Under the pieces are notes generated by a model, which worked only from the letters and a program-made list of their open reading frames with translations, searched no databases and was not told where the DNA came from. Positions 1-64,000 of a stretch of 64,000 nucleotides of DNA are shown piece after piece. Position numbers and translations under genes: made by a program. Within the stretch, counting starts at the first letter, position 1. Each line of letters opens with the position of its first letter. Source of the stretch: Amphibalanus amphitrite (lineage: Eukaryota > Arthropoda > Thecostraca > Balanomorpha > Balanidae); contig NW_024881677.1 of NCBI RefSeq assembly GCF_019059575.1, positions 496,001-560,000 of the forward strand, written 5' to 3'.

Positions 1-286
1 TAATAAATACATAAGCGCTAGGGTGGTCCTTATTTTCGAAAATCGTATTTGGATATCTTGCGCCCCTTCAATCGGTGCCGTTTAACGAAAAAACATGTCT
101 GTCAAAATTTCAGATCCCTACTTCATTATTTACTGGTAGCTCAACACTCGTTCGTTCGTCCATGTTGGCTCAATGTCCGTTTCGTCGATCAATGTTCGTT
201 CCCTCTTCCTCAGGTGTAACGATTGTCACGCAAACTTCTGGGTAAATGGTGTCCCCCAGTGATGAACCCCTTGGCTCCAAGTTCCC

Positions 287-443
287 AGTAGCGGCGGAAC
301 ACCTTCAATTAGGGGGGGGGGGGCACTGCCGACTTTTGGTCCCATTCTTTCTCTGCAACGCCCATAGCGCTTATGTTAAAATGATAAAATTAAAGGGGGT
401 ACGGTGCTCCGGTGAACCCCCCCCCTCCCCCCACCGCCTATGC
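287..443 (+). repeat. Short interspersed repeat with GCGGCGGAAC ends, copy 1
   Basis: This segment matches 22687-22835 in reverse orientation over its whole length: it starts AGTAGCGGCGGAACACC, has a G-run, then the shared words ACTTTTGGTCCCATTC and GCGCCCATAG, and ends CCGCCTATGC. The ends are imperfectly inverted. It lies inside the hAT-type element at 19-1927, so it inserted after, or was captured by, that element. No coding content. Confidence 0.7.
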
Positions 444-1613
444 AATCTCCCATCCCGCGGCCAATCTCTCGCCTACTTCCTCCACCGCCACCACATCCTC
501 TAGGAAACGGTCCGGGAAGCGGCCAACCGGACGTTAGAGAAAGTAGAGGAGTTCTGGGCCAGGGCTAGGATTCCCACTCAGCACAAGGGGTGAGCGTTCA
601 AAATAGCGCCTTCCTTCTCGCCCAACGTGAGCCAGAGAGACGGGATAGAATGACAGAGGCAGGCATGGCGCTCCATTCCCAAGAAAAGAGGAAGAGGAGG
701 AGGGATGACGCCGAAGAGAGGAGGAGGAGCAAGGCGTCGGAGTAGGCGCGGGCGGCAGCCGACCAAGTGGAGCTGGAAAGCATAACCTCGAGTAGCTCCG
801 AATCGTCACCACTTCGCGGAGCCGTGAGACCTGGCCCCAGCATGGGTACAGGCACTCTGTCATCCCGAAAGCGTGGTCGAACCACGGTCATCACGCCGCA
901 ACTTTCCGCTTACGTCTAACGTCTGACGTGTGTGTGTGTGTGGGTGGGGAGGGGGGTCGGTTGGACCCCTCTGCCGTTTGGCTCCAGATCGCGCTAGAGC
1001 TTTGCGCAAAAAAAAAACGAGCGTGTTGCCCGTGACGAGCGGAAGCCGATGATATCCAATTTAAGGTCCTAGGTCATTGGTTGACCTTCCCGGTCAGGTC
1101 AATGACCCAATGGTCAGGAAAATCGGGACCTACAAGAGCTTCGTACAGCGAAGCTATCATGTTTTTTTGGGGTGCTGATCACGAATTTCATGCTAGTTTT
1201 GATCACATATGATGTCTTCATGCATTTAGACCAGGTCGGGTCAGGTCAGGTCAGGTCAACCATTACGCGTCCTGCCGGCTACCCATAGTAGGTCTCAACT
1301 ACCACTGATCGCGTCGTAACACGTTACAAAGGCACTAAAACTACTTCGTAAATGTTCAAATGGATGCTAAATTCGAAATCAGTCCGAAAAACTGCCCTAG
1401 AAACATGTATAACTCGGAAAAGTGACACGAGGTCATCATAGGTCAATGACCTGACCTGACGTTCAGGTGACCTTGACACCCACCGTAATGCATGGGACGA
1501 ACATCATTTCACATGTTTGGACGTTTATAATCGCAAAAAGACTAGAAACGCGCGGATAATGAGAGCTGACATACGCTGAATCGCGACTCCGGCCAAACAT
1601 GGTCTCGAAAGAT

Positions 1614-1633
1614 AGGTCACAGGTCAAAGGTCA
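1614..1633 (+). promoter_or_regulatory. Triple DR1 array of AGGTCA half-sites
   Basis: The sequence AGGTCACAGGTCAAAGGTCA has three consecutive consensus nuclear-receptor half-sites, each separated by one base, giving two overlapping perfect DR1 sites. DR1 sites bind HNF4, RXR/USP and COUP-TF type receptors. It lies inside a transposable element with no gene adjacent, so function is not shown; only the match is certain. Confidence 0.45.
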
Positions 1634-1935
1634 TTTGGGTCAGGGTCATGAAATTTTCAGAGTAAGTATAAAATTAATCAACTCGAGGGCACTGAAAGTT
1701 TCGTCGTGATCGGCCGCTTTTCCGTGAGTTATTCGCGAAAACCCATGGGGGTCCATCCGACCCCCTACACATACGAGGGTTAATATGCATTGAGCCACCA
1801 AAAAGCATCCGCCGATTTCGCTCTTTTTGCTCTTTTTCCACGTTTCTAGACAAATGGCATCATTTCAGGGGGCGCAAACGCGAAAAAATACAAATTAAAA
1901 TTTTGTATGGAAATAAGGACCACCCTAATAAGCGC

Positions 1936-3649
1936 GTTATGGTATTCATCTAACTACACCTTATGCAAAAATTGAACGCGGGCTGAAAGATACCTGAGCT
2001 CTGCCAAGCGTGTGTCGAGCGGCCTGTGACTTATGGTACATACCTACTGCGGAACTATGGTGACATTACATTATTTGATTTGAACGGATACGCATTTGAT
2101 TTGAACGGTAACTTAACGTTAACCTCAGTATAAAATATAGCGCTTGCATCTAAATGAAATCATTAGATCGCCTATAACGAATCATCGTGGCGGCTGCACG
2201 GACGATGAGGACGCACGAAGGGTCGTCTGCCTCAGTCGGCAGTGTGCGGCCGCTATTAGTGGCACTGGCCACTGAGGCGCCCAGCCTCAATAGCCTCTCA
2301 CGATGTGCTGACGGGGCGGGCCGATATGGTGCCAGCGCCAAATCCGGCACCGATGACGTCACCGGCCACAGGTCAATAGTCGAACCATACGCCGCCGGGC
2401 CGCCGGGGCTCAGATTACTACTGCGTGGCATTGGATTAAAATACAGGCGCTAACAAAGGAAAAACACACGAACAATATAGCTGGTGAATGGTGATACAAT
2501 TTCAGATCCGGATATATAGAGTATCAAAATTACAGTTCAACTTTCGAAACAAGTCAGGCCAGCCTGTCAATGAAAGAAGCAAATGCATTTCTCGTATATT
2601 TTCATGTTAAGCTATTTTGGTGACTTCCATGATACCGTTATTTTTCCATATATCGATACATTTTATTTGTACGGACACAATAACATTTGATGGGTACCTA
2701 CCCGTATCGTCAAACCACAACGACCTCGCTAATTTTCGATTAAATGCTCTAACACAGGGTCTGTCCTCATAGATGTTCATCCCCCTTTAAACTCTGCTGT
2801 ATCATTATCCTCCATAGCCAATCATAGCAATGACGCGGAGCTATTCTTGAACCCTGCCCGGACCTATGTTCTTGCCTACCGTAATGCGTCATTGCTGGAT
2901 CAAGTTCACTATTTGGCCGACCGAATCGCGGAACTGGTAGCGCAAAAAAACCCTCACGCGAGCGCCCACCGAATGAACGTAGCGCAGTGTTGTGTCGGCC
3001 GACCGTCGACATTTATACCGCGGCTCTGCAGCGCTGGCACTGCACGACCCCGCTCAGCGACCGCAGTGCGCTCTCGGACTGGTCATTATTGGGAACATAA
3101 CGCGGTCATTACGACTCAGTCGGCCACCATCGGCGACCGAGAGGCGGCGGTCGGCGGGCTCTCAGACCACGGACCGCCGGAAACGGTGCGGGGGCGGCCT
3201 GACGGGGCCGACCGGGGACACTGCCGGGTCGCACTGCCGGCGCCGCGACAGGCTGACACCATCCCCGGGCAGACTGTCACCCGTGACAGGCGAGACAGCA
3301 GCGGCGACCCAGACGGGTTAACCCGCCCCGCCGCGACCCAAACCGGTAAACAACGCCCACGCTCAGCCGTCAGATATCATTAGGGCGTCTCAATTAGACG
3401 TGAAGTGATTGATCAATCGCCATTGCGGCGTCAAAACGATTTAAGGTAATAAATGACCACACGATATCAGTCTGCAGGATATTGCCTATTGTTGACAGTC
3501 CCGTTTCATAAGTCATCCTGCTGTCTTTCTGGAAGAAACACAAGCACAGTTTCAAACACAATTTTACGAGGTTGTCAGGACAACATCGTAGACGCCTGAA
3601 ATCTGTAGGAGTTTGTGACGCCGGTACCCCTAGCCCCATCTGTCTCATC
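1936..3649. other. Intergenic; no gene recognised
   Basis: Unique-looking, moderately AT-rich sequence with a GC-rich patch at about 2990-3360. Short open frames overlap on both strands in the GC-rich patches and none resembles a known protein. Confidence 0.5.
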
Positions 3650-4835
3650 TTAACCCGCGCCGGGCCGGGGGGGGGGGTGTTTGAACACCCCCCCTTGTGG
3701 TTTTTCGCAGATATCTCAAAAACGGCGGCGCTCCGCGCCGCCGTTTTTGGCACACCTGTTCGTGCATCTTTTCCGCACATGTTGTGAAAATTTCAGACCC
3801 AGGTCACCTTAGGTCAGGTCACCAGATCACGCCAAGTGACCTCACCTCAGAAAAAATAAGAATGCTCGTCATAGCTACACCGACTGAACGATTGCCTTGA
3901 AACTTTCAGCGATTGATTAGAGCAACACTATCTATAAAATGTATATCTCGGAATTTTGATATCGGTGACCTAAGGTCAGGTCAATTTTGCGGCCTCTCCA
4001 TTATAAGTCAATGGGAGAAAATTGAAAAGCGTCTGTTTTGCACGAACGCTATTCTAGACACTCTCCAACATCGAGATGTAGGTAAAATAGACACACTGAA
4101 CCAGAAAATGGCAACTGTAACCCCTCGTTATGTCCCCGAGGTCATCTCAGGTCACGAATAGAATCTAACAGTTTTTCGATGATAACTTCTGATAGAGGCG
4201 TGCTAGAGCGCTGAAAACGCCTTAGATGTGTTTGGCTCGACGTTGCGGATCGACTGATATGCAACATGACCTTTTCCGGTCAGGTCATGACCTTGACCTG
4301 AGGTCAAATTTTCAAGTTGACCTTTCAAGGTCAAATTATAGTTCAATCGACGCGTCTCGACGAGAGGAACACGATGCTGGCAAAAGTAATGTCATAGCTC
4401 TTTTGAGTCAAAAGTTATTGCCGAAAAAACGTTTTTCGTAAAAACGGCTATTTTTGGAGTTTTTGCCCTCTGGAGGCTAAACCGTTGACCTGAGGTGAAA
4501 TCTGAGAACATTACTCAGAAAGGTCTGTAAAAGGGCTATCAAATGCGCTTTTCCGCGGCGCTGTAGCTCTATCGGTTCCCGAGATAGCCGTTGGCAGTTT
4601 CCAAAATGTTGAAATAGTCAACATTTTACCTTTGATGACCTCTGGTGACCTGACCTTTGACCTGACCCAAAAAATGACCGAAGTGTTTTCGTCCTTATTT
4701 TTGACGTTCTTTCGATTACCGCTTACCGCGTGTCGCTACGTGGCCCAGGAGCCGAGTTAGAAGGGGGGGGGGGTGTTCAGACACCCCCCCGCGGCCCGGC
4801 GCGGAATCTCAGAGCACCGGCCCGGCGCGGGTTAA
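3650..4835. mobile_element. TTAA-flanked non-autonomous element (piggyBac-like), copy A
   Basis: It is bounded by TTAA at both ends with inverted termini TTAACCCGCGCCGGG and CCCGGCGCGGGTTAA. TTAA targets with CCC termini are characteristic of piggyBac-type transposons. Just inside each end is a G-run/C-run hairpin (about 3667-3693, inner stem GTGTT/AACAC; and 4763-4790, inner stem GTGT/ACAC). The interior carries repeated AGGTCA/TGACCT words, including a DR1 at 4651-4663. No transposase frame. The right end matches the left end of the copy at 44735-45928, so the two are the same family in opposite orientations. Confidence 0.78.
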
Positions 4836-6462
4836 CCGTCTGTCACAGCAGTACCCCAGCCTCATCGACCCATCTTAGACAGTCTGTCGCGCCGGTAGTC
4901 CAATCCGCGCGTCACTGACACTGATACCGCTGATCGAGTCAAACAGGGGGCTAAACATAGCACCGCGCAGAGCGTGCCAGGGATGCAGAGCGGACGGATT
5001 TGATGCGAGCGGCGGATGGGACAATATGGTGCCGTGTTTACCCAGTAAAAGCGCCGTAGAAAGGCGAGATGAGCGATATCATTATCCTCAGAAAATATCA
5101 GCGTTTGGATTCAGAGCCTAATTAGAGAAAGTAAAAGCAACATGCAGAGCCCCCCGTGGATAAAAGAGGCAGCAGAAACATACTTCCGGTAGCTAATGAG
5201 CACCATCAAAGCTACCCACGGGTGGACGAGCGAGGAAAGCTACTTTCGTCTCCCTTAGCCGTTCTTAGAAGGCGTGATCATGGCATGATCTGGCCCTTGC
5301 CTGTCCCCACGGGCTGATGGCATGTCTCGCCCGCGTGGACGGGGCATGACAGACTCTCGACAACTCCGGCCCCGGGCGGCGCTTGAAACGCGTCATCCCG
5401 CCGGCAAGCGTCCGCCCAACTCTGTCCACCGTAAATAACTGCCACCACGCACCGGCGGCCGCCGCTTCTGGGAGCGCGCCGCGCGCCGTCAGACAAGTTC
5501 GCCGACTCCAGCCGGCGTGGGCTCGGAATGGACTCGGTCACGCGGGGAGTTGGCGTCTCGCTCGGCGGATCCGAGGGCGTACAGAGTCGTGTCGGGGGAC
5601 AAGTTGGCGGTTCTGGCGTCAGTGAACACCGCCGCGTTGGCAAACTCGGTCGGCCGAGCGGCGTCCTAGAAGCGGTGCGCCGCCAGGTGGGACACAATTT
5701 GTCTTCGTGTCACACGATCCAGACGTCGCGGAAAACCCGGAATTACATTGCTCTCAGACGTTGGAGCAGACCATTCCGTTGACTGAAAATGAATAGAGAG
5801 AAGCTCGACGGAGGGATAGTCGTTACAGTTCTCGGTCGTTTATTTACACGAGCATCAAAGAACAAGGGCAGACAGAACACTCGTTGATTATAAACACGAT
5901 GCAATAGCCACCACACAAATGGTTTGTACAATGAACGTCTGGAACGAGACACAGGTATTCCACGCGGAAGATAGTCCGACCCTCGTCCCACCCACACTGC
6001 TGCGGGCGGCAAATCGACGCGCCCAAACACCGCTATCAGCGGACGCTCGTGCCGGGGCTGGCTGACGTCACAGGTCGGCCGCAGAGCCCAGGATCCGTGG
6101 CGCCGAGCAGGGGGAGGTAATCCAGCCAGTGCATTACAACGCCCACCGAACGCCCGCCAGAACAACAGATGGGAGCTCAGACGGCGGCCAAATTATGCCG
6201 AGAAGCTTCGCCATTATTCATGAAAGATCAAAATTCACGAATGCAGCACAGAATGTGAAATAATTTCCGTGTTTGAAAGATAAGCCATCATGAGAAACAT
6301 TGTTTGTTTATACACTTAATAAGTCATAAAGGAATAAATTTTATCGAATGTAGGTAAGTACCACAATTATGAGACGTAGCCTTCCGTAAACACGCCCGAG
6401 CCCTTGGCATCTTTCACAGTCTAAGCACACGATTCACCAGTCTTCCGCGCTGTTGACGCAGA
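4836..6462. other. Intergenic, 3' of FAM50; no gene recognised
   Basis: There are GC-rich patches at about 5280-5720 and 5990-6170 with overlapping open frames on both strands and no recognisable protein. The FAM50 transcript (minus strand) must end here. No canonical AATAAA close to its stop is evident; a minus-strand AATAAA lies near 5839. Confidence 0.4.
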
Positions 6463-6693
6463 TCACTTGCCTTTGCTCTTCTTGCGATCATGGATGCTGT
6501 ACTTATCGTACGTTTTGGTGGGGTCGAACGGCTCCCATCGACTCGCCGGGAAGATGTGCTTGTTACGCTCGTACCAGGAGCGCATCAGCACTTTTCCTGC
6601 GTGGGATTCGTCTTTTTCCACCCGCGAATCGGCCAGCATTCGGATGTCGTCGTGGACGTCAAAGTTGAACAGCGGCCCCGACTTGCCGCGAGC
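6463..6693 (-). CDS. FAM50: FAM50 (XAP5) exon 5, C-terminus
   Basis: This terminal coding exon encodes residues 305-380 and stops with TGA at 6463-6465. The acceptor is the AG at 6694-6695 (minus strand), phase 0. It starts [16 protein letters not shown] and includes [18 protein letters not shown] and [14 protein letters not shown], which closely match the highly conserved C-terminus of the FAM50A/B (XAP5) family. The tail is lysine-rich (DRKKSKGK). Identification is by recognised family motifs. Confidence 0.95.
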
Positions 6694-7405
6694 CTGAGGA
6701 GACCAAAAGAGAATGTGAGAGCGGAATTAACGGTCCAGACATGGTGGGTTATTGTATTTGTGTTCAATTAGTGAAGCCTTTATACCTGACAACCACAAAA
6801 GGGCAGGGCGGCGGCATGGATTATTTTCCAACAAAGCAAATAAATCATCATCAGCGATAGGCTTGTAACGGTACCCTCAGCAATAAGATAGCAGCCGTGC
6901 AAGTTTTCCCTCTGGTGGCTGTTTGCCTAACTAGTGTTCTCTGCAATGTGCAATCACGGCGCCACCTGTTGCACTAACTACCGCTGCAAAAGGTGGCTCA
7001 CAGAACCCGGTGACAAAATGGCTCAATGTGTAATCAAAATCACTGCCCCAACTAGAATCGTAGAGTGAAATCTTGCAAGCGCAGCGTTCCCAAGACGTTC
7101 CATTATCAAATTAGTAAGCCTAATGCCTGGAAGTATTGACGGCTGTTTAAGCCCGGAAATAAGGAAGAATAAAAATGAAAAACATATGTCTTGAACTTTG
7201 GAAAATACGGAAGAAGAGATCAACTGCGCACGATATAACCCAGTAATAAATTTAGCGTGCTGTTCCATAAACCTCTAAACAGCAATAAGCAACTTAATCA
7301 AATTATCAGAAACAAAATGACGGGAATAATCAAATTATCAGAAACAAAATGACGGGAATCACCAACAAAGAAAAAGCGACGATCGACGAGAGGCCGGAGG
7401 TTAAG

Positions 7406-7520
7406 GGCCAGCGGTCGGGGGTCAGCGGTCGAGGGACAGCGGTCGAGGGTGAGCGGTCGAGGGTCGAAGAGCGAAGAGAGCACCGAGCTTCGACAGTGGT
7501 GGAGGGTCAGCGGTCGAGGG
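7406..7520. repeat. Degenerate minisatellite, GCGGTCGAGGGT words
   Basis: Variants of about 14 bases (GGTCAGCGGTCGAGGG) recur several times in FAM50 intron 4. A similar wording (GGTCAGCGGTCAGAC) recurs at 17690-17960 next to exon 2. Confidence 0.6.
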
Positions 7521-7526
7521 TCTCAC

Positions 7527-7681
7527 CTTGGTCACGATAAAGTCGTAGAAGGTGTAGTGGTGCGGGATGATGAGGTCCTCCTTGACGTACATCAGCTGGT
7601 CGCCGGACACAGCTCGCAGCTCCGTAAACTCCTTACGCAGCATCTCCAGACATCGCGACAGGAACTGGTAGATGGAGTTAC
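7527..7681 (-). CDS. FAM50: FAM50 (XAP5) exon 4
   Basis: 155 nt, encoding residue 253 (split) to residue 304. The acceptor is the AG at 7682-7683 and the donor GTGAGA lies at 7521-7526 on the minus strand. It encodes [33 protein letters not shown] and TFYDFIVTK, which are core XAP5-domain motifs. It enters in phase 1 and leaves in phase 0, so it joins exons 3 and 5 without a frame break. Confidence 0.95.
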
Positions 7682-7763
7682 CTGCGAATAAAACAGCGAT
7701 ATCACACATTGACCATGGGCTATCAAACAAATATAGCTCGTATGTATGCACGGCCATGCACAC

Positions 7764-9453
7764 AAACGTTGTTCACTGATCATTTGTGACACATAGGCGC
7801 GACAGGCTATAACAGTAAAACGATAAAATTATGTCTCAGTGATGATTAACAACCCCATTTGCGGCGGCGATGCCGGCTGATAGATTCCTCCCCATTCTCA
7901 TCCACTAGATTCGTCAACCGATTGGTGGTCAGGGTCACCTATCAGCCAAACAAGCTATAAAAGGTCCACGTCCGTACCGCTATGGCCATCAGCCACACCG
8001 GCAGCGACCTATACCATCAGCTGCACCGGTGAGGGAGACCGCTAAGGTAACATTCCACCATTCCTCCATTCTGCCAGTAGTGGCAGCGGGCCGCTCACAG
8101 CAGCAGCGGGTGGTTCACAGCGGCCGCGCCCGGTCCGAGCGGCCAATTAGCGGAGTTTGAATCCCCCACACCCCCTTCTAACCCGTCAGGTGGGTCTGCA
8201 GACGCACCGCCCTGCTGGGAGCGGACACTGAGGCACCAGTGGGAGCGCCAATCACATTGAACACTCAGGGGGGGATTAGCACACGCACGTAACACTTCTG
8301 CGAATTGTAACAAAGCCCTCTAAGTGACCTCGATCATTTGCAAGCGACGCGCGGAACTCGCCGGCTATTTTCGGCTACAGAGTAATGAGACGAACATTCC
8401 GTCATTGAGTTTTATCATGATGGCAGGCCGGGGAGAGAACGTCCCGACGGCGGCCAAGGTCACTGCCGGCTCCTCGCTTCGGTCACTGGGTCGGTGGTAG
8501 CCTTTCCGGGGCCGGGGAGAGCAGCTGGGTCGTATCACACCGCGGCACCCTGTCCACGGCGGACAGACGTGTCCCTGTTTCTCCGAACATCTGATATGCC
8601 TGAATGTCTCAGCTGAGCTGTCCTTCGAGCTAGCATCGCGGAAGGGGAAGGAGACGGGGACGACACTTATCAACTGAGAGTCCGCGGCGCGTGGCCCGGC
8701 AGGTGTCGGTTCGTCTGTTCGTACACCGCACGTCGCACGGTTTTCACAGGAGCGGCGCCGCCGTCTGCTCCAGAGACCGGATTGTCAGAGGTCGGTGACT
8801 CCGAACGAAGCAGGTTGTTCACACTATCCGCTCCGGACTCCCGGCGTCCGGACTCGTTAAGCCGCTCGACTCTGGGCGGTCCGCTCAGTCTTCTCAATTT
8901 CCCCATTTCCTAGGTGGCTGGTTGTGGACGGTCTTTAGAAAGGGATCAGCGATTCTGCGAGGCGTTGCCATAAATGGAGAAAGTGGGTTTGAAACTACTT
9001 CCACAGTAGGTGAGGACAGGCCGGAGCTGAGTGAACTGGCTGTGGGAACAACATGGAACAGGTAACACTAAAAACGCTCCTCTCAGTCCGACGAACCCAG
9101 TGAACTCAATGAGAAAGTCTGTGTTCTTAGTTTACCGAGTGCTGACAGGGGAGGCGGAAAGGCCCACCTCCGTTTCCAGGAAGAGGCCTCAAATGAAGAG
9201 ACGTACAGATGACTCTAGCCCTGGCATCCCCTGTTCACCGCAATGCCGCAAACACCGCGTGGTCGCTAAAGAAAAGTAAGCTGCAAAGGCAGATATGTTT
9301 GTATAATATTGTGTCTATGCCTACAAATTTTAGTGCAGTTATCCGATTCGACACAAATACTGAATATTGCACAGAGAAAAGCAAAATTGATTAGGAATAT
9401 GTATATTCATGCTTTAATCATGCAATGCGCTCAAGCCTCAAACGTAAAGTAGG
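7764..9453. other. FAM50 intron 3, 3' part; nothing recognised
   Basis: It includes a GC-rich patch at about 8410-8910 with small open frames on the minus strand (e.g. 78 codons ending at 8670). These resemble no family I know, and no splice context links them to a gene. Confidence 0.4.
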
Positions 9454-9455
9454 TA

Positions 9456-9682
9456 CCGTAAAGGCTATTTGAGACAGTGAGGGTATTTGAGACAGTATTT
9501 AAAGTCGCTATAAAATGAAGATCGTTTGATTTTTTGTGATATTTTTGCTCAGGGAGATGTGGAATCGAGCAGTAAATCGCCTGTGCAAAAATTAAGCATA
9601 AATTTCAAACGGTTTTTATTTTATAACAATTTTAAATACTGTCTCAAATAGCCTCACTGTCTCAAATAGCCCCACATTACGG
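9456..9682. mobile_element. Hairpin MITE with TA target (Tc1/mariner-like)
   Basis: The two ends are long, nearly identical inverted arms of about 50 bp (CCGTAA..., with the words GGCTATTTGAGACAGTGAGG and TATTTGAGACAGTATTTAAA), flanked by TA on each side (9454-9455 and 9683-9684). Each arm holds two direct copies of a TATTTGAGACAGT word. It has no coding capacity. The TA duplication suggests a mariner-type mobiliser, by inference. Confidence 0.7.
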
Positions 9683-10129
9683 TAATCAACTTGTACTAAC
9701 ACCTGGAATGGACGCAGAAATTCTGAACATGGACGCACAGGCTTAAAGCTAACAAGTCTCATTTCAGATTCATGCTGTAAATTTCTTAGCCACACGGCCC
9801 TAAATGTCTGAACGCTCATAAATGTCACATGCCAACGAAAGGTACCACTCAATTCCAAGAAAAACGTGATCCCGACGCATCCAATGAGGAAACATTTCAA
9901 TATAGCATAAGCCGCATTACTTAATACTTAACTACTTAACTACTATTACTTAACTAGCTACGAAATAGACCCTTTGCACTTTTGTTTTTTAAGCTGGTCA
10001 AAGTATGAGTGGTGATGAAATGCTTTTTAGTTTAGATGAGCGGGTGAAGCCTTTAGATTAGGCATATATTGCACCTACATAGCCGAGCTCCTGATGGAAT
10101 GAGAGCAGTGAGCACTTATAGTCGCGATG

Positions 10130-10229
10130 AATATATGGGAGGTAGGGTAAATATTTCGAGTTTCATTTTCACGCTAAAACCTTCTTATCCGTCGGTATAC
10201 AGAATACCAAGTAAATCAATCAAATACCA
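10130..10229 (+). repeat. Tandem duplication, first copy, left part
   Basis: This segment starts AATATATGGGAGGTAGGG, ends AAATACC, and is nearly identical to 10829-10927. Its continuation, displaced by the TTAA MITE, resumes at 10735-10806 and matches 10932-11003. Confidence 0.85.
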
Positions 10230-10734
10230 TTAAAGGGACTATCCCACCCTCTAAAATGTTGTCAAAACCAGTTAAATTGTGCCCGACTTTATAGATTGGA
10301 TGACCATGAACACGGTTCTGGCATTTATTTTTCATTAAACATCTTAGGCTTCCCATATTCCAAACACAAACTTTCAAATATGTGACATCACAGCCCAAAA
10401 TTACCTCCTTCCCCAGGCCACATTACTGTCATAAAACTGATTCTTTTTACTCTGTAGGCACCACAACAAAGTTCAGACCAAGTTTTAAGCGATTTTTCAA
10501 CGAACAAACCCATTTAAATCAGGATGACTAAACGAGGTGACGTCACACTAACGGTCGCTCCATGTTGAAGATAGGGCCTTGCACAAGGCCCATTTTCAAA
10601 TGAAGGGAACGAATTTCTTCAACACCAAGAGGCCGCGGGGGTTGCAACCTAGATAGATAGTAGTTTCTGAACCTCGCCGCAAACTTGGCTATCTCAACTC
10701 AAACCCCATGTTAAAGGTGGGATAGTCCCTTTAA
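10230..10734. mobile_element. 505-bp TTAA MITE, copy 1
   Basis: It is bounded by TTAA (10230-10233 and 10731-10734), with inverted termini AGGGACTATCCCACC and GGTGGGATAGTCCCT. A second copy with the same ends and high identity lies at 18409-18913 in the same orientation. The empty target site survives in the neighbouring tandem duplicate (about 10926-10933). There is no coding capacity. piggyBac-type mobilisation is inferred from TTAA. Confidence 0.85.
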
Positions 10735-10828
10735 ACATGTAGGTACAATAAACATGCAACAATCTTGCAAGACCAGCTTTTTCACAGTTTAGACAACTTA
10801 TTTTATGGGAGGTACATTTTATGGGAGG

Positions 10829-11003
10829 AATATATGGGAGGTAGGGTAAATATTTCGAGTTTCAATTTCACGCTAAAACCTTCTTATCCGTCGGTATACA
10901 GAATACCAAGTAAATCAATCAAATACCTTTAAACATGTAGGTACAATAAACATGCAACAATCTTGCAAGACCAGCTTTTTCACAGTTAAGACAACTTATT
11001 TTA
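10829..11003 (+). repeat. Tandem duplication, second copy with empty MITE site
   Basis: This intact copy of the duplicated segment runs through ...AAATACCTTTAAACATG... without interruption, whereas the first copy has the 505-bp MITE at the TTAA. The two copies are otherwise almost identical. Confidence 0.85.
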
Positions 11004-12118
11004 GGAGGCCCGGCTTTTATGTAACTTCCAGTCAAATAATCAGGAAAATCCGGAACTTATCAAACCTGTCTGGGATCATCTAAGCGCCGAGAAAAATTAA
11101 TCCTTAGGTAATCACGCTATGCGGCCACCTACCGACTGGTATTTCCTATCCGTTCCGCTGTGCTTGAAGAATGGTCAATCTCACCCAAACTGAACAGTAG
11201 CGAGTGCTGAACTTACGGCGAGTATCGATATAGCTCTAACCCAGGAAAACGAATGAGCCGATGGGGTTTGTCAAATCATGCAACTTTTTTGATCGATTTC
11301 TGATAACTGATAACTTATGCTGTTTAACAGGCACCAAGAGGTGACAAATTTGATCGATTTAACTGCTTGGACACCCTACCTATCTTCCGGTCCTGCATCT
11401 GATAGATCGATTAAGCACAAAGGAAAAAATAAAGATTCGAAACTAATGGATATCCATGCTCCGAGTCGGGGTTCCCCACAATCATGTTTTCCGTGTTGCG
11501 CCGAAAGGGGTCTCGGCACGGGAGGACACAGCAGACACGGATTAGGCACGATCAATGCTAGTCGAGTCTGTATAACAAGGCGTCGTAAATATGTACGTCG
11601 TACCCAGCAGCCCGTCTGGTCTGAGTCCGTGCATATTCTCTATCAGTCAAGGTCATCTGCGACGCTACCACCGAAGCCCCAGAATAAAATCAGGTCGAGG
11701 CCGGGCCTCTTGCAGGATCGTTTGTTTTCCGATTGCGACGCGGACCCGGTCTGTAAGGGGCGCTGAGAGTATCGTGTCCTGACGATGGACCCGGGCGTCA
11801 GCTGAACTGTGTCACGGTCACGTGCACCGTGCACACCTCACAGACGGGTCCATCGGGTAACAGATGCACGTCAATAAACAACACCGAGCCTGTGCAGTGT
11901 GTGCAGCGTGCAATGCGCAGCCGTCATTTAGCAGCGGAGATTCCCGGCACGATTGATGCATGCGGCCCGAGAGACAGGATGATTCTGAGGCCAGCCCAGA
12001 CCGCCGTCTGGATAAACGGGAGGGGCAGAAATTGTATTCATTCACACATACTCTTCTTCGATTCCGAGAAACATCACGTCTAGTGGAATCGAGCATAGTG
12101 AGAATTTCAGGACAGATA
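11004..12118. other. FAM50 intron 3; nothing recognised
   Basis: GC-moderate sequence with overlapping open frames on both strands (11317-12213) that do not resemble a known protein. Confidence 0.4.
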
Positions 12119-12194
12119 TCAGTAGGCGGAACTATGGTCAAGCGTACCCATTTTCGGGAACGCATTTTCGTTCCCATGTTTGGGAACGATAAAC

Positions 12195-12466
12195 CCAAAT
12201 ATGGGAACGCCATGTAGGCATTATTTAAAACAAGAAAAAGAACCGCTAAATGACGTCCAAAAAATATAAAACGATCGTGAACCGCCTGATATTTGTCTCA
12301 ATATTGTTGGAAAGAGTTAAATATTGTAAGGCCCATCGTATTTTCAAATCGTTCCCCTATTTCTAAAGCAGTCCATCATCCGGGCCGCGAGCCCAAATTT
12401 GGGAACGCTCTCGTACACTGGCGCTGCAAGCGTTCCTTATTATGGGAACGGCGTACCCAATATTGG
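12195..12466. promoter_or_regulatory. Cluster of CArG-box matches, left subterminal
   Basis: Three exact CC(A/T)6GG decamers occur: CCAAATATGG (12195-12204), CCAAATTTGG (12393-12402) and CCAATATTGG (12457-12466). CArG boxes are the consensus for SRF-type MADS factors. Here they are the cores of a transposon's own repeated palindrome, so binding by the transposase is an equally good explanation. Confidence 0.4.
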
Positions 12467-12503
12467 GAACGATTTCACCGACGCCTTTCAGGGGCTCTTT
12501 TCA

Positions 12504-13693
12504 TTAACCCGCGCCCCACTGGGGGGGGGGCTATTTATAGCCCCCCCCCTCCCGTTTTTCTGCAATAACTTCCAAACCGCTTGACGGATCAACGCCAAAC
12601 TTTCAGTACCTTCGGCTGCATCAATTTGACACCTTGTGTCAAAATTTGAACTTCGTAGCTACCATAGGTCGGCCGGAAATGACGTCAGAGTGACGTCATG
12701 TTCATCCGATTTCGACGCAAAACATTGAACCACGGCAATCGCTCCCAAGAGCTCAGTTTTTAAGCTAGATCCAATTTCTTTGCATGAAAGGACTCAGAAT
12801 TGACCGCGCTATCAAACTGCTATCTCGGATTTTCAAAGTTTCGAAAATTTTGAAAATTTTATATAATATTCAAAATTTATATTTTTAGGTACATTTTTTC
12901 AAAAAGTTTGTGACTTTTCGAAAAAAACCGGAATATATGTGACAGAACGCATGATTATGACTAACTCTAGCAAGTTTTAGCTAAATATCTTCAAAAATGG
13001 CCAAGTTATACGCATTATTGCAAAAAATTCACAATTATTAATTTTTCAAATCAATTTTTCAGTACGTATTTGACATCGTACACCAATATAAATGGCACCA
13101 TCGTGTTCCTGAGCTAAAACTGCATCCAATAGACACCTTTTTTTGTTGAAAAATTTTAACTTCAAAATTTGACCTTTTTTGACCTGAAAGTGACCTGACC
13201 TAAGCTAAATTCGACTCAAAATGACCTCGAATGACACAGACGACATCAAATTCGAAATCCACGGCCTAAATGGACCATAAAACATGTGTCACCTGACCGA
13301 CACATGATATAATATTTTCGTGACCTGTGATGACCTGACCCTGACCTGAAAATCAAAGTACAAGTTTGGTACCCTCAAGGTATCTAGAGCATCTGTTCAC
13401 GAGTGTGGAAACCAAAAATGAGCCTGATCTGACTTGTAAGACGGCGGCCAGAGCCCAAAATGTGAACAAGCCAAAATGCTAATAATTTTTACTTTGAACT
13501 GACCTGTGACGTCATCGGTGACCTCGTGGTCAATGAAATTAGGTTTCGCTCGACAGTTTTTCCGGGGCTATCAGACGCCGTTTGAATTTCGACGATCGGC
13601 CTAGTAGTTTCGGAGTAAGGAGGGGGGGCTATGAATAGCCCCCCCCCCCCAGTAGGGCGTGTTATACACAGACCCCAGTGGGGCGCGGGTTAA
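12504..13693. mobile_element. TTAA-flanked non-autonomous element (piggyBac-like), copy B
   Basis: TTAA bounds both ends, with termini TTAACCCGCGCCCCACTGGG and CCCAGTGGGGCGCGGGTTAA. Subterminal hairpins lie at about 12521-12549 (G-run, CTAT-TT-ATAG, C-run) and 13622-13650 (G-run, CTAT-GA-ATAG, C-run). The AT-rich interior contains TGACCT words (e.g. 13185-13350, 13500-13530). It is nested in the 12119-14822 element within FAM50 intron 3. Confidence 0.78.
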
Positions 13694-14744
13694 CAAGCAT
13701 CACGTCCAACGCCGCAAATCATTGTTAACACAACAATCATCAGGCAAGACCGTCGCATGTTTCGCCCGGTCTTCTGCGCTTTTATTCCCGTTGATCTCGC
13801 AGCGGGCACGCCCCCCTCTGCAGGATTACGTAATTCACAACGCTCAGCGATGTTCAACAAGGTCTTCCATACCTATATCCACCGTCCGCGCCGAGGGTGG
13901 AGACATGTCAAGCACCTGTCTGTTTATCACCGATAGTTGACGAGCACAAGGAAGTATCCAAAAATGGGAACGCTGAATATGTTACACCCTCAAAACACCT
14001 AGTCCCAATGAAAATCTAATTTTTTCCTTTCTTAGTGAGTGTAAGTGGCAAAAGGCCTGGTAGGATGGGCACGAGGAATGATCGAAATCAGCATAAAAAT
14101 TATAAATAAGCCACACAGAGCGACCTATATAAGAGAAATTCCCCCAAAACGATCATGCTTAGAAACACGGAAGACAAAAACCACGCTCATGACGCTCCTT
14201 ATAAAACAACGCTAAACAGCTAGCACAGTTAGCATCCAAATAAAATATGTCTTTCCGGGCTGATTAAATACAGCTGAATAATTTTAAACCACTGAAACTG
14301 AGTTTACAACAGTAGTTCGGTAAAATCACTGACGTTCCACGCGGTCGTGCGCCCCGACACCAAAAGTCAACAATATTGCCTCGGGACTGTCCGCGTGTTC
14401 GCTTGCATATGTCAGCATCTGGTGTCGCTAGTATGAAACTTCATAACCAGGCGAAAATTATTATACTTGACCTCAAAATGTAAAAACGCTTCATTTTCCT
14501 TAAAATTGCATGTTAAATGTAGTATAACCCATGTTTTCACCATTCCGTCATTTCAAATAATCATTAAAAATATCATTCGACGGTCAATTTCCTTGTTCAA
14601 CGGTCAGATTAAAGATAATTTTATAGAGACTTAGTAGATACTTAAATAAGCGTGCACTTTTTTGAGACGTGGTGCACTTTTGAGTTTTCGTGGACGAACG
14701 GCCGAAAAATTGCCTTCCATTCTCATAAATGGGAACGCCCGTTC

Positions 14745-14775
14745 CCATATTTGGGAACTCCGTTCCCAAAAATGG
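14745..14775. promoter_or_regulatory. CArG-box matches, right subterminal
   Basis: CCATATTTGG (14745-14754) and CCAAAAATGG (14766-14775) match CC(A/T)6GG; another CCAAAAATGG lies at 13958-13967. They form the right-hand counterpart of the left subterminal cluster. Confidence 0.4.
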
Positions 14776-14822
14776 GAACGTTCCTTTATTTGGGTACTCA
14801 TGACCATAGTTCCACCTACTGA

Positions 14823-16765
14823 TATATCAGCCTTTCGCACCCTATGGCCGATCTGATCAACATCGATCAAACTAACGTCACCGACCATGAATTATTAATT
14901 AATCATGTGGAAGATGACAAGATACCTCAAACTAAATCCTGGTTTTCTGAGAATTCGTGACCATATACCCACATAGGTACACCACCAATATGTAGATGAG
15001 CACTTTGATAATACCAAGATATACCAATCCATAAAGAAAAACAGCGACAAATAATGGGCGAAACCTTCGCATATTTCATCAGCGGATCTTTCCTTCGCGG
15101 TGACAACCAGTAGGATTAGTCAAGAGAGATTAACCGCACTTACGTTATTTCATTGAAGCCTTAAAACTCCCCGATCGGTCTATTGCAGCCGATGTAAAAT
15201 TAGTCATTCCCGATGGGTTTGAAAACGACGGCACTCGCCCAAACCAGTCCGATATTGCCTCCCTCTCTGATGTCAGCTCGTGCCCAGACTGTTACCTGGC
15301 AGCCCTTCCCTCCTGGCGCGTGAACTAGGGCTCATATCTCAGCTCGAATCTGCCTAGTCATTCACACTTGCCGTTGTCATAATGATTCGGCTGTGTTGCC
15401 GAAGAGTGGGCCGGGATTGCATTGGGAGAGCGACCATGTGGGGTCATTTTTGCCCAATGCTGGCGAGTCGTCGAAGCGATTACCGCAGGGATTAGGGCGG
15501 AGCCGGTGCAAACAAACACTGCTCCTGTGGCGACCGCCGGCGGACACTTATGTAATGTCCGGTCTGAGCAGAAAGACATTGCGCGCCAGGCAGCCACCAT
15601 TAGCCGCCACAAAAAGAATTGCCTGCCATTATTTATCAAAATTAAATATCGTCAAGAATAATTACAAAATAAACCAGTACACTTTCAGCGGTATAGGCGA
15701 GCTGACTGGAAATTCGGAGAAAAAATTGGCAGCATAAATCTGAGAGCATGTTATTATAAAGAACCAGCATACCCTTTACATTACATCTTGGCTCGTAATC
15801 TATACCGTGAATCAGCAGCACTGGCGAATCATATTTGAGCTTTGTGTTCGGGGAATCCAATCAGTATCTAACAGGTTTCCGACGGACGGTTAAATCTAAT
15901 GACAAAATTACTGTATTGAGAAGGAAGCGGTGCCAGCTATTATGTAACCCATGGTCACTGCTGCAAAGCCGCTGATTATAATCGGCAGAGTCACTCTATA
16001 TAAAAATACAGACGTTCACCTGGCGGAAACTGATAATAAAAGATGAATCCGCAAACAGGAAGAAAACCTCTTTTGTCAAATTACCAAATTTCTGATGTTC
16101 TAATCCTAAAACCTCGCTCGTGCCATGCTAAACTTTCCCCGATGATGAAATGTATTATGCCATGTCGCTCCCTATCTCATTCTCATTTGGAAGTTGCAGC
16201 AAAGTTGACAGAACCCCATAACTAGTAGACGAATGAAAGCTGAAAAGTCGCAAACGCAAGATACCAGAAACACACCCAAATCGGAGGAACTCCGCGCACA
16301 CTGCTACTTTACGTCTGTCTTGGATAGAATTTTATGCACGGTTTAACTGAAAACTGGACACCTTGATGAGATGACGCGGAGCGCCGACATAACTCAGTTC
16401 TAGAGAAAGAAGATTAATGGGATCAAACGCACAGGATGAGGTCTTAGAGACGAATATTTCCGTTACTTGGGCAGGGCAAGACAGAGGGTGCGATGTAGGA
16501 TGACTTCGCACAAATTGACTTCACAGCTGCCTAAACGGAATGCACACCAGGAAATGAGCAGCAATTTCTACGAAGATGCTAATGAATTAGGAGTTTGTGG
16601 TCTGATATGCCTAGAGCGCAACCACCATCGCAGCCCAAACAGCAATCAACGATATACGCCACATACCCGCGGTATGTCACACAATTACGCATAACTGACC
16701 AAAAAAAAAAAAAAAAAAAAAAAAACACCAAAGAACCTCTAGCCCTCGTGACGCCCGCGACTGAC
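14823..16765. other. FAM50 intron 3, 5' part; nothing recognised
   Basis: AT-rich sequence with a long A-run at about 16700-16725, close to the exon 3 donor. On the minus strand this A-run is a T-run about 40 nt into the intron. Short open frames here have no recognisable relatives. Confidence 0.4.
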
Positions 16766-17177
16766 CTTTCTTCATGCGCAGGCTGCGCCGGTGACCTGAG
16801 CCGTCCCAGTAGGAGAAGGTGATCTCGATTTCCTCGTTCTTGAGCGCCTCCTGCTTCTGCTCCCACTCGAGTCGCAGCTGCTCGCGGAGTTCATTCTCGT
16901 GCTCTTCTCGCTCACGATCGCGCAGAAATGACGTGTCCACGTCAGGGTTTTTACCCAGTTTTCTGGGTATTAGTTTTGGCGCCTGTGAGGACGATTTGGC
17001 CGGCACCAGAGCGTTGGAGGAGGACGGTTCGGAGGACGGTTCGGAGGACTGCGAGGACTCGTCCGCCGCGTCCTCAGCGGCCTTCACCGCTGGACGGTCT
17101 CCGTCGGACTTGTCCTCGTCCTCTTCCCCTTCCTCATCCTCTTCGTCCTCGTCAGGGTTGAAGGACAAACTCTGAAT
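16766..17177 (-). CDS. FAM50: FAM50 (XAP5) exon 3
   Basis: 412 nt, encoding residues 116-252 plus one base of 253. The acceptor AG is at 17178-17179 and the donor GTCAGT at 16760-16765. It begins [10 protein letters not shown], continues through an acidic, serine-rich low-complexity stretch (about residues 123-175), then [17 protein letters not shown] (from about residue 188) and [17 protein letters not shown], both hallmark FAM50 motifs. The acidic segment is where family members differ most. The serine-rich plus-strand reading frame over it is only its antisense. Confidence 0.95.
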
Positions 17178-17411
17178 CTGGCGGCACACAGAAGCTGGGA
17201 TCAGCAGAGTCGTGGCGATCTACCCCAGCCATCACCATTAGATCGTTAATCGACAGGACCTAAGACATGCCTGTCTTTCCAAATCATACAGTGCAAAAGA
17301 TAAACGAGCAAGTTGCATGATGGAAAGATATGAAAAGGTTGTAAAAGACGCAATAACTGACAAAGACCACACCAAAAGCAATGAAAATGCGTCATATGAC
17401 GTAACCACAAT

Positions 17412-17489
17412 CATAGATAACAGTAGAACTGGAAAAGTAGAAAAGTAGAAAGAACAGTAGAAAGTAGAACTGTTCTACTGTTATCTATG
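17412..17489. repeat. Perfect 18-bp inverted repeat in FAM50 intron 2
   Basis: CATAGATAACAGTAGAAC (17412-17429) is exactly complementary to GTTCTACTGTTATCTATG (17472-17489), enclosing a purine-rich stretch of AAAGTAGAA words. It occupies the middle of the 344-nt intron 2, so the pre-mRNA could form a strong hairpin there. Confidence 0.8.
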
Positions 17490-17521
17490 CCACAATCTAT
17501 TCACCGGTCGTACAGACTCAC

Positions 17522-17686
17522 CTGTTTCTTTTGCCGGTCCTTTTTGGCCTGTTTGGCGTCGATGGCCTTCTGTCGCTCGCGCTCTGCCTCGCGCTGTTTT
17601 TTGGCCAGCTCCTGCTCCCTCTCCTGGACCACCTTCTCCTGACGGGCCTTCATCTCGTCCAGCGTGACCAAGCCGATGGTGGACGT
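17522..17686 (-). CDS. FAM50: FAM50 (XAP5) exon 2
   Basis: 165 nt, residues 61-115, in phase 0 at both ends. The acceptor AG is at 17687-17688 and the donor GTGAGT at 17516-17521. It encodes [20 protein letters not shown] followed by a charged lysine/arginine/glutamate-rich helix ending KKDRQKKQ, predicted coiled coil. This matches the SSTVGLVTLNDMKAKQE region of FAM50 proteins. Confidence 0.94.
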
Positions 17687-18408
17687 CTGAGGGAGAGGGA
17701 GGTCAGCGGTCAGACGTGAGTCAGCGGTTAGAAAGTAGGGAGTAGGGTTCGACGGCAGGGGTTAGAGTTAGACGGCAGGTCAGCGGCAATACGATACAAG
17801 TGAGAGGTCAGACGATAAAGGTCAGCGGTTAGACAACAGGAGGTAGAGGCCAGACGACAGGTCAGCAGGTCAGTGATAGGACATGGGTCACCAATAACGC
17901 CAGAAGGCAGGTCATTTATCTAGCGATTGGCCAGGGTCAGACGACTCCATTGACCATCCGAATCCGACGGCAGAGGTCACCAGTCCGGCGTTAAGGTGCC
18001 AAACGGTGGTCAGAGTGAGTGCTCTACAAGGTCCAAGGAGAGCGTGCAACAGTAAGGCGAATAAGTGGAAAAGGTCACCAGGGGCGGGTGATGCAGACAT
18101 CACATCAGGATTTAATAGATACGATAAAAAATGGCAGCTCTGGGTAAAGCATCTCGAGAGGAAAAAAAGCCGGAAGGAAGGTTCAGCAGGATGGTATTAC
18201 CTTTTAGCCACGACAAAGCTCAAATGCCACACTGGTCAAGCGGATCATATATTGAGCAGTCTGTAATGAATAATAAGCCGATGTAGGCCGAACAGTTGTC
18301 AGCGAGCGAGTGGGACGGATGTTATGAAAAGATCAGACTTACTTATAGGCAATCACATCAAACTGTATATTACGACACGGCGGAACACCGCCGGAAAATC
18401 ACAAAATG
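17687..18408. other. FAM50 intron 1, 3' end; degenerate GGTCAGCGGTCAGAC repeats
   Basis: From 17690 to about 17960, imperfect repeats of GAGGTCAGCGGTCAGAC-type words occur next to the exon. The remainder is featureless. Confidence 0.5.
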
Positions 18409-18913
18409 TTAAAGGGACTATCCAACCTTCTAAAATGTTGTTAAAACCAGTTAAATTGTGCCCGACTTTATAGATTGGATGACCAGGAACACGGTTCTGG
18501 CATTTATTTTTCATTAAACATCTTAGGCTTCCCATATTCCAAACACAAACTTTCAAATATGTGACGTCACAGCCCAAAATTACCTCCTTTCCCAGGCCAC
18601 ATTACTGTCATAAAGCTGATTCTTTTTACTCTGTAGGCACCACAACAAAGTTCAGACCAAGTTTTAAGCGATTTTTCAACGAACAACCCCGTTTAAATCA
18701 GAATGACTAAACGAGGTGACGTCACACTAACGGTCGCTCCATGTTGAAGATAGGGCCTTGTACAAGGCCCATTTTCAAATGAAGGGAACGAATTTCTTCA
18801 ACACCAAGAGGCCGCGGGGATTGCAACCTAGATAGATAGTGGTTTCTGAACCTCGCCGCAAACTTGGCTATCTCAACTCAAACCCCATGTTAAAGGTGGG
18901 ATAGTCCCTTTAA
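18409..18913. mobile_element. 505-bp TTAA MITE, copy 2
   Basis: It has the same termini (AGGGACTATCC and GGGATAGTCCCT), the same length and highly similar interior to 10230-10734, in the same orientation, bounded by TTAA (18409-18412 and 18910-18913). It lies in FAM50 intron 1, upstream of the nested Myb/SANT gene. Confidence 0.85.
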
Positions 18914-19829
18914 AGGCCCTGGCAAACCATAAAAGATGCCGATGCTACTATTGACATTTCAGAAAGTCAATGAAGAAACGGGATATGAGAGAAAGGTATC
19001 CGACGTTGCGCAAGAGATATCATTTGACAGCAGGAAACGTCCAACTCGCTTAGCGATAACGTCAAGACTGAACGCTTTACAATGAGTTCAACGACTTCCG
19101 CTATGGGGATGGGGAGTGGGTGTGAAAGTCGGCGTGCGAACCGAGTAATATCACTTTAAACTGGTCTGTCGGTGTGAGCCATCGCTTCCCAGCCAGGTGC
19201 ACCGACAGTTTGAACTGCGTCATCGATAGCAAAGATTACACACTACCTCCGACTGGCACCCTTCCCCCACGCACCGCTGTCAGTCCTTGTGAAACCGCCG
19301 AAATCTGGACAAGACCGCTTAGTGAAGCCGGCGCATAGCCGCACGCGCGCAGGGGTGTCTAAGAGCCCCCCCCTCTCCCCACTATACAGTGGAATTACGC
19401 CGCATTGCGGTAGGACTGCGTTACGCCCGTCGGGCCGGTCGGGCGGGCCGCTGGCTCACTGGCCCGCACGGGGGCCGCTCGGCAGCGGCGAGTCGCCGGC
19501 GGCAGCGGCAGACAGGGCTCTGAGTCAGGCCCGGGCGGACGCGCCGCGCGACGCCGCTCGCCGAGACACGAGTGCGACACGAGAGAGGAACCAGTGAGGC
19601 ACGCGGACCGAACGAGAGAGGACGGTACGAGAGAGCAGCCGGGTCATAACGAGACTGATGAAGTAGTGTGACTAACGTGCGGCAGTTCAGCAGAGCGTGT
19701 TGTGTGTGAGACATTTGGTGAATCAGAGGACAGTGAACGGACGGTGGTACGCAAATCTTCCCCGCTGCAGCCACCGGCGGTGGCCGGCACGACGTTTTCT
19801 GTGACCTGTGACCCGCACCAGCCGCCACC
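18914..19829. other. 5' flank of the nested Myb/SANT gene
   Basis: It becomes strongly GC-rich from about 19300, consistent with a CpG-rich promoter and 5' UTR. No TATA box is clearly placed, and no upstream exon is recognised. Confidence 0.4.
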
Positions 19830-21761
19830 ATGATCGAGGGAGCCGTGATGTGGACCAGTCTGGAGACGGCCGAGCTGATGGCGCTCTGGCGGCGCACCGA
19901 GACACAGCAGATGTTCCGCAGCTCGGGTCGCAACCTGGCCATCTGGGAGCGACTCGCCGAGGAGCTGCTGGAGCGCGGCTTCTACCGGACGGCGCACCAG
20001 TGCCGCGCCAAGCTGCACAACATGGTCTGCCTCTACCGAAAGGTGGAGCGCGGCGAGCTGCCCCGCGCGCGCTGCCGCCACTACGATACGCTGCGAGGGG
20101 TGCTCAGCGCCGGCTCGCGTGAGGAGCTGGAGCGCTTCAACGCGCCGTGGGAGGAACGCTGTCGCCGAGAGCGGCTGCTGCGTGAGCAGGAGCTCAGTCA
20201 GCTCAACAAGCTGCCGGCAGGAGACCGACACAGTCCAGGGCAGACTCAACTGAGTCCAGGACAGACTCAGCTGAGTCCAGGACAGACCCAACTGAGTCCC
20301 GGACAGACCCAGCTGAGTCCGGGACAGACCCAGCTGAGTCCCGGGCAAACCCAGCTGAGTCCAGACCATCCACAGCTCAGCCCGGCCACGGCAGGTTCCC
20401 GCTCAGCCTCCTCCCCACTCGGCAGTGCCTCCAGTACCGGTCGGCGTCCGCCTCCCACCCTGGTGCCGCTCGCCGATCAGGGAAAGGCACAGCGGAGACA
20501 GCTGCCCGAGCTGCTGCCGCTGAGCGCGCTGTCCCCGGATCGTGCGCAGGTACGACCATCTCTGTCCCCGGGCTTCGAGCAGCAGCAAACCGTGATTTCG
20601 CCGGGCTCCGTGCTGCCGAGAACCGCAGCTCGGAAGGACAGCCGGACTAATGAGAGCGTGTCCAGCCAACGGACAGCTTGCTCAGCTGAAAACGAGGTCA
20701 GCAGTCAACAGCTCGACCTTCCAACCGATCTGTCAGTGAGAAACGTTTCCAGAGACGCGACTTCTGGTGTCAAACGAAAAGCTGAGGAAGATCTATCACT
20801 TGCAAAGAGACTGCCCGGATCGGCATTTGTCAGAGTTATTCCCGAGGCTCTGCTACGCGCTGGATTAGGCAACATCGACTTCGAAAGGCGAGATGTGTAC
20901 AAAATGGGGCAAGACGCAGAGAGTGTTCGGCGACAGCGACTGGCCTCGGCGCTCGCGTTCATGCGCGAGACGGCGGCCAGTTTAAACGGCCTGCGTGTCG
21001 AGCGCTGTGAGAAAGAGGTGACTCCTGCTCCTAGCCACTGGGAGAGGCCGACAGACCTACGACTGGGTCCAGCCGACCTGAGGAAAAGAGACGACACAGA
21101 ACAGAGGACCGACAGGTTCCAGGAGAGGGACGGGCGATACGGGAGAGACGACAGCGTGCCGTTCCGTACTGTCCACTCGTCGGCAGAGACAGAAGACATG
21201 CCACTGTCGCTGGTGACCACCCGGTGTTCTCGTTCACCGCCGCCGCAGCAATCGTGCCGTCTGATCATCAGCAGCTCCCGGTCACGCTCGCCGGCCTCAC
21301 CCCACCGTCTTATTATCAACGACGACTCGGAAGTCGGCAGTTCAACGTCCCCACCGCCCGGCGTCCCAGCGGCACACCCAGCTATCTCTGTCGGCCACTG
21401 TCACCCCGTGTCGGTGGTACAGTGTAGCACACCCCCGCCCGCCCACTGTCAGTCGGTGGTCGGCCGACTGTGCCGCTCGCGCGCCAGCTCCTCGCCGTCC
21501 CCTCCGCGGACGATCGCCCCCGGCCCTCCCCACGCAGAGGCTCCGCTGGTCGGGCTGCAGCATCAGCGACTGATGGGTCTGCGCGGCTCACCTGAGCTGC
21601 TGAAACCACAAAAACCCACCAGCGGCTTCACAGCCTGGCAGACGGCCGAGCCATCCGTGGTCACCTGGCGGCGGGTTCATGAACTACTGTCTGACGCGAC
21701 CGGCGCACAGATGGCGGCCTACCCATTTCTCGGAACCCCGGTAGCACTGGACATGAGGTGA
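19830..21761 (+). CDS. Myb/SANT-like DNA-binding domain protein, intronless, nested in FAM50 intron 1
   Basis: A single 643-codon frame. The start sits in a strong Kozak context (GCCGCCACCATG). Residues about 7-90 (MWTSLETAELMALWRR..., IWERLAEELLERGFYRTAHQCRAKLHNMVCLYRKV) have the aromatic/basic three-helix pattern of the Myb/SANT-like or trihelix DNA-binding domain. Residues about 134-186 are tandem LSPGQTQ heptads (21-bp DNA repeats, 20229-20388). PTDLS at residues 298-302 fits the PxDLS motif that recruits CtBP co-repressors. The rest is serine/proline-rich, low complexity, with a conserved-looking stretch at about 325-400. It lies on the strand opposite its FAM50 host, with a poly(A) signal 545 nt downstream. 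The likely role is a nuclear transcriptional regulator or a domesticated transposon-derived factor. The family is recognised but no orthologue is assigned. Confidence 0.82.
   Translation: MIEGAVMWTSLETAELMALWRRTETQQMFRSSGRNLAIWERLAEELLERGFYRTAHQCRAKLHNMVCLYRKVERGELPRARCRHYDTLRGVLSAGSREELERFNAPWEERCRRERLLREQELSQLNKLPAGDRHSPGQTQLSPGQTQLSPGQTQLSPGQTQLSPGQTQLSPGQTQLSPDHPQLSPATAGSRSASSPLGSASSTGRRPPPTLVPLADQGKAQRRQLPELLPLSALSPDRAQVRPSLSPGFEQQQTVISPGSVLPRTAARKDSRTNESVSSQRTACSAENEVSSQQLDLPTDLSVRNVSRDATSGVKRKAEEDLSLAKRLPGSAFVRVIPEALLRAGLGNIDFERRDVYKMGQDAESVRRQRLASALAFMRETAASLNGLRVERCEKEVTPAPSHWERPTDLRLGPADLRKRDDTEQRTDRFQERDGRYGRDDSVPFRTVHSSAETEDMPLSLVTTRCSRSPPPQQSCRLIISSSRSRSPASPHRLIINDDSEVGSSTSPPPGVPAAHPAISVGHCHPVSVVQCSTPPPAHCQSVVGRLCRSRASSSPSPPRTIAPGPPHAEAPLVGLQHQRLMGLRGSPELLKPQKPTSGFTAWQTAEPSVVTWRRVHELLSDATGAQMAAYPFLGTPVALDMR
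20229..20388 (+). repeat. 21-bp coding tandem repeat (LSPGQTQ heptads)
   Basis: Six near-identical units encoding (L/H)SPGQTQ are followed by two decayed units (LSPDHPQ, LSPATAG). The DNA units differ only by synonymous or single changes, suggesting recent slippage expansion and probable length polymorphism. Confidence 0.9.
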
Positions 21762-22305
21762 TTGAGTGGCTGCAGCGGTGCCGATTGTGTACAATAACGT
21801 CCTGAGCGCTGCCGCAATGCAGAGTGCAACGCTCGCTTGATCGTTACTGAGGCTTATCGTTACTGAAATAGAATAGAACGCCTCTCACTGAGCCGAACCC
21901 AAGCCGTGGGCGGCACCAGATTACCATTGTGGCGACCGATGTGCTGAAACCGATGTTTGCAATCTTGTCCCAAAGGCCCAAACCAATCAAGATGCCATTT
22001 CCGATACATTAACTGTATATGTTGCTACTTAGGCGATCTTTATCGTGCAGCTTTCACGGGAGAGCAGAGTGTTTGCTGAAATTTCTAATTTTAAATGTAC
22101 ATTCCTTGTTATGAGCTTTTTGCACGATGGCCGATGAATAAGGAATGGCTCGCTGCTGTTTATGATTTGTTGATGATTGTTATGTTCCGTGTACATGTGC
22201 ATGTCAGCATGAAATACAACCTGGAAATGACGTGATGTTTTCTATAAAAAAAAAATGTAAATGCCTATGTAAATCAATGAGAAGTTAAGCCGAAGAACAT
22301 CTATA

Positions 22306-22311
22306 AATAAA
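22306..22311 (+). terminator. Poly(A) signal AATAAA of the Myb/SANT gene
   Basis: A canonical AATAAA followed by a T-rich stretch, about 545 nt after the stop of the 19830-21761 frame. It supports that frame being an independent transcription unit. Confidence 0.65.
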
Positions 22312-24058
22312 GTTCTTTTTGTACAAAAGGGCGATTCATCCACAAAAACCGACACGGATATCGCTCAGACGAGAAAACACATACCTACATTACTAGTAAA
22401 AGGGTAAAAAGGGGCCACGAAAAGCTACTGAAAACGGCTATGGCTTAAAAACTAACAACTCGGCTATAAGACCGACGAAGCACAGTGATTCGATCTTTTG
22501 TTAATTGTCTTTCAACTGAGCAAAAATAATAGATTGTGACCATCGCGTCAGTATCAAAACTGTGCGCTAGTTCGGGACTGACTGAATGCCTGACATCGAA
22601 AAAGTGTGTGCCGAGTTATAGAGAGAGCACGAAATGTCCACGATATGATAAGGAACTCTCAGGTCCATGGCCGAATAGCAGGATGGGCATAGGCGGCGGA
22701 ACGGGGAGCGCACCGGGGCACCGTGCCCCCTTTGATTTTGGCATTTAACATTAGCCCTATGGGCGCTGCATGGAAAGAATGGGACCAAAAGTCGACAGTG
22801 CCCCCCCCCCTAATTGAAGGTGTTCCGCCGCTACTAAGCATGGGTGTTTTGTTCCTAGTCCAGCAAGGAATAACTCACAAAAACAATGCTTTCTAGACTC
22901 GATTCAAGACCACATAACCCTGCAAATATCTGCAGACTACTGAAGAAAACGGCTAAAGCACTCGGTAGCGACTTCGATTGAAGCAATGCCGAGTGCCGAC
23001 ATTCAACAGTCAGAATAATTGATTTATTGTGCTTATAGCATATACACAACAGCAACGATCCATGGATGACATCCCGAATCATACGTGGCTGTAATAACAA
23101 TAAGAAAATGAAAAAAAAAACAGCAAAACGTGTAGTGTAGCCTACTGTCGCCTCATATGGCCCTTTTTTCTTCACAAAAGCCACGCTAGTCTGAATTGTT
23201 ACCGCCGAGCCGGTAGCTCAGAGCGTCGCTCTCTCGGCGGCACGCGCCGGTGAGGGTGCCGCGCCCGCACCGCGGCCCCGAGGCCGGTACCGGTGCGGTC
23301 AATGCACACATATACACACAGCCGACAGCACGCCTCAGCCGCCGACAGCGAGAGAAGCGCACCAGCTCGAGAAGCACCGACCGCGCCGGCCGTGTTGTAA
23401 CACCCACTTCCTGTTTGGAGACCGGTAGAGGCAGCATGTCATACCGACATGGATTTAGATAGAAAATCGGCCAAAAGCCGATTCGAACAAGATTTCGCAG
23501 CAACTGGGGAAAGCTTAAAAGCAGGACTTAGCTGGACAGACCACCTTTCTACGTGATCCATCCAGAAAGATAACCGTCAAAGTCCTCCTGTTATGATGGA
23601 AAACAATTTCTCTACAGCTATGTGGCGAGACGAGAAATGGGTGAAAAGGTAGTACGACCTGTTATATTTTTGGATTTCACCGGTGCTATATGTCCGCAAA
23701 ACATGTCCTCATACGGGTTAAAGGGTTTAACATGCCAGTATCACAAAAAGTTGGTCACGAAGCCAAAGTTTATACGTTTAGATAATTGGCATTACGGTTG
23801 CCACTTCTGCGAGACATTTGTGCCTATAGGTTTAAACAGTGAAAAGATGTTAAGCACTCAGACTTCGAATCTTATAACTGAGCTACCAACCACTTCAACA
23901 GAATAAGAATCGTTGAGTTGAAAGGGCGTTAAAATATTTGTAGAGAAGAGCTGCACCGAGTGGATCATCAACAATCTTGCTTCTATACCCACGCGACTTG
24001 AGAACTAAAAAGTAAAATTTAACACGAGCTCGATAGCGGCTTCTCATCTGACTTTCAA
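22312..24058. other. FAM50 intron 1; no gene recognised
   Basis: It holds the short repeat at 22687-22835 and a GC-rich patch (about 23200-23420). The latter contains GGTAGCTCAGAGCG, which looks like a tRNA A box, but has no B box at the right distance. Confidence 0.4.
22687..22835 (-). repeat. Short interspersed repeat with GCGGCGGAAC ends, copy 2
   Basis: Reverse-orientation partner of 287-443, with the same order of shared words and the same ends. Similarity may extend slightly beyond the proposed 3' boundary (CCCATCC...CGGCCA on both). Confidence 0.7.
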
Positions 24059-24271
24059 CAAAAATAGCAAGTGTTGAGTATCCATGACAGGTTGGATGAT
24101 GATGTAAATAATAAACCAAATTATTACAAATGCATTCAAATATATTCAAAAAGACACACAAAGCTTTCGGTTCATGGAACCTTGATCACTGTGCAAATAC
24201 TATATATGGCCTTGGTGCAAATGAGTACCTATAACAATCGCTGTAACCGTCTAAAAATTCTTTGAAATTAA

Positions 24272-25401
24272 TCAGCCGCGTGTTTTCTTCTTCTGCTGGT
24301 CTACCACCGATTTTGCTGCCATTGACGACCATGTGATAAATCCGCTCCTACTGTTAAACGTATCACGTGTGATGATGTGGGCTGCTTCCAGGACCTTCCT
24401 TGTACCTTTCTTTATATTGTTTTCTAATATCTTCGTGCCGTCCCAGTCAGGTAAGTGGTTACACTTTTCTATATGCAGTACTATTGCATTTGATGTTCGG
24501 TGAAATTTTACATCGCTTCTGTGTTCCTTCAAACGAACTTCCACCCCTCTTCCCGTCTCCCCAACGTACGTTCTTTGGCACCCTTTGCATGGTATTTCGT
24601 AAACTACACTTTTTTCATCACTGGTATAGTGGTATCTTTTTTGGTTTCATGGTGCTTGACTAAATCTTGAGTTTTCTTTCCTGTTACTGTAGCTACTTTG
24701 ATATCTGACTTTTCAAGTGTTCTTACTATGATATCAATATTTTTCGAATTTGGGACCGAAATCCATCTCTTTCTTTTGTTGGCTTTTCTTCTCGTGTCAT
24801 CTTCGTGTGCTTTGTTCGCACGTTGTTCGTCTCTTCTGTTGGCATCGCCGCCGTTTGCTTGGTTCGCGCGTCGTTCGTGTCTTCTGTCGGTCTCATCTCC
24901 GTGTGCTTGGTTCGTACGTTGTTCGAGTCTTCTGTTGGTGTCATCGTTTTGCGCTTGGTTCGTTTCTTGTTCGTATCTTCTGTTTTGTTCGTTTCTTCGA
25001 TTTTTGATTTTTTCGGCGTTTTCTTTTTGTTTGATTAAAAATCCTCTGGGATATTTCAGTTTTTCGAACGAAGTATAAATATGATTGAACTCCTCCTGAA
25101 TGAATTCATCGCTGCAGATTCTTAGCGCTCTGAGAAAGAAACCGATAACTATTCCGCTTTTCGTCCTTTGACTGTGTGCTGAGTAAAAGTGCACATAATC
25201 CTCTTTGTTTGTCGGTTTCCTGTGGACTTTGAATTTGAAGCCTGCGGCTGATTTTACAATGCAAGTATCTAAAAACGCCATCTTTTCTTCTTGTTCTTCT
25301 TCAACTGTAAATTGGATGTTTGGATGAACAGCATTCAGTTTGTTTAGCGCTTCAGAAATGTCAGTTTCTTTCGGAATGATTGCTAGTACGTCGTCTACGT
25401 A
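24272..25401 (-). pseudogene. Penelope-like RT (C-terminal part) plus GIY-YIG endonuclease, truncated and frameshifted
   Basis: The frame opens at YVDDVLAIIPKE (catalytic RT motif, immediately at the truncation), continues through KMAFLDT and HRKPTNKEDYVHFYSAHS, typical of Penelope RTs, then the RT thumb. Next is an unusual charged tandem repeat (about 24787-25010 in DNA, words like NQAxxDxTxRRxEQR). It stops at 24604. The endonuclease part (VVYEIPCKGCQRTYVGETGR, then EVRLKEHRSDVK and IEKCNHLPDWDGTKIL) continues in another frame. The shift is at or near a run of six A's just before the stop. Everything 5' of YVDD is missing, so it cannot be active. Confidence 0.88.
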
Positions 25402-25402
25402 T

Positions 25403-25652
25403 CACAGAAGCGATGTAAAATTTCACCGAACATCAAATGCAATAGTACTGCATATAGAAAAGTGTAACCACTTACCTGACTGGGACGGCACGAAGATATT
25501 AGAAAACAATATAAAGAAAGGTACAAGGAAGGTTCTGGAAGCAGCCCACATCATCACACGTGATACGTTTAACAGTAGGAGCGGATTTATCACATGGTCG
25601 TCAATGGCAGCAAAATCGGTGGTAGACCAGCAGAAGAAGAAAACACGCGGCT
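25403..25652 (+). pseudogene. Inverted copy of the Penelope endonuclease C-terminus
   Basis: It encodes on the plus strand HRSDVKFHRTSNAIVLHIEK... to VVDQQKKKTRG and stop, identical in protein to 24272-24526 on the minus strand. It lacks the start of the endonuclease and is part of the same insertion. Confidence 0.88.
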
Positions 25653-25820
25653 GAATAATTTCAAAGAATTTTTAGACGGTTACAGCGATTGTTATAGGTA
25701 CTCATTTGCACAGTGATCAAGGTTCCATGAACCGAAAGCTTTGTGTGTCTTTTTGAATATATTTGAATGCATTTGTAATAATTTGGTTTATTATTTACAT
25801 CATCATCCAAAAATAGCAAG

Positions 25821-28680
25821 GTTTAAATCTAAATTGTGCAAAGCATCAAAAACCTCGTTTACGCTTACTGAACCACCTCACAACGCCCTGTTGCCCACTG
25901 CTACTCTTGCACTCATGCAGACGAGACTTCAAGGATCATTTTGCAACATATTTAATGCGGCAATAACTGCAATGATGATCTCGCTGAGACATTAAAGGTC
26001 ATATAGTTATGTGTAGGCAGATACTGACGAGAGCTGAACGTGTCGCAAACAAAATATGCACGATTGCTAAACATATCCCCGAGATAATGTGACAAAGCAA
26101 GTAGAATGAAGGAAATATTCCCAAATCACAAAAAAATAACATAAAGCCACAATGCATCAAATTGATGCGGCTCTCCGACATAACTGGTATCGATTTTCAC
26201 TTCCGTCGGTACGTTGCCGATCTTTGCCAGCACAAATGGCGATTTTGCCCCGACAATGGAGTCACATATCAGATCCATTAGACCGGCGACCCTCTGGTGT
26301 TTCACCCGGGCACCGGAAACTTCAGTCACATTTATCTACTTACTGCGGTCTCATGAAAAGCAATACCACCACGTCTACTGAGAAAACCTTACAACATTGT
26401 CACGGAGAGTCGTGCTAACAGATTTGATTGAGCTTAGGAGCATCGTAAGCGAAGCGGTTATTCGAGGCACGGTGGCTTCAGAGGTGTACCACGAACGCAT
26501 TTGAAATATAATGTCTCAACAAGACTGTTATGAGAGTCTCGTAAAACAAAACAAGCTATTTGTATTCCTAAATCAGTAAATAAGCACTACTAAACGAATC
26601 AAAAGCCACACAGCAACAAGCCGCCCTGCTGAATCACATCCTCGGAAGATTCACCGGAAGAAGGCGAAACTGGGCTGCACGCGGCGGTCCCGTTCTGAGC
26701 CCGGCCCGGCTGTTTCTCGGAGCCCGGCCGGCCGGTGCGGAGCCCGGTCCCGTGTTCGTACCGACAGGACAGGTCTGGCAGCGTTTCTCCCGGCGGCGGC
26801 GGCTCGGTTCGCACTCAGACCTGATCCCACCGACCGGCCCAGAAGGAGGCGGTGCTTCTCCTCCGAGCGGGCAGTCCCCACCGCGACACAGTAGGCCGGC
26901 GATAAACCGGAGGACCGCTAGCCCGGCCGGGTGGGTGTGAACTGGTCCAACCGCGCCGTCACGCGCTCAACACCGATTTACGACCGTTAATATCTTCAGT
27001 GAGGTGGCAGGGATAGGCAAAACGGTAATAGCTCCGTGCAGTTTGCGAAACAAGACGCGTTTAGCCCCGTTCCGAGTACCTAGTAGAAATATGCGAGAGA
27101 ATATATGACAGATGAGCAAGATCTCACTGAAATATAGTATCTCGACTGCGTTTTTTGATGTATTGAATATTGGCTTTTGGAAGGGTTGGAGACACGAGGC
27201 ATCTGCAGGCCATCAATAAATATGTATCAAGACTCAAGTAAGCAATCACCCGAATTGGAATCATACGAGCAGGATTTTTCAGTGGTTAGTTTCAATTTTT
27301 CCGAGGATAAGCCAAACTATAGAGCCTAAAAGAGTTAACATAAAAGAAGTAGACAGAAAAGTTACTTTTAAGACGACTTTTTAACGCAAAGTAGCATGAG
27401 TTCGTCGCTCTCACCTTTTGCAATATGGCAGTAGCTTTGTGCTCAGCAAAACAAAAAGTGAATAACCGTTTTCTAGGACTGCACTGACGTAAAATGTGGG
27501 ATATGATCGCAAGATACGTATCTCGGCATTGGGACACGCATTATCTGGCCTAAAAGAACAGGTTTTGAACTGCATCATCCATCTTAGCATAATTGGACAA
27601 ATGGCTGAGCGCGTCCGGTTCGGAGAACCAGACGAAAGAACAGATAGATACCGGCATCTAGAAAGGACAGCGCAGGTTGGGTATCAAACATTACTTTAAT
27701 GGTCTGGGTTATCAGATACATCACAGGTATTGAAATGAGGCTAATCTTGCACGGCTTGTATGTATTGTCATGTAAGTGCGACAAACAAACAAACAATGCA
27801 TCAGATAAGTATTCTCACACGAGCGCACACCTTCCTTAGACAAGTTAATTCCTTCAAAAGAACTGACACCACACATGAAAACGCATGGACGCGATGTGGA
27901 ATTACCAGAGGTAAAACCCGTTCCGAGTCTATGACATGATCCCTTGTATGTGCCAACGTTCATCCTATCCCGCCAGCATGTGAAAGTGCAAAGTCACCTC
28001 AAACAACAGCTGTCAGAGGGCAGAGAATAACGAAACAACCCCTCAGGACGCCGGATTTGCCATCTGCATAGGCGCACCGGCCCCGGTTTGAGGCCTGTCA
28101 TGCGTGAGCGCAAACAGCCGAGCGGACGGACCGGAGTTGCCAAACGACGGTGGCTCAGCTCGGTTGCCAGTTTTGCGCTGAGTCCCCATGTCTGCGGTCA
28201 GAGCGTCGCCAGCAGACACCCGTTTGACCTGACCTGAGCGGGGTATCAGCCGAGGCGCAACTCTTACTCAAAACCGCCACCAGTACCGAGTACCAGCAGC
28301 AACAGAGGGTAAAAATATGCAGCACCGCTTGTCGCAGCCTTCAGATACATTATAACTGACGGTCTTGAGAAACGTACGAGCATCAACCTCTTGGTCCCAT
28401 CGCCACCACCAACCATTGGCACAAGCATTGACCAGGCTACAGTCCCTTTAGAATTCAAACAGTGACTACATGCGGATAGCACGCGGATAACGCAGTAATG
28501 AAATGCGGCATCCCTCATCTCCACATGCCCAACAATAATCAGGCATGTCATGTGCGACATACGCCGATCGGATACCAGGGTCGGCCCCAGTATGGCGTAC
28601 GGGCCAGTGCGGTGCTGCTCGAGGATCTCTCGAATGGGGCGAAGTTTGCCACCTTACGCCAGGCAGGTCACCTAACGCCA
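25821..28680. other. FAM50 intron 1; no gene recognised
   Basis: Mostly AT-rich. GC-rich patches at about 26640-26960 and 28020-28260 have overlapping open frames on both strands and no recognisable product. Confidence 0.4.
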
Positions 28681-28885
28681 GGGCCCTGTTTCACGGTACG
28701 ACGCTACATTGCGCTACGCAATATACCCTGCGCTACGCTACGCTACGATAGGTATTGTTGAGGCGTTCGAGACGAATAAGCCTCAACACTCCAGCGTTGC
28801 GCATCTGAGTTTGTTGATGTTTCCATGGAAACCCAGCACACCGATACGCGTAACGCGCTGTGGCGTCGTGCCGTGAAACAGCGCC
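28681..28885. mobile_element. Short inverted-repeat element (MITE-like)
   Basis: The left end GGGCCCTGTTTCACGGTACG is matched in inverse by CGTGCCGTGAAACAGCGCCC at the right, about 26 bp with three mismatches. The interior has repeated CGCTACG words. No clear target duplication was found, so the class is open; GGGCC(C)TGTTTCA ends resemble PIF/Harbinger-type elements. Confidence 0.5.
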
Positions 28886-28903
28886 CAGTTAGGTAGCGCC
28901 AGC

Positions 28904-28989
28904 GGCGGACTGTCGGTATCAGGGCGAAATAAAGTCGGCATCGACGGTGGACTAAGTCGGTATCAGGGCGGAATAAAGTCGGCATCGAC
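28904..28989 (+). repeat. Two-unit tandem repeat, about 43 bp
   Basis: Units 28904-28945 and 28946-28989 share GTCGGTATCAGGGCG, AATAAAGTCGGCATCGAC and differ at few positions. Confidence 0.8.
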
Positions 28990-30881
28990 AGACTTCTCGA
29001 GCAGAGTCGGAAAATTACCGGCAGCCGGCGCGATCCTCACATCTCGACCGTGACAGGGGAAGAACCGAACCACGACAGCCCAAATCTCCGGAGACGGAAC
29101 ACCGCCGACGGCAGAACAGAGCAGCGTGGGCGTCACGATCGCATCCATCCCGCGGCATCTATCGGACGCCAATCCTCTCCGACGTCCGGCGCGCAGCGTT
29201 AGGCGGCGGCGATGGCTCGGCGGCGCTCCCGGGGACGCCTCCATCCGGCGGTCCGGGGAGCGGACCTTGCACGGGGCGCTATTTTGGGACGTGACGACGT
29301 GCCGACCGCACTGCAGGACCGGATCGGACGACAGGAATTACCAAACCGCCGTATTAACGAGCATGGCTGCGGCTAGATACCAATCAGCTATTTTAGCCAG
29401 CTAAGGGTTCATGGGGTACAATGGATGCTTGTTAGATTCGTACGATGACATATTATCATTGGATTAATCCATAGCAAAACCGGAGGTTGCAGGCTTCAAT
29501 ATCTATAGTTATCGTTGAGACCTTGGCAAAAATCATATCCCAAACTAAATTGCGGTAACCATCGTTCTTACCGCGTTGATCCGCGGTGATAAAAAAAAAA
29601 TCAATTAAATGCAAGGCACTATAGGGAAATTCGAGAAATAATGTCGAAACTTTTCAGCAATGGTTGCATCAATTGTTGTGGCATTACTAAGTCAAGTCTT
29701 CAGATTACAATCACTTACTGACCAATGTCGCTTAATAATTCAATTCCTGTTGCTTATTTCGCCATTCAGCAGTGTTGCAATGAATATGGGCGACGACGAC
29801 ACTAAAGCCCTGCATTCATCCTTGGTATTTACAAATCAACGCCTCACTTCCAAGTAAGACAGTCCAACAATGTATGCCTAGAGGATCAGAGATGAAACAA
29901 GAGGCAGCACTTTCAGCCCATGGCTTGCGCTATCGATGGTCTCCGATGGGTGTTTCATCACCCACCTTTGACGAACAGTTAAGCTACCAGCTAATTCTAT
30001 CCATGTAACACTTGGCTAACTGGTGCGTCATCTCACTATAGGTGGGGTTTGATATCGCGAATTAACCAGAAAGATGCCCGATTAGGTTAACTAGCTTCCA
30101 GATGCTCATAAGCACATACCATTCACACAAAGGTGTGTAAAAAAGTAGCGTCTGTTACCCCACAACTCTTTAAAAAAAAAAAAACAGTATCGAGATGAAA
30201 CAAAGACACGGGGATTTCTGGGACATTTGTCTTTCAGACGAGTGTAATTTTATCGGGCATAGTTACCATCGTGAGCCAGAGAGGTTTGCCAAAGTCCAAC
30301 CGATTTGTGAGACGGTCACGGAAGAAATCCGTTGGCATCTGACGTGAGCACTGTACTCATGTACCGGATGTCTCCGTCATCCGGTACATTGGCGACAAAC
30401 CGCTGGGTGTTGGATAAGGGTCGTACGCATGAAAAACGCTGCTAATGTAATTATTCCCAATGGAATTAACAGCATTCTAGTATGCAAGTGGACTTATTTG
30501 GCCTTCTCTGCCGTTTAAAACTCGACGATAATGCGCTATTTCATTCGATATGTGGAAGAATGTCTGATTAATCAATTTTGGCGTGACTCCGTTACCGCAA
30601 AGCTTTGAAATTTTCCGAAAACGTATACAAAAGGTTGGTGTTTCAAACCCTTAATGCCTTATAATTCTAGGAACTCTCTTATTTCCGAGATCATTAAAAA
30701 GAGGCATTACACTTCAGCACTACCAGGAACCGAAAACCACTCTAATCTGATAAACATCTTTTCGCCAGAGATCCCCAGCAACAGTCCGACCTTCGGCTGT
30801 CATTGAGAAGACATTCAGCGCCGGCGCACTAGCCTTGAACAATCACTGAGGAAGTGAGTCGCGCAGCCCGACCCGACTTAC
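28990..30881. other. FAM50 intron 1, 5' end; no gene recognised
   Basis: A GC-rich patch at about 29000-29340 has open frames on both strands. The rest is AT-rich with short A-runs (29590, 30173). Confidence 0.4.
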
Positions 30882-31075
30882 CTTCAGCTGCTGCTCCACA
30901 GCGTCGTAGTGCGCGGCGAACTTAGAGTCGATCGCCGCGATCTTCATCTCGTTCTCGATCTTCTTCTTTTTAAATTCGAGCTCCTCTTGCTCCCGCTCGC
31001 GCTTTTTGGCCAGCTGGAGCGCGCGGCCCCCCTCGCGTGCGGCTCCCTTGTACTGGGCCATGACGCTCGATTAGT
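30882..31075 (-). CDS. FAM50: FAM50 (XAP5) exon with start codon, N-terminus
   Basis: FAM50/XAP5 proteins are nuclear and associate with the spliceosome. The ATG is at 31059-31061, and the coding part (30882-31061) gives residues 1-60, beginning [20 protein letters not shown] and ending [12 protein letters not shown], the family's signature N-terminus with its basic coiled coil. The donor GTAAGT is at 30876-30881, phase 0. A TTTATTTTACAG acceptor just upstream of the ATG (exon edge 31075) implies a further non-coding 5' exon. The five coding exons (this one, 17522-17686, 16766-17177, 7527-7681, 6463-6693) join in frame to 380 residues; human FAM50A has 339. Introns are about 13.2 kb, 344 nt, 9.1 kb and 833 nt. 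Intron 1 hosts the Myb/SANT gene on the other strand. Confidence 0.95.
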
Positions 31076-34000
31076 CTGTAAAATAAAGACATGTTTTACA
31101 AACTAGGGTCAACGATAAAGAGGAAACCTTTCGACGTCCATTTCATGCTGATATTTAACGGCATTTGAAGGTGGAAAACAAAAATAGCCTAATCGTGATG
31201 CTGTGTTTTTCATAATTCGCGTTACCATAGATAACATGAATCTTGTATCTATGGTTTTACACTAGGGTGACCCGCGTGCTCCGCAACGCGAAAAGGGATA
31301 TTTTCGATCGGCGGGTGTTCGGTTGTTCTTGTGACGGTTGGGTTATTTATCCATTTCGGTCGATTGCTTTTTGACGGCTAAACGTTTTGGTTTGTGGAAA
31401 AAATATCCACCGCATCGAGGTGCCCGTGTCTGATAAGCATGCTTTCCACTTCAGAATCTGTCAAATGTGCTTTATAATTTAGGCGCGTAGTTTTATGACA
31501 AATTAAAGGCGTAGATAATTTTCACTAAAAATCGTTTTGCAGAGGTTTGAAACATTAATATTTTTAAGAATACTGTTGCTTGTCATGCAAACGTGATGAA
31601 TGGATCTTGGAGAGAATTGAATGCTCTTTCCAATGATAGCATTTTCAATTGTCAAACGTATCAGGTTAAGCAGCAAAATCCGTGTAATTATTTAGTGGCA
31701 CATTTTGGACAAATACCATTTAATTCAGCGATTTTTTCCGCATTGTTTTTGATCAATTAGCTTTTCACAATTTTTCCATGAGAGACGGTACATTTTTATT
31801 GCTAATAGGCGCTGTTTCAACTCATTCCGTCTGACGATCACCTGAAATTAATATAAATTCCAAAATCCGTCCAAAACGTCCATTTTTCAAAAGAAAGTGT
31901 CCTACCCGGTGCACGTGGCGCGTGCCAACCCCTGCAGTCTGCACCGCACACCATTCGATAGCCCGTTCGATTCTCTACACGATGCTGTTTTCCCCGTACC
32001 GGTCGGGCCCACGGTTACCGAGATATTGCACCGGGACCGGACCCATGTCGGGCAAATTTGGCTGTTTTCGCCCGTTTTTGCCAGCCGATTAATACATGTA
32101 AAGTCTATGACGCGAATTTGCACTTTTTGGGCACACGCCACGCGCTCGCTATCGATCCGATCGAGCTGAGACCCATCAAAGGCACGTTGTCCATCCTTGT
32201 TCTATGAGTTGCGCAAACTTCAGCGCGGTAGGTGCAACGGTGTGACCTGTAACCCGCGCTACGTAGCACCATGTCGCGACCTTCGTAATACACAGAAACT
32301 ACGTCACCACAAATAGTAATATAGATACCGGGTCATTCAGATACAGCATAACTTTACATACTGCATAACAGAAGTCCATTGCCATTATCAAAGCGATATA
32401 TTCTAACAAGCAGCAATGAAAGAGACAAGCAAATCATACAGAACACATAAACACGCTTGTTTGTAACTACACGCGTATGTGAATGACTGATTGGTGATTT
32501 TGCTGTATGCGCTCGATAACTGTAATTCAGTGTCAGCATGGATTGCGTAATGCGTTAGCTGCGTAGGAATTCTGGATATTATCACAATTCTGCAGTGAAA
32601 TTGCAAGGAGAAATAATCTGCTACAAAGACCTGTCCTAGGCTCTTCGTGGAATATTGAGCTCTACTAACTAGTTTCCGTCTTGACAAATGATCCGTTATT
32701 AAAAGTACAAACCTTCGACATACCGAGGCATCTTTCTACAGTGAGTTTGCGCGGGTGGAAGAAATTGTGGCAAACAATTTTGGCTCAACACAAAAAGGCT
32801 GAGGTATTTTAAAAATAGAAAGAACAATGATAGCCTTGAAATTCCAAAACGAGGGAATTGATATAACGCGTTGAGACTTGAGATAAGACTAGGTATGAAT
32901 CGGGGAATGATTGTCGAAGATTGACTGCCGACTGCAGGGTAGGAGGTTCATGGGCAAACTCCAATTCTAGGTGGCATGTTTTGAAGACGGTTCTCTCGAT
33001 AGGGCAATTGCACGCTTTCGTGTAACTAATTCAACAATATTATTCATAATATACCTATCATTCATCGCTGTGCCTTCTGCCTACCTCATTCGAACAGCAA
33101 CAAAAAAGAAGTCAACGGATTACGAATTAATGGTCAATAAAACAAGATGGAAACGTTCCGATCTAGTAAAAATGCGGTGCGCAACTAAATTGCTTAAACT
33201 GTGCGGAAAAAATACTGCTGTTGATGTAAGCTGACAGAACCAAAGAGATTTAGGTAACAAAGTTCTTGCCAAAGGACAAGCGTCTATGAGAAAATACAAA
33301 AAAAAAAACTTTCGCGAGCCCCATCGAAGGATAAGAGACGCTGCCACTCATATATTTTGTGGTGCGAGGCTGCCAGCGGGAGCTAACGGCCTGTCTTTCA
33401 TAACTCTTTCCGGCTAGGGAGGCATATAAGAGCTTTTTCCAGGAACCGGGACAGAGCGGCAACATGTTGACGCTTCGGTCACCGTCTCGGACTCACCAGT
33501 TATTGGCAACGCAACGCTAAGTATTACTGTAGTGTAAATACTACCCACTTTGTTTGGGTAGTTTTCGATATTATGGAAATAAACATTGGCAAATGGAGCC
33601 TCAAATAAAGTAAGAACAAGAAAAGTTATTACGTAGTATTACTATATGGCTGCATCACATCAGAAATAGTTCGGTATCTGGTAGATACTAACATGTACTA
33701 CATTGGGCACAGAACAAAATGTGCTGAAAATAAAAGTTTTGAATTGCGACATGTCCACAGTGCACCTAGGTACCTAACGATTACACAGTAGGTGAGGGTT
33801 GTAATTTTAACGCGGAGGACACTGGAAGCATGTCAAATGTCGACAACGTCCATGTATCCTAGCCATACGACCGCTAGATCCCAGATATCGTATAATTTGC
33901 TGTTTCAGGTGGTTCATGGACCAGCAGTTATAATGATGTTGAAACCAGCTAGTGCAATGCGTCGGTTGCAACTGGCTGTCGCGATGCCAAGCAATAAATC

Positions 34001-34500
34001 ATTAGCAAATGGCTCTCATGAGGTTTGCAATTACGATGGCCGTCCAAAGAAGGTGTTGATGAATGCATTAACAGTCTTTCCCGAAACGGGTGGGAGTTTG
34101 CAGCTCGGCGCGTTACAAGCCCTGTAGCGTAATACGGGCCCGCTGATGCTGCAATAACATCATTCCGCAGAGTTTCAGCTTTCACCCATGATTGAGTGGG
34201 CTTAGAGTCCTCACAACGTAAAAAATGCGTGGTGAGGCATTGTTTTGTTGTGTAGTAACGGCTCTGCCACTCGGTGACATCAAAGTAAATGTTCTGCAAT
34301 AACAACACTTCGTTATAAATACAAAAAAGAAACGTTAATTCTGTTACTCTCCTCGGCCGAGAGGGGAGGGTGCCGCACCCAAAGGCGATTTTATAGCGAT
34401 TGTTCGGGACGCGATATCGATAGTGAGATGAGATGACTGATGAATGCTGGCCCACTCAATCCTCGCTTCGTGCAAGATCGGAGTTCTATAGCCTTGGCAA
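31076..34500. other. Upstream of FAM50; no gene recognised
   Basis: It should contain the FAM50 promoter and a non-coding first exon, but neither can be placed by eye. An inverted repeat ACCATAGAT/ATCTATGGT occurs at about 31224-31256, and a GC-richer block at about 31890-32170. The remainder is AT-rich. Confidence 0.4.
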
Positions 34501-34519
34501 GATCTTGAAACACCAAACG

Positions 34520-35205
34520 CATTTTCAGGTCAGGTTAGGTCAATGACCTATGGCGTTGTAAATTAACCTCTACGCGGTCATAAAATGTCCCAACTACGCA
34601 ACATCCTCCCTCAGTGCCAGGGGATCTTTCACAGGGAGATGAAACTTATATGACTTATCTAAATCTTAATATCTTGTTTATCTTGAATTTTTCCTTAGGG
34701 TTACCTGAGGCCAGGTCGGTCATGTCACCTCACCACTATAAGTAAATGGGAAATAGGTATTGATTTTTTGTTGCCTATGCCTGAAATTATCGAGGACTAT
34801 CTCAAGCAAATGGAGGCATGGATTCATGCACTCCTTGCAAGGGCTGACGCTTCACTTTTGCATCGATGGCCTTGCGTGACGTCATTTATGACGTCATTAA
34901 GGTCATACGAGTTTTTCGTCAACAACTCCCGGTCAAATTGAGCTAGCGCCTCGGGAAAGGGACCAATGGACTAGGGAAGACCTGCCAAATTGAATGGTAT
35001 GCAATATGACCTCCTTCGGCACCCTCGTGATATAAGTGGCTCTGATCTGACCTTGACCTAGGGTCAACCGTGACAACTTAAGTTTACCTCACCTTCACCA
35101 AAAGTGTATCATTCGTGATTCGATGCGCATGAGCATGAAGAGCATGATGGTGCCAAAATCGCGACTCAATGACAATTTTTGGCGAAGTTACAGGTCTGTG
35201 ACGAA
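34520..35205 (-). mobile_element. Decayed copy of the CCCTCGCCGG TTAA element family
   Basis: Read on the minus strand, this region follows the interior of the 55399-56434 element: GGGAGTT(A/G)TTGACGAAAAAC, TGACGTCATAAATGACGTCA, CTTGCAAGGAGTGCAT and CCATTTACTTATA lie in the same order. The terminal hairpins and TTAA ends were not found, so it is a truncated relic. AGGTCA/TGACCT words persist. Confidence 0.6.
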
Positions 35206-35208
35206 GTG

Positions 35209-35256
35209 ACATCACAAGCCTTCCATATACACTGTATATGGGAAGGCTTGTGATGT
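35209..35256. repeat. Near-perfect 22-bp-arm hairpin
   Basis: ACATCACAAGCCTTCCATAT and its inverse ATATGGGAAGGCTTGTGATGT flank a short loop, with one bulged base. Two direct TATATTATACAGCG copies follow immediately (about 35256-35291). Confidence 0.8.
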
Positions 35257-35291
35257 ATATTATACAGCGCTGTACTGTATATTATACAGCG

Positions 35292-36717
35292 TGACGATTA
35301 CGACTTAACGTTAGATCCGAGTCATTGGTAGCAAGCATGCAGGTAGGGGGAGAAGTGACGAGAACACTCATTGCCATACGTCAGCGCAGGGTCGCGACAG
35401 AACTCATCCTAAGACGCACAGCAACACAGACCACCCATCTGACAAACTGTCAGTTCTGTCGACTACTGTAGGTACTGTTGGTCAGCGGCGTAGCGGAGTG
35501 CGGGTCTTCAGCGCGGCCCGGGGAGACCGGGCGAAGCTGGCAGGTGGCAGCTGCACTACCTGAGGTGGGAGGCTATTCAACAGCACCGCGGCTCGGTACT
35601 CGAAACACTGTTTACCGGTTTCAAGTTTCGGTCGTGGTACATGGAGGAGACAGTCCTGCCGGGTGTGCCTGTCTCAAAAAGTTTGATTGAAAACAAACGG
35701 TGCATTGAGTTCCTCTGTCCCGCCGTAATGTATGTTGTGCGCGCTTGTGTCAAGTAATCTGACATATAAGTGTATTTTGGAGAGAGCCGCCAAAATTGTC
35801 ACTAAGCTCCGAGACGTTGGCAAATTTACAACGCCCGATTACTTTAGCGACAAAGTTCAAAACTTTCTTGAGTCCGACAACATTTTTCTGAGTAGGAATG
35901 TGGAATGTTTTGGCTTATTGGGAGACTAATTGAGACCCTGCTCAGAGATGTCCCTCTGGAGCTCCTCTCGACGATCGCAATGCAGCGCAGCCCGAACAGA
36001 GCAGTTCAGTCCCTGAGTCCTTAGGTACCAGCCCCTGAGTCATGTAACGGCGCTCACGCTCGTTTTTCCTGTAATGGTAAGGCTCTAGCTCATTTGGTGG
36101 CAAAATGGCGAAGGGGGAGGGTGGGCCCTGTTTTGTTGCAGGAGTTAAATAATTAGAGGGCAGGGGACAAGTGTTAGGGTACCCTATGTCAGGTTATGTT
36201 ATTCTGCATCTGCAGTAGTCTTCAGGCTTTTGCCCTGAATGAACCTGAGACTTTGAGTTAACCTGGACTAAACCTGAAATATTTTCTTCGCCCTCTCCTT
36301 AAAATCTCTCCTATGGGCTGGAAACTAAGTCCATTTCCACTCCCCTGATTATTCCCCTAATAGTCCCTTATTTTCCCTAATAATCATTCTTCAACATGCC
36401 TGCTTGGTACAGCCCACCGCTAAAGTAATGTAGGGTTTTACCAATCTCAACGGTGGGCTTTGACTGGCGATAGTTTAATGCGGAGTGATCGAAAAGAAGA
36501 TGTCAATAGCTAAAGTTGCAGCTGCAAGGGTGACGATACATATAAGCTACATTCAAAGTTTCATTGTAGTCTGGCTAATCGTTCCTAAGCTTCAGAAGCA
36601 GAACATACCCATGACTGAAACCCCACATTACTTCTGCTGTGGACTGTACCTATGCCCCTTGCTCTGATGCAAAGACTGTTCCTTAGTTTCAGTTTTTATC
36701 TATGTTACAAAAGTGAT
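35292..36717. other. Intergenic; nothing recognised
   Basis: Small frames occur at 35478-35690 and 35732-35929, without family features. Confidence 0.4.
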
Positions 36718-36865
36718 GAGCATCATCAAAACAGACACCCATGGAAGCTGAACAAGGAACAAGCACAATCGAGGACTAGAAGACTTTGCTTCGGCACGAA
36801 GGTGATAAGCGACTGGAACTCTCTCCCCGCTAAGGTCGTCCACATCGTTAAGGCCAGGGTCTTAG
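36718..36865 (+). pseudogene. Relic of a LINE reverse-transcriptase C-terminus
   Basis: HPWKLNKEQAQSRTRR...FGTKVISDWNSLPAKVV corresponds to the RGHSLKL...FFSQRVVNxWNSLPxEVV tail of CR1/Jockey-like ORF2 proteins. It is isolated and decayed, with no other part of the element visible. Confidence 0.6.
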
Positions 36866-37521
36866 AAGTATCAGGAAGAAGAACACATACAATGAAGGCC
36901 AAAATGATAAGGTTCCAATCTATTAAGCTGAGATTTGAGAATATCATTCAGTTATTGATGAAATATATTTGCTACATCAACATACCTACTGAAAATGAAA
37001 TCGAAGTGAAGCTCAAATTGAAATTTAGTGTTTGCATGCCAAACCAAGCTTTACTGATATAGCCTTGGTCAATATAAGAAGAACGAACTCAGCATGCAGA
37101 GGCAAAGAAAAAGAAAACATAATAAATCCATCAAACCTGGTAAAAAACAATAAAATATAAAATAACACATCCTACCTCCACAAAAGTTTGCGCCGCTCTT
37201 GAATCACATGCGCATGTCAAGGCCCTATATACCAGGTAGGGTCGTCCGGCGATTCTACCTTTTCGTGACGTCAGCTCGTGACGTCATTTGGAGTCAAGTC
37301 TCGAAGCCCCGTTCAATCCCCATGTAAATGAGCGATTTTCGAAGCACTGTAGAATGAAGTCTGTACAAGATATATCAAACCTAAGTATCTTATCTGAAAG
37401 AGCAGACAATTTTCTGCAAGTTATCTATTACGTGTTTTTCGCTAAATCTTTTGCTTTTTTCACAAAAGCGTAAAATGTCCCCCCATGTCTCCGCAGCCTC
37501 CCTGCCGCCGGCCGTCGCGCG
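36866..37521. other. Intergenic; nothing recognised
   Basis: Contains two GTGACGTCA words near 37265-37285 and otherwise AT-rich sequence. Confidence 0.4.
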
Positions 37522-37594
37522 GTCGCGGTAGTGTAGTGGTTAGCGTGCCCGCGCAGTATTCCAAAGGTCCCGGGTTCGAATCTATGCGGTGCGG
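37522..37594 (+). repeat. tRNA-like sequence (tRNA-derived SINE head or tRNA pseudogene)
   Basis: It has a pol III A box (TAGTGTAGTGGTTAGCG, from 37529) and B box (GGTTCGAATCT, 37573-37583) at the normal tRNA spacing of about 44 bp. The acceptor, anticodon and T stems do not pair properly when folded by eye, so it is not a functional tRNA. A SINE head is the simplest reading, but a tail and target duplication were not identified. Confidence 0.6.
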
Positions 37595-38833
37595 AACTTT
37601 AATTGCAATTCCAAGCTGAATATACGCACATCCATAATAAATTATTATTCGTATAGCTAAACTGTCACCAAGCTATCCATATAAATTGACTTCACCCAAA
37701 ATATCGGCAAGATTCTATTAAAATATAAATTCAAATATGGCGGCTTGGACTGCCGCGTGCGTTAGGCTCCGCCCATAGCTCCGCCCACATGCGTGACGTC
37801 ATTCGTGTTAGTGGACACGCAGAGAGATAGGGGACGACATGGGCCTGGCGCATGTTATGAGACAAGATTCTTATAGATAAGACACAGCTTCGAAAGATAC
37901 CAACTACTAAATACAAATAATCGACTAGCGATGCTATATGGAAAGAGCGGCAGCCGGCACCTTGTGCGGCCCTCCAGCAAAAGAGTGGTTGGTTAGCCTA
38001 TGTGCTTTTGGTGTAATAACTTTAAATGACAAAGACGCTCCTGTAAAATAACTCAATAGAAATGAGAAGAGGGTTCGTGCACACATTTCGGCATTGGTTT
38101 TCAACAGCCATTAGACGTATTCATCGATGCAGATCGATTATTGTGATGTTGGCAACAACCACTTCATGGAGGGCCGTACATTGATTAGGTATGGCACTAG
38201 CGGATCAGATACTTCACACAAATATCCTTGCTGTACTTTATTTTTTTCTGTTGACTACCGATTCTAAATGAGATTCACTCCCCAGTGAGGACACGTCTTC
38301 GTAGCGGAGTCTGTCCTGCGAAGCCCTTTTCCGAAAACGATAAAATAACTGCTATCACCACTTTTTCTTGAAACGGTTACCGCTCTCTGTTATTCCTACA
38401 ACCCACATAGTGCATGATCGTGCACTGGCACGTGTTAGCAATAGCGCACCGGTGTATTCGTCCAACACCTAACTCCGGGCGCTTCCAGTCCCAAACCAAG
38501 AGCGTCATCATTTATCGAGGATTCCCAGTGGTGTGGAGCGAGTACTTCAGTTTCATTGCAGTGATTTTCAGGTCAAACCTTACCTACTCCATCATCAACA
38601 TTGCTTATGGGAACACATCAACACTGCCACACTAATAACACGCGTCTTGTATTCATATCAACAACCACGTCAATTCCCACCACTCGTTCTGCTAAAAGTC
38701 TCAATCAAATTACAGTTACACATCACGGTACAACAACACACTGGCGGCGCATCAGTATGCGGCAGCATCTCTAGCACATGTCACCACACACCATCACTAG
38801 TTCACGGCACTAGCACTGGCGTTCACGGGCACC
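37595..38833. other. 3' flank of mitochondrial L11; nothing recognised
   Basis: The block 37735-37805 has two CTCCGCCCA words and a TGACGTCA. The rest is AT-rich, with no gene visible. Confidence 0.4.
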
Positions 38834-38956
38834 TCATTTAGTCCGGAGCAGCTTGGCCTCCCTGACAGCTGCCAGCTGCTCATCCTGAGCTTTGATCTCT
38901 GCTCGCCGCTCCTCCAGAAAGGCTCCGTACTCCACCGGGTCAAGGTCACGCACCAC
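38834..38956 (-). CDS. mRpL11: Mitochondrial ribosomal protein L11 exon 4
   Basis: Terminal exon, residues 157-196 and a TGA stop at 38834-38836. The acceptor AG is at 38957-38958, phase 0. It begins VVRDLDPVEYGAFLEERRAE and continues with a charged helix ending AKLLRTK, like the C-terminal tail of MRPL11. Confidence 0.92.
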   Translation of the reverse strand: MVRDLDPVEYGAFLEERRAEIKAQDEQLAAVREAKLLRTK

Positions 38957-39551
38957 CTGAGGGCACACATGTCAGGTCAGAAGGAATAGGTGCACTGAAG
39001 GGACGCGCTGATAGGTTAAAACGATAAGCAGCAGGCAGGTCGGGCCAGATGTAGCGGTGGTCCGAGCAAGCAGGGCTCAGGTCAGTGAAGAACGAGACAC
39101 ACCGCCGGGACACATACTGATCACTGATCAGTGCATTCACACGCACTGATCAGTGCAATGATCACACGCTACGAGCAGATGTGCAGGTGCGGGGCGCACC
39201 AGTAGCACAGGTCCTTGTTGACCTCACTGCCACCTACCAGCGGAGCATCGAATTAAAGGTTTCAAAGAACACCGGTGAACACCGAACTGCCCACCCGTAG
39301 CGAGCGCGTTCTGGATGACATGTCGTCGATGGTAGGGATTGCAACAATCCCTGTGGCTGTACACACTACACAGGCCCAATATCACTCATCCAGCCATTCA
39401 AACTACACATAAATATAAAAAAGAGCTAGCATTAACTTGAGAAAGCAATGTGCTTACTTCACTCAATTCGTCGTAGCTGAAGGCTTCTGCGCTTGATCAC
39501 ACGCAAAGGCTGTTTGATGAGGTGGAATGATGATGACAAATGTATTCTTAC

Positions 39552-39694
39552 CTGAATTCCACAGCTCCGAGCCGTCCGAATTACTAATTTGCAGATTTCT
39601 TCCAAATCGACTTCATGAAGAGGAGGATCAGTTGCTTTTATTTTGGCGATTTCGTATATGTGTTTTAACGTTACTTTCCCAGCTATGTCATGAC
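39552..39694 (-). CDS. mRpL11: Mitochondrial ribosomal protein L11 exon 3
   Basis: 143 nt, residues 109 (split) to 156. It encodes GHDIAGKVTLKHIYEIAKIK, DPPLHEVDLEEICKLVI and TARSCGIQ. The KHIYEIAKIK and RTARSCGI motifs are the L11 rRNA-binding C-terminal domain. The donor GTAAG (39547-39551) and acceptor AG (39695-39696) fit. Phase 1 in, phase 0 out. Confidence 0.94.
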
Positions 39695-39988
39695 CTGAAA
39701 GGAAAATGTCGAGTGTTGCTTCACAGTTTCAAACATGGGCACAATTCAATTGTTACAATAAAATATCCACTTCTGTAGATTTCCCCAAACACAAACAGGT
39801 GTGCAATTATATGTTCATTATCATTATATGTAACACATTACAAGAGAACCTGTATCTCCAAGTCTATTTACGAACCCCACCGACCACTATCAAGACATAT
39901 CCATTCTTAGTTGCTTCAATAACCTGAACGCACAAAGACAACTATGCCCTTGGTCTAGCCACCAATATCAGTCACCCCAGTCACTGAC

Positions 39989-40178
39989 CGGGTTTCATGG
40001 CGCCGCGCGGCGCTCCGGCCGCCTGTCGCAGCAGGAACGAGGCGGGCGGCTGGTGGATGACCAGCTCGTAGCTGCGGTCAGCGCGCACCGTGATCCGACA
40101 CGGCAACGGCACGCCCGGAGTCATGTCCTTGGTGCGCTCGTTGAAGTCCTTGCAGAACGCGGCGATGTTGATGCCGCG
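39989..40178 (-). CDS. mRpL11: Mitochondrial ribosomal protein L11 exon 2
   Basis: 190 nt, residues 46-108 plus one base. It encodes RGINIAAFCKDFNERTKDM, PLPCRITVRADRSYELVI and the linker AAGAPRGAMKPG, the L11 N-terminal domain and hinge. The acceptor AG is at 40179-40180 and the donor GTCAGT at 39983-39988. Confidence 0.95.
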
Positions 40179-40961
40179 CTGGGAGCGGGAGGGGGCCAGG
40201 GGAGGGGTACGGTAAGTGCTGTCACTGGAAACGAGTGAGATAGTTGTTATCCTTGTTACTCCTGTCGTTGATGGTCATTTGTTGGAGTGCTGCGAGCCGC
40301 ACCCGAGGCCGGCTCTGGGGTTTCACACCAACACTCCGGGAAATCTTCCAGGAGCCGGCAACCAAGATCACGGAGTTTCTCCGAGGAGTGGGGCGCGCCG
40401 ACACCCCCCCCCCCCGTCGACGTGCTCCCGCGGCGGGCCCCCTAGGGGGCCCACGCGTGGCGTGCAAGGAGAGAGAGGGGGAGAGAGAGCCGATGGAAAA
40501 GTTGATCGGGGGCGGAACCAGAATAAAGGCTATATAAGCGGTTTGGGACTCTGTGGAGACCCACTCCGTAAAATATTACAAGTATCCAATTCGCTTGAAA
40601 TATCAAATAACACATTACACATACTTTTCAGCTCGCAGTTATTTTGTGGGTTGTTTTAAATAACGGTCAACACAGTCCCATTCCCATACAATTTTCAGAC
40701 GGGGTTGTCGTATGGAATCGTAACTAGCGTTACTCATTCACTGAAATATGAATAGATAACATTTGGGATGAGAGGCACGGGGCACCACCGCCAGAGCCAT
40801 AGCCACCAGTAAATTGTATCCGGAGCCGGAGAAGGCACATTTTGTCCGGAGTCTGAAACCAAGCCACCGGCACATCTTACATGAGCCGCTGCAGTCCAAA
40901 ATTTCCATGGCTCTGCAGCTCTGGTGAAGGCAGAATATCAATCTGGTGCTACATCACTGAC

Positions 40962-41096
40962 CTGTCCCAGTTGTGGTCCCAATGGAGGGCCTGCCACTGC
41001 ACTTCCAGCCTTTATGTTTGTCTTCAGAGTTGGTCCATGCACCACCTTTTCCACAGCCTTCTTGATGTTCTTCAATCTGCTTGCAGCTTTTGACAT
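40962..41096 (-). CDS. mRpL11: Mitochondrial ribosomal protein L11 exon 1 (start)
   Basis: uL11m is part of the GTPase-associated centre of the mitochondrial large ribosomal subunit. The ATG is at 41094-41096. Residues 1-45 begin MSKAASRLKNIKKAVEKVV and end AGPPLGPQLGQ, the conserved L11 signature that continues as RGINIAAFCK in exon 2. The donor GTCAGT is at 40956-40961, phase 0. Four exons (this one, 39989-40178, 39552-39694, 38834-38956) join to 196 residues; human MRPL11 is 192. The basic N-terminus could serve as a mitochondrial targeting signal. A TATTCCTCAG acceptor-like sequence just before the ATG allows a non-coding 5' exon. This exon is notably AT-richer than exon 2. Confidence 0.95.
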
Positions 41097-42228
41097 ATTT
41101 CTGAGGAATATAAGTTAGAGGTCATACAAGTCAAAAAAGAAATCCTATTCAAATATGTGTAATGAAGATCCTTTCATCCAGCCTGAGTAATATAAAGGAC
41201 ATAGGTACATGACATAATATCATATTCACTATTATCTGTCATCAGCAGCTAGATTTGCAGCACAGAAAAATCAGAACCTGGAAACATTTAATGAAACATT
41301 GCAGATAATTTCACCCATGAAAAAGACCTCAAAGGTATGATGCCAGAGGGTATGATACTACCAAGTCCAAAATATGCATGCCATTGCCAACAAAGGTCAT
41401 TTTTGCATAATTTTGGAGACTCTAATTGTATGCTAGAAAAGAGGAAATACCTATGTAATAAAATATTGTCAATACTTTGAATCCAAGAATGGAATGGGCT
41501 GAAAATACATTACTTATATGATGAAAATCATGACAATAATCAGGTAGAACCTGATTTCCATGGAAACATAAATCATATAGGTGCACTGGTCTGGTAAAAG
41601 CACAAATGATTCACAGAGGAAGGCTTGTGTATCCAAAATTTGGCATATTTTTATTCAGTGTGAAACCAGTTTTACAGAGCAAAAGGTAAAAATTCAAATA
41701 ATCCTGGCTAAACAAACCAAGCCTGCCCTTAAACATCAAATCCATAGCAAGCACAATTCAATTTGATTTTTTTTTTTACATTTCCTGTAGCTGCTATAGA
41801 CACTTGCCCATCTCTTACTTCTTAAAAGCAAGCAAAAGGTACCTAGTAACACAAGTCAAATTAGGATGTGGAGGTCTTCAGCAGTAAAAGTTGCCTGGAA
41901 TGCTGCCAGGACAACTTATCCATTGTCCACAAAGCAAGTTTGGCATGTCACACAGCATGAACTAAGGCCAGGCAACTGCCCAGTTCAATTGCCTTTTTAT
42001 CAGCATGCTCAAGAGCATGCTGCTGGTTTTCCCATATAAGGAGGTTCATTGCTGACGTTTCTTGGACTGTCATTGGTGCAGGCTCACAGCCTGTTGATAT
42101 AAAACTGTGAGTCTGTGGCCAATGCCAACACTGAACAGTGTCCCTGTAAACAAGCTAATGAAAATGTGAATTACTTACTTGAAAATGGAAATCTTTTCAG
42201 ATTTGCTCTAAAAAATTATTAGGTAATC
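41097..42228. other. 5' flank of mitochondrial L11; nothing recognised
   Basis: AT-rich, with no gene. The L11 promoter should lie here, but no element can be placed. Confidence 0.4.
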
Positions 42229-42705
42229 AGAGGTTTTAGCTTAGGTTTAGGTTTAGGTTTAGGCTTAGTCTCGTGAGCTGGTGTCAGACCAGGTCTGTTT
42301 GGTGCTCACATCATGACAAGACTTTCGGATTAGGTTGAGGAAACTGTGGCCCAGTGCAGCTTATCAAACTTATTTTTGAAACTGTTGGTTGTTGAAGATT
42401 CAACCACTTCCTTGGGTAGCTGGTTCCACAAGTTTACTACTCGGTTTGAGAAGAACTTGTCTTAAGTCTTGAAACATGTTTTGCCCTTTTCTTTACAAGC
42501 TTGAGTCCATGTCCTCTTGTTCTGTCCTGATGTGTCACCTCAAAGAACTGTTCATGGTTCACTTCTACTTTTCCAGTCAGGAGCTTGTAGGTCTCAATCA
42601 TGTCACCTCTACGTATCCTCTCCTCGATACTGGGTAGTTTTAATGTACGGAGGCGATCCTCATATGACATATTTCTAATTGCCTTTACCAGTTTGCTTGA
42701 AGGTA
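42229..42705 (-). mobile_element. LINE 3' end (CR1/Jockey-like) with CCTAAA tail
   Basis: The minus strand encodes LVKAIRNMSYEDRLRTLKL, RRGDMIETYKLLTGK, RTRGHGLKLVKKRAKHV, then after a frameshift near 42465 FFSNRVVNLWNQLPKEVV and a stop. These are typical C-terminal motifs of CR1/Jockey-like ORF2. The element ends with a short (CCTAAA)n microsatellite at about 42229-42263, a common LINE 3' tail. It is 5'-truncated and inactive. The plus-strand TTTAGG run is this tail, not a telomere. Confidence 0.82.
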
Positions 42706-44626
42706 ATGCAGTAGAATCTTGATCTGCTTAATAAACCCATGTCAATGTTGGTGACATGGCAATTTGAATTCACCGAGCAGTAGCTTGTTAACAGCTCAAG
42801 TGGCCACAATAAGCAGCTGGATTTATTATCCAAGCAGATTACACTGTAGGTAGTCAAACAAATACCTACTTTTTAATTTCTAATTTTTATTGGCTGGCTG
42901 AATGGATGCAATGCAAATGCAATGAAACTCAAGACTGAGACTCAAACTACGAGACCTGACAATACATATAAGAAGTAATATAGTTTTACTCTAATACCTA
43001 GAGTAAAACTGTTGACCAAAGAATGATAGAAGAGTGATAGTTAAAAAAGTGTACCTAGATCAATATATTTGTCGTAAATGGCTCCTATACGGCCTTGGTA
43101 AATGGTGATCCTCCCGATCCTCCGCTCCACACACGTCTAGCATGACTGCGTGTGCTGCGTTCCCATGATTTGTGTTCTTCCATACTTCTAAATGTCTGCA
43201 ACCGCAGAAAATTGCGAGCCACTGCCAATCACTTTCAAGGCTTTAGCCAAGATTCAGCAAGAGCTTTGAGAAGAGAACACTATTGCCATCCTCCATAACC
43301 ACTATGCTCTGTCAAGCATCCAATACGTCATAAAAACCGGATATTTTGATTTTATTTTTTTTATCGAATGACTCAAATCCGGTTTAAAAAAGGTATCTGA
43401 ATAGTCATCAAAATAAAAAAAATTAATACATAGAGGCATAGATACCTGGCGATGAATAACGATACCTTTGCCTTATCCCGTGTTTATCTAGTGACGTAAT
43501 CAAACTGACCAAAATTGCATACGGAAAAATATCACTCAATTTGCAAAACCTTGGAGTGATTTTGTTTTGGGGGGAAAAAGTTGAATATTTGTTGTTTGGA
43601 TATTATTTTATTTCATTTTCTCCAGTTGCTCATGCTTTACTCGAGTGACATTCCCTTGCATAATTGTAATATTGTTTTTGTCATGTCATGCTCAGGGTAA
43701 CTTTTAAAGGGGGGAAACCGGGAAAGGGGAATTTCCCCCCTTCGTAAATTCCGTTCCAGTTCCCCCTCTCAAATTGTACGTGAACGGCTAGGGATTAGGG
43801 AGGGATCAGGGAAGGGGAATTTCCCCCTTTCAAATTTATTTTTGAGCTCATTTTCAATCAATTCGCTACTCATGATTCTATAATCATCATTTGATCAGAC
43901 CACAGTGTATATAAATATCACAATCAGACTATAGTTATCAATCAGCATTGCTGGCGCTTTAATAATTTTCAATTTGAGGTTCCATCCAACCATTTTACGT
44001 TCAGTGCAGCGGGAACTCCAGATTTGACCCGATACCGATCGGATGGTCGGTGGGACTGTCTCCTGTCTTGTCTCTTTCGTCTCTTCGCAATCACTGACAT
44101 ATTGCTACACTCTACAGGCGTCGGCGTAGAAACCGGCGGGGGATGGGGGTCATGACCTCTCCGAACCAAGGGTCTTCCTTCGAACCAGGGTCCTTCAATC
44201 GGTTTTGGCCTAGCAAAAATAGTCACGTGTTAACCTCTCTCTATTTAGAAAGGTGCTACCTACTTGATGTTTGGCCAGGGTAATAGGTTGATACTACTGA
44301 TTGACGTTTGCAAGGGCGCAGTCAAGTTGGGACCTCCCCCGCCGCTTACCACCAATGTAGGTACCTACATATATTTTTTAGCTAATTTATTTTTTGGCAA
44401 CCTAACAATATAAAGTGGCTAGAATCTGGGGAGAGAGTAGGATTTGGGGATGGGTAAGGTTCTGCAGGCGATATCCTAGCACAAACCTAATGGCATTGGG
44501 CTCCCCTTTCAGATGCCCCTGGATCCGCCCTTGCCCCGAACTTTATTCCCCCTCTCGACTTTTCCCGTAAAAGCATAGGTGTAGCAACGTATCTCTTTGG
44601 TGAAGGATACCTTTCACCAAAGTTTC
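42706..44626. other. Intergenic; no gene recognised
   Basis: AT-rich. Repeated AAGGGGAATTTCCCCC palindrome-like words occur at about 43724-43830. Confidence 0.4.
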
Positions 44627-44654
44627 AGATTGGTGAAGGATCCTTCACCAATCT
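44596..44654. repeat. Adjacent palindromes built on TTGGTGAAGGAT
   Basis: The sequence at 44627-44654 (AGATTGGTGAAGGA followed by its exact reverse complement) is a perfect 28-bp palindrome. Immediately before it, TTTGGTGAAGGAT is followed by ACCTTTCACCAAA, a near-perfect 26-bp palindrome (about 44596-44621). Confidence 0.85.
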
Positions 44655-44734
44655 TGGACAATGCAAGGGAGGGTCTTCACCTACCTATGCTTAGAACTAC
44701 TGGATTCGACGGTTGATAAAATGTCTGTTTTTTT

Positions 44735-45928
44735 TTAACCCGCGCCCGGCTGGGGGCCCTGGATTTCCACGCCCTGCTGGGGGGGGGGGGGGTGTTTGAA
44801 CACCCCCCCTTCTAACTCGGCTCCTGGGCCACGTAGCGATACGCGGAAGGCGGCGTTCGAAAGAGCTCCAAAAATAATGACGAAATCACTTCGGTCACTT
44901 TTTTGGTCAGGTCAAAGGTCAGGTCACTAGAGGTCATTGAAGGCAAAATTTCGCCGATTTCCAGGTCGAATGTCGACAATTTCCAAGAAGCCAACGCATA
45001 GCTCGGGAACCAATAGAGCTACAGCGCCACGGAAAAGCGCATTCGATAGCCCTATTAACGCCCTTTCTGAGTAATTCGCTCAGATTTGACCTAACGTCAA
45101 CGGTTTTGCCTGCAGGGGGCAAAAACTGCCAAAATAGACGATTTTTCGGGAACAGTTTTTCTGCAATAACTTTTGACTCAAGCCTTGCACGAGCTTTCTT
45201 TTACCGACATCGTGTTCCTCTTGTCAAGACGCATCGAATGAACTATAATTTGACATTGAAAGTTCAACTTAAAAATTTGACCTCTGGTCAAGGTCATGAT
45301 TTGACCGGACATTGTCATGTTGCATATAGGGGGATCTGTATCGTCGAGCTGAACATATATAAGGCGTTTTCATCGCTCTAGCGTGCCTCTTTCAAAAGCT
45401 AGTCGCAAAAACTGTTAGATACCATTCGTGACCTGAGATGACCTCAGGGGCATAAACAGGGGTCACGGGTGCCGTTTTCATGTTCAGTGTGTCAAAGTTA
45501 CTTGTAAATTAGTGTTTGAGAGTGTTTAGAATGACTTTCGTCCGAAAAAGACGGTTTTGAATTTTCTCCCATTGACTTATAATACCTAGAGAGGTCGCAA
45601 AATTGACCCGACCTTAGGTCACCGATATGAAAATTCCGAATTTTGTACATACTGTTGCACTTATCCATTGCTGAAAGCTTCAAAGCGATCCGTCACTTGG
45701 TGTAGCACTAGCTATGGCATACATTGAAACATTTTATGATGTGTTTATGAGGTGAGGTCACTTGTAGCGACCTTGTGACCTGACCTTGAAGGACCCTGGT
45801 CTGAAATTTTCACAAAATGTATAACATTGATAGATGATAAGGTGCCGCCGTTTTTCAGATATCCGCGAAAAACCGCAGGGGGGTGGGTGGGTGTTCAAAA
45901 CCCCCCCTCCCAGCAGGGCGCGGGTTAA
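44735..45928. mobile_element. TTAA-flanked non-autonomous element (piggyBac-like), copy C
   Basis: TTAA bounds both ends (44735-44738 and 45925-45928), with termini TTAACCCGCGCCCGGCTGGG and CCAGCAGGGCGCGGGTTAA. Subterminal hairpins are at about 44779-44809 (GTGTT-TG-AACAC core) and 45876-45910 (degraded). It is the inverse of copy A at 3650-4835. AGGTCA words are dense and include a DR1 (AGGTCAAAGGTCA, 44909-44921). It lies between mitochondrial L11 and Angel, ending 1.3 kb before the Angel start. Confidence 0.78.
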
Positions 45929-47225
45929 CACACTTTGACCATTTGCCCCAGTAGTCAAAATTCCTTAGCCGAGGCCCTGATTTACATCTTGCTGTCATGG
46001 CAAGATGCACAATTCAATTTTAGGCAGGCATTGAAAATTTGACGTTAATGGGATGATAAGGGCGTAAGATATCTGCGAAAAACAATGGGTTGGCGAAATT
46101 CGCCCCCCCCCCCCCCGCTTGCACTGTGCGTGTTGGTTGGCACGGTCCTGTCCCTTTTCATAAGGTTCAGGTGGCATCCTTCACCAATATTTTTGGCGCT
46201 CCTACACCCATGCGTAAAAGTAACCCTGTGTGAATGTTAAACATTGGGATTAGGGGATAGGTAGGTGATAGGGGATTCAAGCTCATGTTTGCGAGTACTT
46301 CAAAGTGACCATCCCCCCTTAACATTAGTTTTTGAGTTGAGACAGCCAAAATGGGGTCCCTGGCTTGCACTTACCGGTTTGAGCACTCTGACTCACAAGA
46401 TTGAGAAGTGCCTCAACACAAAAATATCTAATTTCAAAGTTGCAGCACTTCAATTCAGAGGGGCTAATGCATTAGAATCAGGGATGCGGAGCCGTGGAAA
46501 TTTCAGACAGCTTGGGCTCCGGCTCCAGCTTCCGAGAAAAATCAGCTCTGGCTCTGGCTCGGGGTGAAATGTCATGGCGGCTCCGGCTCCGGCTCCGGGC
46601 AAAAATGTGCTGGCTCTGGCTCCGGCTCTGCACCCCTGATTAGAATGCCCCCTCTGAATGTGTGATGTCAGTGCATATCTAACCATTTTAAATATTTTAC
46701 TAAAATGTTTGGTAGAAGTCGAACGCGGTCGGCGGCGGTGGTATATGCTGCTTTGCCCGCAACAAGTGCAGCACTTTCAAATAGTCACTAGGAACAGTGG
46801 AGATCCCAAAAGTAAACAAAAGTAAAAAGTATTATCTTGAAAACATGTGAATATTTTTCCATGAAATTTGGTAGATATTCGTTTTCACTCTTTCTGAACC
46901 GAGCGACATCACTTTTATGCAAATTCATTAACTTTTTGAAAATGGAGGGTCCCTTTGAGGCTAGTGACATACAACTTTTTTACCAATGCAAGCAAGCTTC
47001 CATGATATTGATTATTAGTGTATTGATTCACCAAAATATGTGACCTTCCACAGGTTGGAGGTGTGTCCCAGTTCGGACTGGTGAATGTGGACCATCTTCC
47101 GCGTGCTTCTCACTGACAGTGTCCGTCCATGCTCAATACATCCTAAACACCTGTTGGGAGCACTATGTCGCCATCCATCTCCACTACAGCCATGTTGCTC
47201 CATCAACCGTGACCATCCAGGTGTA
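45929..47225. other. 5' flank of Angel; no upstream coding exon recognised
   Basis: It holds a C-run at about 46104-46117 and the hAT MITE at 46479-46638. Two possible acceptors (CTTCCACAG at about 47045-47053, CCATCCAG near 47220) leave room for a non-coding first exon upstream. Confidence 0.4.
46479..46638. mobile_element. 160-bp hAT MITE with 8-bp target duplication
   Basis: The termini CAGGGATGCGGAGCC and (inverse) CAGGGGTGCAGAGCC are flanked on both sides by attagaat (46471-46478 and 46639-46646), a perfect 8-bp duplication. The interior is made of GGCTCC/GGCTCT hexamer words. CAGGG(A/G)TG termini with 8-bp duplications are characteristic of hAT elements. Confidence 0.87.
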
Positions 47226-47901
47226 ATGTCTGCGCAGCCAGAGGGCAAGGCGGATGTCGCAGATTCAGGCCATCAATTACTGGCTGTGACACCACCAAGG
47301 GCACTGGAACTGACGAGGAACGGGAACTCACCAACAGACAGCAGTGCTAGCCAAGCCATCCAGCAGGGAGAGACTCAGGTGAAGCTATCTGTCACCTCGC
47401 CAACCCGAGCTGTCCCGCCCAATCGGGATAGTCCCAAAAGAAAGGCAACGGACGATAGAAGGCCCTGGTCTGTATCCCCGCCAAGGAGTCAGCAGCAAGC
47501 AGCACGGGACGGGAGGGGGCCATCTATCGAGCGGACATCGGGTGGCTCCAGCACACCGCCACAGAAGAGTAGTCCCAAGCGGAAACGACAACAGTCGGAA
47601 TCAGCAGTAGACAATAAGATGTCTGGAAATATGTCCCATAAATTCCCGGCCGCTGAAAATCGGGACCGGGAAGCACTCCAGACTGCGGCTATGAAGCTTA
47701 TGGCAGCGTTGAAAAGAGCGGGGGAACGGTCAAACGCTTCAAGTGAACTGAACGTTGCTCAGAGGACCGGACAGGGGAGTCAGCAAACGGGGCCCAAAAT
47801 AAGACAGCAGGACATCGGCACACCGGGAACAGCACAGCAACAGCGTGGCGCGGATACGCATCGACTACAGAATGGTGCCCAACCGAAACAGAAACCACAA
47901 G
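47226..47901 (+). CDS. ANGEL: Angel-type nuclease exon 1 (disordered N-terminus)
   Basis: Angel proteins are CCR4-related exonuclease/endonuclease/phosphatase (EEP) enzymes; human ANGEL2 is known to be a 2',3'-cyclic phosphatase. This exon encodes residues 1-225 plus one base, from ATG 47226 (MSAQPEGKADVADSGH), and ends CAAG before donor GTATGC. It is low complexity, rich in S, P, Q, K, R, with nuclear-localisation-like KRKATDD and SPKRKRQQ. An in-frame ATG at 47085 exists, but the intervening translation looks non-coding. Eight exons (this one, then 48184, 48524, 48991, 49365, 49777, 50231, 51082) join in frame to about 637 residues. Human ANGEL2 has 544 and ANGEL1 670. The exon phases confirm the chain; the start is less certain. 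Confidence 0.8.
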
Positions 47902-48183
47902 GTATGCTTCCCTCTAGTGTTGAATCAAGTTTTAGATTGGTCTTTCAATGGTAATCAATGACGTATTACAGCTCTATCCATCCTGCAATGCCACATATCA
48001 TCGACATAATTTGTCATTTACATTACATTTGTATTTAATGATGCATTGCGGAAAGACGTATTTATTTTGATTTTGTTTCTGACTGGACCCATGCATACAA
48101 CGTGTGGTGTCGGAGGTAGGCGCTGCTCGTGCTCACGGCTCACATTTAAATTTAATGTCTGACCGCTAGCTGACTGTTTCCAG

Positions 48184-48267
48184 TGTCTGGGGAGGAGATG
48201 CTGGAGAATGTGAGGATCTGGGAGCCGGTGGCCTCTGCAGGTCGTCCTCCCCGACAACCGCCACCAG
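48184..48267 (+). CDS. ANGEL: Angel-type nuclease exon 2
   Basis: 84 nt, residues 226-253, acceptor TTTCCAG, donor GTACGT. It encodes VSGEEMLENVRIWEPV..., matching the short R-x-W-E-x-(I/V)-P segment that precedes the EEP domain in Angel proteins. Phase 1 at both ends. Confidence 0.82.
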
Positions 48268-48523
48268 GTACGTCCTTTACGTACTGTCAGCGCCTAACTG
48301 GGCTCAAAGTATCCCTATCTACGATGAGCAGCCACTCTTGAGCATTAGTAGGAGAAGTTGTTCTTCGACTTGTCGGAGTGGTCCTTCCATCAGTGAGTCT
48401 GGCGTGTATTCCACGACCACGAGCGGTTTACGGGTGATGGAATATAACAAAGGCAGTATTCCTGTCAGTCATTCAGACTGACCTGGGCGTTATTCTGACA
48501 CTTATCGCCTTTTATCGTCGCAG

Positions 48524-48681
48524 GCGCCGGACCTGAGTTCACGATGGTCTCGTACAACGTGCTCTCTCAGCACCTGTACGACCTCCATCCGGAGCTGTAC
48601 GTGGGCGCTCAGCGCGACCAGACGGACTGGGCGGTGCGCGCGCCGCGACTCTGGGACCAGCTGACCCGGCTCGGCGCGGAT
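48524..48681 (+). CDS. ANGEL: Angel-type nuclease exon 3 (start of EEP domain)
   Basis: 158 nt, residues 254-306. FTMVSYNVLSQHLYDLHPELY contains the SYN(I/V)L motif whose Asn (about residue 265) helps coordinate the catalytic magnesium in EEP nucleases. Acceptor TCGCAG, donor GTGAGT, exit phase 0. Confidence 0.93.
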
Positions 48682-48990
48682 GTGAGTGTGTGCTGCTGCG
48701 GCGGCGGCGGGGCGGCTGTGGATCATGGGAGGAGGGAGGGAGCGTAAGGTGGGGCGTATGGTAATTTATGGTAGCATCTCGTGGGAACATTGAATGACAG
48801 TTGCATCATTAAAGCTTCATAGTTCTGATTATACTCAAGTGACTACGGTCGCTACTTTCTTTGTCTTACTATTGTTTATTTTTAAGTGCATTTGCGCGTA
48901 TTTTAGGGCTGCTGTAGGTTAACACTATGTTTGTTCTAGGTTTACTCCATGTTGTCTGGCAGTTTTGTGGAAATTTTGTCACACTTTCAG

Positions 48991-49060
48991 ATAGTTTGTT
49001 TGCAAGAAGTGGAAGAGCGGGATTTACAGACATTTTGGATACCACGGTGTAGGCAAGAAG
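48991..49060 (+). CDS. ANGEL: Angel-type nuclease exon 4 (catalytic Glu)
   Basis: 70 nt, residues 307-329. IVCLQEVEERDLQTFWIPR holds the LQEV motif with the metal-binding Glu (about residue 312). Acceptor ACTTTCAG, donor GTGGGT. It is too short to stand out as an open frame. Confidence 0.9.
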
Positions 49061-49364
49061 GTGGGTGACTTTCTGTTGAGCTTAAAACACATTTGCTATT
49101 CTTATTTCCCATATGTTGACGAGCATTTTTGTGGATCACATGTTTACAGACTACAGAGTGTTTATTTTTTTTAGTTTTTGACATCTCTTTTTCATTATAA
49201 TTAGTCTGGACAATTTGATGTTACTTTCTGATCATTAGTTACTCGCCATCATACATGATAATTTATTACCAACCCTGCGATTTCCACAGCGCTCCGTCAT
49301 TTCGTGTCCAGCTTACGACGTTTCTCTTTAACTATCCTCTCACGCGACCCCGTCATTCCCCCAG

Positions 49365-49533
49365 GGTTCAACATCATCTTCAAGAAGCGGACCGGTAAGG
49401 ACAAGATGGACGGATGTGCGCTCATGTTCCGCGAGTCAGTGTTCACCCTGCAGGATGTGGCCACTGTCGAGTACATGCAGCCCGACTGCAAGGCGCTCGA
49501 CAGGGATAACGTCGGCATCGTCGCTCGACTTAG
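49365..49533 (+). CDS. ANGEL: Angel-type nuclease exon 5
   Basis: 169 nt, residues 330-386. FNIIFKKRTGKDKMDGCALMF and LDRDNVGIVARL match the (Y/F)KxRTGxxxDGCA(I/L)xF and DRDNVG motifs of Angel proteins. Acceptor CCCCCAG, donor GTGAGC. Relative to human proteins the join with exon 4 is a few residues short. Confidence 0.93.
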
Positions 49534-49776
49534 GTGAGCGTGGCGAGCAACACGCCGACCGGATTGCCTAGGAGGGCTGAACGGTGGCTGGTATAATTAA
49601 TACTGATGCCTTCATGAGCAGAGTGAATGCGTATTACAAACATATTCGAGTGCGATGTTCATTGTAAGTTCTGTTTGCATTTATTTCGCATTTAATGCTT
49701 GCTTGCCCATACATTTTCGTTAGCCGTCTCTGCTGCGGTAACCGTCTATATCATTGTGTCTCGCTGTCGTCTGCAG

Positions 49777-49963
49777 CGGCGCCGGCGGTGAGCTGGCGGT
49801 GGCCTGCACGCACCTGCTCTACAACCCGCGGCGACACGACGTCAAACTGGCCCAGGTGGCGCTGCTTCTGGCCGAACTGGACCGGCTGGCCTGGTGCGGC
49901 AGCCGCCAGACCTACCTGCCCATCCTGCTGGCGGGCGACCTCAACCTGGAGCCGCACTCGCCG
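49777..49963 (+). CDS. ANGEL: Angel-type nuclease exon 6 (HLLYNP and GDLN motifs)
   Basis: 187 nt, residues 386-448. It contains ACTHLLYNPRRHDVKLAQ and LLAGDLNLEPHSP; Asp 440 and Asn 442 are the catalytic pair, and His 398 and Asn 402 lie in the conserved HLLYNP. Acceptor CTGCAG, donor GTACGG, exit phase 0. Confidence 0.94.
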
Positions 49964-50230
49964 GTACGGAATCGGGGGGGGGGAGGAGAGAGTGCGGGTT
50001 CTTGGTGGACAGTGGGTTGTAGACTGGGCCGAGGGTGTACTAGGGGACATTGTGTCCTGGTGGATTTTTCTTTTGCCATTTTTTGCATAGTTATCCAGAA
50101 GTTATGCTAGTTTCAATTGCTTTGCTTCTTTTGCCTATTCGAAGCATGCCTCTCGTTTCGAATGTTTTGAACTTGCTAGTGGTAAAGATGTCGCATACCA
50201 TTTTACATTTGTCCTGTCCCCCGTTCCCAG

Positions 50231-50640
50231 GTATACCAGTTCCTCACGCGGGGCTGGCTGCAGTACGCCGGGATGTCGCGCAGGCAGCTGACGCCGTTCG
50301 GCGGTGGCGAGACCCTCCTCGGTCCTCTATTGCCGCCCCAGCTCGGCGTCACCGCCTACTGCCGGCACGTGGGTGTGCAGATGCGCCGCCTGTACGCACA
50401 GCTGTCAGAGAGCGAGCCGGAGCGACGCCGGGCCGAGCGACATATGCTGGCGGTGAGACACAGCGAGCACCGGCACGTGCCGCCACCGCTGCCGCTGCAG
50501 GAACTGACCTACGAGGCGTCGGCCGGGTTCCTGGCGCACGGTCTCCAGCTGGGGTCCGTGTACCGTCATGGACAGAGGAATAAACAGGAGGTGACTACTC
50601 AACAGCGTGAGTGGATTACGGTGGACTACATCTTCCAGAG
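50231..50640 (+). CDS. ANGEL: Angel-type nuclease exon 7
   Basis: 410 nt, residues 449-585. It starts VYQFLTRGWLQYAGMSRRQL (the Angel-typical 'L-x-x-G-x-L-x-Y-x-G' region), includes a charged variable insert (about residues 500-545), then LQLGSVY and EWITVDYIFQ, the (T/H)VDYIF motif of the domain. Acceptor TTCCCAG, donor GTGAGA. Confidence 0.93.
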
Positions 50641-51081
50641 GTGAGACTGAGGGAAGGGGACGTAAGAAACGGAGTAAGTGGGCTTCTGGCTAATGGCTGA
50701 TAACTTCTAGTCTATTTGTTAGGCACTGTTATGATTTCTGCTGTTTTCGGTTTTAACATTTCTATATCTATATCGATTTTTTTCGACTGGTTTTGTAACA
50801 TTTATCATTTAACATTCCTATAGTGATGCTTTGCCTGGTTGGTTTCGTAAAATTTATCGCAGCTCACATGAACCGGCTTCTTTGGCTGAGCACGTGGGTC
50901 CTGCGACCCCCTCCCGTCCACCGTTGGCTGCTCGCCAATCGATCTGTGCCCCGTGGTTTGCGACCGTTATTATTCGCTCATTTGGCTGCCCGAGTACCAC
51001 CGCCTGCTGCCGGCCCCCTGCAGCGTTCCCTGACTACCCTCCCCTGACGGCGCCCCCTCTGACACACACCTCTCCCTACAG

Positions 51082-51241
51082 CGTGTCGCCGCCTCCGGGC
51101 TCGGCGCGGCTCGAGCTGACCTCTCGGTTCGCGCTGCCCACCGCCGCCGTGTGCCGGAAACTGCAGCCGTACCCGAGCGCCGCGCTGCCCTCCGATCACC
51201 TGCCGTTGGCTGCTCGGTTCCGACTGGTACCGCCTAGATAG
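51082..51241 (+). CDS. ANGEL: Angel-type nuclease exon 8 (C-terminus)
   Basis: 160 nt, residues 585-637, stop TAG at 51239-51241. ALPSDHLPLAARFRL holds the invariant SDH (Asp 623, His 624) that completes the EEP active site. Acceptor CCCTACAG. No poly(A) signal was obvious immediately downstream. Confidence 0.93.
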
Positions 51242-52685
51242 AACGGAGGATCGGGGGGAAGTGACGAGCTGTGTACCTGAGCTGTGTCGATTCGGGGCGA
51301 TCCGGCTGCCTTAGTGGGTCTGATGAAACTAGAATGATAATCTGGCGAACGAACTGAGAGTGACAGTGTAAATGCGTTTGTGTTTTGACTGGATGGTTAA
51401 CAGTCAGCTCGGAGATGCGACTGTTAATGTGTGTTGTGCAATGTGCACTGGAAATGGTAGTGAGGATGTTTCCTACTTCTTTCAAGAGGTACTTTTCATT
51501 GGTACAAGTTTTGAAACGTCGGTGCAACAGTTTAGTGCAACTGTATGGAAGGATGTGGACTTTCGTGAAGCTCAGCGCAGTTTATGTTGTGTGTGTGCTC
51601 TGTCTTCTCCATGCCCTTCCATCCTTTCTTTGGAAGAGGGACAGACGGTTTTCGCAATTTTATAGTACCCAGAAGGTTGTCTGGTTTTAAACGTTTGCAC
51701 ATCAGGGCAAATGAGAGTCAACTTCAAACGACGTGTGACAGTTTCAGAATAGTTTTTCATACGTTGACTCAAGTAATTCATGATGCCTCGCAACTCATGA
51801 ATACAATGTGATCTAATAACTACCCGCGTTTTGGATTTGCACAGTGGTGCTAAACCAGTCGGTGATTATTGGACTCAGTCGAAACTACGGACTTGTAAAA
51901 GTTGAAAGTGACCTCGCGTAAGGCGAAGCTCTGGCCTCTGACCTAATGCCACGTTTCGTCAGACATCGTGGCTCTTATACTTGTTTGTTTTGTTTTGTTG
52001 GGTTAGGCCCTTTCGGTCGACAAGACCATTGCAGAGCCGGAAGGATGATAGGAATTAGGGGGAGACATTGGTCTGGGCAGGCACCCTAGTGAGTCGCCGG
52101 GGCTGAGCCCGTCCAGAGGACAGGCCACCCAGCCCCAAGGCACTCACTGCACCCGGCTACGAGGTGCGCTCCCTCGGGAGCAGCGGTGCCGCTCCAAGGG
52201 AGCAGCCCGCATGAGATAAAGTTGCCTGTCCAGCCCGGAGGGGGGTTGCGGCGTGGAGGAGAAGGATTTCAGTATCCTGAGGATAGAAGCACGGAACAGT
52301 GGCTCTTATACGTTTCCTGTGTGTCCTGGTTCCTGTCGAATCTGGCTATGCAGGAAGTTTCGGTCGGTGTTCAACTGATACAGGGCGCTGTACGGTCGCC
52401 GTTTTCTAATGCTGATAAAAACCTTTACCAAGACTGGCATACCCACTTACGATTTTAGGACTGTACCCATTCCGACGAAAATCTCATCCGCAACTTCGTG
52501 ATGCGTCCAGCCTGCCTAATAGACCGTAAAATAACTCGAAGCTTCAGAACGTGTTGAAAACTTCATTCCACATCGTTAAATCCTCAATGCTAGTGACACA
52601 GCATATCAACGATTTTTGTTTGAGGGAGAAGAATGACAAGTTCACAACGGTCGTAACAAACATTTCTTGTCACATTGAGCTGCAT
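51242..52685. other. 3' flank of Angel; no gene recognised
   Basis: The block 51985-52290 (GGGTTAGGCCCTTTCGGTCG... to GGGAGCAGCC) looks like a repeat consensus but no second copy lies in this window. Confidence 0.4.
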
Positions 52686-53746
52686 TTACCCTCGCCGGAC
52701 CTATTGGTTTTCTACATACGCGCCGGCCGAGGGGATGGGGGGGGGGGGGCCGCGGGTACGACCCCCCCCCCCTTCGCCGTTTCGCCCCTGGTGGAGCTAG
52801 CGCGTCGCGGAAATAACGAGCGTGTGCGCCGTTACGAGACGCAGAGATTGATACCCGATTTTAAGGTCCTAGGTCAACCGGTGACCTCTGAGGTCAGGTC
52901 AAGTGCCCCAAGGTACGATTCAGTTTCTGATACGATTCAGTTTCTAACTTCGCAAAAACGGCCGCAGAGCCCCGATTTTGACAGCATCGTGTTCGCCTCG
53001 CTCAGGCGCGTCGAATGATATACTTTTTGTTTGGGTCAGGTCAACTTGGGGTGTTGACCTTAGGTCACGGTCAGGTCAGCGCCCCCAGGTCACGAAGCTG
53101 GTAGAAAGAGGTCATGTCGCATATCATTCGATTCGGCAGGTCTTTCTGAGTTCATTGGTGGCTTTCCCGACTCGCTAGCTCAATTTGATCGGGAGTTATT
53201 GACGAAAAACTAATATGACCTTGATGACGTCATAAATCACGTCACGCAAGGTCAACATTGCAATAGCGACGCATCTAACCTTGCAAGGAGTGCATCAAAT
53301 CACGATTTTGTGTGCTTGAGATAGTTGGAGATCGTTCCCGGCACCAGAATAGCAGTTTGTATTTTCCCCCATTGACTTATAATGGTAAGGTCACGAAAAT
53401 GACCTGACCTCATATGACCTGTAGGAATCCGAGACATGCAAGTTGTGAGACTCGTAATGGATACTAGATCCTGCAAGTTTTATTTCCCTGTGAAAGCTCC
53501 TCTGGCAGTGAGGGCGTTGCGAAGCTGGACATCTGAAGACCGTGCAGAGGTTCACTTATGACGTCACAGGTCAGTGACCTAACCTGACCCGAAAATGCCG
53601 TTGGTGTCAAAAGATCCGGCTTGAATCAAAGGTCAGGTGTGCCATGTTTCAGCTCTCTATCGCCAGCGTGTTCGGAGCTATCGCGAAAAAAACTATGGGG
53701 GGGAGGCGGCACCCGCCCCCCTCCCCCCTCGGCCGGCGAGGGTTAA
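52686..53746. mobile_element. TTAA-flanked element, CCCTCGCCGG family, copy D
   Basis: The left end is TTTACCCTCGCCGG (one A of TTAA lost) and the right end is CCGGCGAGGGTTAA (TTAA 53743-53746). It is highly similar throughout to 55399-56434. Subterminal hairpins lie at about 52736-52772 (GGGT-ACG-ACCC core) and about 53697-53727. The interior has many AGGTCA/TGACCT words and a TGACGTCA region. No coding capacity. Confidence 0.8.
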
Positions 53747-54460
53747 CCCGCGCCCCGTAGGGCTACCGGCGGACCCTACCACCCGTAGGGGGAGCCTTTT
53801 CGGCCCCCCCCCCCTAAGATCTCGGAAATTTACTGGTTGATTTTCAAAATTCAAACGGCGTTCGATAGCCCCACCCGGGAACTACCTTGTGACCAAATTT
53901 CATTGACCTAGGTCAAACCGATGACGTCACAGGTCAGGTCAAAGGTCGGATTTTCACCGTTCACAAGCATTTCAAGAAATGTGTTGTGAAATCGAGTAAA
54001 TTGGTAATTTATTGAAAACCATCGATGGTACACTCGGGGGCAGATTGACGTTCCACCACTCCAAACCCATCGGGCGATCCCATGGCTCAGCACTGACTGC
54101 TGCCAGTGGCAGCACTGGCAGCACTGGCACTGGCAGGCAGTGCTGAGCAGTGCTGAAGGCAGGCAACACTGGCAGCAGCCAGTGCTGAGCCATGGGATCG
54201 CCCGATTGGTTTGGAGTGGTGGAACATCAATCTGCCCCCGAGTGTACATTGTTCGTCAAACACATACCTTGCTATCTGAGGTCACTGATACCAGGTCAGG
54301 TCACAGCGAGGTCAGGTCACCGGGGGTCACAATATGGAAGTGTCAATATGAAAGGGGTCCTGAAAGTTTGGTAGCGATATCTCCAGCCGTTTAGGAGATA
54401 TTGACGGAAAAGGACGGGGGGGGGGGCGTTTCGGCCCCCTCCCCTTTCGGCTTTCCCAAA
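53743..54460. mobile_element. TTAA element F, 3'-truncated, abutting copy D
   Basis: It begins TTAACCCGCGCCCCGTAGGG, sharing its TTAA with the end of copy D. A left hairpin (GGGGGAGCC-TTTTC-GGCCCCC, about 53787-53814) and a right one (about 54415-54452) are present, but no closing GCGGGTTAA is found. AGGTCA words occur at 53909-53946 and 54295-54320. The hairpin MITE 54031-54244 is inserted in it. Confidence 0.62.
54031..54244. mobile_element. 214-bp hairpin MITE with TA flanks
   Basis: The arms of about 70 bp are inverted repeats starting CACTCGGGGGCAGATTGA (left) and ending TCTGCCCCCGAGTG (right), with TA outside each (54029-54030 and 54245-54246). The centre is a run of GGCAGCACTGGCA-type repeats. 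It could fold into one long hairpin. TA flanks suggest Tc1/mariner-type mobilisation. Confidence 0.82.
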
Positions 54461-55398
54461 TATCACTGATTAGTTTCCGTTTAGCGAGCTCAGTAAAGGC
54501 GAGAGAATCTCCAAGCTGACTAGCTAACAAACGGTACGCTAGATCTTGGTACGCCAAGCTGCCCTGAAGGGTGAGCAACAGCAACAGCCGATAGGTCACA
54601 TGGCTCGCGACGGCTTACCAGCACGTTTGATCGGAGCTATGGTGACATGCGGTAGCGCAGCTGAGGGGGGACGGGTCAAAACTGACAGACGTAGTTCATA
54701 GACCACGAGCTATCGTTATTTCACGCCATCAAATAAGTCACGATATCATCACACCTACCAAACAGTTTTTAACTCCAAAGTAAGAGGTAATGAGATGTAT
54801 TGTAACAGGGGCTCCGCCACAGGGGGGTACGCGGGGGTCCGGACCCCCTCAATAATTCCCATGGGGGGTACAGTACCCCCCAATATTCCGAATACCTGTA
54901 ACCTTGTTTTGCGTTAGAATGACTAAATCATTCACAGAATGTGTTGAATAATTTAATTAGAATGTGTTGATGGTCGCAAAGCTAAGGAATTTAAGATCTA
55001 GAAATGTAGGGAAACACGAAGATGTTGTGACACACGAAGTGCTCTGCTCAACAATCGCCGACCTATATTTATGGGAGTGTCATTATTCTACCATTTTGTT
55101 ATTACTATGAATGCGTTTAAGATTGCTAGGATTAACTTAGCATGCTAGAATTTGGCAATAATTTCGTGAGAGGGGTCCAGCTTGCAGGACACCTCCTAGA
55201 CACAACACCCGCCCCAAAAGAGCTTCAAATCGATCTGAGAACCCTCTTCCCATGTGAGATCACCCGATAGTGTATATATGTGTGTGTGGGGGGGGGGGGG
55301 GTAAGCCGGTCTTTCGAGCACCATACTAGTCTGAGAGCCTAATGCGCTGTCTGATGGCTAACACCGCCCTTGGAGCGCGCAAAAGCGGCCTCCTTTCC
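54461..55398. other. Intergenic; no gene recognised
   Basis: AT-rich, with repeated GGGGGTCCGGACCCCC- and GGGGGGTACAGTACCCCC-type palindromic words at about 54832-54882 and a G-run at 55288-55301. Confidence 0.45.
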
Positions 55399-56434
55399 TT
55401 AACCCTCGCCGGACCTATTGGTTTTCTACATACGCGCCGGCCGAGGGGGGGGGGGCGGGTACGACCCCCCCCTCGCCGTTTCGCCCCTGGTGGAGCTAGC
55501 GCGTCGCGGAAAAAACGAGCGTGTGCGCCGTTACGAGACGCAGAGATTGGTACCCGATTTTAAGGTCCTAGGCCAACCGGTGACCTCTGAGGTCAGGTCA
55601 AGTGCCCCAGGGTACGGTTCAGTTTTTGGTGAATAACTTCGCAAAAAACGGCCGCAGAGCCGCGATTTTGGCAGCATCGTGTTCGCCTCGCTCAGGTGCG
55701 TCGAATGATATACTTTTTGTTCGGGTCAGGTCAACTTAGGGCGTTGACCTCAGGTCAAGGTCAGGTCAGCACCCCCAGGTCACGAAGTTGGTCGAAAGAG
55801 GTCATGTCGCATATCATTCGATTCGGCAGGTCTTCCTGAGTCCATTGGTGGCTTTCTCGACTCGCTAGCTTAATTTGATCGGGAGTTATTGACGAAAAAC
55901 TAATTTGACCTTGATGACGTCATAAATGACGTCACGAAAGGTCAACATTGCAAAAGTGACGCATCTAACCTTGCAAGGAGTGCATAAAATCACGATTCTG
56001 TGTGCTTGAGATAGTTGGAGATCCTTCCCGGCGCCAGAATAGCAGTTTTCATTTTTCCCCATTGACTTATAATGGTGAGGTCACGAAAATGACCTGACCT
56101 CATATGACCTTTAGGAAAAATCCGAGATATACAAGTTGTGAGACTCATAATGGATACTAGATCCTGCAAGTTTCATTTCCCTGTGACATCTCCTCTGGCA
56201 GTGAGGGCGTTGCGAAGTTGCGACATCTGAAGACCGTGCAGAGGTTCACTTATGACGTCATAGGTCAGTGACCTGACCTGACCCAAAAATGCGGTTGGTG
56301 TCAAAAGATGCGGCTTGGATCAAAGGTCAGGTATGCCAAGTTTTAGCTCTCTATCGCCGGCGTGTTCGGAGCTATCGCGAAAAAACCCTATGGGGGGGCG
56401 GCACCCGCCCCCCCCCTCGGCCGGCGAGGGTTAA
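55399..56434. mobile_element. TTAA-flanked element, CCCTCGCCGG family, copy E (intact ends)
   Basis: Perfect TTAA at both ends, termini TTAACCCTCGCCGG and CCGGCGAGGGTTAA. It is 1036 bp and colinear with copy D. Hairpins lie at about 55446-55474 (GGGT-ACG-ACCC) and about 56391-56417 (GGCGG/CCGCC). AGGTCA/TGACCT occurs well over a dozen times (clusters at 55578-55598, 55724-55795, 56078-56110, 56260-56335). It lacks any transposase. Confidence 0.83.
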
Positions 56435-56618
56435 GAACGTTGATTTGAGAGGCCGCCATGTCGGTGTCATTGAGCTCCGCTTCTCGGTTTTCGACTCCTC
56501 TTGCAAACTGAACCTTGTTTTTTTCGGTACATAAAGCAAAATCCTCCCGATAGAATTGTTAAGTTTCCTTTGAACTCTAGAAAAAAACGGCAATTTTTCA
56601 TCGATTTCGGGAGCTGCA

Positions 56619-56661
56619 GGGGGTGGGGTGGGGGTGGGGGTGGGGGTAGGGGTGGGGGTGA
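56619..56661 (+). repeat. GGGGGT repeat, G-quadruplex-prone
   Basis: Six or more runs of four to five G separated by single T or TA, which meets the usual G-quadruplex pattern on the plus strand. Confidence 0.75.
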
Positions 56662-56792
56662 ATTAGCCCAAAATGCCCACCTTGGATCCGCCAGCGAGGT
56701 TTTGTGTTTTTGGTCGGACCCCCCCAATCCCAAAACCGTGGCGGAGCCCCTGTATTGTAATTTGTATAGTCAAACTCAAACAAAACGTTGAG

Positions 56793-57213
56793 GTGCCCGC
56801 GCCGTGCGGCACAGTATACCTACAGGGGCTTGTGAACGTTGCGGCACAGTATAACTTCAGGTGCCTCTGAGCGTTGCGGCACAGTATAGCTTCAGGCGCC
56901 TATAAGCCATGCGGCACAGTATAGCTGCAGGCGCTTACGTTACGAGCGTTGCGGCACAACGCAGCTACAGGCGCCTATAGTGAACGTTGCGGCACAGTAT
57001 AACTTCAGGCGCTTCTGAGCGCTGCGGCACAGTATAGCTTCAGGCGCCTATAAGCCGTGCGGCACAGTATAGCTGCAGGCGCTTGCGTTACGAGCGTTGC
57101 GGCACCATGCAGCTACAGGCGCCTATAAGCCATGCGGCGCAGTATAACTGCAGGCGTCTCTGAACGTTGCGGCACAGTATAACTTCAGGCGCTTCTGAGC
57201 GCTGCGGAGCAGG
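56793..57213 (+). repeat. Higher-order minisatellite, GCGGCACAGTATA monomers, part 1
   Basis: Monomers of about 35-40 bp (GTTGCGGCACAGTATA...TTCAGGCGCC) are arranged as a four-monomer higher-order unit of roughly 147 bp (types ending CTCTGAGC, CTATAAGCC, CTTACGTTACGAGC, CTATAGTGAAC), repeated about twice with variation. The array is interrupted at a TTAA by the element at 57214-57725. Confidence 0.85.
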
Positions 57214-57725
57214 TTAAAGGAAAAGGGCCACCTTCGTGAAATATGAAGATATCGTTGTTTTTCATTTTGACATTATTATTTTTCATTTTCTTTTTAAAAC
57301 TGGTGCTAGAAGTGCACAATTCGCGAAAAAGTATTTAAAACTATTTAACATATTGGTACTATGTTGATACTCTCTACGGCACCTACTGTATGATGGCATA
57401 GCGATGACGTCACACTCAAGCCAATCAGCGTTCAGAAGACAGACTCGTCGGTTTGTGTCAGATAAGCTGATTGGTTAAAGCTGAGCTGGTTGGAGCTGAT
57501 TGGTAAAAAACCAAAGCCTCGCCGCGGGTGGCTGTATTGTCGGATAAGAACGCATTCCTGGGATAAGGACGCATTCCTGGCGTATTTTCTTTTAAAATTG
57601 CCGATAACTACGAATGGAGGCCGAAATCGGCCGTAAGGAGGTAGACAGATAGGTTTTCGGACACGGGCTACAAGATGGCTATCTCAGTTTCAACCCCCAT
57701 GTTAAAGGTGGCCCTTTTCCTTTAA
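57214..57725. mobile_element. 512-bp TTAA MITE inserted in the minisatellite
   Basis: Bounded by TTAA (57214-57217 and 57722-57725), with inverted termini AGGAAAAGGGCCACCTT and AAGGTGGCCCTTTTCCT. Length, TTAA ends, a central GACGTCACACT word and a 3' subterminal CCCATGTTAAAGGTGG parallel the 505-bp MITEs at 10230 and 18409, so it is probably a sister family. Confidence 0.82.
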
Positions 57726-57845
57726 GTCCAGGCGCTTTCAAGCGTTGTGGCACAGTATGGTGCTTCTGAGCGTTGCGGCACAGTATAGCTTCAGGCGCCT
57801 ACATTTCGTCAGTGCTAGGTACAGCCATAGCTTTAGGCGCTTACA
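57726..57845 (+). repeat. Higher-order minisatellite, part 2
   Basis: It continues the GCGGCACAGTATAGCTTCAGGCGCC monomers after the MITE. The first monomer is completed across the insertion (GCTGCGGAGCAGG before, GTCCAGGCGC after). Confidence 0.8.
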
Positions 57846-60473
57846 CCCGACTGGATGTAATATCTGTTTGGATGAAATCCCATATGAAAAAAGGTTTCAA
57901 TGTTTGTAGTCACCCAAACAGCATCGGGTACTATTGCGAACGATGATATTTGATACACTACGTTCTACGACCGCATGAAAGAAATACGCAGAGACTCGCT
58001 GCCTTATTCTCCCATGCCAGTACGTTTGCCCTCATTGGCGATTCTCCGACCCCGCTGACATTCACGCGTGACCACCGCCAGTCTCGAGCGCTACAAGCGT
58101 CACGTCAACGTCCCCGGAGGGATAATTACGCATCTGTCGCTCCTCATCTCCCCTGTGCCTCTGACGGCATCAGGTGACGCACCGGTGTATGTGAGACGCG
58201 TGAGGTCCGTCAGAGGGCAGACACGGGAGTCAGTTCCGACATAGTGGCGTGCTGTCTCAGCAGGGCTGATGGAGACGTAGACCGAAATACTAATATCATG
58301 TACATATATTGATATCAAATACATTAAGAATTAAAAGTAATAAAATGGGTATTTTATTTCATTGTATGAGCCGAAAGTGATTCAGAGACATGAAGAAAAA
58401 AGATGAAGGAAAAATACGAATATATAAAAAGAGAAGAATTTCAATGACAGAAACATGACGAAGACGGGGCCGAACGTTAAACAAGTCGGAGACAGCCAGT
58501 TGAAGTCTAGTCTGCATCGTGACCGAACTCACGCGGGCGGGGACCGTCGCATTCGTCAGGTGACACCACCGTTTGAAATATCCCCGCGGCCGACTCGTGG
58601 CGTCTTTTGTCGCCTGAGGGGAGCCGCGGGCCGGACGGCCGGTGAGGTGATCGATGTCCCTCCGGCACCGGTCCGACGTCCAGGAGCGCCAGTCCCAGCC
58701 GGACCGGGCCACGGCTGTCCTAAAGGACTCCACCGGGAGTTGTGAGGCCTGGTCAAGTGGACAGCGGCTCTGTAGGAGGTCACTTCACGCTAGAACGTGT
58801 CCTGAACTATACATGCCGGTGAACATGGTGCCCAGCTGAGTCTTTTGCATGATTCAAGAATGTGTGAGATCGTTGAGTTTTAGTTGTTTGCTGGAAATGA
58901 GCATTCCAAAGGCAGTAAAAAACCTCAACAGCATGCTCAAGAAATCCGTCATCGGCAAGATAAAAGGAATGATCCAATTCAATGTTCTTAATTGGCTCAT
59001 TAATTATGTTAGATTGCCTACCAGCTAGAAAATCTTAATCATCCCTATTCCTAATCATCCGTCTGGTTACGGAAAAGCAGCGTCGCTGGCGGCACCTGTC
59101 TGCCGGAACCGGGGACAGCTGTTGGCGGCGGGGTCGCTCAGAATTGTAGATGACCTCCGTCGGCGCCAGGGCACGCTCAGCGGCAGGCGAGCGCCACCCG
59201 GCCCCCGAGAAGGATAACGCACCGAGTAATGATGTGCAGGAATAAACAGATCGGGCAGCGCGTCATCGGCGTCAGGTCATCGGTATCGATCACTCGCGGG
59301 TGAGATCGACCGTGAACGGACCATAACACGCACCTCGATAGGGAGCGATTCTTGAACGCGCAAGACGATCAAAGAAGCTTCGAGTCATGACATTTTGATG
59401 ATTAAGTGTCATTTCAAATTCGTTTTATTGAGTTGCAGTTTCTATTGAAGCATATCTTAATGAAAATGGCCCAAGAACAAAATATTTCATCTGAAGAAAT
59501 TTTGTGTCATAGCGCAGTTTAGGCCAGTGTTATATCCACTTTTGTTACTGAGAACTTAATCACAATGACTATAAATATTTTTAGTCCCTAGTTAAAAAAA
59601 GATGAAGCAAATTTGATGCACGTCAAGTACTGATACAAGAAGATGAAGTGCGAATGTTCAATGTACATAAATCTGATCGCAGAGCTCGACAATTTAATCG
59701 ACGACAATTATTTCTTTTACCTACCCTGTGCCTACCCACATGTAGCAATGATCCAAATTCCAAATGGTGCCCGGTTGTCATTCAACTTCAGGCCTTATAT
59801 ATAAAGACAACACTTAAATTCTGGCGCAGCACTTACATTTGACTATTTTTTATATACCGCGTTTTTCCTCATAATACACTTTCACTCGGATCACTAGAGC
59901 TATACAAAATCACGATTCCTCCAATTTAGTGAGATGTGCAGTGACCAGCGATCAAAGCCGATCCAGGCTTCGTCTCAGTTCTCAAAGGTGGCCCCAAATG
60001 GGCAGCAGCGGCCGACTATTGTCTGACGAAGACTCATCTCTCCAGATGATCAACTGAATGGGTGACCGGGGCATTGGAAGAGGCCCATTCCCCGGCAACC
60101 ATTGTACTCTCAATGGGCTCAGATCTGATGGGTGGCGTTTCATGTAGATAAAAAATAACATTTCATTGATATATCAAGCGAGGTTCTTTGCAGAGGCTAA
60201 CCGTTTGATGTCAAGGACCCTGAGACCCTAGTTTTGCACGGTTAGATGTTAATTGGATGTTAACTGGCAATTACGTCGTCGTAGACTTCAAATACTGTGA
60301 ATTCTACCTTGATAACTACCGTGGATAATACTCCAATCTGAACCACCCGTTGGGCACCGAATCCCATCATGTCGCATCCGTTTTATCATCGGAAGCGCAT
60401 CAGCTGCGATCAGTTGCAGCACGTGCTCGGTGGGCGCGTCGGTGGCCGCGGGCGGCGTCAGCCTGCCGTAATA

Positions 60474-60507
<34 letters not shown>

Positions 60508-60669
60508 AGACCAGTTTCAGCGGCCGGCGCCGGAGGCGGAGGCGGAGGTTACGTCCGTTGCCGGAGGAACGCGGGGTGCTGGGTCAGTCAGCCAGCGCCA
60601 CTGACCGTGGAGATCCTCAGTGACTGTTTATAGACTGACGGACGAGTTAGAAGTGCTGCGCGCAGACTC
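57846..60669. other. 5' flank of the receptor-like gene; no gene recognised
   Basis: GC-rich patches (58020-58260, 58460-58760, 59070-59230) show overlapping frames on both strands without recognisable products. The 60350-60669 stretch is GC-rich and probably 5' UTR or promoter. Confidence 0.4.
60474..60508 (+). repeat. GGC trinucleotide repeat
   Basis: About ten GGC units upstream of the receptor-like start codon, in probable 5' UTR, followed by GGCGGAGGCGGAGG variants. Frames through it give poly-Gly or poly-Ala and are not credible proteins. Confidence 0.85.
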
Positions 60670-60758
60670 ATGACAGCAGCGCTGCAGCCTCTACAGGCCC
60701 TGGTGATGCAGCTGCTGCTACTGCTGCTCACCGGGCCCGCATCTCATCTGGCTGACGG
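60670..60758 (+). CDS. Cys-loop receptor-like subunit exon 1 (signal peptide)
   Basis: From ATG 60670 it encodes MTAALQPLQALVMQ, then a run of six Leu, TGPASHLADG: a typical signal peptide with a small-residue region for cleavage near residues 23-27. The donor GTAAGT begins at 60759. It exits in phase 2, and the exon at 62468 begins with the one base needed to complete the codon. The pairing with that exon is inferred from phase, order and the secreted N-terminus expected of this receptor family. Confidence 0.6.
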
Positions 60759-62467
60759 GTAAGTTAAGTACTGACAGGAAAGATTACCTACTGCTAGTGT
60801 TTTCAGTGAAATTGTGATCCGCTGATGGCTGTTGCACCAGAATGAGGTTATAAATGGTGATCGAGTTAATAAATTTTAGTTGTGAAGTAATTAGTTCAAC
60901 TTGCTGGGTAAATTTCATTTTTTTCACATCACGACCCGAAAGTCTGGTTTGTGAGTAGGTTTCAATCACCTTTTTATTGTGAAATATAATTCTCATTACC
61001 GCATTACCGCAACGTAACTTATTAAACTAGCAAGTTTGCTAACTGATTGCACGTCACACGAATCAGCCGTGCCTATCTCTGTCAACAAAACAAACTGCGT
61101 CCAGAATCGAATCCCAGCCGGTCAGGCTCCCTGACACCTGAATGAACTACAATACTTACTTTAAAACTGCTTCACAAATGGTCCCTTGTGTGCTGTTCCG
61201 ATGTGCTATGCCTGTCTAGGACAAAACGACGACTCTTACGGCCAGTTAAACCGAGAGACCGGCGTCGCATTTTCCGCTGCTGAAATGCCAGCCTTTGTTG
61301 ACCTCTGTCTTTTGTGGGAACTGGGATCCTCCATTGCAGTTTAAAGTATAGTTTGGTGTGTATTGTATTTCAGCAAATACATTGCAAGTTTGTATGACGT
61401 CAGCGTCCATTGAACTCTCCGGAGGATTTTACGCAACCAAGCATGTTTTTGAACCACGAATGTACGCATCTATCGTATCAAAATGCAGCAAAATGCATAG
61501 GCAAAATGCAAAAACAACTACCTGTAGTATTTACCCGGACAAGAACTGACTCAGTGTTTACTTGTTCATGGAGCGAAAGAGAACACTGCATCCACTTTCA
61601 ACTAAGTTAAGTTTGATGAATACGAATTACGAACATATCTTCATCACTCATCTCAATGCTCTGAAGTTTTGTACTTACAATCACATACAGGAAGACAATG
61701 TTTCTAGAAGCGAACTATATTTACACTAAACGATCTATCCGATGAGGCAAAAAAAAAAAAAACAGCCAGATGGTTCTAAAAGGAGAAATTACGTGACCTA
61801 CACGATAAGTAGTGCGTCGCATGATCAAGAGCACCACTTATTCTTGGAACTATGAGTACAGCACGTAGGCCCTACCATGTTAACGTTTTCGCAACTGAAC
61901 CAGATAAGATTGAATTACAAGCTGCAATTTTATTACAGCTTTGTCAAAATAGGTACTACCGCTATTATTCTTAGTTACCCCAGGATAAAAACATGTCCAG
62001 CGCCTGCCGATGACTTAGATAACTGACGAATGCATATTCACCGCACTTTCCTTTCTTTTGACCCGTGGTTTCTTGGCAGAGCAGCTCGTGTCGCGTCTCT
62101 GCAAGTATGTTGTCGCTACCGTGGCCGTCTGCTCGGCCGTGCTCTGTTGATCCCGCGGTGTCACCCTGTTTGGATAGCTAATTGATACCCGACCGTGACG
62201 AGGAGCGATCGCTGCTAATGTAATACCGTTTTCCCGTCTATTTTCACTGCGCACATGACGAGCGGTGGCGAGCTGCGGTAAATGCTCAGAAAAGGGCCGA
62301 GACTTGAATGGAGTCAAATAATTCGTAACAAACGATGCATTCTATTACAAACAACACGCAATGTCATAGCCTACTCTATGTATGTACAGAAGTCTATCAA
62401 TGTGCATAGCAGCCGATCTTTTCACCCGAGGCACTCCTCTGAGTAATATTATTTCTTGTCGCCGCAG
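60759..62467. other. Probable receptor intron 1; nothing recognised
   Basis: AT-rich, with an A-run at about 61749-61762. No repeats of note. Confidence 0.4.
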
Positions 62468-62634
62468 GTACCGGTTTCTGTCCTCTGAGCTGAACGGCAC
62501 CGAGCCGTCCGAGGCGACCTCCGGCAGGATCCAGAGGCGACACGCCAACCTCGCGCTCAGCGAGAACATCTCGGCGGTGCTGGAGAACCTGCTGAAGAAC
62601 TACGACAGCACCCAGCGGCCCGCCAGCGGTCTCG
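62468..62634 (+). CDS. GABA-receptor-like Cys-loop subunit exon 2 (N-terminal helix), partial gene
   Basis: 167 nt, residues about 30-85, acceptor GTCGCCGCAG, donor GTGGGT, exit phase 1. After a variable region it encodes NISAVLENLLKNYDSTQRP then GLG. The pattern (N)xSxxLxxLLxxYDxxxRP is the first helix of the ligand-binding domain in GABA-A and glycine receptors, as in vertebrate GABA-A gamma/alpha and insect GRD/LCCH3/RDL subunits. It would be a plasma-membrane chloride channel subunit. The rest of the ligand-binding domain and the membrane segments are not in the window, so the subunit type is undetermined. Confidence 0.68.
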
Positions 62635-64000
62635 GTGGGTTGACGCAGTTGGGAAGCCGAGTGTGAAAATTTCAGAGTGGTGTTCGTACTTTGGTTGTTT
62701 TCTTTTATCGTGAATGGATCATGATCATATGCAAATCGACATCTGAACATATTTGTAATAGCATTTAAATCAAAACAGCTTGTCATTCTAGTTAAGTGAA
62801 AAGTTTTAGTGAATCCGTGACAATTCCCGTGTGAAGATGAGCTCCGGGCCGAGAGCCGACAGCCAAACTCTGTTAAAAGTCCCTGGTACACAGGCCAATT
62901 TTATACGACCGTGGGCAGGCTTCTATCTGTCGAAGCAGCTGACCACCTGTTGCAAAACTGCTTTCAGACAGCAGTGAGAGCCCAACGACACCGTGAAATG
63001 GCCATATGAAGAATGAAGATGAAACTTTTCTTCTTGCCTGTGGCAATTAATGGAACCTTGATCCCAATTCAGATTATTCCTATCAACGGTATAAACGGAA
63101 GCACCGATGGGAAAAGAGAGATAAAGAGATCTCTATTGGCAGACAATGTACTGTCGTGCGGTCTGGCAGGGACAATGCATGCCCATCGATATCGTTTCCA
63201 GTTTCTGTCTATGGCTTTCGGATACAATATCCGTAATGGACCCTAGTATTCTTATAGTCATGGATCCTCTAGATTGATGTCAACAAAAACTTAAAACCGA
63301 TGACAACGAAGTTTTTTTTTCTTGACCGAATGCAGCCTGCCGTGAAATGCGGTTGGAATAAATTTCTTTAGATGTTCTATTTGTATGTATGTATGTATGT
63401 ATGTATGTATGTATGTATGTATGTATGTATGTATGTATGTATGTATTGACGATCAAGAGCAATCCACAATCGGCGTGGCGATTACACTCCGAGTCCGAGC
63501 TGGTTGAAGATAACACAAGAAATACCTACACAAGAAAACGCACACACTTACGGATACGAAATACACAACGCGAACGCCGAACACGCACATACTTGGTGTA
63601 ACCCGCACGAAGCCGCGTTCATAACTATACACACAGACTCGCATTATTTGCATTTCAGACCACAGGCGGGTATTGCCCAGGCGTCGTGCAGCTGAAGGCT
63701 GCACTCCTAAGGCTGGCCAATTGAATCCAGACTCCTCCCGTGCCTGAACTATTAGTGTGTGCCATCAAAGTGCACCGCTGCTCTTTTCTCATTGGTATGG
63801 ATCGGATCTAGAGGCGGATCAATAGGGGAAATGAGCGGATTTCGGCAATCCATGAGGACCTATCTCCGGTCGGCCGCCCTACCATAAATCTGCCGCTGAC
63901 CTGCGGCCGGAGGGGGTCAGTGGAGGGTGGCAGGGGGGGGGCCGAGGTCAGGCGGCGGCGGCGCACAACACCCTGCTCCATCACTGCCGTCTCCCGGCAT
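62635..64000. other. Probable receptor intron 2, running off the window
   Basis: No following receptor exon is found. The candidate acceptor at about 63652-63659 leads to an unrelated translation. It contains a TATG microsatellite and a GC-rich patch at about 63840-63965. Confidence 0.45.
63382..63445 (+). repeat. (TATG)n microsatellite, about 16 units
   Basis: An uninterrupted run of TATG tetramers. The open frames through it (Met-Tyr-Val-Cys and Thr-Tyr-Ile-His repeats) are artefacts. Confidence 0.95.

Follow-up and report, generated by a model that had tools for sequence, protein, structure and literature searches.

AGGTCA clusters at about 170-bp spacing, in register with the ends of TTAA-ended, apparently non-autonomous transposons of Amphibalanus amphitrite: a putative protein-binding platform

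The window examined here, a 64-kb stretch of Amphibalanus amphitrite DNA (contig NW_024881677.1, positions 496,001 to 560,000), contains 160 copies of AGGTCA or its complement TGACCT (hereafter, the word), together with a hAT-type element and a series of TTAA-type elements (Table 1). Among its 12 open reading frames of at least 150 aa, one (52551-53018) overlaps element E, entering it from outside, and none lies wholly inside an element; scanning the window against Rfam and for tRNA genes gave no hits. Element C is a relative of A in the opposite orientation, while E, whose left end reads TTTACCC in place of TTAACCC, has at least 42 matches across the genome. For the element that adjoins E, no right end was found, and an inverted-repeat insertion lies inside it at about 54028-54247. 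The tandem-like stretch, near an open reading frame (16677-17189) with a sub-threshold XAP5 match, is not joined to the TTAA elements by blastn (1e-10).

Table 1. Repeat features of the window
Feature	Position	Strand	Description
hAT-type element	19..1927	.	TIR TAGGGTGGTCCTTATTT; 8-bp duplication ATAAGCGC at 11-18 and 1928-1935
TTAA-type element embedded in hAT	942..1783	.	14 words, four clusters; right end CGAGGGTTAA
Element A	3650..4835	.	1186 bp, 7 units of 169 bp, 21 words; TTAACCC/GGGTTAA ends
Element D	12504..13693	.	1190 bp, 7 units of 170 bp, TTAA-ended; matching ends TTAACCCGCGCCCCACTGGG
Tandem-like stretch	17690..18080	.	9 words in 391 bp; not counted in the system
Decayed E/F relative	34501..35085 (approximate limits)	.	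7 words; inverted matches of about 80% to E and F
Element C	44735..45928	.	1194 bp, 7 units of 171 bp, 13 words
Element E	about 52685..53746	.	1062 bp, 6 units of 177 bp, 19 words
Second element, from the TTAA where E ends	53743..54455	.	9 words
Element F	55399..56434	.	Same family as E; 1036 bp, 6 units of 173 bp, 20 words

AGGTCA is genuinely in excess, and throughout the genome. Random sampling of this 808-Mb genome (200 kb in all, as 20 stretches, each lying at least 15 kb below an E copy on the same contig) yielded 713 copies against 90.9 expected, and without a satellite locus (L022) there were 545 against 85.8 expected (190 kb). AGGTCA is the top-ranking hexamer, with CCCCCC second, only when L022 is included; once it is left out, CCCCCC moves ahead (6.60-fold versus 6.35-fold for AGGTCA). 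L022 was also dropped from the counts of the word-distance ladder, retention, spacers, one-mismatch variants, TGACGTCA/coverage and distances at random loci. AGGTCA-dense segments make up 13.1% of the 190 kb, including 150 bp of padding per side. Within the window, nine stretches tested hold 7-21 words each, compared with dinucleotide-shuffle means of 0.31-1.04 and a maximum of 5 (500 shuffles), and the other 55,011 bp hold 38 words where 60 shuffles averaged 25.1 (sd 4.5) and reached at most 37, so even the remainder of the window is slightly enriched. A preliminary description of this DNA had reported the word as dense in the elements, with well over a dozen copies in E, and had proposed the genome-wide comparison with controls; both the density and the excess are borne out. 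Its chance figure of about 0.5 per kb for a 6-mer in both orientations is correct, and the DR1 pairs that it placed at 1614-1633, 4651-4663 and 44909-44921 are all present. Its statement that this density does not extend to gene-bearing stretches is not fully upheld, given the nine copies at 17690-18080.

The same description had assigned the word to several transposon families, including hAT, a view that the comparisons do not bear out. All 14 copies in the hAT stretch fall within the embedded TTAA-type element, and the hAT's own parts (19-930 and 1786-1927) contain none, so that hAT was rejected as a second superfamily carrying AGGTCA. No left end of the embedded element was found; its region matches L009:3957-4784 at 83% over 848 bp, and L009:3913-4784 is an element with TTAA on both sides. 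Across window and sample, 33 of the 37 dense segments form one single-linkage group (blastn, 1e-10). Eleven of the 37 have TTAACCC and GGGTTAA at their two ends, E being a twelfth with one end mutated, and the remaining segments are without one or both ends by this strict pattern. Most of the ends found carry CCC(G/T)CGCC as terminal inverted repeat, the G form of which departs in its fourth base from CC[C/T]T, the hallmark reported for piggyBac-type MITEs (PMC2872659). Judged by similarity and ends, the linked group consists mostly of TTAA-ended, apparently non-autonomous elements, and the word is not common to independent superfamilies.

The clusters of words follow a lattice. Distances between words form a ladder at about 165, 330, 510, 685 and 825 bp, and the random loci alone give 134 word pairs per 10 bp at 150-189 bp versus 8 at 230-269 bp. 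Since the clusters lie about 170 bp apart and in register with the element ends, the complete elements (872-1244 bp long) consist of 5-7 units of 169-178 bp, with clusters at most internal boundaries, or nodes, and TTAA ends at the outer ones. Element A has clusters at six internal nodes, and D at nodes 4-6 only (10 words, counted in 12880-13690). Among six representatives chosen from the 12 complete elements, which stand for five similarity groups, F and s3 belonging to the same one, 25 of 27 clusters lie no more than 0.15 unit from a node (R 0.84; the highest value among 1000 random placements was 0.53), as do 51 of 62 clusters over all 12. Of the 34 cluster intervals in 11 of the 15 similarity groups, 27 fall within 130-210 bp (simulated mean 13.4, max 26 of 5000); the groups left out (s12, s15, window 17550-18227, and s35, with one cluster) have six intervals, two of them in this range. 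The preliminary description mentioned neither the lattice nor its alignment with the element ends, nor that the excess extends across the genome.

Beyond this spacing, the spacers carry no apparent sequence sign of nucleosomes. A strong WW period on 91 redundant spacers (3.11 versus about 1.65) was lost once redundancy was removed, the 10.5-bp period being non-significant on 20 non-redundant spacer groups (P 0.13), and a mid-spacer rise in GC was likewise non-significant on 20 groups (P 0.11). Spacer indels are uncompensated, with a net length change of 1170 that is larger than the random-sign null of 959 (sd 58); no selection on spacer length was seen in this test, and the exact spacing may thus be inherited.

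The word itself is exact. In the segments, AGGTCA occurs at 15.65 per kb and its 18 one-mismatch variants at 0.16-2.13 per kb, with GGGTCA, a receptor half-site too, about fourfold above the rest of the sample. Between copies at 64-75% identity, AGGTCA was kept in 404 of 590 cases (68.5%) versus 23.2% for all words, a count from which HSPs shorter than 150 bp were dropped and in which pairs are non-independent and alignments lean on shared words. Its retention exceeds background in four of four identity bins, although ACGTCA (75%, 64-75% bin) and AAAACT (80%, 80-88% bin) outrank it. Fixed differences between two E subfamilies hit words once in 122 positions versus 43 in 917 elsewhere (P 0.052). 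Private substitutions in 27 copies, with homopolymer and CpG positions set apart, reveal no constraint after insertion, at 11/121 in words versus 66/664 elsewhere (P 0.88; weak power, with 11 events in words), and the decayed relative of E and F keeps 6 of 16 aligned E words versus 24% of other words. As the word is kept between diverged lineages and appears unconstrained after insertion, selection probably acts on the transposing lineage. This exactness and retention support the view that AGGTCA behaves like a genuine protein-binding site.

The arrangement of pairs is less readily attributed to one class of protein. The commonest nearest-neighbour pair is the overlap AGGTCAGGTCA (91), followed by DR4 (35, with 22 different spacers), DR1 (13) and IR1 (12); DR4 and IR1 are raised, as are overlap pairs and IR11. 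Word spacings step by about 5 bp, which is a half-turn or pentamer grammar rather than a single receptor's code. Two receptor DNA-binding domains should not occupy the overlapping form as a normal dimer. A COUP/TR2-TR4/RXR-type receptor would fit the word, and the overlap would not fit its dimer. A nuclear receptor is available in the genome, in which 77 exon-level zf-C4 matches represent receptor DNA-binding-domain exons; a transposon-borne receptor domain was also considered, and nothing among these 77 matches, in this genome alone, looks amplified. The receptor-like character attributed to the word in the preliminary description is thus upheld by exact AGGTCA and by common DR4 and IR1, and undercut by the predominance of overlaps, by the 5-bp steps and by the absence of the word from independent superfamilies.

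Taken together, the reading that we tentatively prefer, as a possible rather than an established one, is that the interior of these non-autonomous TTAA-ended transposons, whose ends are of piggyBac type, would serve as a platform on which a sequence-specific protein binds at intervals of one nucleosome repeat. A DNA-binding protein of this sort would occupy each cluster; since the unit matches a nucleosome repeat in length, each cluster would come to lie in a linker, and the element would carry an ordered, accessible nucleosome array with its ends exposed. Such an array would raise the chance of mobilisation in trans, so that the word would be selected in the replicating lineage. The likeliest binder would be a host factor, either a nuclear receptor of the COUP-TF/TR2-TR4/RXR type or some other protein, with an element transposase next. 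A stronger version appears unlikely: that element length is selected in whole nucleosome repeats, that each linker holds a half-site cluster for one host protein and that the satellite uses the same code, which would make AGGTCA the top non-homopolymer hexamer and a large protein sink.

Somewhat unlikely, in our estimation, is the alternative that a putative TTAA transposase belonging to the elements themselves binds the words as internal sites, the repeats loading transposase and aiding synapsis; plant Ac and Spm elements have many short transposase sites of this kind. Selection that seems confined to the transposing lineage would suit this alternative, as would the at least 116 piggyBac-domain matches in the genome and the enrichment of TGACGTCA in the segments (n=28; 0.88 versus 0.24 per kb), where 23 of the 28 lie within 30 bp of a word. 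In addition, the CRD-bound repeat of piggyBac is reported to include TGACGCATG (PMC7351741), which has TGAC in common with TGACCT. However, five piggyBac copies (three families) with readable ends terminate in TTAACCCATTA and hold only 0-4 words each, the sites lie throughout the elements rather than near their ends, and L022 shows the same pattern with no TTAA ends found.

The satellite bears on a further possibility. L022 has three clusters per 478-bp unit on the same lattice as the elements, with mismatches at 2/648 positions in the word versus 100/5184 elsewhere (P 0.001) and no homology to the TTAA elements detected. It favors the idea, which we regard as distinctly doubtful, that the interior is a captured satellite of about 170-bp monomers between TTAA ends, with AGGTCA as a conserved box, like the CENP-B box of alpha satellite, and the lattice as a monomer fossil with no role in nucleosome order or transposition. 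The uncompensated drift of spacer lengths is compatible with such an origin, and oyster Helentron-type elements are described with satellite-like cores whose monomers are mostly 140-180 bp (PMC7492417). Nevertheless, the search for homologous tandem monomers was mostly negative, as spacers within one element are dissimilar (the 99th percentile of shuffles is passed by 7 of 114 pairs, 6 of them in inverted orientation), and a satellite origin by itself would leave the retention of only the word unexplained.

It is very improbable that transposition has distributed enhancers or hormone response elements which the host then retains. Although the word, DR4 and IR1 match known receptor sites, and Alu repeats are known to have disseminated such sites (PMC1785376, PMC3252374), the 27 copies show no post-insertion constraint and the decayed relative has kept 6 of 16 words; the spread of ready-made response elements suggested in the preliminary description accordingly finds no support, within the weak power of 11 events. 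Least credible of all is shared descent without function, in which related copies would simply have inherited their words. Similarity does link 33 of 37 segments, but the word stays exact as the sequence around it diverges, DR4 occurs with many different spacers and single elements hold 7-21 words against 0.3-1.0 when shuffled.

What lies inside non-autonomous transposons is commonly regarded as filler, whereas here one exact word persists at nucleosome-like intervals, aligned with the ends, as the remaining sequence diverges. Should the clusters be bound, one could test why some non-autonomous elements spread so successfully and whether elements organise the chromatin that they lie in. Scaled up from 545 sites in 190 kb, the genome would contain about two million AGGTCA words, enough to matter for a protein that reads AGGTCA.

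Alu repeats have few receptor sites per copy and are not known to show a lattice. They resemble the present elements in that a transposon family has spread AGGTCA-type sites (PMC1785376, PMC3252374). COUP-TF2/TR4 on (TCAGGG)n telomere variants involves this receptor class, dense direct repeats and a related word, but on telomere repeats of human cancer cells rather than transposons (PMC7691514). T2-MITE/Kolobok elements of Xenopus share the TTAA target, an abundant and long-lived non-autonomous population and an internal segment amplified as a repeat (Xstir), whereas their ends are AGGRR instead of CCC(G/T)CGCC and the consulted portions of that account describe no AGGTCA lattice (PMC6004289). 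Helentron-type elements of Crassostrea gigas and Pearl elements combine units of nucleosome-repeat length, non-autonomy and a link to satellites; their units, however, are homologous tandem monomers (PMC7492417), while here the spacers of one element bear hardly any resemblance to each other and the ends are of TTAA type. In piggyBac, the CRD-bound repeat provides internal TGAC-core sites needed for transposition, as one palindromic repeat near each end (PMC7351741), in contrast to clusters throughout the element. Comparable too are the CMITEs of Acropora corals, piggyBac-related MITEs that are TTAA/piggyBac-type and non-autonomous, with interiors more conserved between families than ends and with tandem arrays. 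Their conserved interior is continuous, and neither the AGGTCA word nor a lattice of about 170 bp is described in the consulted portions of that report, the authors of which propose a role for the interior in transposition (PMC2872659).

Within the 64-kb window, 160 copies of the word AGGTCA or its complement TGACCT were counted, 122 of which lie inside nine stretches totalling 8,989 bp. Each of these stretches individually exceeded every one of 500 dinucleotide-preserving shuffles (7-21 words per stretch versus shuffle means of 0.31-1.04 and a maximum of 5), while the remaining 55,011 bp held 38 words versus 25.1 in shuffled sequence (sd 4.5, maximum 37, 60 shuffles). Because the shuffles were exceeded and the DR1 pairs (direct repeats with a 1-bp gap) named in the preliminary description are present, the AGGTCA density claimed there is real. 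Its attribution of the word to the hAT element does not hold, as the words of that element are confined to 942-1783, a TTAA-type match with 83% identity over 848 bp to an element elsewhere, L009:3913-4784, which has TTAA at both ends. The right end of this match is CGAGGGTTAA; its left end was looked for and not found. Nor is the word wholly absent from gene-bearing stretches, as had been proposed: it is also dense in a tandem-like stretch, unlinked to the TTAA elements, beside an open reading frame with a sub-threshold XAP5 match.

Mobile, repetitive and coding features of the window
Feature	Position	Description
hAT element	19-1927	TIR TAGGGTGGTCCTTATTT, 8-bp duplication ATAAGCGC
Tandem 14-mer	7404-7465	AGGGTCAGCGGTCG, 4.4 copies; resembles the AGGTCA word; outside the TTAA elements
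AGGTCA-dense tandem-like stretch	17690-18080	9 words in 391 bp
643-aa open frame	19830-21761	Myb/SANT-like DNA-binding domain (Pfam PF13837, E 1e-15); 21-bp tandem repeats in coding part
225-aa open frame flanked by long inverted repeats	24092-25810	repeat identities 99% over 309 bp and 100% over 107 bp; no Pfam hit above cut-off for the frame; looks like another mobile element
Foldback insertion	54028-54247	81-bp arms at 96%; within second element (53743-54455)
Tandem array	56805-57207	periods 35 bp and 148 bp; immediately after element F

Across 20 random 10-kb stretches of the 807.55-Mb genome, AGGTCA outranks every other hexamer both in raw count and in excess over dinucleotide expectation (713 versus 90.9, 7.8-fold); in excess, CCCCCC follows at 6.2 and CGGCCG at 3.5. 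Of these sites, 168 come from a satellite stretch, L022; once it is excluded, CCCCCC ranks first (621, 6.60-fold) and AGGTCA second (545 versus 85.8, 6.35-fold), still leading the non-homopolymer hexamers and occurring in all 19 other stretches (2 to 103 copies each). Long G/C runs that fold into hairpins lie immediately within both ends of the TTAA-ended elements A, C, E and F and their relatives. In the sample and window together, 37 segments with at least 5 sites cover 40,978 of 264,000 bp and hold 666 of 873 sites; with padding, and the satellite excluded, dense segments occupy 24,890 of 190,000 random bases (13.1%). These segments represent mainly one old, diverse lineage, because 33 of the 37 join a single group (blastn, 1e-10), yet 15 groups emerge when the word is masked and 40% coverage is required. 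For one barnacle, repeats are reported to make up at least 40% of the genome, most of them novel (PMC8270832).

Word-to-word distances peak in a ladder-like series at about 165, 330, 510, 685, and 825 bp. Pairs per 10 bp number 134 at 150-189 bp versus 8 at 230-269 bp in the random loci alone, and 37 versus 2 in the window. When 180 hexamers of equal composition are compared, the ratio of node pairs to gap pairs along this ladder is highest for AGGTCA (14.6 on 686 node pairs; the runner-up, at 8.0, is based on 3 pairs). In 36 segments, the words group into 156 clusters with a median width of 28 bp and a median centre distance of 169 bp; 103 of 120 distances lie between 130 and 210 bp. The 12 complete elements measure 872-1244 bp, which divides into 5, 6 or 7 units (168.6-177.7 bp each). 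Lattice and element ends are in step: the clusters lie near whole-unit positions (nodes) counted from the ends. Six representatives, drawn from five similarity groups, have 25 of their 27 clusters no more than 0.15 unit from a node (R 0.84, mean phase 0.006 unit); 1000 random placements in which the unit was free to vary reached an R of 0.53 at best. All 12 elements give 51/62 and R 0.77. The register is kept in element D, with clusters at nodes 4-6 only, and in dense segment s11 (nodes 1-3 and 6). Across 11 of the 15 groups, four being omitted, 27 of 34 intervals measure 130-210 bp, against a mean of 13.4 and a maximum of 26 in 5000 simulations.

The word itself is exact, at 15.65 per kb in the segments versus 0.16-2.13 for one-mismatch forms (highest: ACGTCA and GGGTCA). 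In pairwise alignments, which are non-independent and lean on shared words, AGGTCA is retained more than words in general: 404/590 versus 23.2% at 64-75% identity, 518/700 versus 32.9% at 75-80%, 474/615 versus 43.4% at 80-88%, and 442/477 versus 72.3% at 88-98%. One-mismatch neighbours stay closer to background (33.5, 33.3, 44.2, and 77.9%, respectively). Among words with enough counts, AGGTCA ranks 2/42, 1/45, 2/57, and 3/49, with ACGTCA and AAAACT among the few above it. At 208 isolated sites, identity is 0.91-0.97 inside the six bases (overall 0.83) and 0.69-0.83 in the six bases after and four of the six before, positions -5 and -4 standing at 0.95 and 0.86. Between two E subfamilies, fixed substitutions hit 1/122 word positions versus 43/917 elsewhere (P 0.052). 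The 27 E-family copies carry 11 private substitutions at 121 motif positions and 66 at 664 other non-CpG positions (0.00337 versus 0.00368 per cell, P 0.88); in these few events no post-insertion constraint on the word is seen. A decayed relative (34501-35085) keeps 6/16 words versus 24% of others, and further relatives are intermediate (e.g., 12/19 versus 42%, 6/12 versus 17%). Such a pattern would be expected if the word mattered for being copied, not for the host.

Among the candidate readings, a host receptor or other host factor as binder ranks first, ahead of a transposase and then a passive satellite fossil. The commonest nearest-neighbour arrangement is the overlap AGGTCAGGTCA (91 pairs), followed by DR4 (35, with 22 different spacers), everted ER1 (25), DR0 (19), inverted IR11 (14), DR1 (13), IR1, DR5 and ER4 (12 each), and IR5 (11). 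No inverted pairs occur at gaps 3, 4, 8, 9, 13, and 14, and ~5-bp steps therefore emerge. Receptor dimers can account for DR4 and IR1, not for the overlap or IR11; the latter two can be explained by half a turn of the helix or by steps of one GGTCA pentamer. A second raised word, TGACGTCA, has 28 occurrences across the segments; for 23, an AGGTCA lies no more than 30 bp away. The 77 exon-level matches to receptor DNA-binding domains give no sign of an amplified receptor set; many form equal-scoring pairs split between contigs, as would arise if both haplotypes were present in the assembly, and copy counts may be doubled.

The transposase reading is possible because the CRD-bound repeat of piggyBac itself contains TGACGCATG (PMC7351741). 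The genome is rich in piggyBac transposases (at least 116 matches), but the five copies whose ends were read, from three families, terminate in TTAACCCATTA and carry 0-4 words each. As for a satellite fossil, the ~170-bp spacing could have come down from a shared ancestor or from a satellite. L022 carries a 478-bp tandem repeat with three word clusters per unit, 145-169 bp apart, and 12 compared monomers mismatch at 2/648 word positions versus 100/5184 elsewhere (P 0.001); no homology to the elements was detected beyond a 44-bp match (E 0.009). Its array (L022:1-9085) comprises two blocks of opposite orientation joined near 3318. A nucleosome reading is unsupported by any sequence test other than spacing: neither WW periodicity in non-redundant spacers nor the spacer GC rise is significant, and spacer indels are uncompensated, their net change lying above a random-sign null.

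Among the open-access papers listed, which leave aside most subscription journals, none was found to describe a hexamer lattice aligned with the ends of a transposon. The nearest published case found is that of the coral CMITEs (PMC2872659), and the nearest for unit length is the oyster satellite-core elements (PMC7492417). Binding of COUP-TF2 and TR4 to (TCAGGG)n telomere variants (PMC7691514) offers an earlier example of receptors at dense repeats.
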